Part shown: piece after piece, positions 1 through 43,087 of the stretch | Layout: each line of letters opens with the position of its first letter | Numbering within the stretch: position 1 is the first letter of the stretch | Assembly: GCA_016219105.1 (NCBI GenBank) | Contig: JACRCI010000075.1 | Span: forward strand, 1-43,087 | Length of the DNA stretch: 43,087 nucleotides | Source: Deltaproteobacteria bacterium | Lineage (GTDB): Bacteria > Desulfobacterota > GWC2-55-46 > DRQE01 | Reading direction: 5' to 3' | Program-made: the position numbers and the translations under genes | The notes under the pieces: model-generated | What the model was told of the DNA's origin: nothing | Databases searched by the model: none | Seen by the model: only the letters and a program-made list of their open reading frames with translations

Positions 1-935
1 CCCTCCTTTAAGTCCGCGGCAAAGGCGACGAGCGCCGGGATCGCCCCTTTATACTTTAAAAGCCTTATTCCGCTCAACGCCTGCCTCTTTTCCTCGATAG
101 AGCCATACCCGAGCCGTGCCTTGAGTATGTCGAGGAACACTTCCTTGTCGCGGTCTTCGAGGGAACCGCCCAACCTTTCCATGAACCTCACGGCCGTATC
201 CGTGGATATGGCGAAGGAGATGTCCCTGTTCTCAATAAACGGCATCACCTTTTTCGCGTCATCCTCATGGACGAGGTTCGACAGGGCGTCAATGGCGGCA
301 AGCCTCGACATGTCGTCGCGCTCGACAGCGGATAGAAGCCGGTCTATGATATCGGGGCTGCCGATGGAGCCCAGGGCCTCGAGCACGGAAAACCTGACCC
401 ACTCGTCGTCGTCCTTGAGCATCTCGATAAGACTCTGTACCGACGAGAACGCCCTGAGCTTTGCCAGCGTAATCGCGGTTGAAGCCCTTATGTTCGGATT
501 GGGATGGCCGCAGAGACGGGTAAGAGAAGCCGCGGCGCCATTAACGTCCGGCGGAGCGCTGGATAAAACGCACCGGCCTATCGTGTCTATCGCGAATTTA
601 AGGACGTCCTCGTCTTTTTCGCTTAAAAGAGGTATGACCGCGCTGACCCCGAAGCCTCCGAGCCTCTCCAGAATCTCAACGGCCATATTGCGCAAGGCCG
701 CGTCGTCTTCCTCGTAGAGGAGCGGCAGGACGGCATCGGCCACCTCGGCGCCGCCTATGCTTATGAGGGTATTGACCGCCGCGTCCCTCGTGCCGAGGTC
801 GCAGTCCCTTAAAAGGGCCACAAGCGGGCCTATGCCCCTCCTCTCCCCGGTTTCTCCTATGGCCTCTATCGCCTCATGGCGCAGGGCCGTGTCAACGGAG
901 CTTAACATGGCGATAGCCGCGTCAATGTCTGTCAT
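1..935 (-). CDS. HEAT-repeat protein, 3' end truncated by window edge
   Basis: Minus-strand reading frame open from ATG at 935 to the window edge (MTDIDAAIAMLSSVDTALRHEAIEAIGETGERRGIGPLVALLRD...); repeated helical HEAT-like motifs. Missing from the ORF track because the stop is outside the window. Confidence 0.8.
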   Translation of the reverse strand, partial: MTDIDAAIAMLSSVDTALRHEAIEAIGETGERRGIGPLVALLRDCDLGTRDAAVNTLISIGGAEVADAVLPLLYEEDDAALRNMAVEILERLGGFGVSAVIPLLSEKDEDVLKFAIDTIGRCVLSSAPPDVNGAAASLTRLCGHPNPNIRASTAITLAKLRAFSSVQSLIEMLKDDDEWVRFSVLEALGSIGSPDIIDRLLSAVERDDMSRLAAIDALSNLVHEDDAKKVMPFIENRDISFAISTDTAVRFMERLGGSLEDRDKEVFLDILKARLGYGSIEEKRQALSGIRLLKYKGAIPALVAFAADLKE

Positions 936-957
936 AATTGTACCGTTCCCAGATGTT

Positions 958-984
958 TTATCGGAATACCGCCGGATTTCTTTA
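958..984 (-). promoter_or_regulatory. sigma-28 (FliA) promoter for the HEAT-repeat gene
   Basis: Minus strand TAAAGAAA-N11-TCCGATAA versus consensus TAAAGTTT-N11-GCCGATAA; 22 bp upstream of the ATG at 935. Confidence 0.7.
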
Positions 985-1006
985 GCAATTTGCGGAAACG
1001 CGAAAC

Positions 1007-2239
1007 TTATTCAGTTTTTTCTATCGAGATCTTGTCCACTATGGGGTCTATGGCGTGAAAGTTCCTGAGCCTCTCTATCAGGGCCGCGGTGATCGCGCTC
1101 CCCATGGGCAGGAGCAACTTCCCGCTCTTTGTCATGATATCGCCGGCGAGGACCATCCCGCCGGCGATCCGTGAAAACGGTATGTCTTCGACCCCCGCTT
1201 CCTCCCTCTTCCCTTCCATCGTCTCAACGAGGCAGTTAACGGCGTCCGGGTCGAATTCCACGCCGCGCCCCCCTTTCAATCCCTCTATCGCCGATCTCCT
1301 GCCCCCGGCGGAAAGGTCGTCAAACCGGCTCGCGGCCGCTATTATCCTCGAACCCATGGGTATCTCCTCGGCCTTCAGGCCGTCCGGATAGCCCCCGCCC
1401 GACCATTCTTCGTGATGGCTCCGTATAAGAAGGGCCACCTGCCTCAGGTCGGGCGTCGAGGCAATCGTCTCCTGTCCAAGCGCCGGGTGCTGTCTGAAGA
1501 TGAACCTCTCGGCGTCGTTCATGGCGTCTTCGCCCTTTCTGAGTATCCCCTTGGGCACGCCTATAAGGCCGATGTCATGGAGCAGCGCGGCCGCCTCTAT
1601 CACGGCAACCTCCCTCCCGTGGAGTCCCATCCCGACCGCCATTTCCCTGGAAAGCCCGGCGGTCCTTTTCACGTGCCCGCCGAGGTGGGAATCGAAAAGC
1701 TCCATCAGGCCGGCTGAGGTCTTTATGAAGTTGAAGAAACTCTCCCTGAGCTGCCTGGTCCTTTCCTCGACCTTCCTTTCGAGGCCTTCATTCAATTCCG
1801 CAAGCTCCTTATTCTGCCTCCGCGTGACTTCAAGGAGGCGCCTGTTCTCGTCCTTTAGTTCATGACGGTCGAGGAGATCCCTTACGGTGAGCTTCAACGC
1901 CACGTCGTCCCACGGCTTGGTGATGTAGCGGTGGACCTCGCTCTCGTTCACAGCGTTCATGGTCGAGGCGAGGTCCGCGTATCCCGTAAGCATGATCCTG
2001 ACCGTATCCGGCGACCGTTCCTTGACCCTGCGCAGGAACTCCACGCCTTCCATCCCCGGCATCCTGTGGTCGGATATGACGAGCGAGACGCGGTTTTTCA
2101 GCATGAGTTCCAGACCCTCAACGCCGCCTCCGGCAATGAGGATGTTGTAGCCCTCCCTCCTGAACAGCCTGTAAAGGGCGTTACGTATGTTCTCCTCGTC
2201 ATCAACGAAAAGGATGGTGTGGTCTCTGGGGTTCGTCAT
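1007..2239 (-). CDS. Response regulator, REC plus HD/HD-GYP-like phosphodiesterase domain
   Basis: REC motif ILFVDDEEN/ISDHRMPGMEG; HD motif ALLHDIGLIGVP and GGYPDGL. Confidence 0.85.
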   Translation of the reverse strand: MTNPRDHTILFVDDEENIRNALYRLFRREGYNILIAGGGVEGLELMLKNRVSLVISDHRMPGMEGVEFLRRVKERSPDTVRIMLTGYADLASTMNAVNESEVHRYITKPWDDVALKLTVRDLLDRHELKDENRRLLEVTRRQNKELAELNEGLERKVEERTRQLRESFFNFIKTSAGLMELFDSHLGGHVKRTAGLSREMAVGMGLHGREVAVIEAAALLHDIGLIGVPKGILRKGEDAMNDAERFIFRQHPALGQETIASTPDLRQVALLIRSHHEEWSGGGYPDGLKAEEIPMGSRIIAAASRFDDLSAGGRRSAIEGLKGGRGVEFDPDAVNCLVETMEGKREEAGVEDIPFSRIAGGMVLAGDIMTKSGKLLLPMGSAITAALIERLRNFHAIDPIVDKISIEKTE

Positions 2240-2248
2240 AATAGCGTT

Positions 2249-4063
2249 CTAAACGGGCATGCCCCCGGCAGCCACCGGAAGCTTCACGAAAAAGGTCGTC
2301 CCGCGGCCCGCCTCGCTCAAGAATCCTATCTCTCCGTTATGCTCCTTGATTATCCCGTAGCTTATCGAAAGCCCGAGCCCGGTGCCGCTGCCGACGGGCT
2401 TTGTGGTAAAGAACGGGTCGAACACCTTCTGTCCTATCTTTGCGGGGATGCCGGCGCCATTGTCGCTTATCTCCACGGTCACGAAACCGTCCCTGAAAGA
2501 GGTCTTCAAGCCTATCTCCCCCTTTTTCCCCTCTGGTATGGCCTGTGCCGCGTTCATAAGCAGGTTCATGAAAACCTGGTTTATCTGCTGGGGCCTGCAG
2601 CGTATATGGGGCACCTCGCCGTAGTCCTTCCTTATCGCGGCACTGTACTTTATCTCATGCCACACCATGTTTACGGTCCCCTCGAGCCCGTGGTTTACGT
2701 CAAATTCCTGCAACTCCCCGGTGCCCGCGTGCGAAAACTCCTTCAGCCCCTTGATTATAACCCTGACCCTGTCCACGCCGTCCCTGCACTCGTTCACCAT
2801 GGTCACGAGCTCTTCCACCGCGAAATCCATGTCCCTGTCCTTTTTAAACGCCTCTATCCGCCCCATAACCTCCCACACGTCCTTCGGGTTGCCGCTCCTA
2901 TGCGCCCCTTCGAGTTCGCGATACATGTACAGGAGTTCCCTTATTCCCGCGCCATACGCGGCGAGGGTGGAGAGGTTGGAATTTATAAAACCCACCGGGT
3001 TGTTTATCTCATGCGCTATTCCGGCGGCGAGCTGGCCTATCGAGGCCATTTTTTCCGAATGGACGAGTTGATGTTTCGCGTCCGAGAGTCTCCGGTTGGT
3101 CGCGTTGAGCTCGGCGTTCGATATCCGGAGTTCCGCGTTTTTGCCCTCTATCTCCCGCTGAGAGGCCTCAAATACCTTATTCAGCCTTTCAAGCTCCTCG
3201 GCGCGTCTTTCGTTTTTCTCTTTCTCGAGTCTGAGGGTCTTTATGTATTGCATGCGGGCGGCCTTATCCTCGTTGAGACGGCCGGCCATCTCGTTAAAGC
3301 CACGGGCCAGGTCACCCACCTCGTCCCCTCCATGGGCGTCGGCCTTGACGTCCAGCCTCCCTCTGGTCATCTCGTTTACTGCGTCGGTTATCCTGCCGAG
3401 CCTTCTCCCGATATCGCCGGAAAGAGCCATGAGCATCGCCACGCCTATAAGGACGCTTAAGACGCAGACCGCGGCGTATAAAAAGGCGCCCCTTGCCATC
3501 TTCCCCTCGATGGCGTCCTGCGACCCGGCGGCCTCGGCCTCCTCGTGCGCGACCAGCGTGTCCGCGATGGAGATAAACCGTTTAAACCTCTCCTCCTGAA
3601 CGCCGGCGACAAGGGTCCTCCCACGCCTGATGTCTCCCTCGTAGACGGCCGGGATTATTTCCCCGTCCCTTGTCTTCTTGAATTCCTCCCATACGGCCCT
3701 TATCTCCTGCACCGCCCGAACGGCCTCTTTATCGAATCCGGCATGTTCATCAAGCATTTCTCCTATCTCCGCGTCCACCCGCCTTGTCGCTTCCTTCACG
3801 GCCTCATGGTCTGACGTCAGTCGAGCCCTGTCGGTTTCGCTGATCATCAAAAGCATCGCCCTCCTTGCGTCCTCGAGGTCCGACTTTAATCTCAAGAGCT
3901 TCATGGCCTCGGAGAACGCCTCCTCATAAACCGCGCGCGAGGCCCTTTTCGTCGCGGCCATATCCACGAGCCCCATAACGGCTATGACCATGATGAAAAA
4001 CAGGAATACGCCGAAGGTGAGAAAGAGTTTTTTCCTTATCCCTATGTCCCTTAAGCGGATCAT
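2249..4063 (-). CDS. Membrane sensor histidine kinase (sensor, HAMP, HisKA, HATPase)
   Basis: N-terminal TM, HAMP-like segment, H-box MASIGQLAAGIAHEINNPVGF, N/G boxes DNGAGIP, GTGLGLSISYGI. Confidence 0.9.
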   Translation of the reverse strand: MIRLRDIGIRKKLFLTFGVFLFFIMVIAVMGLVDMAATKRASRAVYEEAFSEAMKLLRLKSDLEDARRAMLLMISETDRARLTSDHEAVKEATRRVDAEIGEMLDEHAGFDKEAVRAVQEIRAVWEEFKKTRDGEIIPAVYEGDIRRGRTLVAGVQEERFKRFISIADTLVAHEEAEAAGSQDAIEGKMARGAFLYAAVCVLSVLIGVAMLMALSGDIGRRLGRITDAVNEMTRGRLDVKADAHGGDEVGDLARGFNEMAGRLNEDKAARMQYIKTLRLEKEKNERRAEELERLNKVFEASQREIEGKNAELRISNAELNATNRRLSDAKHQLVHSEKMASIGQLAAGIAHEINNPVGFINSNLSTLAAYGAGIRELLYMYRELEGAHRSGNPKDVWEVMGRIEAFKKDRDMDFAVEELVTMVNECRDGVDRVRVIIKGLKEFSHAGTGELQEFDVNHGLEGTVNMVWHEIKYSAAIRKDYGEVPHIRCRPQQINQVFMNLLMNAAQAIPEGKKGEIGLKTSFRDGFVTVEISDNGAGIPAKIGQKVFDPFFTTKPVGSGTGLGLSISYGIIKEHNGEIGFLSEAGRGTTFFVKLPVAAGGMPV

Positions 4064-5433
4064 CCTTTCACCGGAAGCCGTATGGTAAAGGTGGCGCCTT
4101 CGTCCGCCCTGCTGTCTGCCCGTATCTCGCCGCCGTGACGCTTTACGATCCCGTAGGCTATCGAGAGCCCAAGCCCGGTGCCGCCGCCAACCGGCTTTGT
4201 CGTGAAAAACGGTTCGAATATCCTCGCCATATTCTCCTCGGTGATGCCGCGGCCGTTGTCGCTGACGGATACCTCCGCGAACTCAGCCCCGGGGCCGGCC
4301 AGGGCGGTGGAAACCCTGATCTCGCCGTTTGGGCCGGCGGCGTCAACGGCATTGGCGATGATGTTCAGGAACACGTGGTTCAGTTCCATCGGGTTGCCGG
4401 TGACCTCCGGGATATCGCCGTAGTCCCGGTGGACGCGGACGTCGCGGCCCGTGGAGCGCCGGGCCATATTCAGCGCGCTTTCGAGGCATTCGTTCAGGTT
4501 GACCGGGCCGACCCCGGCGCAATCTATGCGGGAGAAGTCTTTAAGCTCACTGACTATCCTCTTCACCCTCTCGGCCCCTTCGCGCGACTCGCGTATGAGT
4601 TTAACCGCGTCCTTGACGATGAAACCATGATCAACCGCGCCGGCAAGCTCTTCTATCTTCCTTATGCCTTCCCCTATATCGGGGGAAAAGGCCGCGTCTT
4701 TCCGGCCGCTTACGAGGTTACGGAGCGCGCCGTACTCCTCAAGCAGCCTTACGATGTCGTCCACGTAGGACTTAAGCGTCTCCATGTTGCTCATGATAAA
4801 GCCGATGGGGTTATTTATCTCATGCGCCATCCCGGCGGCGAGTTGCCCTATGGAGGCCATCTTCTCCCTCTGGAGGAGCTGCGACTCGGCGTCTTTCAGG
4901 TCTTTATACGCCCTTTCCAGTTCCCCGGTCCTCTCCCTCACCTTTTCCTCGAGGTTGGACTTCGCCTCTTCGAGGCCGCGGATGAGTTCCTGCGTCTTGC
5001 GCATGTCGGCGGCGACTACGACAATGCCCGCGACCTTCCCCTCGCTGTCCCTCAGGACCGAACCGTTCGCGTTCACCGGTATCTTCTCGCCGCGGCGGTC
5101 GATGTAGTTGAGGCTGAAGTTCCTCACCGGGCCATCGGTCACCATGCTCTTAAGGAGCCTGAAAAACTCGAGGTCGTCGTCGGCCGCCACACAGCCGATG
5201 GGCCTTCCCACGAGCTCCCGCGCGCCGTAGCCAAGCATCTCCTCGGCAGCGCGGTTGACAAAACGTATGGTCGCGTCCGGGTTCAGGACTATCAGGCTTT
5301 CCCCCATGCCGCGGATGATATTTATGACCCGCTGCCTGTCGAGGAATAAAAATTCCTTTTGCTGCCGAGAATCGTCCCCGTCCCCGCGGCGTCGGGCCGC
5401 ATCCGGGGTTTCTATGGTTCGCGTTTCAGACAT
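4060..5433 (-). CDS. PAS-domain histidine kinase
   Basis: PAS-like segment, MASIGQLAAGMAHEINNPIGF, DNGRGI, GTGLGLSIAYGIV; paralogous to the neighbour. Confidence 0.9.
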   Translation of the reverse strand: MSETRTIETPDAARRRGDGDDSRQQKEFLFLDRQRVINIIRGMGESLIVLNPDATIRFVNRAAEEMLGYGARELVGRPIGCVAADDDLEFFRLLKSMVTDGPVRNFSLNYIDRRGEKIPVNANGSVLRDSEGKVAGIVVVAADMRKTQELIRGLEEAKSNLEEKVRERTGELERAYKDLKDAESQLLQREKMASIGQLAAGMAHEINNPIGFIMSNMETLKSYVDDIVRLLEEYGALRNLVSGRKDAAFSPDIGEGIRKIEELAGAVDHGFIVKDAVKLIRESREGAERVKRIVSELKDFSRIDCAGVGPVNLNECLESALNMARRSTGRDVRVHRDYGDIPEVTGNPMELNHVFLNIIANAVDAAGPNGEIRVSTALAGPGAEFAEVSVSDNGRGITEENMARIFEPFFTTKPVGGGTGLGLSIAYGIVKRHGGEIRADSRADEGATFTIRLPVKG

Positions 5434-5792
5434 TTAAGCGCCTCGCTTATCATCTTCGCGGCCTCCGAGAAATCCGCCCCCTTGGGGAATATGGCGGATA
5501 TCCCGCTTCTCCTCGCGGCCTCCATCCTGTCTTCCACGGCGTAGGAGGTGACCATTATTACCGGCAGGGATGCGTCCATCTCGCGTATCTTACCGAGCGT
5601 TTCCGCGCCGTCCATCCCGGGCATCATAAAGTCCAGGAACACGATGTCGGGCCTTTCGCGCCTTATCTCCAGTATGCCGTCGGCCCCAGAGGGGCACGCC
5701 CTGACGCGATATCCTTTTGCCTTCAGGTAAAACCCCATGGTGTCGGAATAATCCTCTTCGTCGTCTATCAAAAGGATTTCAATGTCACCCAC
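5412..5792 (-). CDS. Single-domain response regulator (REC)
   Basis: EILLIDDEEDYSDT...IVFLDFMMPGMDG; likely GTG start at 5792 overlapping the TGA of the upstream kinase (GTGGGTGA). Confidence 0.85.
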   Translation of the reverse strand: MGDIEILLIDDEEDYSDTMGFYLKAKGYRVRACPSGADGILEIRRERPDIVFLDFMMPGMDGAETLGKIREMDASLPVIMVTSYAVEDRMEAARRSGISAIFPKGADFSEAAKMISEALKCLKREP

Positions 5793-7614
5793 CGCGCAAC
5801 CTCGTCGCAAACCTTTCAAGAAGTCCGTTTTTCTCGTCCCCGCACCTTCCATTCAGCCGGTCGCACCGGTCCCTCCCGCCCTCCCTCAGGAAGACCGCGT
5901 CTTCTGGCATCATCGGAAGGGCCACGGTAAACACGCTCCCCCTGCCCAAATAGCTCTCCACCCGTATATCCCCGCCGTGCAGTTCCACGATGGCCTTTGT
6001 GATGGTGAGTCCGAGACCGGTCCCCTTCAACGCCGTCGCGCCGTGAGCGCCCACCTGGACGAACTTCTCGAATATCCTGCCGAGGTCTTCCTCCTTCATG
6101 CCGCACCCGGTATCCCTCACGGCTATCTCAAGAAATACGCCGCCGCCAGACTCCCTTGCCCCCTCTATCCCGACCCCGACCGTCCCTTGCGCTGCGGTGA
6201 ACTTTATGGCGTTGCTCAGAAGGTTTACGAAGACCTGTACCGTCCTGTCCCTGTCCACAAAAAGCCTCGGAGGCGCCGAGGGCGCGTCAAGCAGGAGTTT
6301 TATGCCCCTTGAATCGGCCAGCGGCTTAATGGTTGCGATTATCTCTTTAAGGAGCGGCGCGGTCTCCACTATCTCCTGCCTTATCCTCATGTTGCCTGAA
6401 TCCAGCTTTGAGAAATCAAGGATGTCGTTTATGAGCCTCGAGAGCCTCTCCGTATTCCTCAGCGCTATGGAGAGCATCTTTTTCTGGTCTTCGCCGAGTC
6501 CACCGGTCAGACCGAGGATATTGCTCAGGGCCTGCTTTGTGGCAACGACCGGGGTCCTCAGTTCATGGGTGACGCTCGCCACGAAATCCCTTTTCATCCT
6601 GTCCAGTTCCCTGTACTTCGTAACGTCGCTCAGGACCGAGAAAATGCCCACCATCCTGCCCTCCCTGTCGCGTATGAGGGCGTTGCTGGCCCTCAAGGTC
6701 CTTGCGGTGTCGTCCTCTCCCCTGACCACCACGTCCCTTGCCGCGACATCGCCGTCGTCGTGGTTGCTGAAAATGGTTGGGGCAAGCACGACCATCTGTC
6801 CCGTGCCGAGCCCCTCCCAAACGGGTCTGGCCACCCTGTCCTTGAGCCTGGCCCCCAACACCCTTTCCCCCTCCGGGTTTATCATGAGGACGCGCCCGCT
6901 GTCGTCAACCGTTATCAAACCGTCTATGCCGCCGGCGACTATCCTCTCTGTCCTCTCCTTGTCCTGAAGGATGGCCGTCTTCTCCTTCTCCAGGTCGCCT
7001 GTGGCGGATCTGACCGCGCCGTCAACCTCGGACCTGAACCTCGACATGACGAGGTCCAATATCCTGCGCCTGTCCTCGGCCTTCGGGACCGCCCTTTCCA
7101 CAACATTTTTAATCATGCCGTCCAGTGTCATGTCGGACAGACTGCCTGCCCACTGCTCGGTATCCTCCACTGCGGCGGCTGAGGCCGAAGGGCCGGCCTC
7201 GCCGGTCTTTATATAGTGGACCGCGTTTACCTTTATGTGGGGTGAAGCGGCCGCATCAAAGGTATCGCATATCGAGGTCTTGCCGTCGGAGTTAAGGAGC
7301 GTCAGGAAATCGGTGAGTTCCCCAAGCGTTATGCCGTCAAGGAACACGACGCTGTGGAGTTTGAGGCGCGTAAACGCGCCGGCGAGGCCGGCTGAATGGC
7401 CAATGTCCTGAAGTGGAACTCCGTTGACGAGTATCTTCCCGTCCACATTGGCGACATTCAATTCACTCAGGTTATCGAGCAGCCCAGCAAGCCGCGCGTG
7501 ACAGGAGGCAACGGACCGCCTCGACACCGGGTGTTTTACGGAGTAAAGGCTCGTGTGTCCCATCGCCCTGGTCAGGGCCCGCAAAAACTCCTCGTATTCA
7601 ACCGCGGCGGTCAT
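5785..7614 (-). CDS. PAS-domain histidine kinase
   Basis: VASVTHELRTPVVATKQAL H-box, DTGCGMKEEDL, GTGLGLTITKAIVELHGG. Confidence 0.9.
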   Translation of the reverse strand: MTAAVEYEEFLRALTRAMGHTSLYSVKHPVSRRSVASCHARLAGLLDNLSELNVANVDGKILVNGVPLQDIGHSAGLAGAFTRLKLHSVVFLDGITLGELTDFLTLLNSDGKTSICDTFDAAASPHIKVNAVHYIKTGEAGPSASAAAVEDTEQWAGSLSDMTLDGMIKNVVERAVPKAEDRRRILDLVMSRFRSEVDGAVRSATGDLEKEKTAILQDKERTERIVAGGIDGLITVDDSGRVLMINPEGERVLGARLKDRVARPVWEGLGTGQMVVLAPTIFSNHDDGDVAARDVVVRGEDDTARTLRASNALIRDREGRMVGIFSVLSDVTKYRELDRMKRDFVASVTHELRTPVVATKQALSNILGLTGGLGEDQKKMLSIALRNTERLSRLINDILDFSKLDSGNMRIRQEIVETAPLLKEIIATIKPLADSRGIKLLLDAPSAPPRLFVDRDRTVQVFVNLLSNAIKFTAAQGTVGVGIEGARESGGGVFLEIAVRDTGCGMKEEDLGRIFEKFVQVGAHGATALKGTGLGLTITKAIVELHGGDIRVESYLGRGSVFTVALPMMPEDAVFLREGGRDRCDRLNGRCGDEKNGLLERFATRLRGG

Positions 7615-7645
7615 AAGTATTCAGCGCTCTCAGTCTATATTTCGG

Positions 7646-8449
7646 CTATATTTCGCCTTTCTTGAATTTTTTAAGCTTGGTCTTCAATTTGAATATCGCC
7701 TGACTGTGGAGCTGGCAGACCCTCGATTCCGTCACCTCCAGCACCCTGCCTATCTCCTTCAAATTCAGGTCCTCGTAATAATAAAGCGACAAGACGAGCC
7801 TTTCCTTCTCCTGGAGTTCGCCTATGGCCATGGCAAGCCGGTTTTTCGTCTCCTCAAGGTTCAACCTTGCCACCGGGTCCTCGCTTAAGGGGTCGGCGAT
7901 GCATTCGAGTATGCTCCTCGTGTCCCCGTCCTGCCCAAGACCCATGTCATCAAGGCTTAAAACCGCAACACCCGCGGCCTCCTTTAAGAACTTCCGGTAC
8001 TCCTCAATGTCCATGCCAAAGGACGCCGCTATCTCCTCCTCGGTCGGGGTCCTGCCGAGCCGGGCCTCAACCCTCGAATGCACCTCTTCGAGCTGTTTCG
8101 CCTTCTCCCTCGTGGACCTCGGCAGCCAGTCCATCCTCCTGAGTTCATCAAGCATCGCCCCCTTTATCCTGAACGACAGGTATGTCTCAACCTTCACGCC
8201 CCTTGAAGGGTCGAACCTGTCCAACGCCTCTATTACCCCGATGATGCCGGCGTTTATGAGGTCGTTCACGTCAATATGGGACGGCAGCCTTATCGCGAGC
8301 CTCGATGCGATAATCTTAACCAGCGGCGCATACTCCCTTATAAGCGCGTCCCTGTCCATGTTATATACCGTTGTAAGTTTTGCGCAGCTCATATGTTTAA
8401 AGGCGCCTCTAACCGGCCTGAGTGAACCTTCCGAGGAAGAACTGCACAT
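7646..8449 (-). CDS. fliA: Flagellar sigma-28 factor FliA (start uncertain: 8449, 8392 or 8359)
   Basis: Sigma-70 family regions 2-4: GIIGVIEALDRFDPSRGVKVETYLSFRIKGAMLDELRRMDW; region 4 EKERLVLSLYYYEDLNLKEIGRVL. Confidence 0.9.
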   Translation of the reverse strand: MCSSSSEGSLRPVRGAFKHMSCAKLTTVYNMDRDALIREYAPLVKIIASRLAIRLPSHIDVNDLINAGIIGVIEALDRFDPSRGVKVETYLSFRIKGAMLDELRRMDWLPRSTREKAKQLEEVHSRVEARLGRTPTEEEIAASFGMDIEEYRKFLKEAAGVAVLSLDDMGLGQDGDTRSILECIADPLSEDPVARLNLEETKNRLAMAIGELQEKERLVLSLYYYEDLNLKEIGRVLEVTESRVCQLHSQAIFKLKTKLKKFKKGEI

Positions 8450-9257
8450 TGTCCTTCGGCTCGCTCGGGGGCAGTTCGCGCACTACCCCGGCCAGGTCCC
8501 TGAAGGCCTTTGCGGCCCTCGAATCCGGAAAGAGCTCGACAAGAGCCATCTGCCCCCTGACGGCCTTGGGCAGGAACTCGTCAAACGGGATGAACCCGAG
8601 GTAATCCATGGATACACTTAAGTACCTGAGCGCGACCCGGCTTATATGTTTATAGACCTCAAGCCCCTCTTTTGAATTCCTCACGGAATTAATGAGCAGC
8701 CTGAACCTCTTCTCGCCGTGCTTTAAGTGGAGCACCTTCATCAGGGCATAGGCGTCAACGATGGACGTCGGTTCCGGGGAGGCGACCACTATCGTTTCCC
8801 TCGCGGCGATGTTGAAAAAGAGCACGTTCTGGGATATCCCGGCGGCCGTATCTATCAGCATGATGTCCACGTCATCGCCGAACCCCTCGATCTGGGTGAA
8901 AAGCGAAAGCTTTTCCGCGGGTCCGAGGCTGGTCAGTTCGTTTATCCCCGAGGCCGCGGGCAGTATCCTTATGCCTTTCGGCCCTCTTATCACCACCTCG
9001 TCGAGCGTCCTTTCCCCCCTCAAGAGATGCCCCAGGTTAAACCTCGGGGTAAGCCCTAAAAGCACGTCCAGGTTCCCGAGCCCAAGGTCGGCGTCCAGCA
9101 CCAGCACCTTCATGTCCATCATCGCGAGGCTTACCGCCAGGTTGGCCACCACGTTGGTCTTGCCCACCCCGCCTTTCCCGCTCGTTATCGCTATGACGTT
9201 GGGTGGATTCCTTTTGACTCCGCAATCAACCGTTCTCACCACCGTGCCCCCTTCCAA
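8409..9257 (-). CDS. flhG: MinD/ParA-like flagellar number regulator FlhG (FleN)
   Basis: SGKGGVGKTNVVANLA Walker A; position after flhF. Confidence 0.9.
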   Translation of the reverse strand: MEGGTVVRTVDCGVKRNPPNVIAITSGKGGVGKTNVVANLAVSLAMMDMKVLVLDADLGLGNLDVLLGLTPRFNLGHLLRGERTLDEVVIRGPKGIRILPAASGINELTSLGPAEKLSLFTQIEGFGDDVDIMLIDTAAGISQNVLFFNIAARETIVVASPEPTSIVDAYALMKVLHLKHGEKRFRLLINSVRNSKEGLEVYKHISRVALRYLSVSMDYLGFIPFDEFLPKAVRGQMALVELFPDSRAAKAFRDLAGVVRELPPSEPKDNVQFFLGRFTQAG

Positions 9258-10293
9258 ACACGAGATTTCCTATGGCCCCGCTCGAGGCCATCCTTATATC
9301 ATCGGGTATCCTCTGTCCGTCGCAGAGATAGGCGATGGGCTTTTTCAAGAACGCCGAGGTGTTCACGATGGAACCGGCCTGACGCGTCTCGTCGAGCCTT
9401 GTGAACACAAGGCAGTCTATGGGCATGGCCCTTGCAAACCCCCTGCATGCGTTAAACAGGCTTTCGTCCCTCGCCGTCGCGCTCAACACGAGGGCGGTTT
9501 TGACCGGCACTCCGCCGGCGAGCATGTGCCTTAACTGGCCCATCGCCTTCGAATCCACGGGGTTTTTGCCGGGCGTGTCAATGAGCACGACGTCTCTGTC
9601 CTTATATTTCCACAGCGCCCTGGTAAAATCCTCCTTCGTCGCCGGAGAGTCTACCGGCACTCCGATGGCCCGTGCCGACGCCTTCAGCACCTCGTTCGCG
9701 CCCGGACGCGCGGTGTCTATGCTTATAAGGCCGACCTTCGCTCCTCCCTTTACCTTGAGCCTCGCGGCTATCTTGGCTATGGTGGTGGTCTTGCCGACGC
9801 CGGTCGGGCCGAGGAGGGCAAAAAGCCTCGGCCTCTCCCCTCCGGCAAGGGGATTGCACACCGTGGTTTTCTCGTTTATGACCCTTAAGACCCTGTCCCT
9901 CAGGTTCCCGCCGCCTTTTTCAGAAGCCGCCGCCCTTACAAGATTCCGGGACAATTCATCCCGAACGCCGGTTCTTACCATCTCCTCGTATAGTTTCACC
10001 GCCCCCGGACCAAGCCCCGCGAGTTCCCTGACCGCGCCGTCCTTTACCGCGGAGGAAAAAAGACACCTGATCTCGCTGAGTTCCCCTTTCAGCCCGTCAA
10101 GTTCCCGCTTGACGGCGGTATCCTCCCCGAACCGCTTTTCTATCTCCGCCACGTCGAAGTCAACGGCGGCAAGGACCTCCGCGAAGCCCTCCCCCTTTTT
10201 GGTGGAGAGTATGACCGCGTCGTCTCCGAACGCGGCCTTCACGGCCCTCAATGCCTCCTCCAGTATCTTCCCTCTAAATCTTTTGATATGCAT
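9226..10293 (-). CDS. flhF: Flagellar SRP-like GTPase FlhF
   Basis: MHIKRFRGKILEEALRAVKAAFGDDAVILSTK; GPTGVGKTTTIAKIAAR; IDTPGKN. Confidence 0.95.
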   Translation of the reverse strand: MHIKRFRGKILEEALRAVKAAFGDDAVILSTKKGEGFAEVLAAVDFDVAEIEKRFGEDTAVKRELDGLKGELSEIRCLFSSAVKDGAVRELAGLGPGAVKLYEEMVRTGVRDELSRNLVRAAASEKGGGNLRDRVLRVINEKTTVCNPLAGGERPRLFALLGPTGVGKTTTIAKIAARLKVKGGAKVGLISIDTARPGANEVLKASARAIGVPVDSPATKEDFTRALWKYKDRDVVLIDTPGKNPVDSKAMGQLRHMLAGGVPVKTALVLSATARDESLFNACRGFARAMPIDCLVFTRLDETRQAGSIVNTSAFLKKPIAYLCDGQRIPDDIRMASSGAIGNLVFGRGHGGENG

Positions 10294-12364
10294 CTTCCAG
10301 ACTCACCACCTTTAGATTTTTTACCCTCACTCCCGCGGCAATCTCGCCTGTCGAGATAACGACAAGCGACGGCAGCGTCCTCTCCGTCATCCTTCTGATG
10401 GACCTGCGCGCCTCCGGCGATGTGAGGAGCACCGGCTGATGGCCCGCGGACGCCATCTCCTGCATGGCGTCGGAAAGCGCGGCTATGAACCTCTGCGCCG
10501 TTGCCGGCTCCATCGCCGCGACAGGACCCTGCCTGGACTGATGCGTGGTCCTTACCACCGCGTCCTCCGAGATGGGGTCCATAATCATGACCGGCAGCAC
10601 CCCCTCCTCGGTCGAGTACTGCCTGGTTATGCTCCTTGAGAGGGCCTGGCGCACGTGCTCGCTTAAGGCGTCCGTGTCCTTAAGCGAAGCCGCATAGTCG
10701 GCCAGCGTCTCCATGATGGTCAACATGTCCCTCACCGGCACCCTCTCCCTCAAGAGGTTCTGCAAAACCTTCTGAACCCCACCCACGGTCAAAAGCGACG
10801 GCACAAGCTCCTCAACGACCTTCGGGTGGGTCTTCGCTATGCCGTCCAGTATGGCCTGAACGTCCTGTCTCGTTATAATCTCGTGGGCGTTGGCCCTTAT
10901 GACCTCGGTAAGGTGCGTCACGATGACGACGGACGGGTTGACGACCGTATAGCCCATGAGCCTGGCCTTCTCCCTGAGCCCCTCTTCAATCCAGAGGGCC
11001 GGCAGCCCGAAGGCCGGCTCCTTCGCCGGCATGCCTTCGAGGTCTTTCTCCGCTGCGCCGGGGTCTATGGCGAGGTAATGATTGGGCATTACCACGCCCC
11101 TGCCCGCCTCGTTGCCCCTCAAAAGGAACACGTATTCCTCCGGTTTGAACTGGAGATTATCCTTCACGTGGATGGCCGGCACGAGGAAACCCATGTCCGA
11201 GGCGAATGTCTTCCTCATAATCTTGATCCTCTCAAGCAGTTCCCCCCCCGCGGCCGCGTCCACCAGCGGTATAAGCCTGTAACCTACCTCCATGGAGAGC
11301 TGGTCCGGCGGCTTGAGCTCCTCTTTCTCCTGCGGGGGCGCCGCGGCCTTTTTATCTTCCTCCTTCGCGGTCCCGGCGGGCGCGCCGTGCGTCCCCTCGT
11401 AACTCATGTAGGCGATCCCTCCCATGATTAACGAGAGCGACAGAAACGCCAGGTGGGGAAGACCGGGGACGAGCCCGAGAAGGAACAATACCGCCGCCGT
11501 GCCCGCAACCGCCCTGGGGTAAGCGAATATCTGCGAGGCGAACTCCTTGGTCATGTCGGATTCAGAGGCGGCCCTCGTAACTATGACGCCCGCGGCCGTG
11601 GATATGATGAGGGCCGGCACCTGCGCCACCAACCCATCGCCTATCGTAAGGATGCTGTAAACCGAGAGGGCGTCTTTTATGTCCATGCCCTGCTGGAATA
11701 TCCCTATGACGATGCCGCCGAGGATGTTTATGAACGTAATAAGCACCGCCGCGACGGCGTCTCCCCTGACGAACTTGCTCGCGCCGTCCATGGCGCCGTA
11801 AAAATCCGCCTCGCGCGCTATGAGCCTGCGCCTGGTGCGGGCCTCTTCCTCCCCTATGATGCCGGCGTTAAGGTCGGCGTCAATGGACATCTGCTTGCCG
11901 GGCATGGCGTCCAGCGTGAACCGGGCGCTTACCTCCGCTATCCTGCCGGCGCCCTTGGTTATAACGACGAAATTTATGATGACGAGGATGGCGAACACTA
12001 TCATGCCGACGGCGTAGTTTCCGCCGACGACGAACATGCCGAACGATTTTATTACGTGGCCGGCGGCGGAGACGCCCTCGCTCCCGTGAAGCAGGATGAG
12101 CCTTGTGGATGCGACGTTGAGGGAAAGCCGGAAAAGCGTGGTGATGAGGATGATGGTGGGGAATACGGAAAAATCAACCGGCTTCATCACGTGCATCGAA
12201 ACGAGCAGTATAAGCACGGCGGCGGCTATGTTGGCCGCAAGGAGCATATCCAGCAATATGGCCGGGACCGGCACTATCATGGTGGCCAGTATCCCCATGA
12301 GCCCTATCGGCAGTGCGACCTCGGCTATGCGGTATGACGACACCCTTTCCGTTAAAGCGGACAA
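10274..12364 (-). CDS. flhA: Flagellar export protein FlhA
   Basis: Multi-TM FHIPEP family; MPGKQMSIDADLNAGIIGEEEARTRR. Confidence 0.97.
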   Translation of the reverse strand: MSALTERVSSYRIAEVALPIGLMGILATMIVPVPAILLDMLLAANIAAAVLILLVSMHVMKPVDFSVFPTIILITTLFRLSLNVASTRLILLHGSEGVSAAGHVIKSFGMFVVGGNYAVGMIVFAILVIINFVVITKGAGRIAEVSARFTLDAMPGKQMSIDADLNAGIIGEEEARTRRRLIAREADFYGAMDGASKFVRGDAVAAVLITFINILGGIVIGIFQQGMDIKDALSVYSILTIGDGLVAQVPALIISTAAGVIVTRAASESDMTKEFASQIFAYPRAVAGTAAVLFLLGLVPGLPHLAFLSLSLIMGGIAYMSYEGTHGAPAGTAKEEDKKAAAPPQEKEELKPPDQLSMEVGYRLIPLVDAAAGGELLERIKIMRKTFASDMGFLVPAIHVKDNLQFKPEEYVFLLRGNEAGRGVVMPNHYLAIDPGAAEKDLEGMPAKEPAFGLPALWIEEGLREKARLMGYTVVNPSVVIVTHLTEVIRANAHEIITRQDVQAILDGIAKTHPKVVEELVPSLLTVGGVQKVLQNLLRERVPVRDMLTIMETLADYAASLKDTDALSEHVRQALSRSITRQYSTEEGVLPVMIMDPISEDAVVRTTHQSRQGPVAAMEPATAQRFIAALSDAMQEMASAGHQPVLLTSPEARRSIRRMTERTLPSLVVISTGEIAAGVRVKNLKVVSLEDAYQKI

Positions 12365-12367
12365 CCT

Positions 12368-13432
12368 CTACCTCCGTACCCTGAGTCTGTATACGTAAGC
12401 CAGCACCTCGGCCACGGCCTTGAAAAGGGACGCGGGTATCTCTTTGCCTATCTCGACCGTCTTCCACAACGCCTGCGCCAGCGGCCTGTTTTCGATGAGC
12501 GGGACCCCGCTCGTTCTGGCGATATCCTTTATCCGCTCCGCGACAAGACCGGCCCCCTTCGCCACCACGACCGGCGCGCGCATCGAGCCGTGCTCATACC
12601 TGAGCGCGACCGCCAGATGCGTGGGGTTCGTGATTACGGCCGTGGCCTTGGGCACGTCCTGCATCATCCTCTTTTTCGCCAGCTGCCTCTGCAGGCTCCT
12701 CACCCTCGACTTTATGAGCGGCTGGCCCTCGGTCTCCTTGAACTCCTCCTTCACCTCGTGCCGCGTCATGCTCAGGCTTTTCTCCAACTCCCACCGCTGG
12801 AAACCGTAGTCGAGGGCCGCAAGGGCCACGAGCACCCCGGAGGTCTTCAGAAGTATGCGGAAGGACGAGGAGCCGATGGAAACGAGTATCCCGGCAGCCT
12901 CCATGTCCGTTAGCCGCGCGAACGAGCCCGTCTCGGCCTTTATGCTGATATAGGCCATGTAGCCGACCAGGGCGAGCTTGGCCACCCCTTTTACAAGCTC
13001 CGCCAAAGAAGCGAGCGAGATAACCCTCTTTATCCCCTAAAGCGGATTTATCCTCGAAAATTTCGGCATGAGCGGCTCGGCTGTGACGAGGAGCCCCACC
13101 TGCGCCATATTGGCCGCAATCCCCGCGGCCGGGAAAAGGAGGAGGGGAAGGAACGGATAGGAGACGTCCTTGAGCGTCCTCGTTAACGCCGAGTGGAGGC
13201 CCTGGCGCGTCATGTCGAAAGACGAACTCCCGGATAAAAATCCGCTCATTATGACTCCAAGCGACTCGACCATTGCCTGTCCGAAAAAATAAAACACCCC
13301 CACCCCGGTCATGAGGACGGCGACTGAGACAGCCTCCTTGCTCCTGGCCACCTGTCCCCTGTCGCGGGCTTCCTGCCTCCTGCGGGGAGAGGCCTTCTCC
13401 GTCCTTTCGTGCCTGTCTTCCTGCCACGGCAT
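12368..13432 (-). pseudogene. flhB: Flagellar export protein FlhB, interrupted by an in-frame TAG at 13037-13039
   Basis: ORFs 13037..13432 and 12368..13006 are in the same frame; translation ...MPKFSRINPL*GIKRVISLASLAELVKGVAKL...; NPTH autocleavage site present downstream. Confidence 0.85.
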
Positions 13433-13456
13433 ACCGCGGACTCCTTATCCGTACGC

Positions 13457-14233
13457 CTACCTCGCGGCCCCGGCGCTCAAAAGACCCATGATATTATGCG
13501 AAAACTCCACGTATACCCTGCCGACGACCGAGAGCATAAAAGGCATCGAAAAGGCCATTACTATGAGGCCGACGGCTATGGTCACGGGGAATCCCACCGC
13601 GAAAACGTTAAACTGCGGCAGGGTCCTCGCCAGTATACCCATCGCTATGTTCGTAAGGAGAAGCGCGACAATGAGGGGAGCGGCCACCTTGACCCCGATC
13701 CTGAACATGTCCCCGCCCATGTCTAAAAGCCCCTCGGTCACGCCTCCGGCGACGATAAAGCCGTAAGGCGGTATAAGCTCGAAGCTCCGCTTGATCGCGG
13801 CTATAAAGACCAGATGCACGTTCATGCTGAAAAAAAGAAGCATGGCCATGAGGTTGTAGAACTGCGCCACTATGGAAAGCTGGTTCTGGGTCTGGGGGTC
13901 TATGACGGTTGCGACCGCGTAACCCATCTGTACCCCGGCGAGCTCGCCGGCCAGCTCAACGGCGCTGAAGACAAGCCTCGCCGCAAGCCCTATGCCGGCC
14001 CCGATCGCGCCCTCCCTGAAGACGGAAACCGCAACGGCCGCGGCGTTGTCCGGCATATGGACCGCCGTGCCCACGACCGGCGCGATGATAACCGAAACAA
14101 TGACGGCCATGCCGAGTCTTACGCGCGCCGGTACGCTCGAGCTCCCGAAAAACGGGGCCGCGAAGAGTATCGAGGCAACCCTTATCAGCACGAACGAGAA
14201 CGTGTCGAACCGGCCCAGTATCTCGCTTAGCAT
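13457..14233 (-). CDS. fliR: Flagellar export protein FliR
   Basis: Multi-TM FliR family, MLSEILGRFDTFSFVLIRVASILFAAPFFGS; order P-Q-R-B-A. Confidence 0.93.
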   Translation of the reverse strand: MLSEILGRFDTFSFVLIRVASILFAAPFFGSSSVPARVRLGMAVIVSVIIAPVVGTAVHMPDNAAAVAVSVFREGAIGAGIGLAARLVFSAVELAGELAGVQMGYAVATVIDPQTQNQLSIVAQFYNLMAMLLFFSMNVHLVFIAAIKRSFELIPPYGFIVAGGVTEGLLDMGGDMFRIGVKVAAPLIVALLLTNIAMGILARTLPQFNVFAVGFPVTIAVGLIVMAFSMPFMLSVVGRVYVEFSHNIMGLLSAGAAR

Positions 14234-14235
14234 GC

Positions 14236-14505
14236 CTACCTCACCTGTCCGGGTATGTTTGTGAATATGTGCCTGGTAAAGTCCATCATCATGCTCAGCA
14301 TCCACGGGGAGAGGAAAAGGAGCGCCAGGAACACCGCTATGATCTTCGGTACGAACGTAAGCGTCATCTCCTGCAGCTGGGTTACGGCCTGGAATACGCT
14401 GACCACCAGCCCAACCGCGAGCGCCACGCCTAAAAGCGGCATGGTCACGATAAGGAGCACCCTTATCGCCTCCTGCCCGGTCGTGACCACGAACTCCGGC
14501 GTCAT
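14236..14505 (-). CDS. fliQ: Flagellar export protein FliQ
   Basis: MTPEFVVTTGQEAIRVLL...FQAVTQLQEMTLTFVPKIIAV. Confidence 0.95.
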   Translation of the reverse strand: MTPEFVVTTGQEAIRVLLIVTMPLLGVALAVGLVVSVFQAVTQLQEMTLTFVPKIIAVFLALLFLSPWMLSMMMDFTRHIFTNIPGQVR

Positions 14506-15275
14506 GGCTGAAAGCTCCTTACCATGGACCCTATAAGCAGGTGCCATCCGTCAACGAGCACGAAAAGCATGAGCTTGAACGGCAGTGATATCATCACCGG
14601 CGGCAGCATCAGCATTCCCATGCTCATGAGCACGCTCGCCACCACCATGTCTATGATCAAAAAAGGTATGAAGATTACGAAACCTATCTGAAAGGCGGTC
14701 TTCAGCTCTCCCGTGATGAACGCCGGTATGATGACGCTCGTCGGGATGTCGTCATAATTTTTCGGCCTCTCCATGCGGGACATCTCTATGAAGAGCGAGA
14801 GGTCGTCCTCCCTGGTCTGCTTGAGCATGAACTCCCTCAGGGGCTTAAGACCGGTCGAGAGGGCCTCCTGTTCGCCCATCTTCTTGCCCATATACGGCTC
14901 GAGGGCCGTGGTATATACGCGGTTAAACACCGGTGACATCACGAAAAAAGTCATAAAAAGGGCAAGCCCGACGAGTACCTGGTTCGGCGGGGTCTGCTGC
15001 AGCCCTATGGCCTGCCTGAGGAGCGAGAGCACGATTATGAAGCGCGTGAACGACGTCATCATGAGCACTATGGCCGGCGCCACGGTGAGCACGGTCAGAA
15101 GTATGACTATCTGGATGGTGGTCGAAAGCCCACCCTCTCCGGAGCCTACCTGCAGCGATATGTTCGGCGTTGCGAGGAGCCTCGCCGCCCCATGGGAAAC
15201 GGACGGGCAAATAAAACCGGCCGCCAAAAAACATCCGATAAGCGGCAGTATCATTTTTTTAGCCGTTGCCTTCAT
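14502..15275 (-). CDS. fliP: Flagellar export protein FliP
   Basis: LTVAPAIVLMMTSFTRFIIVLSLLRQAIGLQQTPPNQVLVGLALFMTFFVM. Confidence 0.97.
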   Translation of the reverse strand: MKATAKKMILPLIGCFLAAGFICPSVSHGAARLLATPNISLQVGSGEGGLSTTIQIVILLTVLTVAPAIVLMMTSFTRFIIVLSLLRQAIGLQQTPPNQVLVGLALFMTFFVMSPVFNRVYTTALEPYMGKKMGEQEALSTGLKPLREFMLKQTREDDLSLFIEMSRMERPKNYDDIPTSVIIPAFITGELKTAFQIGFVIFIPFLIIDMVVASVLMSMGMLMLPPVMISLPFKLMLFVLVDGWHLLIGSMVRSFQP

Positions 15276-15757
15276 TTTTCAAGGCCCTTGTCCCCAATCG
15301 TCCTGTCAGCCGTCCGCACTGGCCAGCCAGCCGTCTTTGACGGCCAACCAGCCGTCCTCGACGGCTTGACGCGTAGATTCGCAATCCTGTCAATCACATT
15401 TTTCAGATTCAATACATCGGCCCGCCGACCGTCCGCGACGGCCAACCAGCCGGCCTTGCCGGCCTGACCTTCTTTGCCATTGGGACGTCCGTGGTTCTCG
15501 AATATCGAGCCGTCCTCGATCTTGGAGAGATAGGTTATGGAATCCGGGGTGACGCCCACCACCAGGTATTGCCCGGCCACGTCCACGACCGCGATGGTTT
15601 TTTTCGGGCCGAGCGCTCCGGCGGTAACAACCCTTATGAGATTGCGTTGCCCCTGCATGCGCGCGCCGAAGAACCTCAAATAGACATAGGCCGCTCCCCA
15701 TATCATCACTATCACCAGGAACATCCCGCCTATGAGTTTTTCAATCATGCCCGCCAT
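15272..15757 (-). CDS. fliO: Flagellar protein FliO with repeat-derived C-terminal tail
   Basis: Single TM plus FliO-like basic domain, between fliN and fliP; tail NGKEGQAGKAGWLAVADG...SRTAGWPSKTAGWPVRTAD. Confidence 0.8.
   Translation of the reverse strand: MAGMIEKLIGGMFLVIVMIWGAAYVYLRFFGARMQGQRNLIRVVTAGALGPKKTIAVVDVAGQYLVVGVTPDSITYLSKIEDGSIFENHGRPNGKEGQAGKAGWLAVADGRRADVLNLKNVIDRIANLRVKPSRTAGWPSKTAGWPVRTADRTIGDKGLEK
15307..15369 (+). repeat. Three tandem 21-bp hairpin repeat units (in fliO)
   Basis: cagccgtccgcactggccagc / cagccgtctttgacggccaac / cagccgtcctcgacggcttga. Confidence 0.9.
15426..15467 (+). repeat. Two tandem 21-bp hairpin repeat units (in fliO)
   Basis: cgaccgtccgcgacggccaac / cagccggccttgccggcctga. 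Confidence 0.9.
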
Positions 15758-15792
15758 AACGCCAAAACCCCCTGCCGTGGAGCATCTCCCTG

Positions 15793-16185
15793 CTACTTCT
15801 TAAGCTGCCTTATCCTTTCAACCGGACTCACTATGTCGGTGAGCCTCACCCCGAACTTCTCGTTGACCACGACAACCTCGCCCCTCGCTATCAGCCTGTC
15901 GTTGACCAGTATCTCCATCGGCTCGCCGGCGAGCTTGTCGAGTTCCACGACCGAACCCTGGCCGAGCTGCAGCAGATCGTTTATAACCATCCTCGTCCTG
16001 CCGAGTTCCACCGAGATCGTTATCGGGATGTCGAGGATGCGGTCCATGTTTTCGCTCATCTCCCCAACCTGGGTCTTCGGCCCCTTGATCTCGTTGAAGC
16101 TCGCGGGAGCCGGCGAGGCCGGAGTGTTGGCCGTCGAGACCGCGCCCGCTTTTTTCTGACTATCCGCCTTTACGTCGGTTGCCAT
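15793..16185 (-). CDS. fliN: Flagellar motor switch protein FliN
   Basis: DIPITISVELGRTRMVINDLLQLGQGSVVELDKLAGEPMEILVNDRLIARGEVVVVNEKFGVRLTDIVS. Confidence 0.96.
   Translation of the reverse strand: MATDVKADSQKKAGAVSTANTPASPAPASFNEIKGPKTQVGEMSENMDRILDIPITISVELGRTRMVINDLLQLGQGSVVELDKLAGEPMEILVNDRLIARGEVVVVNEKFGVRLTDIVSPVERIRQLKK
16112..16137 (-). repeat. Hairpin repeat copy in the fliN N-terminal linker
   Basis: ggcgaggccggagtgttggccgtcgag; 19 of 22 positions match ggcgaggccggctggttggccg. Confidence 0.65.
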
Positions 16186-16189
16186 AGGA

Positions 16190-17176
16190 TCACTCCCCCT
16201 CCTTTCCCGCCTGTCCCGTTATCTGGACGGCGTAATGCCCCTCGGACATCCCCGGGCTTCCCAGAAGTTTGGGCACGCCCTCCACGTTGACCGTCAGCGG
16301 ATCGGATACCTTCCTGTCCAGCCTGATGATATCCCCCGCGTTCAGATTCAAAAAATCCTCGATCGTCACCCTTGCCCTCCCCATTTCGCACGACACAAGG
16401 AGGGGCGCCTTCCTTATCTCCTCCTCGAACCTCGAAAGCCATCTCCTGTCGACCTCGGTCCTGTCGCTCTGATAGCCGGCGTATAGTTTTTCCTTTATGG
16501 GTTCAACGGTGGAGTACGGGATGCATACGTGCATGCTGCTGGTGGCCGTCTCAATCTCTACCCTGAACGTGGAAACTATTACTATCTCTGTCGGCACGAC
16601 CACGTTGGCGAACTGGGGGTTTATCTCGGAGCGGCTGTATACGAAATCCACAGGGGAGACCGGGTGCCACGAGGACTTCATGTCCGAGAACACGATATCG
16701 GCGATCCTCCGTATGACCTTCTGTTCCAGGGCCGTGAACTCCCGGCCCTCAACCTTTGTGTGGTATTTCCCGCCGCCCCCGAAATAGTTGTCAACCATGA
16801 GGAAGATGAGGTTCGCGTCAAGGACAAGCACGCTTGAACCTCGAAGCGGCGGCAGCTGGAATATGTTAAGGCTTGCCGGGAATGGCGTATTCTTCATGAA
16901 CTCGCCGTACTTCATCATCTTGATCCCCTCGACGCTGACGTCCACGACCTTCCTTACGAAATTAAAGAGCGAGATCCTGATCGACCTGCAAAACCGCTCA
17001 TTGATGATCTCCATGGCGGGCATCCTGCCCCTTACGACCCTCTCCTGGCTGGCGAGGTCAAACTGCCTGACCCCTGAGGCCTCCGTGGATTTGTCGCTCT
17101 CGGTCTCTATGCCGCCGGTCGCCACCCCCCTCATCAAGGCGTCAATTTCCTCCTGACTCAAAACCCTCTCGGCCAT
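16190..17176 (-). CDS. fliM: Flagellar motor switch protein FliM
   Basis: MAERVLSQEEIDALMRGV N-terminal motif and SpoA-like C-terminus. Confidence 0.97.
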   Translation of the reverse strand: MAERVLSQEEIDALMRGVATGGIETESDKSTEASGVRQFDLASQERVVRGRMPAMEIINERFCRSIRISLFNFVRKVVDVSVEGIKMMKYGEFMKNTPFPASLNIFQLPPLRGSSVLVLDANLIFLMVDNYFGGGGKYHTKVEGREFTALEQKVIRRIADIVFSDMKSSWHPVSPVDFVYSRSEINPQFANVVVPTEIVIVSTFRVEIETATSSMHVCIPYSTVEPIKEKLYAGYQSDRTEVDRRWLSRFEEEIRKAPLLVSCEMGRARVTIEDFLNLNAGDIIRLDRKVSDPLTVNVEGVPKLLGSPGMSEGHYAVQITGQAGKEGE

Positions 17177-17180
17177 CTCT

Positions 17181-17369
17181 CTAAACCCCTTTCGCGCCGT
17201 CCTCTACGGCCAACCAGCCGTCCTCGACGGCTGACGAAAACCGCATCTCCCGCGCCCTGTCCTCAGAGTCCGGGGGCATGGACCCCTCGACCCTTTCACC
17301 GGCAAGGCCGGCTGGATGGAGGGAGACGACCTTAAGGTTTGGGTGCATATTGAGAGCGTTAAAGCACAT
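17181..17369 (-). CDS. Possible 62-aa ORF between fliL and fliM, largely repeat-derived
   Basis: Fills the fliL-fliM gap; contains PAGLAGERVEG and SSAVEDGWLAVEDG repeat peptides. Coding status uncertain. Confidence 0.35.
   Translation of the reverse strand: MCFNALNMHPNLKVVSLHPAGLAGERVEGSMPPDSEDRAREMRFSSAVEDGWLAVEDGAKGV
17194..17235 (+). repeat. Two tandem 21-bp hairpin repeat units
   Basis: gcgccgtcctctacggccaac / cagccgtcctcgacggctgac. Confidence 0.9.
17301..17319 (-). repeat. Single hairpin repeat copy, opposite orientation
   Basis: ggcaaggccggctggatgg. Confidence 0.75.
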
Positions 17370-17396
17370 AATGACCTCGCCTGCGGGTTATCCGGC

Positions 17397-17969
17397 CTAC
17401 TGGATCACGAACTCCGTGAAATACACGGCCTTTACCTTCCCCTTCGCCAATATCTGGCTGACCCTCGCGGCAATCTCATCGCGCAGCTGATACTTGCCCT
17501 GGACAGTACCGACGTCCGAATAGCCCTTGCTGCTTAAAAGGATGATGATCGAGTCCCTTATCTGGGACGTCTTCGCCTTCGCCTCATCCTGCGCCGGGCC
17601 GTCTATCTCGAGGTCTATCGAAACCCTGAGATACCTCGTGCCGGTTGCGTCCTGCAGGTTGACGACAAATGGGTCCATGGTAAGGGCCGCGGACGGCGCC
17701 TCCTTCTCCCCCTTTTTGTGATCCACTTTCTCTTCCTTCTTGCCTTCGGCCTCCGTGCCGTGTTTGGACTCCTTGGCCGCGGCCGTCTCTTCGGCAACGG
17801 TCTCTTCGACGGCCTTGCCCGCCGACATCTTTTTCCATACAAAAAAACCGCCGCCTAAAACAGTTAGGGCCGCGGCCCCTATGATTATGAGCTTCAGTTT
17901 GCCCTTCGGCGGTTTTGCCTGAGGGGTCGTAGCATCATCCTTTTTCTTTTTTGCCTCTTCTTCAGCCAT
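17397..17969 (-). CDS. fliL: Flagellar basal body-associated protein FliL
   Basis: Single N-terminal TM; FVVNLQDATGTRYLRVSIDLEI; upstream of fliM. Confidence 0.93.
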   Translation of the reverse strand: MAEEEAKKKKDDATTPQAKPPKGKLKLIIIGAAALTVLGGGFFVWKKMSAGKAVEETVAEETAAAKESKHGTEAEGKKEEKVDHKKGEKEAPSAALTMDPFVVNLQDATGTRYLRVSIDLEIDGPAQDEAKAKTSQIRDSIIILLSSKGYSDVGTVQGKYQLRDEIAARVSQILAKGKVKAVYFTEFVIQ

Positions 17970-18018
17970 ATAACCCCCTTTGCCTCCTCATCCGGAAAAA
18001 CAATAAATAGGTTATACT

Positions 18019-18033
18019 GCAACAGCTGTGCCA
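18019..18033 (-). promoter_or_regulatory. sigma-54 promoter upstream of fliL
   Basis: Minus strand TGGCACA-GCTG-TTGC. Confidence 0.85.
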
Positions 18034-18040
18034 ACCGGCC

Positions 18041-18145
18041 GGCAAGGCCGGCTGGTTGACCGGCAAGGCCGGCTGGTTGACCGGCGAGGCCGGCTGGTTG
18101 ACCGGCGAGGCCGGCTGGTTGACCGGCGAGGCCGGCTGGTTGGAA
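18041..18145 (-). repeat. Tandem array of five 21-bp hairpin repeat units
   Basis: 2 x ggcaaggccggctggttgacc, then 2 x ggcgaggccggctggttgacc, then ggcgaggccggctggttggaa; a partial copy at about 18164-18184. Confidence 0.97.
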
Positions 18146-18198
18146 AAGGCCGCGGATGGGAGTTGGCCGGCGAGGCCGATTGGTGAAACAGCCTGAAT

Positions 18199-18294
18199 CC
18201 CCGGCCTTTACATGCCCGGGGGAATGAACCTCCCCAAAGCCAAGGCTTTGGGGTGTAATGAAACATCGTTCCAAACAACCCGAAGCAAGCTTCG
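18199..18294 (-). mobile_element. Possible remnant of an IS200/IS605-type element end (hairpins only)
   Basis: Three short hairpins: CCCCGG..CCGGGG (18199-18221), perfect 10-bp stem CCCCAAAGCC-AA-GGCTTTGGGG (18232-18253), CGAAGC-AA-GCTTCG (18281-18294). No transposase found. Confidence 0.35.
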
Positions 18295-18430
18295 AGGAAT
18301 CAAACCAGCATCGCGGGCTTGAAAAGTCGTCAAAGCCATGATTTCAAGCGTCATAACTATGACGGTGGCCATAGGGGACGACTGCTTGGCCGTCAAGACC
18401 GGACGGGCATTGGTGCATAAAACCAACGAA

Positions 18431-18472
18431 TAAAAAAAACAAAGGCCGGGGACGCTGTGATGGCCCCCGGCC
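18431..18472 (-). terminator. Rho-independent terminator downstream of flgE
   Basis: Minus strand GGCCGGGG-loop-CCCCGGCC followed by TTTGTTTTTTTT. Confidence 0.85.
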
Positions 18473-18502
18473 CGTCTGCTCCAACCTGCTGGTGTAACGC
18501 TT

Positions 18503-20149
18503 TTACCTCTTGATGTTCACCAACTCGTTCAATATCTCGTCGGTTGTCGTTATCACCTTCGAGTTTGCCTGAAAACCCCTCTGCGCGGATATCATTTTTA
18601 CGAACTCCTCGGCTATATCCACGGTTGAAAGCTCAAGGGCGTTGGAATGGATGCCGCCCCTGCCCGATGAGTTCGGCGCTCCCACAAGCGGCTGACCGGA
18701 GCCGGTGGACTCGGCATAGAGGTTCTTGCCCATAAGCGCCAGGGCGGTGGAGTTGGGAAAATCCGCGAGCACCACCTCCCCGAGCGTCCTCGTCCTTCCG
18801 TTGGAGAATATGCCGGTGAGCACCCCGTCCGTGTCCGCCGATACCCCCTGCAGGCTTCCCGAGGCGTAACCGTCCTGCTGCTGGTTATACACGGCGAAAC
18901 CCTGCCCGTACTGGGTAACGCCGTCAATGCCCGTGCCGCCTGAAACGATGCTCGTGCCGAAGCCGAAGCCTATTATCTGGTCCTGGGTCGCGCCGCCGGA
19001 GAAATCGAACCCGCCGGTCGGATAGGTCGTCGAGGTCGTCGAATCCAGCGCGCCGTTGGTATTGAACGTAAGGGTGCCCTGCGCCTGCGTCTGAGCGGTG
19101 GAACTTGAAGAGTCTGCCGCATCCACCACCGCGAACCACTCCCACGCGTTGCCGGAGGCCGCGGCCGTATCCTTCCTGAAATATACGTTTATCTGGTGGC
19201 TGTTGCCGAGCGAATCGTAGACCGTGACGGCCGTTGAAAAATTCGCCGTGGCGCTCGGAAAGGCGACGTCGAAGGCGCCCGCGGCCGCGTCGCTTATCAC
19301 GCTCGAACCGACCGCTACGGCGTCGTCGGCCGTAAAGCCCAGGACGGCCTCGGCCGTCGTGCCGGGGTCCGTCGCCCACTTCACGTTAAGCGGATTTACG
19401 TTGCCGTTGTCGTTGGTGATATTGAACTTGCCGGTCGCGCCGTCGTAGGTGACGGTATAGGTGTCCGTGCTGCCGTTTGTCGCCTCCAGGGCCGTCTCCA
19501 GCGCCGCGGCCACCTGCGCGCCGGTATACGGGGTGTTGGCCCTCAGCCCGCCGTCCGCTATGAGCTGAAGCGTTATGTCCGGGCCTCCGGCATTGAATAC
19601 TATGTCGTCGGCGGCGTTCGTGAACACAAATCCCTTTATCTCGGCGTCCGACTGGAGGTTCGCGGTGAAATCAACCTGGGCCGTCGAATTGGGCGGTATC
19701 GCGGCCGAGGAGAGCTGCAAATCCCCTACCGTGCTCGTCAGCGCGCCCATGGAATCGGCCTGGTATCCCCGGAGGACGTAGCCCTCGGGGTTCGTGATGT
19801 AGCCGTCCTTATTCACGTTGAACTGTCCGGCCCTCGAGTAATAATTCGCGCCGGTCGAGTCTCTGAGGACGAAAAACCCGTCGCCGTCAACGGCCATGTC
19901 CAGACCGTTGCCCGTTGTCTCGAACGCGCCCTGGGTAAAAAGGGGAGTGATGCTGCTGAGCGTTACGCCGAGGCCGACCTGCGCCGAGCCGGAAACCCCG
20001 TTCAGCGTCTGGCTCAGGATGTCGGAAAACGACGCCCTGCTCGCCTTGAAGCCCACGGTGTTCATATTCGCGATATTATTGCCTATGACGCTTAAGGCGG
20101 TCATATTGGCGTTCATACCGCTTACGCCCGTAAATAACGATGTCAACAT
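18503..20149 (-). CDS. flgE: Flagellar hook protein FlgE
   Basis: MLTSLFTGVSGMNANMTALSVIGNNIANMNTVGFK start at 20149 with AAAGGAGG RBS; C-terminal VDIAEEFVKMISAQRGFQANSKVITTTDEIL. Confidence 0.95.
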   Translation of the reverse strand: MLTSLFTGVSGMNANMTALSVIGNNIANMNTVGFKASRASFSDILSQTLNGVSGSAQVGLGVTLSSITPLFTQGAFETTGNGLDMAVDGDGFFVLRDSTGANYYSRAGQFNVNKDGYITNPEGYVLRGYQADSMGALTSTVGDLQLSSAAIPPNSTAQVDFTANLQSDAEIKGFVFTNAADDIVFNAGGPDITLQLIADGGLRANTPYTGAQVAAALETALEATNGSTDTYTVTYDGATGKFNITNDNGNVNPLNVKWATDPGTTAEAVLGFTADDAVAVGSSVISDAAAGAFDVAFPSATANFSTAVTVYDSLGNSHQINVYFRKDTAAASGNAWEWFAVVDAADSSSSTAQTQAQGTLTFNTNGALDSTTSTTYPTGGFDFSGGATQDQIIGFGFGTSIVSGGTGIDGVTQYGQGFAVYNQQQDGYASGSLQGVSADTDGVLTGIFSNGRTRTLGEVVLADFPNSTALALMGKNLYAESTGSGQPLVGAPNSSGRGGIHSNALELSTVDIAEEFVKMISAQRGFQANSKVITTTDEILNELVNIKR

Positions 20150-20216
20150 TGAGTGCCTCCTTTCGGTTCGCCCGCTTGCGGGCCTGTGATAAAGCCGTTT
20201 ATACCGGCCCTGCCGG

Positions 20217-20906
20217 TCACCTGTTCCAAACCTCCACCACGTCGGACATCCTGACCTTTTCCGTTCCCACGATGAGATATGGGACGCCCTCCTCATACAC
20301 AACGCCGCTTGCCAACCCGGCCATGACCGTGCCCGCTGGCACGCCCTGTCCGTCCCCGGAGGCGGCTGAAACCTTGAACGTATACTGCCCGGGTGGAAGG
20401 GAATTCCCGTTCGAGTCCTTGCCATCCCACAGGGCCGAGTTGTAGCCCGCGGCTTTTGCGCCCTCCTCCATGGTCCTTACCGCGTTACCGCCCCCGTTAT
20501 AGACCGTGACCGTAACCTTGGCCGCGCCGGACGCGAGGTGATAACCCATTGACGCGGGCGCTAAACCGTTGAGGTTTACGCTGTTCCCGTATGCCCTTAT
20601 CTCTTTTCCGATAAGCCATGTGGCGTAGTAGTTGCTCATGGACGCCATGTCCGCGGCGAACGTCTTGAGATTCGTACCCATGTTGGTTATCCCCTCGAGT
20701 GTGCTGAACTGCGCGAGCTGCGCGATAAATTCCGCGTTGTCCAGCGGCTCGAGCGGGTTCTGGTTCTTAAGCTGGGTCACAAGGAGCTTCAGGAAGTCCT
20801 CCTTGCCGAGAGACTTCGCCGTTGGATTGGCGGACGGCCCGCCAGCGCCGGCCGGCACTCCGGCCCTGCCCACGGTCTGAGTCACCATATCGCCCATACC
20901 CATCAC
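20217..20906 (-). CDS. flgD: Hook capping protein FlgD
   Basis: LGKEDFLKLLVTQLKNQNPLEPLDNAEFIAQLAQFSTLEGI. Confidence 0.95.
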   Translation of the reverse strand: MMGMGDMVTQTVGRAGVPAGAGGPSANPTAKSLGKEDFLKLLVTQLKNQNPLEPLDNAEFIAQLAQFSTLEGITNMGTNLKTFAADMASMSNYYATWLIGKEIRAYGNSVNLNGLAPASMGYHLASGAAKVTVTVYNGGGNAVRTMEEGAKAAGYNSALWDGKDSNGNSLPPGQYTFKVSAASGDGQGVPAGTVMAGLASGVVYEEGVPYLIVGTEKVRMSDVVEVWNR

Positions 20907-20918
20907 CTCCCTTCAGGT

Positions 20919-21353
20919 TTAAAACCTTCCGATGTCTTTGCCATACGCCCCGCGCCGCGAAAACGGACAGGATGAAACGTTCGTCAGCATGCGGTCTATC
21001 CGGCCTAACAGTTCCACCCTGCTGAAAGGCTTGACCATGTATTCGCACCTGTTTTCTCTGAAAAACGAGGCGGCTTCATTCGTAAGGTCGCCGGTTAAAA
21101 ACAGAACCTTTCGCCTCAACCATGGCCTCTCCCGGCTGATCATCAGGTAAAGGCTCAATCCGTCCATCCGGGGCATATGAACATCCGAGATTATAAGGTC
21201 GTAGCTGAAGGCGCTGAGCCTCTCAAGCGCCTCTTTGCCGTTACCGGCCCCGTCAACCGCGTAGTTCTCATGCAGCAGTATCTCGGTAACGAGGACCTTG
21301 AAGATGGATTCGTCGTCAACAACGAGGAGTCTTTTTTCAGCCGTGCCTTCCAT
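20919..21353 (-). CDS. Single-domain response regulator (REC)
   Basis: EKRLLVVDDESIFKVLVTEIL...LIISDVHMPRMDG; start MEGTAEKRLL at 21353. Confidence 0.88.
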   Translation of the reverse strand: MEGTAEKRLLVVDDESIFKVLVTEILLHENYAVDGAGNGKEALERLSAFSYDLIISDVHMPRMDGLSLYLMISRERPWLRRKVLFLTGDLTNEAASFFRENRCEYMVKPFSRVELLGRIDRMLTNVSSCPFSRRGAYGKDIGRF

Positions 21354-21367
21354 CCGCGCCCCTGTCC

Positions 21368-22663
21368 CTAAACGAATATGTCCACGATACTGTCCGAGCC
21401 TTCCGCGGAAGACCACCACCCGCCGGGGGAAGCGACCTCATCCACCGCGGCGTTGCCGTTGCTTTTTCCGGACGGCGCGTCAAACCCCTCCCTGTAGCCG
21501 GAGGATCTGTCGCCGAGAAAAACGGTTAGTCCATCCACCGTAAGCCCCTGTTGCATGAGCGCGTGCTTGAGTCCCTGGAGATTGGCCTCAATTACCTGTT
21601 TTACGACCGGATGCTCGGTGGCTATCTCGGCCCTGACCATATTGTCCTTCACTATGATGTCTATCTTGAGGTGCCCGAGCGAGGGCGGGTCGAGACTTAT
21701 GGTAGCCTTGCCCAGACCGTCCTTTAAAAACACCCCGTTGAGATGACCCCTTACCTGCTCTACGAGATAATCGGCGAAGACATTGCCTCCGGCAATACCG
21801 GACGTGCCGGCAACGAACGCGGTTCCACCCGTTGGCTGGCTATTGGCTCCGCCTTGAAGAGAAGCGGCGAAGAGCGGCTTGCCCTGCGAAGGGTCGGTGT
21901 CCATCGTCTTGAAATCGCGGATTTCCCCGCCCAATGACAGGTTGTCGCCCGCGAGGGACTTGCGGCCGGACCCGCCGTCCACGACGGCTGAGTTCCCCTG
22001 CGTGTCTCCCGCGGATAATGCCTTGGAGACCGCCTCCATGAGCCCGTCCGCCGAACCTTCCGGCAAACCGACTGAGGGAAAACTATCCGGCACCTCGCCG
22101 TCCTGGCCGTTGGGGACGGAGTGCCGGCCGGTCTTTAGTCGCGTTCCGGATTCCTCCGTTGGTTCGGATGCCCCGTGCCCGGAAATCCCGGATAAAAGAC
22201 CCTGTAACGTAATCCCTTCCTCTGCCCCCGATGGCATTACCTGAAACGAAGGAGTTTGGACCCAGGTTTCTGAAGGCAGGGCCGGCCCGCCAGACGACTT
22301 CGACGGGTTTATAACGCCTTCCATATCCCCAGACTGCCCTGAGAACAAGGAGGATGATTGGGGTAAGGACACAACCCCGGATTTTACGGAAACCTCCCCT
22401 GAAACCTCTCCGGACGCGCCGTCGAGGCCGGCTGGTTGGCCGTCGAGGCCAAGAACGGACGGCGGAGACATCAATAGCGCAAGCAGGTCATTATTCATGC
22501 GCGCCCTGAGTTCTTTGCCGAAATCATCCTCATCGTCCCGCGCTCCATCGGGCCGCATTTCATCGCCGTCGGCGCCGGAAGCAAGGGGTCTTAAATGGTC
22601 CACGCCGTTTGTGATGCTGTCTTCGGCCGTAAAGGCCGCTGAAACCGCTTCCATCCCGTTCAT
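21368..22663 (-). CDS. fliK: Flagellar hook-length control protein FliK
   Basis: C-terminal LGKATISLDPPSLGHLKIDIIVKDNMVRAEIATEHPVVKQVIEANLQGLKHALMQQGL; position before flgD. Confidence 0.9.
   Translation of the reverse strand: MNGMEAVSAAFTAEDSITNGVDHLRPLASGADGDEMRPDGARDDEDDFGKELRARMNNDLLALLMSPPSVLGLDGQPAGLDGASGEVSGEVSVKSGVVSLPQSSSLFSGQSGDMEGVINPSKSSGGPALPSETWVQTPSFQVMPSGAEEGITLQGLLSGISGHGASEPTEESGTRLKTGRHSVPNGQDGEVPDSFPSVGLPEGSADGLMEAVSKALSAGDTQGNSAVVDGGSGRKSLAGDNLSLGGEIRDFKTMDTDPSQGKPLFAASLQGGANSQPTGGTAFVAGTSGIAGGNVFADYLVEQVRGHLNGVFLKDGLGKATISLDPPSLGHLKIDIIVKDNMVRAEIATEHPVVKQVIEANLQGLKHALMQQGLTVDGLTVFLGDRSSGYREGFDAPSGKSNGNAAVDEVASPGGWWSSAEGSDSIVDIFV
22421..22450 (-). repeat. Hairpin repeat copy within fliK
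   Basis: gtcgaggccggctggttggccgtcgaggcc, encoding GLDGQPAGLDG. Confidence 0.9.
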
Positions 22664-22693
22664 AATGGTCTCCGTCCGGTCTTGAACCCCATG

Positions 22694-23236
22694 CTATGAC
22701 CCCTTTTCAGGCACGATGGGCGTGCGACCCTGTTCATGCATCATCCCTTTTGACATCTCCCTGGTCATGTGGGCGGCCTTTTGAGGCTCAACGAACGCGA
22801 GTATCCTGCCGGCGGTCTTGTTTTTCATGGACAGGAGCAGCTTTACCGCGAGTTCCATGTCCATTTTTTCCATCCTCGCGGCCGCCTCTTCCGCCGCCAT
22901 GGTCTCATACACCTTCGCGAGGTTTTCCATGCCCTTCTTCCCCTCTTCCTTCATAGCCGTCAACACCTTCTCCACCTTCTCCCTTTCCATGGAGAGTTCG
23001 GCTATCCTCCCCTCGACTTCCGCCTTAACCGCCTTAAGCCCCTCCTCCTCAATGCGCAGCCTCTCCTCCCGTTCGTCAAGCTCCATGGCTCTTTTTTTAA
23101 CGGCCTCCACCATCTCCGCGGCGTTGCCGCCAACCGGGGCCTGGCGGTCCTGCGCATTTTCCGAGGAATAAGAAATCCCAACGGCAAGGAATATGGAAAT
23201 CAGCACGAGAAGATGCAAAAAACCTTTTTTACGCAT
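22694..23236 (-). CDS. MotE-like flagellar chaperone (MgtE-N-like C-terminus)
   Basis: Signal/TM N-terminus, coiled coil, MDMELAVKLLLSMKNKTAGRILAFVEPQKAAHMTREM. Confidence 0.75.
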   Translation of the reverse strand: MRKKGFLHLLVLISIFLAVGISYSSENAQDRQAPVGGNAAEMVEAVKKRAMELDEREERLRIEEEGLKAVKAEVEGRIAELSMEREKVEKVLTAMKEEGKKGMENLAKVYETMAAEEAAARMEKMDMELAVKLLLSMKNKTAGRILAFVEPQKAAHMTREMSKGMMHEQGRTPIVPEKGS

Positions 23237-23272
23237 GGTCGCCCCCTTTTAAATAAAATATCACCGCCGCTC

Positions 23273-23734
23273 CTACTCTTCAAAAACGCCTTTCCTGGAG
23301 TTGTTCGAATTATACTCGTCCAGGGAGGCCTGTTCATTCCTCGTCTCGGCCTCCATGTACCGTTTGAGTCCCTTCCCCTTCAGCACGTCCAGCGTCTTTT
23401 TGTTCTTTTTCGCCTCGAGGAGTTCTTCTTTTTTCCCCTCGGCCTTCTTTTCAAAAAGCTCAACCACCCTTTTGCCTTCCTCTATGTCGTCCTTGAGCCG
23501 CGCCATGTAATCCCTGTAAAGGCCCAGCTCGCCGGCGGTCAATTCCCCCTTTTCGAGGAGTTCGTCTATCTCGCCTTTATATAAATCAACGATGGCCTCC
23601 AGCCTCTCCTCCTCTTTTTTAAGCTCGCCTCTTATGGCGGAGAATTCCTTCTTGAGGAGCTCCTCCATCTTCTCCCTGAAATTCAAAACGCTTTCCAGTT
23701 TGAACCTGTACGTCTTCATACGCCTCCCAGTCAC
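23273..23734 (-). CDS. fliJ: Flagellar export chaperone FliJ
   Basis: MKTYRFKLESVLNFREKMEE, coiled coil, downstream of fliI. Confidence 0.88.
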   Translation of the reverse strand: MTGRRMKTYRFKLESVLNFREKMEELLKKEFSAIRGELKKEEERLEAIVDLYKGEIDELLEKGELTAGELGLYRDYMARLKDDIEEGKRVVELFEKKAEGKKEELLEAKKNKKTLDVLKGKGLKRYMEAETRNEQASLDEYNSNNSRKGVFEE

Positions 23735-25044
23735 CTCTTCTGGAGATTCAGGCCGTACATCTGCTGAAGGCTGTCGTCGTAGTCCACCTTCTCGTCCATC
23801 CCCTGCCTGAGTAGCCTTTCGACCCTGCCGATGGCCTTCACGGCGTGGTCTATCTCGGGGTTGGTGCCTTCCTTATACGCCCCTATGTTTATCAGGTCCG
23901 CGTTGTGCCTGTAGACGGCGAGTACGGACTTCACCCTCTGCGCCGAGTCCCAGTGTTCAGGGGATACTATGTCCATCATGCAGCGGCTTATGGACATGAG
24001 CACGTCTATGGCCGGGTAATGGCCCATGCTCGCCATCTCCCTGGACAGGACTACATGCCCGTCCAGTATGGCCCTTGCCGTGTCCGCGACTATGTCGCTC
24101 ATGTCGTCGCCCTCGACCAGCACGGTGAAAAAGCCGGTTATCGCGCCATCTCCGTCCGTTGTGCCGACCCGTTCCAGCAGCCTCGGCAGGAGCGCGAAGA
24201 CCGACGGCGGATAGCCCTTTGTAGTCGGCGGCTCTCCGACGGCAAGCCCTATCTCCCGCTGGGCCATCGCGAACCTCGTAAGCGAGTCCATAAGGAGCAG
24301 CACCTGCCTGCCCTCGTCCCTGAAATATTCCGCTATGGTCATTGCCAGAAACGCCCCCCTTACCCTTAAAAGGGGCGGCTGGTCGGATGTCACCACGATG
24401 ACCACAGACCTCTTGAGGCCCTCGGCCTTCAGGTCTTTCTCTATGAACTCCTTTACCTCCCTGCCCCTCTCCCCTATGAGGGCTATGACGTTCACGTCGG
24501 CTTCGGTGTTCCGGGCCATCATGCCCATGAGCACGCTTTTCCCGACGCCTGAGCCCGCGAATATGCCGACCCTCTGCCCGCACCCAACGGTCAGCAGGCT
24601 GTTCACGGCCTTTATCCCGACGTCCAGCGGTTCGGCTATCCTTTTTCTGGTAAGCGGGTTCTGCGGGGACTTATAGAGACTGCTCTCCGAGTCCCTTTGA
24701 ACAAGGCCCTTGCCGTCTATCGGATTACCCAATCCGTCTATCACCCTGCCGAGGAGGCCTGCCCCAAGCCTCACCCTTGCCTTGGCGCCGAGCCTCACGA
24801 TCTTGCTGCCCGGCCCAAGACCCCTTGTGTCCCCGAGCGGCATGAGCAGGACCCTGTCGTCGTTAAAACCCACCACCTCGCATACGACCGCGGCCCCGTC
24901 GAGCGGGAATACGCGGCACATCTCGCCGATGCTTATGCCGACGCCCACGCCCTCGATGACCATGCCGATAACCCGGGTGACCTTGCCGTGGACCCGCACC
25001 GGCTCGGCATCGTCAATCGCCGTCTTTAGAAGTTCCAGCCTCAC
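23731..25044 (-). CDS. fliI: Flagellum-specific ATPase FliI
   Basis: GIFAGSGVGKSVLMGMMARN; LIGERGREVKEFI; LLMDSLTRFAMAQREIGLAVGEPPTTKGYPPSVF. Confidence 0.97.
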   Translation of the reverse strand: MRLELLKTAIDDAEPVRVHGKVTRVIGMVIEGVGVGISIGEMCRVFPLDGAAVVCEVVGFNDDRVLLMPLGDTRGLGPGSKIVRLGAKARVRLGAGLLGRVIDGLGNPIDGKGLVQRDSESSLYKSPQNPLTRKRIAEPLDVGIKAVNSLLTVGCGQRVGIFAGSGVGKSVLMGMMARNTEADVNVIALIGERGREVKEFIEKDLKAEGLKRSVVIVVTSDQPPLLRVRGAFLAMTIAEYFRDEGRQVLLLMDSLTRFAMAQREIGLAVGEPPTTKGYPPSVFALLPRLLERVGTTDGDGAITGFFTVLVEGDDMSDIVADTARAILDGHVVLSREMASMGHYPAIDVLMSISRCMMDIVSPEHWDSAQRVKSVLAVYRHNADLINIGAYKEGTNPEIDHAVKAIGRVERLLRQGMDEKVDYDDSLQQMYGLNLQKR

Positions 25045-25666
25045 TGCCCAATGCCTCCCTCATGGCGGTTTCCATGACCCTCAACCCTTGCTCAAGCCTC
25101 GCGTCCACCTCGCCCTGACGGGTCTCCACCAGACATCCGCCCCTTCCGACGGAGCCGTCGCCTTCCACTCTGAACCCCTTAATATCCTCAAGGTTTTTCA
25201 ATACGTCGGGTTTTACCCTCAGGAGGTAATCCATGTCGGATGGGTTCAGTTTTATCAGGACGTCCTCGGCTGCGTTTACCGCCTTTACCGCGATATTTAT
25301 GGAGTTTATGACGATGTCCCTGTTTATGGACAATTCGGCGTGGACGACCTTTTCCGCCACGCGCATTATAAGTTCCGCCACTTCCCTTTCCCTGTCCGAA
25401 TAGAAGCGCTTCTTGAAGTTCAGAAGCTCGTCGAGCATAGTGGCAAGCCTTTTCACGACCCCGTTCATCTTTTCCTGCCCCATTTCCATCCCGGCCTTTT
25501 CACCGGCCGCGAACCCCTTCTCATACGCCTCTCTTTCAACGACGGAGACGCCGCCCCTTAAATATTGCGCCGCGGGTTTCACGCTCGCCGGCACGAACGG
25601 CTGGACGGCTTCCGCCTGTCCGAGTTTATACACGTTAGACAAGGACTTCCTCCCCTCCCTTTCCAC
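25013..25666 (-). CDS. fliH: Flagellar assembly protein FliH
   Basis: FliH-like C-terminus (VAEKVVHAELSINRDIVINSINIAVKAV), between fliG and fliI. Confidence 0.88.
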   Translation of the reverse strand: MEREGRKSLSNVYKLGQAEAVQPFVPASVKPAAQYLRGGVSVVEREAYEKGFAAGEKAGMEMGQEKMNGVVKRLATMLDELLNFKKRFYSDREREVAELIMRVAEKVVHAELSINRDIVINSINIAVKAVNAAEDVLIKLNPSDMDYLLRVKPDVLKNLEDIKGFRVEGDGSVGRGGCLVETRQGEVDARLEQGLRVMETAMREALGSEAGTSKDGD

Positions 25667-26660
25667 CTATGACGAGTTTGCCTTCCTGCTCCAGCCTGCG
25701 AGCCACCTTCACTATCTCCTGCTGGGCCTTTTCGACCTCGCTCAACTTGACCGGCCCCCTGGTCTCTATGTCCTCTTTCAACATGTCCCTCGCCCTCTCG
25801 GACATGTTGTTGAAGAACTTATCCTTAAGCGCGTCGTTGGCCGCCTTCATCGCCACGGCAAGCTGTTCGTTCGAGATGTCCTTCAAAAGCGCCTGCAGCC
25901 CCCTGTCGTCCACCTTGCTCAGGTCCGCGAAGACGAACATCATCCCCTGTATCCTCTGGGCCAGATCACTGCTCGCCTTCTCGATCTCGGAGATTATGGC
26001 GGTCTCGTTGGAGGTATCCAGCTGGTTCAGTATCTCGGCGGCCGTCTTTATGCCGTCAACGGACTTGGTATAGACGGCCGCGTTCCCGGCGAGGTGCTGT
26101 TTTATGGTGTCTTCGAGCTCCTTCATGGCGCCGGGCGCGATACTCTCCATGGTGGCTATCCTCATAATGACGTCGGCCCTCAGCCGGGGCGAAAGGCGGG
26201 ATATCACATGGCTCGACTGCTCAGGCTCCAGATGCGCCATTATCACGGCGACCGTCTGCGGATGCTCGTTCCTTATCAGGTCGGCGACCGTCTTTGGGTC
26301 CATCCACTTAAGCGCGTCCAGCCCGGCGCCTTCGTTGCCGTGGATTATCCGGTCTATTATCGCGTCGGCCTTGTCCGGCCCGAGGGTCTTTGCGAGGACC
26401 TTCTTTACGTATTCGTTGCCGCCGAAGCTCACGGTCGTCTCGGCCTCCTGCCGGAAATCCCCGGCAACCTGATCGAGCCTCTCGCGGGGCATATCCTCCA
26501 GCCTGGTCATCTGCGAGCCTATCTTCTGGACCTCGGAGGGGCTGAGATGCTTCATCACCTCGCTCGCAAGGTCCTCGCCGAGGTATAGAAGGAGCACGGC
26601 GGCCTTCTCCAATCCGCTTATCTTCTTCGGGTCCGCCACTTCTACTTCTCCTTGACCCAT
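25635..26660 (-). CDS. fliG: Flagellar motor switch protein FliG
   Basis: LIRNEHPQTVAVIMAHLEPEQSSHVI; MFVFADLSKVDDRGLQALLKDI. Confidence 0.97.
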   Translation of the reverse strand: MGQGEVEVADPKKISGLEKAAVLLLYLGEDLASEVMKHLSPSEVQKIGSQMTRLEDMPRERLDQVAGDFRQEAETTVSFGGNEYVKKVLAKTLGPDKADAIIDRIIHGNEGAGLDALKWMDPKTVADLIRNEHPQTVAVIMAHLEPEQSSHVISRLSPRLRADVIMRIATMESIAPGAMKELEDTIKQHLAGNAAVYTKSVDGIKTAAEILNQLDTSNETAIISEIEKASSDLAQRIQGMMFVFADLSKVDDRGLQALLKDISNEQLAVAMKAANDALKDKFFNNMSERARDMLKEDIETRGPVKLSEVEKAQQEIVKVARRLEQEGKLVIGGKGGEEVLV

Positions 26661-28258
26661 GCCTTTATTATCTGCGCCGCCTGCTGCGGGTTCTGTTTCG
26701 CCAGCTCCATAACCTTCTGCCGCATGTCCGCGGTTGAAGCGCCCCTGCCTAAACCGGCCTCGAGGGCCTTCATTGTCGCTTCCGGAAGGGCGTATGGCTC
26801 CGTGGACGCCTGCGACGCGCCGCCTTTGAATATGCCGGATATAAGCGGCCTCAGGACAAAAAGGAAGGTAAACACCGCGAGCACCAGTATCGTGGAGTAA
26901 CGCATTGCAACGGGGAGATAAGACGGCAGGCGTTCTTTGATTTTCTCGACCATGCCGGCGGGCGCCGCGACTTCCTCCGTCCCGGCCGAGGGCGACTCGA
27001 ACGATATGTTTATAACGTCCACCTTATCGCCCCTCTCGGCCGAAAACCCCACCGCGCCCCTTACGAGGCCCTCAAACTTCTTCATGTCTTCCGGGCCCCT
27101 CTGGACGTATTTTTTTTCCTCCTTGCCGCCCGCGGCAGAGGTGACCGCGTAGCTCCCGTCAACAAGCACCGCCACGCTCAGACGCTTCACGGCGCCGCTC
27201 GGCTCCACGGTCCTGCTGACCACCTTGTTTATCTCGTAATTTATGACCTCGTTCTGCCTCTGGGATTCGGCCCCGGAAACCGCGGGGGCCTGCAGAACCT
27301 GCGCGGGCCTCTGCCCTCCGGCCGGGGTATTGGAGGCCACGCCCGGGACGCCGCCTGAGGCAAACCCGCCGCCCCCGTTGCCCGTGATTTTTTCCTTGTT
27401 CCTCTGCTCACTCCTTACGACCACGCTTTCCGGGTCAAACCTTTCCTCGGTCTTTTCCACCTGCTTGAAATCCACCTCAGCCGACACCCTCGCTATGACC
27501 TTTCCCGCCCCGACCACAGGTTCGAGGATGCCCTGGACCCGCGCCTCGATGTCCTTCTCCAGCGATTTCTGGTAATCGAGCTGGGCGGTTGTCGCGGCCG
27601 CGGCGCTTCCTGCCTCGCCCGTCCTGGTAAACACCGCCCCGGTGGTGTCTATGACCGACACGTTCTCCGGCCTCAGTCCGTTGACGCTGCTTGCGACCAT
27701 GTGCACGATGCCCTGCACCTGGCCGGACGAGATCTTCCGCCCGGGCTTGAGCTTCAACACTACCGACGCCCTGGCCTTGTCCTCGGCCTCGAGGAAGAGC
27801 CTTTTCTCCGGAACGACTATATGGACCCTCGCCGTCTCCACCTCCGGGAGCCAGCCTATGGTCCTGGCGAGCTCCCCCTGTATCCCCCTTACGAAGTTGA
27901 CCTTCTGGGCGAATTCGGTCATGCCGAAGCTGGATTTGTCAAACACCTCAAGCCCGACCCCGCCGCCTTTGGGAAGGCCGGCGCCCGCGAGGGTAAGCCT
28001 GGTTTCGTAGAGTTTTTCCGCGAGGACCTGCAGAACCCCGCCTCCTTCGATGCGGTACGGGATCCTGTTTTCCTTGAGCTTCTCGACTATCGAGGCCGCG
28101 TCTTCCTCTGAAAGGTTGGAATAAAGCGTCTGGTACTCAGGAGCGCCGGCCCATTGGAAAAGGACCACCGCCGCGCCTATCGCCGCGGCCAGCAGCACGA
28201 GGTACGTGGCCTTTTTGCCGGTGCCGAGATTCATGAATTTTTCAACGACGTTCGCCAT
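26642..28258 (-). CDS. fliF: Flagellar M-ring protein FliF
   Basis: YQTLYSNLSEEDAASIVEKLKENRIPYRI...; LARTIGWLPEVETARVHIVVPEKRLF. Confidence 0.97.
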   Translation of the reverse strand: MANVVEKFMNLGTGKKATYLVLLAAAIGAAVVLFQWAGAPEYQTLYSNLSEEDAASIVEKLKENRIPYRIEGGGVLQVLAEKLYETRLTLAGAGLPKGGGVGLEVFDKSSFGMTEFAQKVNFVRGIQGELARTIGWLPEVETARVHIVVPEKRLFLEAEDKARASVVLKLKPGRKISSGQVQGIVHMVASSVNGLRPENVSVIDTTGAVFTRTGEAGSAAAATTAQLDYQKSLEKDIEARVQGILEPVVGAGKVIARVSAEVDFKQVEKTEERFDPESVVVRSEQRNKEKITGNGGGGFASGGVPGVASNTPAGGQRPAQVLQAPAVSGAESQRQNEVINYEINKVVSRTVEPSGAVKRLSVAVLVDGSYAVTSAAGGKEEKKYVQRGPEDMKKFEGLVRGAVGFSAERGDKVDVINISFESPSAGTEEVAAPAGMVEKIKERLPSYLPVAMRYSTILVLAVFTFLFVLRPLISGIFKGGASQASTEPYALPEATMKALEAGLGRGASTADMRQKVMELAKQNPQQAAQIIKAWVKEK

Positions 28259-28260
28259 GG

Positions 28261-28560
28261 TTACACCTGCATCCTCATTATGTCTTCATACGCCGCCACA
28301 ATCTTATTCTTCACCTGGACCATGAGCTGGAAGGAGAGGCTCGCCTTTTCCATCGCGACCATTGTTGCCTCGAGATTGCCCTTGCCGGAGGCGAACTCCT
28401 TGACGGATTTATCGGCCTCCTTCTGAAGCTCGTCCACCTTTTCGATTGCGTCCTTGAGCGTCTTTGAAAAATCCCCCTTTTGGCCCGCGGCGCCCGGAAC
28501 CTCAATCGCCTTCAGCCCCGCGCCCGCACCAGAACCGCCTATGCCTCTTATCCCGTCCAT
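28261..28560 (-). CDS. fliE: Hook-basal body protein FliE
   Basis: C-terminal LSFQLMVQVKNKIVAAYEDIMRMQV. Confidence 0.95.
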   Translation of the reverse strand: MDGIRGIGGSGAGAGLKAIEVPGAAGQKGDFSKTLKDAIEKVDELQKEADKSVKEFASGKGNLEATMVAMEKASLSFQLMVQVKNKIVAAYEDIMRMQV

Positions 28561-28581
28561 TTATAACCTCCGCTTATTATC

Positions 28582-28992
28582 CTATCTGCCTATCTCAAGC
28601 GCCTTCATCATCATCTCCTTCGATGAATTGAAGGCCGTCGCGTTCGCCTCATACGCCCTTATGGCCGAGAGCATGTTGACCATCTCCTCGACGGCGTTCA
28701 CGTTTGGCAACTCAACATAGCCGTTCGGATCCGCGTCCGGATGCCCCGGCTCGTAGACGGTCTTGAAGGGCCTGGGGTCTTCTATAACGCCGGCAACCCT
28801 CACCGGCACAAGTCCGCCGTCCCCGACGGCCAAAGCGCTTTCAAACACCACGTCCCTTCTGCGGTAAGGCCCTCCCTGAAGCCCGCGGGTCGTATTGGCG
28901 TTCGCGAGATTGCTGGAGATTGTATTGAGCCGTATCCTCTGGGCCTCCATCGCGGAGGCGCTTACGTCAAAACCGCTGAGTATGCCGGGCAT
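28582..28992 (-). CDS. flgC: Flagellar rod protein FlgC
   Basis: FDVSASAMEAQRIRLNTISSNLANANTTR; C-terminal MVNMLSAIRAYEANATAFNSSKEMM. Confidence 0.96.
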   Translation of the reverse strand: MPGILSGFDVSASAMEAQRIRLNTISSNLANANTTRGLQGGPYRRRDVVFESALAVGDGGLVPVRVAGVIEDPRPFKTVYEPGHPDADPNGYVELPNVNAVEEMVNMLSAIRAYEANATAFNSSKEMMMKALEIGR

Positions 28993-28995
28993 GGC

Positions 28996-29397
28996 TTACC
29001 TCCCCTCCCTTATAGCGTCACGCAAGTCCCTGAACTCCCGCGTAAGTATCGTAACGGCCGCGTTGTGCATGACGGTATTCTCGGACAGACTGACCATCTC
29101 CTTTTCAAGGCTGACGGAGTTGCCGTCAAGGGCGGCGCCTCCGGGTTTCCTCTCCACGACCTCGGCGTTCATGCCTGAGGGATAAGATGTCTTGAGGTGG
29201 CCGGGGTTCGTTGCAGACGGCTCGATGGCGCCCGAGGCCGCCTTTTCCATCTCCCTTCTGAAATCTATGTCCCGCGCGCGGAAGCCCGGCGTTTCCTCGT
29301 TCGCTATGTTCGACAGAATGACGTCGTGCCTCAACGACCTTATCTCTATCGCCCTCTCCAAAGCCGGGATTACGCCGCCGAACATCTCTTTGATCAT
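28996..29397 (-). CDS. flgB: Flagellar rod protein FlgB
   Basis: RHDVILSNIANEETPGFRARDIDF. Confidence 0.95.
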   Translation of the reverse strand: MIKEMFGGVIPALERAIEIRSLRHDVILSNIANEETPGFRARDIDFRREMEKAASGAIEPSATNPGHLKTSYPSGMNAEVVERKPGGAALDGNSVSLEKEMVSLSENTVMHNAAVTILTREFRDLRDAIREGR

Positions 29398-29421
29398 AAT
29401 GCGCCTCCTCGTTTATTTTAA

Positions 29422-29436
29422 GCAAAAGCCGTGCCA
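29422..29436 (-). promoter_or_regulatory. sigma-54 promoter upstream of flgB
   Basis: Minus strand TGGCACG-GCTT-TTGC. Confidence 0.92.
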
Positions 29437-29437
29437 T

Positions 29438-29462
29438 GCTGTCGTAGACGGCTAAATGGCCG
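29438..29462 (+). repeat. Hairpin repeat copy abutting the flgB sigma-54 promoter
   Basis: gctgtcgtagacggctaaatggccg. Confidence 0.65.
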
Positions 29463-29517
29463 TTTTTCCCCTCGCCGCAACAACGCCGCAATCGCAGGGA
29501 AGACAAATATTGCCCGG

Positions 29518-30867
29518 TCAAAGGGCAATTATTTCCTCTCCCCGCGTTCCGGACGAATATTCCTTGAGCTTATTCCTGAGCGTCCTTATGCTTATGCCCA
29601 GGAGCCTTGCCGCCCTTGTCCTGTTGCCGGAGGTATCCCTGAGGGCCTTGCGGATCAACTCCTTTTCCATGTCCCTCAGCGTGCCGGCCTCGTGCCCGGC
29701 GGCCGCCGGCGGCAAGGACACGGCTTCCTCCCCGTAGAATATGTCCTCCGGGCAAATCTCCGCGCCCTTACAGAGAAGCACCGCCCTTTCCATGACGTTT
29801 TCAAGTTCCCTTACGTTCCCCTTCCATCGGCGGGCCTTTAAAAGCTCACGGGCGTCCTCTCTTACGCCGCCTATCGCTTTACCGTCCCTCTTTGAAAAAT
29901 CCTTCAAAAAGAAATCCGTTAGAAACGGTATGTCCTCCGGCCTTTCCCTGAGCGGCGGAAGGGTTATCGGGAACACGTTCAGCCGGTAGAAAAGGTCTTC
30001 CCTGAACCTGCCTCCGGCGACCTCCTTCCTCAGGTCCCTGTTGGTCGTCGCTATGACCCTTATGTCCACCGGCACGGGAGAACCCCCGCCGAGCCTGTCT
30101 ATCTCGCGTTCCTGCAGCACCCTCAGGAGTTTCGCCTGAAGCTGCAGCCCCATCTCCCCGACCTCGTCAAGGAGGAGCGTGCCGGTCGTCGCCATCTCGA
30201 ACCTGCCCCTGCGGGCTTTTGTGGCGCCGGAGAACGCCCCTTTTTCATGGCCGAAGAGCTCGCTCTCCAGAAGCCCCTCCGGTATGGCGGCGCAGTTTAT
30301 GGCCATAAACGGCCTGTCCCTCCTCAGGCTCCCGGCGTGGATGAACCGGGCCAGGAGTTCCTTGCCCGTGCCGCTCTCGCCGGTTACGAGCACCGTGGCC
30401 GATGAAGCGGCTACGGCGCGCGCAATCGCCAATATATCCAACATCCTCGGGTTGCGCGTAACTATCCCGAGGTCCTTTTCGCAATATTCCGGGCCGACGA
30501 CCTTTTTAAGAGCCGCCTCGATTATGTCGGGAGAGAACGGCTTGAGGATGTAATCCCTTGCCCCTTCCTTCATGGCCTCTATCGCGCTTTCTATGGTGCC
30601 GAACGCGGTCATCATCAACACGGGCAGTCCGGGTTCGATCTTTTTTACGGAACGCAGCAGTTCCAGGCCGTTCATCCCCGGCATCCTGACGTCCGTTATG
30701 AGGGCGCTGAATCTTTCGCCGGCGAGGCCGGCTGGTTGGCCGGCGAGCCTGGCTATGGCGTCCTCGGCGCTTTCGGCCGCCGTAACCTCATAGCCCCTTC
30801 GTTTTAAGACCTCATAAAGGGCCGTCCTCATCTGGGCCTCATCGTCAACGACCAGCACTCTATGCAT
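29518..30867 (-). CDS. sigma-54-dependent NtrC-family activator (FlrC/FleR-like) with repeat insertion in the receiver
   Basis: REC; GESGTGKELLARFIHAGS; GAFSGATKARRGRFEMA; Fis-type HTH; IARLAGQPAGLAGERFSALITDVRMPG. Confidence 0.93.
   Translation of the reverse strand: MHRVLVVDDEAQMRTALYEVLKRRGYEVTAAESAEDAIARLAGQPAGLAGERFSALITDVRMPGMNGLELLRSVKKIEPGLPVLMMTAFGTIESAIEAMKEGARDYILKPFSPDIIEAALKKVVGPEYCEKDLGIVTRNPRMLDILAIARAVAASSATVLVTGESGTGKELLARFIHAGSLRRDRPFMAINCAAIPEGLLESELFGHEKGAFSGATKARRGRFEMATTGTLLLDEVGEMGLQLQAKLLRVLQEREIDRLGGGSPVPVDIRVIATTNRDLRKEVAGGRFREDLFYRLNVFPITLPPLRERPEDIPFLTDFFLKDFSKRDGKAIGGVREDARELLKARRWKGNVRELENVMERAVLLCKGAEICPEDIFYGEEAVSLPPAAAGHEAGTLRDMEKELIRKALRDTSGNRTRAARLLGISIRTLRNKLKEYSSGTRGEEIIAL
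30719..30752 (-). repeat. Hairpin repeat copy within the FlrC-like receiver domain
   Basis: ccggcgaggccggctggttggccggcgagcctgg. Confidence 0.92.
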
Positions 30868-32113
30868 GGGCCTCCCCCTCCGGAAGGATTATCTCAAAGG
30901 TGGCGCCTTCCCCGCCGTTTCCCATGGGGCTTTCCGCCTCTATGACGCCGCCATGGGCCTTGACTATGTTGTTTACGATAGTCAGTCCCAACCCGGTGCC
31001 CTTTGATTTTGTCGTAAAAAACGGGTCAAAGACCTTGTCAAGGCACTCCCTGGGTATGCCGCAGCCGTTATCAGATACGAGTATGTGGACAGAATCGCTA
31101 TGCTTAAGCGCCGTAATGGACACGGCGCCGCCTTCCCTTCCCGTCAAGGCCTCCACGCCGTTCATAACGAGGTTGGAAAGGGCCTGCTTCATCAGCTCCC
31201 TGTCAACGAAGATATATGCCGCCGGCGCCTCGCAGCGCGTCTCTATCCGGACGCTATCCTGGATCAGGAAACCGCACATGCCCGCGGTCTCATCCAACAG
31301 CTCTTTTACAAACACTATCGTCTTGAACGGCCTTGAATTGTTCGCGAAAAGGAGCATATTGGAAAGCGTGTTATTGAGGGTCTTGACCGCGTGGACTATC
31401 TCCTTTGAAAGCCTCTGCCTCGCCTCGTCCCCGGAGAGTTCCTCGCTGAGGAGCGAGGCGAAAAGGTCAATTGAGCCCAGCGGGTTTCTTATCTGGTGCG
31501 CGAGGCTGGCCGCCATCTCGCCCATGGCCGCGAGCCTTTTGTCCCTCTGGGCCGATTCCCTGAGCCTTTTTACCTCGGATACGTCCTTCAGCACGATAAG
31601 CCGGCCGGTCGAGCGGCCGCAAAGGTTTTCAAGCGCCGTTGAGTTCAGCGTCACGACCCTCTTTCTGCCGTCCCTGCCGGTTATGACGGTCTCGGTCTCA
31701 ACCTCTGACAGCCTGCCGTAAATAACCCCGCCGTCAATATCCCCACCCGGACCACGCGCCCGCCCATCCTGCGGCGCTACGCCGGCGTCCTCGAGGTTGC
31801 GGCCTTTAAGCCCTCCGGCCGTTGAGCCGAGTATGGCGCATGCCGCCGAATTCACCGTCTCTATCCTGCCGGATACCCCCGTGACTATGATGCCGACCGG
31901 CAGGCCCTCGACGATGCCCGTCAGGTAGTTCGTCTTTTCGGCGAGCTCCATGTTCAGTTCCTCGACCCTCTTTTCAAGGCCTTTGTAATAGCCCTCAAGG
32001 CTCATGGAGGCCTTTCTGAACGTGTCGAAGGCCTCGATGAGGAGGTTCACATCCTTGCCGGCTGGCTGGCCGTCGTGGACGGCTGATTGGCCTGCTGTTT
32101 GTACGGCTGCCAT
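30860..32113 (-). CDS. PAS-domain histidine kinase (FlrB/FleS-like)
   Basis: ATG at 32113 preceded by GGAGGTAGATCT; MAAVQTAGQSAVHDGQPAGKDVN then PAS, MAASLAHQIRNPLGSID, GTGLGLTIVNNI. Confidence 0.88.
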   Translation of the reverse strand: MAAVQTAGQSAVHDGQPAGKDVNLLIEAFDTFRKASMSLEGYYKGLEKRVEELNMELAEKTNYLTGIVEGLPVGIIVTGVSGRIETVNSAACAILGSTAGGLKGRNLEDAGVAPQDGRARGPGGDIDGGVIYGRLSEVETETVITGRDGRKRVVTLNSTALENLCGRSTGRLIVLKDVSEVKRLRESAQRDKRLAAMGEMAASLAHQIRNPLGSIDLFASLLSEELSGDEARQRLSKEIVHAVKTLNNTLSNMLLFANNSRPFKTIVFVKELLDETAGMCGFLIQDSVRIETRCEAPAAYIFVDRELMKQALSNLVMNGVEALTGREGGAVSITALKHSDSVHILVSDNGCGIPRECLDKVFDPFFTTKSKGTGLGLTIVNNIVKAHGGVIEAESPMGNGGEGATFEIILPEGEAHA

Positions 32114-34272
32114 AGATCTACCTCCTTTAACCTTTCGTCCGCGAGACGACCCATATAACCATCCCTGTCCTCTTTCACAACCTCCTGCCACGCGCTGACG
32201 GCCTCTTCCACATTGCCTGTAAAGAAGTTTGCTTCGCCCATCCTGTACCTGACCCTTATTTTTTCCTCCTTGTCCGCGTCCGCGCCTCCAATGCCTCTGC
32301 CGTAGGAATCGAGGGAATCCTTCCATCTCTTCATCGAATAATACGCGTCCCCGAGGCCCAAAAACGCCTTTGCCCCCATCGTTGCGGCGTCCTTGACGGC
32401 CGACCAGCCATCCTTGATGGATAACCTTTTTATTACGTCGAGGTAGATATCAACGGCCCTTTCCTCTTCACCCCGCAGGACGTGCGCGTGCGCCTTTTTA
32501 AGGTATATCTCGGGTTTGTCCATGCCCTTCAATGCCTCTGAATAGGCCGATAGGGCCTCCCCGTATTCCCCTTTTCTTAAATGGAGGTCCCCGAGAAGGC
32601 GAAAGGCATCGGCCAAAAGGGCCTGCTCCTTACGGCCAACCAGCCCGCCTTGCGGGCTATCCAGCCGTCCCGGACGGTCGGACGGTCTTACTGCCCTTAA
32701 TGCGTCCGCTGCCCCGGCCCCGTCGCCCTTCATTATGCGGCATCTGGCAAGGCCGATGGATGCTCCGGCATCCCCCCATCCATCAAGCCGGCCCTGCCGT
32801 CCTCGACGGCCAACCAGCCCGCCTTGCGGGTTCATGAGGCGCCCGTAGATTGCCGCGGCCTCATCCGCAAGTCCGGCGTTCAAGAAACTTTCCGCGGCCA
32901 TGAAGAGTATCCTTTTATCCTTTATGAATTCCCTGTTGCCGTAATAAACCTCCATGACCCCGGTATAATCCTTCCTTTCATGGGCGCCGGATATGATCAA
33001 ATAAAGCGTGTCGTCGAGGACCGCCTTAACCTCCGCTTTGCCGGGGCCCGGACGGGACAGGAATTCCTTTGAAAAAGCGAGCGTGTCCCGGTAAAGGCCC
33101 TCCGCGCGGGAGAGATTTACGAGATACACGAGGGCCGCGTCCCTGACCTCGGAGGGAAGCGGCATGGACATCATGTCCTTTAAGATATTTACGGATTCGG
33201 CCCTTTTCTCATTCATATATAACTCGGAGAGGGCCATTTTCCCCATGACAGGCGCGTCGCCGGGAAGAGGCGAGGCAAAGGTCTTCTTTTCTTTCCCGTC
33301 TTCAGTCTCTTTCACGTCTTCAGTCAGCCGTTTGTAAAACAACTCGCCGTCTTTTTCCTTACCCTCCATGACGGCTATATCGCCGAGCCTCAGGAAGATA
33401 TATTGCAGAAGCCCCCCTTCTCCGTACTGGGCCGAAAGCCTTTGAAACGCGTCCTTCGCCTTTTCTATTTCGCCCGCCCTTAGATAGTTCTCGGCGCGGG
33501 AAAACCCGTATGCCGGATGCAAATAGATGTATCCGTCAATCTTGCGGAATACGTCCTCAGCGTCGGCATGGTCGCCGGATTCATATAAGGTCACCGCATA
33601 ACCGGCCAGGGCTTCCTCCCACTCGGCCGGGTCGCTGGATTCCCTGTATACGCCGTAAAACCTGTCGGACGTCTCTTCGAGGAGCGCAATATCACCGCCC
33701 TCGACGGTCTTCATTAAATTCACGAAGGCCGTTCTTAACATGGCCTTTCTGTAAAAAACACCTCCACCATCGCGGCGTACGCTTATCCTCGCGTAGTTGC
33801 CCAAAGCCTCCGGGTAGAACCCCAGACCCTCGTATATAAGGCCAATAAGGTATATGGCCTCATCTTTTAAAAGGCCGGCCTCGCCCGCGCCCCGTCCGTC
33901 AAGGACGGCTGACTGGGCAGATACCTCCCTCAGGATTTTAAGGGCGACCTGCCCCCGGCCGGCCTTCATCATCTGAACGGCCTTTATTATCGCGGGGTTT
34001 CCGGAAGTATGCCCTTCGAGCAGTTTGCCGGTGCCGGATTTGAGCATCATCACCCCAACCCTTTTTCTGTAATATTCCCTCCATAAGAACCCTGTGCCGC
34101 GGACAGTCCGGGAAGGCTGGTCGGCCGTCGTGGACGGCTGGCGGGCCGTCTGACCGAAGACCATTGAGTGAGTCAGCGCAAAAAAGAACGTCAACAGAAA
34201 AAACCTGGCCATAGTGGACGGCCGGTTAGCCATCGAGCATGGCTGATTAGCGGAAAATTTCTTCATTATCAT
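32047..34272 (-). CDS. Secreted/periplasmic TPR-repeat protein with multiple repeat insertions (start uncertain: 34272, 34266 or 34213)
   Basis: TPR-like helices; signal-peptide-like MARFFLLTFFFALTHSMVFGQ. Confidence 0.8.
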   Translation of the reverse strand: MIMKKFSANQPCSMANRPSTMARFFLLTFFFALTHSMVFGQTARQPSTTADQPSRTVRGTGFLWREYYRKRVGVMMLKSGTGKLLEGHTSGNPAIIKAVQMMKAGRGQVALKILREVSAQSAVLDGRGAGEAGLLKDEAIYLIGLIYEGLGFYPEALGNYARISVRRDGGGVFYRKAMLRTAFVNLMKTVEGGDIALLEETSDRFYGVYRESSDPAEWEEALAGYAVTLYESGDHADAEDVFRKIDGYIYLHPAYGFSRAENYLRAGEIEKAKDAFQRLSAQYGEGGLLQYIFLRLGDIAVMEGKEKDGELFYKRLTEDVKETEDGKEKKTFASPLPGDAPVMGKMALSELYMNEKRAESVNILKDMMSMPLPSEVRDAALVYLVNLSRAEGLYRDTLAFSKEFLSRPGPGKAEVKAVLDDTLYLIISGAHERKDYTGVMEVYYGNREFIKDKRILFMAAESFLNAGLADEAAAIYGRLMNPQGGLVGRRGRQGRLDGWGDAGASIGLARCRIMKGDGAGAADALRAVRPSDRPGRLDSPQGGLVGRKEQALLADAFRLLGDLHLRKGEYGEALSAYSEALKGMDKPEIYLKKAHAHVLRGEEERAVDIYLDVIKRLSIKDGWSAVKDAATMGAKAFLGLGDAYYSMKRWKDSLDSYGRGIGGADADKEEKIRVRYRMGEANFFTGNVEEAVSAWQEVVKEDRDGYMGRLADERLKEVDLWQPYKQQANQPSTTASQPARM
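32053..32110 (-). repeat. Hairpin repeat cluster in the TPR/kinase gene overlap
   Basis: ccttgccggctggctggccgtcgtggacggctgattggcctgctgtttgtacggctgc. Confidence 0.9.
32384..32425 (+). repeat. Two tandem 21-bp hairpin repeat units
   Basis: gcggcgtccttgacggccgac / cagccatccttgatggataac. Confidence 0.9.
32620..32682 (+). repeat. Three tandem 21-bp hairpin repeat units
   Basis: ggcctgctccttacggccaac / cagcccgccttgcgggctatc / cagccgtcccggacggtcgga. Confidence 0.88.
32781..32835 (+). repeat. Two to three tandem hairpin repeat units
   Basis: catcaagccggcc + ctgccgtcctcgacggccaac + cagcccgccttgcgggttcat. Confidence 0.88.
33872..33920 (-). repeat. Degenerate hairpin repeat copies
   Basis: ggccggcctcgcccgcgccccgtccgtcaaggacggctgactggg. 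Confidence 0.7.
34105..34156 (-). repeat. Tandem hairpin repeats downstream of the signal-peptide coding region
   Basis: agtccgggaaggctggtcggc / cgtcgtggacggctggcgggc / cgtctgaccg. Confidence 0.85.
34208..34249 (-). repeat. Two tandem 21-bp hairpin repeat units upstream of the signal-peptide core
   Basis: gccatagtggacggccggtta / gccatcgagcatggctgatta. Confidence 0.88.
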
Positions 34273-34285
34273 AATAATGATAATT

Positions 34286-34300
34286 GCAAAGGCCGTGCCA
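34286..34300 (-). promoter_or_regulatory. sigma-54 promoter upstream of the TPR-kinase-activator operon
   Basis: Minus strand TGGCACG-GCCT-TTGC. Confidence 0.92.
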
Positions 34301-34566
34301 TGGGCTGGTCGAAGGGAATGTATATCCCATCGTCCGGACTTTTTCCGGCCATTACTTGCCGGGGGAAGACAGGGTAATTCCGTAAATAATCGGATTGTTT
34401 CCCCGGTCACTTCCTGACTACGACGCAATCGTAATGTCGAGAAAAGGTTTTATACAGGGGTATGTATTGCCGTGGAATGGGGCGGTTTGTCAAAAATATG
34501 ACGGATTGGATGCGTACGTATTGACGGATTAAGATGGGGGGGATTCGGGTGACGGCCAAGTGGGGC

Positions 34567-35018
34567 TGTTGAAAAACCGTAAATAGCGTAGCCCTGAAAC
34601 AAGCCTGAAATAAATTCAGGCCATGGTTCAGGGCAGGCTCTGTAATGCTGAATTTATTAATCTGTCATGCTGAATTCATTAATCTGTCATGCTGAACTCG
34701 TTTCAGCATCTCGTACCCCGTATCAAGTACGGGGCAAGTTTAGACCCTGAAACAAGCCTGAAATAAATTCAGGCCATGGTTCAGCACAAGGTTCAGGGCA
34801 GGCTCTGTCATGCTGAATTCATTAATCTGTCATGCTGAATTTATTTCAGCATCTCGTACCCCGTATCAAGTACGGGGCAAGTTTAGACCCTGAAACAAGT
34901 TCAAGGTGACAAGCAGACCCTTAAACAATACTGAAACAAGCCTGAAATAAATTCAGAGCCTGCCCCGAACTTGTTTCGGGGGTGACGGAATACCTGCTGA
35001 AACAGGACTTTTTCAACA
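34567..35018. repeat. Composite intergenic repeat with inverted ends
   Basis: TGTTGAAAAA (34567-34576) and TTTTTCAACA (35009-35018) bracket two near-identical ~150-bp direct repeats, each with CCCCGTAtcaagTACGGGG hairpins and several ctgaa(c/t)...ttcag palindromes. Confidence 0.85.
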
Positions 35019-35045
35019 ACCTCCACGTTAAGGTCCACGACCCAG

Positions 35046-37952
35046 TTATGCCTCGCCGTTAAGCCTTTTTATGTATTCCGATATCCTTTCCTGAAATTCC
35101 GGGATGGTGAAGGGTTTTGCTATGAACGGGTTGCCGGCGTCTTTTAAAAACTCCTGCGTGGCGTCGCTTGCCGTGTCCCCTGACATAAAGACCACCCTCT
35201 TCGCCAGACCGGGTTTGCGCCGTTTGAGTTCCTGATAAAAAAGCTTTCCGCCCATGCCCGCCATCTTGAGGTCGGTTATTATCAACTCGTATTCCCTCCT
35301 CGAAAGCATGTCCAGGGCGTCCTCGGCCACATTTGCCGTCTCCACCTCGAAACCGAGGTCTTTGCACGCCTCCTTTACGATCTCGCGGACAACGAACTCG
35401 TCGTCTAAAACGAGGATTGCGTTGCCGCCCTTTTGCGTTGCCGGGGCAACAGGCTCCTCAGGCTCCGCGGCCCGGCCGGCGCCGGAGGCGGCCGGTCGGA
35501 CCATCGGCATCTCGATTGTAAAAACGCTCCCCTCGCCCTCTTTGCTGTCAACCGCGATTGTCCCGCCGTGGTCTTTTATTATGCCGTAGGATATGCTCAG
35601 GCCGAGGCCAGTGCCTTTGCCGCCCTTTGTCGTGAAAAACGGGGTGAATATCTCCTTGCGGTTCTCCGCGCTTATCCCGTGGCCCGTGTCCCTGAACTCG
35701 ATTATTACGCGGCCGTCTCCGGCCCGCGTGGCAACGGAGATACACCTCTCTCCTTCCTTCTCCTTCATGGCGTCATGGCTGTTGTTTATAAGATTGATAA
35801 GCACCTGCTTTATCTGGAAGGGGTCCACCATGGTCTCGGGCAGGGCCCTGTCCAGCGCCGTGCTTACTTTTATATTATCCGCCTTGAGCTGGTAATCCAT
35901 CAAGGAGAAGGTCTCTTCCACCAGCCGGCTTATGTCGGTAGAGACCTTCTCGGCAACGCGGCCTCTTGAGAAAGTCAAAAGGTCCTGTATTATCTTCTTG
36001 CATCTGAGGCTCTCGTTATATATTATCCGGAGCCTCTCCTTTTTCGCCTCGTCGGTCTCCTTGCCCATGAGTATCCTCGAAAAGCCCATTATGCCCGTAA
36101 GGGGGTTGTTGAGCTCGTGGGCGACCCCGGCCGTAAGATGCCCTATGGATGAAAGCCTCTCGGAGTGCAAAAGGCTCTCCCTCAATTTCGTCTCCTCGGT
36201 CACGTCCCTTATGTATTCTATTATATGCGTAAGCGTCCCGTTATCGTCCTTGAGCGGGAACGTGAACCTCTGAAAAACCCTTTTGTCGTGGCTGTGCGGT
36301 TTAACCTCGGAATGAGGCACGGGGTCCATGATCGTCTGCCGCACGATGCACCCGTCCGGGACGCTGGTCCAATCGCACACCATCCTGTAGCATTTCTTCC
36401 CTATGACGTCCTCGGCCTTCAACCCCCTGTCCCTCAGAAAACTTTGGTTCACCTCTATGATGGTGTAGTCCCTGTCGAGGAGCAGTATGTAGTCCTTTAT
36501 CCCGTCCACGATGGTGCCGAGCCTCTGCTGGAGGCTGGATATCTCTTTATTCTGATGCGCCAGCTTCCGGGTCCTCTGCTCCATCTCCTCGTTCAGCACC
36601 CTGAGTTCCTCGTTCGCGCACTGCAGTTCCTCGGCCTGGCTCTGCGTCTCCTCAAGGGACACCTCCAGTTCCTCGTTCGCGTTCCCCAGCCTCTCGTTCA
36701 GCCCGGCCAGTTCGCTGTTCTTCCCCTCTATCTCGTTAAGATACCCGGTCCTCTCCGAGTCCCTCACCCTGAGTTCCCTCGTCATCTGCTCGAAGGTGCG
36801 GATTAAAACGCCGAACTCCTCCGCGGAATTCTCCGGGATGTCAGCCGCACCGTCATCTTCCTGCCCTTTGGCGAACCTGAGGGTCTTTCTCCTGAGGAGC
36901 GTTATGGGTTTTGAAATGGAATACGTGGCCAGGATAGCGAAGGCGCCGGCGAGGATTATACCCATAACCCCGGCGGCGACGATAATCCGTGAGTTCCTCC
37001 GCTGGAGCTCCCAGAACCGGCTTTTAAGGACGTTGCTCGATATGGAGCCTATGACCCTTCCCCTGCCGTCCTCTATGGGGTCAACGGCGGAGATATACTT
37101 CTGTCCCCCTATTTCGATATCCCCGCGCCAGCCCTTTTTTGCGTTCAGTTCGGAAACCACGGCGGCCGGCAGGCTCCAGCCCGAATACCTCCTGCCCTTC
37201 CCGTCTTTTATGTCCGTCGCCACGGACACGCCGTTCATCATGATGGCGGTGAACGTGTCCGGTATCTTTTCCGCCAGGGTGTCCGGGATGAACGTGTCGT
37301 TATTGATGAGGTCGCCGATCACGATGGCCCCCACCACCGCTCCGTCCTTTCCGAAGACCGGGGTGGACACCATCAGCATCAGACCGTCTTCAACTGCCGT
37401 TGCGTCCGCGGCCGGTATACGCGCCGCTTCCGCCAGCGCCCCGCCCTCTTTTAACAGCGCCTCTCTCGGCACGACCTCCGTGGATATGATGGCGTCCCCT
37501 GAATCAATGGCCCTTGCGACGAGGCTATTCACGTCAAAGACGTCGCCTGCCGAGGCGCTTGCGAGCCGCGCGATGACCCTCTTGTTTTTATCCACCACCA
37601 GCCACAGGTCCACATAGGGTCTGAAGTTCCTCCAGTTAGCCATGTTTTCCCTCAGGCGCCTTCTGTCGCCGGCCGCTATTTCGTGATGGAAAAACTCGGA
37701 GGCCGCGGCCTGCAGCATCCCGTAGCGCCTCTGCTCGCCTCTGGCGTAGTACTGCGTCCATGCGAACTTGAGGTTCCGCTCCACCGTCTGACGGGCGTCC
37801 TCCATCAGCCTCTTATCCATCATCTCGTATGACCAGACGAGCAGCAGCACCATCGGGACGATGGCGACGAAGAGGAACGACACGGCCATCTTGGTCCTCA
37901 GCCTCGTGCCGTAGAAGACCCTGTTGATAATTTTTTTAATGAACCGCTTCAT
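35046..37952 (-). CDS. Membrane hybrid histidine kinase (sensor, HAMP, PAS, HisKA, HATPase, REC)
   Basis: Two TMs, SIGHLTAGVAHELNNPLTGIMGFSRIL, GTGLGLSISYGI, C-terminal ILVLDDEFVVREIV. Confidence 0.92.
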   Translation of the reverse strand: MKRFIKKIINRVFYGTRLRTKMAVSFLFVAIVPMVLLLVWSYEMMDKRLMEDARQTVERNLKFAWTQYYARGEQRRYGMLQAAASEFFHHEIAAGDRRRLRENMANWRNFRPYVDLWLVVDKNKRVIARLASASAGDVFDVNSLVARAIDSGDAIISTEVVPREALLKEGGALAEAARIPAADATAVEDGLMLMVSTPVFGKDGAVVGAIVIGDLINNDTFIPDTLAEKIPDTFTAIMMNGVSVATDIKDGKGRRYSGWSLPAAVVSELNAKKGWRGDIEIGGQKYISAVDPIEDGRGRVIGSISSNVLKSRFWELQRRNSRIIVAAGVMGIILAGAFAILATYSISKPITLLRRKTLRFAKGQEDDGAADIPENSAEEFGVLIRTFEQMTRELRVRDSERTGYLNEIEGKNSELAGLNERLGNANEELEVSLEETQSQAEELQCANEELRVLNEEMEQRTRKLAHQNKEISSLQQRLGTIVDGIKDYILLLDRDYTIIEVNQSFLRDRGLKAEDVIGKKCYRMVCDWTSVPDGCIVRQTIMDPVPHSEVKPHSHDKRVFQRFTFPLKDDNGTLTHIIEYIRDVTEETKLRESLLHSERLSSIGHLTAGVAHELNNPLTGIMGFSRILMGKETDEAKKERLRIIYNESLRCKKIIQDLLTFSRGRVAEKVSTDISRLVEETFSLMDYQLKADNIKVSTALDRALPETMVDPFQIKQVLINLINNSHDAMKEKEGERCISVATRAGDGRVIIEFRDTGHGISAENRKEIFTPFFTTKGGKGTGLGLSISYGIIKDHGGTIAVDSKEGEGSVFTIEMPMVRPAASGAGRAAEPEEPVAPATQKGGNAILVLDDEFVVREIVKEACKDLGFEVETANVAEDALDMLSRREYELIITDLKMAGMGGKLFYQELKRRKPGLAKRVVFMSGDTASDATQEFLKDAGNPFIAKPFTIPEFQERISEYIKRLNGEA

Positions 37953-38818
37953 TCAGGCCCCGCCGATACCTTTCTATATACCCTCGCCCCGTCCGCGACC
38001 TCCGCGTACAAGGGCTGAAACGCCGGCGGCAGGTTCTCCGCCCTGCCCAGGACGAGCAGGCCCCCGGGCTTAAGCGCATAGTGGAGCTTCCGAAAGACGC
38101 TTCTCTGGAGCCTCTTTTCAAAATAGATGAACAGGTTCCTGCAAAAAAGCACGTCCACCCTATGTATCGGCGATTCCCCCACTATATCCAGCCCCCCGAA
38201 CCTGACCATGTCCCTGACGTCATACTTGACCCTGTAGCCCCTGTCCGTCTTTATGAAATACCTTTCCCTGAGCCCGCCTCCGACGTTCCGCATGACGTCT
38301 TCTCCATACATGGCCTTGCGGGCGAAGTCCAGCGCATCATCATCAATATCGGTTGCGAATATCCGCGCCTTGAGCGCCGCGTTGTGCCTTGAAGACTCCG
38401 CGAGGATAATCCCGAGGGAATAGGCCTCCTCCCCGGTTGCGCAGCCGCAACACCAGGCCCTCAATGGGCCGGTGAAGTAGAAGCCGTCGGCGAGGAGCCT
38501 CTCTATAAGCCCGAACACCTCGGGCTCCCTGAAGAACTCGCTTACCTTTATCGTAACGGTGGAAAGGAGTTCGCGGTATTCGGCCGGGTCAGAGGTCAAA
38601 AGCCTGAGATATTCCTCATAAGAGGCGATGCCGTGCGCGCTCAGTCTTTTTGAGATGCGGCGGGTCAGGCTGGTCTTTTTGTAACCGCGGAAATCGCATC
38701 CGCTTTCCCTGTAAAGCCTTTCAAGGAGTTCCGAAAGGCCATATCCCGCGGCTGGCTGGCCGGCGAGGCCGGCTGGCGGGATAGGGGAGGTGGCGATGGA
38801 AATTGCATCTTCAGACAT
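37949..38818 (-). CDS. CheR-type chemotaxis methyltransferase
   Basis: RAWCCGCATGEEAYSLGIIL; VLFCRNLFIYFEKRLQ. Confidence 0.93.
   Translation of the reverse strand: MSEDAISIATSPIPPAGLAGQPAAGYGLSELLERLYRESGCDFRGYKKTSLTRRISKRLSAHGIASYEEYLRLLTSDPAEYRELLSTVTIKVSEFFREPEVFGLIERLLADGFYFTGPLRAWCCGCATGEEAYSLGIILAESSRHNAALKARIFATDIDDDALDFARKAMYGEDVMRNVGGGLRERYFIKTDRGYRVKYDVRDMVRFGGLDIVGESPIHRVDVLFCRNLFIYFEKRLQRSVFRKLHYALKPGGLLVLGRAENLPPAFQPLYAEVADGARVYRKVSAGPE
38748..38780 (-). repeat. Hairpin repeat copy in the cheR N-terminal region
   Basis: gcggctggctggccggcgaggccggctggcggg, encoding PPAGLAGQPAAG. Confidence 0.88.
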
Positions 38819-38819
38819 G

Positions 38820-40220
38820 TCAAGCCTTTGATTCGGGTAAAAGCAATCCCTTTTTTCTCATCTTTTCTATGAGCGTGGTCCGGTTTATGCCCAACAGTTC
38901 CGCGGCCTTGCTTTTAACGCCGCCCGTTTTGCTCATGGCCTTCCTTATGAACCCCTCTTCCAGCTCGGCGAGCATCGTCGTAAGCGAAATGCCGCCGTGC
39001 GGGATGTCTATGGCGGGTAAAACGCCGTCCTTCTTCGCGCCGACGGTCTTCAATGGTATGTCGTTTGGCGTAATTGGCCCGGCGCCGCGTTTGAGTATGA
39101 CGATCCTTTCGATGATGTTCTCCAACTCCCTGACGTTGCCCGGCCAGGGATAATTTATGAACATGTCCATGGCCTCCTCGCTTATGCCCTGAACATCCGG
39201 CTTTTTTTTCCTCGCGGCTATGACATTGAGAAAATGGTCGGCCAGAAGCGGTATGTCCTCTTTCCTCTCCCTCAGGGGCGGTATTACCATGGGTATCACG
39301 TTCAAACGGTAAAAGAGGTCCCTGCGGAAGGCCTTTTTCTCGACCTCCTCTTCGAGGTCGTGGTTCGTGGCCGCCACCACCCGCACGTAGACGCGGATGG
39401 TCTTCGTCCCGCCCACCCTCTCGAACTCCCTCTCCGGCAGGACCCTCAGGAGTTTCACCTGAAGGTGAAACGGCATATCCCCTATCTCGTCGAGGAAGAT
39501 AGTGCCCCTGTGCGCCCTCTCGAACCTGCCGGCCCTCGAGGCCACGGCCCCGGTAAACGCCCCTTTTTCATGGCCGAAAAGCTCGCTCTCGAGGAGGTCC
39601 TCGGGTATCGCGCCGCAGTTTACGGGAATAAAGGGGAATTGCCTCCGGATGCTGTTGTAGTGGATGGTCTTGGCTATGAGCTCCTTGCCTGTCCCGGTCT
39701 CCCCTAAAAGCAGGATGGTGGAATCGCTGTCCGCGACGACTTCTATGGTGTCGTATATCTGCCGCATCGCGGCGCTCTTGCCGATGATGCTTTCAAACGA
39801 ATACCTCTCTCTGACCGCCTCCCTCAGGCTTGAGTTTTCCGCCTTGAGGTTGTATATCTCAAGCGCCTTCCTCACCTTGAGGAGGAGGTCGTCGAGGATG
39901 AACGGCTTGGTGAGATAGTCAAAGGCCCCCTCCTTCATCGCCTCCACCGCGCTCTCGACCGTTGCGCAGCCGGTAAGGATGATGGAGACCGTCTCCGGGC
40001 AAACCTGCCTTAACTTCCTTACAACCTCCATGCCGCTCATGCCCGGGAGGTTTAAGTCCGTGATAACGAGGGCGTAGGTGTCGGCGCCGAGCGCCTCCAT
40101 CGCCTTTTCGCCGTCTTTAACGGCGAGCACGGAAAACTCCGGCTCAAGAAGTTCTTTCAGAACCTCCCTGACGGAGTAGTCGTCTTCGACTATCAAAACC
40201 CTTGGCTTTACGGCGCTCAT
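38820..40220 (-). CDS. sigma-54-dependent NtrC-family response regulator
   Basis: [37 protein letters not shown]-terminal HTH. Confidence 0.94.
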
Positions 40221-40539
40221 TGATGATGCGCTCTCATGGATGACGCAACGCGGCTAACAACGTTAATAAGCGTAATAAAAACAAAACCGGACAAACCTGT
40301 GTGTTGACCGTTTACCCCGCGGCGTTGGATCTCAATCGCCGCTCCAGACGTAAACAGCCTTCAGCAGGCGCCGTCACCTGTTATTGTTATCGCTTAATTG
40401 TCCTGTAACTTGCCGGTATTTTTTCTGTTGGCAGGTTCCCGGTTGCTTATCACATGCCCGACTGCTGTTGTCAAATTTTCGACAGTTGCGGCACAGTCCA
40501 GGCGGCAACATGACAATTATAACCTAAAAAGTCCTTTAT

Positions 40540-40566
40540 TCAAGTTTTTTTATGTCTTCCCGATAT
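40540..40566 (+). promoter_or_regulatory. sigma-28 promoter upstream of motAB
   Basis: TCAAGTTT-N11-CCCGATAT versus TAAAGTTT-N11-GCCGATAA. Confidence 0.6.
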
Positions 40567-40658
40567 ATTCATGCAACAACACGCAAGATTGCGGAATAAA
40601 CCCGCGGCTCGTGGCCCAACCCCAGGCTTACGCGGGGACAGGCCTCTGCCAACAATAT

Positions 40659-41510
40659 ATGTTCATAATCATAGGCATAATCTTTGTTTTAGGTTCGATA
40701 GTCGGCGGTTATCTCATGGAGCATGGCAACCTCCATGTTCTCATGCAGCCGGCCGAACTCGTCATCATAGGCGGCTCCGCGGCCGGCTCGCTTTTCATCA
40801 TGGCCCCGCCCAAATGCCTTTTCAAGATATTCAAGGCCCTGCCGGCTGTGCTCGGCGGCTCGAAATATTCAAAGGACAGCTACCTGGAACTCCTGAGCCT
40901 TCTCTACGAGATGTTCTCAAACATCAGGAAGGAAGGGCTTCTGGCGATAGAAAAAGACATAGAGAGCCCGGACAAAAGCGCGCTTTTCAAAAAATACCCG
41001 AAGATACTCGCCAACCACCACGCGATGGATTTCCTGTGCGACAACATGAGGGTATTCGTCGTGGGCATAAAGCCGATGGAGTTCGATGAGATGATGACGC
41101 TTGAGCTCGAAACCCATCATACCGAACAGGCCACCACCCCGGGGCTGGTCACCAAGGTGGCCGACTCGCTGCCCGGCTTCGGCATAGTGGCCGCGGTCAT
41201 GGGCGTCGTCATAACCATGGGCAAGATGGCCGAGCCCCCGGAGGTCATCGGCCGCAGCGTGGCGTCCGCGCTCGTCGGGACGTTTCTCGGGATACTGCTC
41301 TCCTACGGGTTTGTCGGCCCGCTCGCAAACAACCTCGAGCACAAGGCGAACGAAGACTCGAAATACCTCGCTGCGATAAAGACCTCGCTCCTTGCCTTCG
41401 CAAACGACATGCCCCCGCAGATGGCCGTCGAGTTCGGAAGGAGGGTCCTGTATGAGGACGCAAAACCGTCCTTCAAGGAGCTCGAAGTCGCCGTCAAGAA
41501 GAAGAAATGA
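40659..41510 (+). CDS. motA: Flagellar motor stator MotA
   Basis: MFIIIGIIFVLGSIVGGYLMEHGNLHVLMQPAELVIIGGSAAGSLFI; PGFGIVAAVMGVVITMG. Confidence 0.95.
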   Translation: MFIIIGIIFVLGSIVGGYLMEHGNLHVLMQPAELVIIGGSAAGSLFIMAPPKCLFKIFKALPAVLGGSKYSKDSYLELLSLLYEMFSNIRKEGLLAIEKDIESPDKSALFKKYPKILANHHAMDFLCDNMRVFVVGIKPMEFDEMMTLELETHHTEQATTPGLVTKVADSLPGFGIVAAVMGVVITMGKMAEPPEVIGRSVASALVGTFLGILLSYGFVGPLANNLEHKANEDSKYLAAIKTSLLAFANDMPPQMAVEFGRRVLYEDAKPSFKELEVAVKKKK

Positions 41511-42262
41511 GCAAAAAAGACGCGCCGATAATAATAAAAAAGATAAAAAAGGCCGGCCACGGCGGACACCACGGGGGCGCGTGGAAGGTGGCTTACGCGG
41601 ACTTCGTCACCGCGATGATGGCGTTTTTCCTGGTCATGTGGCTCATAGCCACGCTCTCCATAGAGGGGAAAAAGAACGTCGGACAGTACTTCCGGAGCTA
41701 CACCATATTCAAGGGCACCGAGGCCGGAGGCGGACAGGGCATCTCGGTCCTTCAGGGGACGCCGGTGAACGTCAACAAGGAGGCCGGCGACATGAAGATT
41801 GGGGACGTCGTGCGCAACAAGCTCGTAACGGACCTGGGCAAGATCATCGAGCAAAGGCTGGACGAGCTTAAAAAACAGATACTCGTAATCAACGCCGATG
41901 AAGGGGTGCGCGTTGAGCTTGTTGAAAAGACCGGAAGCCCTATATTCGAACTCGGAAGGGCAACGCTCCTACCAAACGGCAATGAGGCGCTTAAGGTGCT
42001 GGCCGAGGGCCTGAACAGCGTCCCCAACGACATAACCATAGAGGGGCACACCGACAGCTACCAGTATCCGAGGGAGGATTACACGAACTGGGAGCTCGCG
42101 GCCGACAGGGCCAACGCGGCCCGGCGCGCGCTCATAAAAAACGGCCTCGACCCGGAAAGGATAAAAAAGGTGACGAGCTTTGCCGACGTCGTCCCGATAA
42201 GCGCCAACAACGCCTATGACCCGATAAACAGGAGGGTGAGCATACTGGTGGAGATGAAGTGA
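41507..42262 (+). CDS. motB: Flagellar motor stator MotB
   Basis: GGAWKVAYADFVTAMMAFFLVMWL; OmpA-like ITIEGHTDSYQYPREDYTNWELAADRANAARR. Confidence 0.96.
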   Translation: MSKKDAPIIIKKIKKAGHGGHHGGAWKVAYADFVTAMMAFFLVMWLIATLSIEGKKNVGQYFRSYTIFKGTEAGGGQGISVLQGTPVNVNKEAGDMKIGDVVRNKLVTDLGKIIEQRLDELKKQILVINADEGVRVELVEKTGSPIFELGRATLLPNGNEALKVLAEGLNSVPNDITIEGHTDSYQYPREDYTNWELAADRANAARRALIKNGLDPERIKKVTSFADVVPISANNAYDPINRRVSILVEMK

Positions 42263-42369
42263 GGTTGCGTGAGTGGACCCGCCTTCCCGTTCAAAGGCAG
42301 GGCAGGGCTTTAGCCTTGCGTATATGAAGCAGACCCCGTATCAAGTCCTGCTTTTACCTGAATTTTCTT

Positions 42370-42394
42370 TGGTGCCGGAGGGGGGAGTCGAACC
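42370..42394 (-). other. tRNA 3'-end remnant (T-loop, acceptor, CCA), Leu-like; candidate att half-site
   Basis: Minus strand GGTTCGACTCCCCCCTCCGGCACCA; no matching 5' acceptor GCCGGAG in the expected upstream distance. Confidence 0.7.
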
Positions 42395-42441
42395 TTATAT
42401 GGTGACTCAACCTGTCATACGAGACTGATCTCACCCTTGCA

Positions 42442-43014
42442 TTATTTTTTCCTCCCGTTACAGATGAAAGAACCGACGACCCTGCCTTTCTCTATTCTGT
42501 AGACCATGTCGCCGACGCGCTTGAGGGTCCTGTCTGAAGAGGCGCCTTGAGAAGAACCCCCGCGAGGCAATGTTATTTCGGTCCCCGGGGTCAGGTTCTC
42601 GTACCGTCTGATGGCCCCGGTAAACCTGTCGAACTCCTGCGGTGTCATACCGCCGAGTTTCCTGTCGCGTGACATGCCTGTTTTCTTTGTTACGTATTGA
42701 ATGTATTTCTCGGTTGGGTTTTGGTTTGGCGGAGCATATTGCTCTATGGCTCCGGCGATGGTGCTGCTTTGGTATCTTCGTGTCTTTAAAAGTGAGGTCT
42801 GCGCTTTCCTGCCTGTTTCAATATCCGGGAAGACTGCCTTGCTTTTGTTACAGCCGATCGCGCCATGGCTTTCGGAAAATGAGCCGCAGACCAGATTCCC
42901 TGGATTGTTATTCCTCCAGGCGAGAGTCCCGTCTTTTTTTACTGTCACGCTGCTGTTCCCGGAATATACAACCGTCATTCCTCTGTTGGCCGAAGTTGAT
43001 TTTTTGTACGGCAT
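42442..43014 (-). CDS. Phage structural protein P5-like protein
   Basis: LAWRNNNPGNLVCGSFSESHGAIGCNKSKAVFPDIETGRKAQTSLLK...; AAAGGAG upstream of ATG at 43014. Confidence 0.6.
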   Translation of the reverse strand: MPYKKSTSANRGMTVVYSGNSSVTVKKDGTLAWRNNNPGNLVCGSFSESHGAIGCNKSKAVFPDIETGRKAQTSLLKTRRYQSSTIAGAIEQYAPPNQNPTEKYIQYVTKKTGMSRDRKLGGMTPQEFDRFTGAIRRYENLTPGTEITLPRGGSSQGASSDRTLKRVGDMVYRIEKGRVVGSFICNGRKK

Positions 43015-43062
43015 ACGATTTCTCCTTTTCTGGTTAAGGAAGGTCTGATTAATTCCCAGTCC

Positions 43063-43087
43063 CGTCATTGCGAGCGCAGCGAAGCAA
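43063..43087. repeat. GTCATTGCGAG-type dispersed repeat, cut by the window edge
   Basis: cgtcattgcgagcgcagcgaagcaa. Confidence 0.65.

What the first reader, a model, noticed from the sequence alone, without database searches (positions are those of the whole stretch)
15307..38781. Dispersed family of 21-bp hairpin repeats invading flagellar genes in-frame
A unit of about 21 bp, CAACCAGCCG(G/T)CCT(C/T)G(A/C)CGGC or its complement, occurs at about 20 places: fliO (two clusters), fliN, the fliL-fliM gap, upstream of fliL, fliK, upstream of flgB, the FlrC-like activator, the FlrB-like kinase, six clusters in or around the TPR gene, and cheR. Copies occur singly or in exact 21-bp tandem steps and in both orientations. 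Because 21 is a multiple of 3, the host genes stay open. Enterobacterial REP/BIME and Rickettsia palindromic elements are the nearest concepts I know. I do not recognise this family and saw no RAYT-like transposase here.
Basis: partly seen in the sequence, partly recalled or inferred. Interest (0 to 1): 0.88.

Follow-up and report, generated by a model that had tools for sequence, protein, structure and literature searches.

The report
Genome-wide 21-bp in-frame hairpin repeats
One bacterial species (name not known here) carries several hundred scattered copies of a 21-base hairpin unit that adds seven amino acids per copy to ordinary proteins; close relatives lack it and no known transposase for it was found, so it looks like one of the smallest self-spreading DNA units seen in a bacterium.

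Summary
The 21-mer has 20 matches in the window against 0.02 expected, and 344 places in the 1.87-Mb genome against 1 for the reversed-pattern control. It is absent, beyond chance singletons, from 8 other genomes of the same family, from 394 other genomes of the phylum and from 84,980 GTDB species genomes. Array edges place the unit as 5'-CCNNCCAG+CCGKC-CTY-GMCGG-3', exactly 21 bp: an 8-nt tail plus a 13-nt stem-loop. Orthologues show clean insertions of 7 aa per unit (7, 14 and 28 aa for 1, 2 and 4 hairpins). Copies lie in both orientations and all phases; the phase giving Arg-rich peptides is rare (7 of 88). About 63% are inside genes. Tandem units keep one orientation and a 21-bp pitch, yet are no more alike than random copies, so arrays are not simple slippage products. 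No Y1/RAYT, RT, TnpB or DDE_Tnp_1 gene was found in the ~95%-complete genome. Best reading: a lineage-specific, non-autonomous hairpin element of the REP/SDR kind, probably inserted through a single-stranded intermediate beside existing units or GG^YY sites. The mover is unknown. New variant of a known kind.

The parts
15323..15364 (+). two 21-bp units in tandem, antisense in fliO (C-terminal extension)
15442..15462 (+). 21-bp unit in fliO, preceded by a degenerate unit at 15421-15441
16110..16130 (-). 21-bp unit (CAACAC-T variant) in the fliN N-terminal linker
17210..17230 (+). 21-bp unit between fliM and fliL, preceded by a degenerate unit at 17189-17209
17299..17319 (-). 21-bp unit (CCATCCAG tail) between fliM and fliL
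18039..18143 (-). array of five 21-bp units upstream of fliL; a further degenerate hairpin at 18166-18180
22419..22439 (-). 21-bp unit with mixed stem (G..A) in fliK
30719..30739 (-). 21-bp unit in the receiver domain of the FlrC-like activator; exactly 7 aa absent from 7 orthologues
32070..32090 (-). 21-bp unit at the TPR gene 3' end / flrB start
32379..32399 (+). 21-bp unit (degenerate, followed by another at 32400-32420), antisense in the TPR gene
32636..32677 (+). two units, the first with the compensated stem GCCCGC/GCGGGC, antisense in the TPR gene
32789..32830 (+). two units, antisense in the TPR gene
33896..33916 (-). 21-bp unit in the TPR gene
34125..34145 (-). 21-bp unit in or at the 5' end of the TPR gene
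38760..38780 (-). 21-bp unit in the cheR N-terminus
7379..7399 (-). 21-bp unit in a histidine-kinase gene (outside the quoted range)

Best explanation
A lineage-specific family of non-autonomous mobile hairpin units, each exactly 21 bp: an 8-nt single-stranded tail CCNNCCAG followed by a 13-nt stem-loop CCGKC-CTY-GMCGG. Shown: the unit, its copy number, its restriction to this one genome among those searched, its insertion as 7 aa per unit into conserved genes, and same-orientation arrays at 21-bp pitch. Inferred: new units enter as single-stranded hairpins, weakly preferring GG^YY or the edge of an existing unit. They would be placed either by an unidentified trans-acting enzyme or by replication template switching, without a clear target-site duplication. 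Because 21 is a multiple of 3 and most units have few or no stops in any frame, insertions in loops, linkers and termini of proteins are tolerated and persist, while Arg-rich frames are purged. No host function is needed to explain the pattern.
For: Copy number. Restriction to one species. Unit edges read from array ends without selecting on the flanks: (last units conserved to position 13, G 97%, then C42/T33/A14/G11; first units conserved from -7). Insertion: FlrC, 7 aa missing in all 7 orthologues; homoserine dehydrogenase-like, TsaE-like and a TrmD-like protein, the last with 14 aa for two hairpins; further 7-aa cases; 28 aa for four hairpins. Array units recruited independently: (same stem 24/56 against 21.4+-3.4 expected). 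Stem maintained: (position 4/10 is G-C 33, T-A 24 and mixed only 6 of 63 when only the 5' side was selected) and rare alternative pairs. Hairpin as ssDNA. Phase bias 46:35:7 and genic share 88/140.
Against: No mobilising gene was found. No congeneric genome was available, so no precise empty site at DNA level was seen; insertion rests on protein alignments with relatives at about 40-73% identity. The 6-mers on either side show only a weak duplication-like signal (7 near-identical against 1.9 expected), so the insertion chemistry is unresolved. Present-day activity is untested.
Confidence: 0.66

Rival explanations
1. The units are REPs of an extinct or missed RAYT/REPtron: a Y1 transposase spread them and has since been lost, or lies in the ~5% of the genome not assembled.
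For: A stem-loop with a one-sided tail, insertion without clear target-site duplication, and presence in genes and intergenic DNA all resemble REPs (PMC3733652). Y1_Tnp genes exist in other genera of the same family, e.g. G001, G005, G007.
Against: No Y1_Tnp in the own genome; no GTAG or CGTC tag; arrays are head-to-tail, whereas in many REP families units lie close together in opposite orientation (PMC3733652); the relatives that do have Y1_Tnp have no copies of this repeat.
Confidence: 0.2
2. Replication errors alone: template switching between hairpin-prone, GC-rich sites copies 21-bp units, and quasi-palindrome correction keeps the stems perfect. No enzyme is dedicated to it.
For: Stems nearly always self-consistent (T-A 72, G-C 60, other 8 of 140); host flanks left of some units resemble the unit's 3' half (FlrC, FliK); loci cluster along the genome (variance/mean 2.55); no transposase found.
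Against: Neighbouring loci and adjacent array units are no more alike than distant ones, which local copying would not predict; confined to one species although its relatives replicate by the same general machinery.
Confidence: 0.25
3. The repeat is a selected functional site (DNA-uptake sequence, nucleoid or gyrase site, or mRNA structure) rather than a mobile unit.
For: High density, near-perfect hairpins, enrichment outside genes (52 of 140 copies in about 11-12% of the sequence).
Against: Uptake and protein-binding sites arise mainly by point mutation, whereas these are length-adding 21-bp insertions; orientation and frame are unconstrained except by the peptide encoded.
Confidence: 0.06
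4. A protein-level repeat: a useful heptapeptide (QPAVLDG/QPAGLAG) duplicated for function.
For: Frame 0 sense gives recurrent AGLAG/AVLDG peptides.
Against: Both strands and all frames are used; many copies are intergenic; stem changes are paired at DNA level but non-synonymous (V/G with D/A).
Confidence: 0.01

Closest known systems
REP elements tagged GTAG or CGTC, including intragenic REPs (PMC3733652)
   Same: Short stem-loop with an unpaired tag on one side, dispersed, sometimes inside genes and encoding extra residues; CGTC REPs likewise lack a dedicated transposase.
   Different: Tag is CCNNCCAG; the unit is fixed at 21 bp; head-to-tail arrays of one orientation; about 63% of copies are genic, whereas REPs are mostly intergenic; no RAYT found in the genome.
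Rickettsia palindromic elements (RPE)
   Same: Palindromic units inserted in-frame into unrelated protein-coding genes.
   Different: RPEs are given as ~150 bp (PMC10969869); this unit is 21 bp, multi-frame, tandem, and far more numerous per genome.
Small dispersed repeats (SDR) of Nostoc-type cyanobacteria (Elhai et al. 2008; recalled from memory, the paper was not readable here)
   Same: About 21-27 nt, hairpin-capable, mobile, lineage-specific, some within genes (memory).
   Different: No sequence relation was tested; the phase-locked 21-bp arrays and the coding insertions documented here were not compared directly.
Hairpin elements of mitochondrial genomes (yeast mobile DNA family PMC4478555; sponge RHE PMC2800124)
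   Same: Short hairpin-forming repeats that multiply in a genome.
   Different: Organelle genomes; only titles and abstract openings were read here, not their unit sizes or coding status.

Membership tests
REP (GTAG/CGTC superfamilies) | 20-40 bp stem-loop | tested here: met
   21 bp, 5-bp stem, 3-nt loop
REP (GTAG/CGTC superfamilies) | Unpaired GTAG or CGTC tag at one end | tested here: not met
   Unpaired part is CCNNCCAG (CTGGNNGG on the other strand)
REP (GTAG/CGTC superfamilies) | Mostly intergenic | tested here: not met
   88 of 140 strict copies lie in called genes
REP with RAYT | Y1/HUH RAYT gene in the genome | tested here: not met
   0 matches to PF01797 in the own genome, ~95% complete
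Rickettsia palindromic element | In-frame insertion into unrelated genes | tested here: met
Rickettsia palindromic element | ~150-bp palindrome with a conserved peptide | tested here: not met
   21 bp, several frames and both strands
Cyanobacterial SDR | Homologous sequence or lineage | not tested
MITE | Terminal inverted repeats and target-site duplication derived from a DDE transposon | tested here: not met
   No internal sequence beyond the hairpin; duplication signal weak; no DDE_Tnp_1 in the genome; other DDE families not searched
DNA uptake sequence | Arises by substitution, not insertion | tested here: not met
   7n-aa insertions against orthologues

The most novel reading that the evidence does not exclude
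A 21-bp unit is itself the full mobile entity, inserted in a fixed register and orientation beside existing units through a hairpin single-strand route run by an enzyme family not yet linked to such repeats. That would make it about the smallest actively spreading element in a cellular genome and a general source of seven-residue protein insertions.
Probability: 0.3. Interest if true: 0.82.

Novelty: new variant of a known kind. Interest (0 to 1): 0.62.

Why it matters
If right, a 21-bp hairpin with no detectable transposase has filled a bacterial genome and lengthened many conserved proteins in steps of seven residues, purged only where the peptide is harmful. It gives a clean natural experiment on how tiny palindromic repeats multiply (enzyme or replication error) and on how selfish DNA becomes protein sequence, with exact unit edges and frame statistics ready for testing.

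Tried and rejected
Target-site duplication: tested at all small registers, only a weak 6-bp signal. Tandem slippage as the source of arrays: rejected for most arrays because adjacent units are not alike; the five-unit array upstream of fliL was left out of that test because its near-identical units look like true duplication. Local spread: loci are clustered but neighbours are not more similar. RAYT, RT, TnpB and DDE_Tnp_1 as movers: none found in the genome; other transposase families were not searched. Phage carriage: two viral-contig singletons only. Rfam: no match in the window. A similar family in the relative G006 (746 kb sampled): the top repeated words were one CRISPR-like repeat and tRNA-like words. 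Loose 2-mismatch core hits without tail include chance matches in conserved proteins such as FlhA, so counts rest on the stricter sets. The organism's name and phylum could not be established.

Full report
Observation. The repeat is present as described and far above chance: 20 matches with at most 3 mismatches in the window against 0.02 in shuffles, and 21-bp arrays found independently by Tandem Repeats Finder. In the genome to which the window belongs (1.87 Mb, 137 contigs, ~95% complete) there are 344 places with at most 2 mismatches, against 1 for the reversed pattern, and 420 exact copies of the stem-loop core, against 4. Copies are spread over dozens of contigs, so this is a genome property, not a feature of the flagellar cluster.

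Restriction. Eight other genomes of the same family, all from other genera, have none, and the few hits elsewhere in the order are one or two per genome and imperfect. In 395 genomes of the phylum only this one carries the family: 228 places with at most 1 mismatch, against one singleton elsewhere. In 84,980 GTDB genomes the exact 21-mer occurs only as 15 isolated singletons in scattered unrelated bacteria (records very near the own genome may be left out of that listing). In viral contigs there were two singletons. The closest species and strains were not available, so the true host range could be a genus.

Anatomy. I sampled 411 kb of the genome. The commonest words nearly all belong to this family. 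Hairpins follow one another at exactly 21 bp in the same orientation: 57 same-strand pairs at that distance, other spacings rare. To find the edges without selecting on the flanks, I took only the inner stem as seed and compared the last and first units of arrays with internal ones. Conservation stops after position 13 at the 3' side (G 97%, then C42/T33/A14/G11) and begins at -7 at the 5' side. The unit is therefore CCNNCCAG followed by CCGKC-CTY-GMCGG, exactly 21 bp, and as single-stranded DNA it folds into an 8-nt tail plus a 5-bp stem with a 3-nt loop. The base pair at positions 4/10 switches together (G-C 33, T-A 24, mixed 6 of 63) when copies are chosen by their 5' side only. Rarer double changes (GCCCGC/GCGGGC, GCCATC/GATGGC, GCCAGC/GCTGGC) are visible in the list of copies.

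Insertion. FlrC carries 7 residues in its receiver domain that all seven orthologues examined lack. Against relatives at about 40-73% identity, further conserved proteins show the same: 7 residues for single hairpins in a homoserine dehydrogenase-like protein (two orthologues), a TsaE-like protein, a HemW-like radical SAM protein and others, 14 residues for two hairpins in a TrmD-like protein, and 28 for four hairpins. Protein names here are my reading of the sequences, not database assignments. Of 24 places comparable, 23 carry extra residues, 7 of them exactly 7; the exception is a tail-less core match in flgC that is probably chance. Less conserved regions give ragged numbers, as expected from alignment uncertainty.

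Frame and place. Of 140 strict copies, 88 lie in called genes and 52 outside, while only about 11-12% of the sequence is non-coding, so copies are mostly genic but about threefold enriched outside genes. Inside genes both orientations occur; phases 0, 2 and 1 hold 46, 35 and 7 copies. The rare phase encodes Arg-rich peptides (RPRR, RRGR) and, in copies with a CTT or CCT loop, can contain a stop. Selection therefore probably acts on the peptide after insertion, and the element itself is a DNA entity. Gene calls were made with a simple codon model of my own and are approximate.

How it spreads. Adjacent units in arrays are no more alike than random pairs (same stem 24 of 56, expected 21.4+-3.4; identical 5, expected 3.1+-1.6). 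Ordinary tandem duplication is thus not the main source; units seem to be recruited next to existing units in register. Loci are overdispersed along the genome (variance/mean 2.55 per 10 kb), but neighbours are not more similar than distant copies. Host sequence left and right of arrays is weakly GG and YY, resembling the GG|CC junction between units. A target-site duplication is not established. These traits resemble hairpin-recognising single-strand insertion, but no Y1 transposase, reverse transcriptase, TnpB or DDE_Tnp_1 gene was detected, with the caveat of the ~5% unassembled. Replication template switching remains a serious rival.

Known kinds. Intragenic REPs and RPEs are established (PMC3733652; PMC10969869), so in-frame palindromic insertion is not new. 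This family fails the REP tag, the REP location and the RAYT tests, and it is much shorter than RPE. From memory, the nearest in size are the cyanobacterial small dispersed repeats. I file it as a new variant of a known kind.

Noticed in passing
window 34639-34696 and 34804-34845: Intergenic 22-bp tandem repeat TCTGTCATGCTGAATTCATTAA; similar sequence in L050 near 11336.
   Followed up: partly
window 43061-43076 and several loci such as L039 18-107, L041 5766-5824, L042 14208-14266: A second, intergenic repeat (GAGATTGCTTCGC...GCTCGCAATGACGGG) occurring as inverted pairs, in some cases near contig ends.
   Followed up: partly
L048 3271-5604: A transglutaminase-like gene carries about seven repeat units at several places, an unusually heavy load for one protein.
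   Followed up: no
L024-L025 and L055-L094 (relative G006): The commonest repeated word family in G006 is a CRISPR-like repeat (ATTGTAACCGACCAATGTCTGCGCACAACTCACAAC), about 10-11 copies.
   Followed up: no
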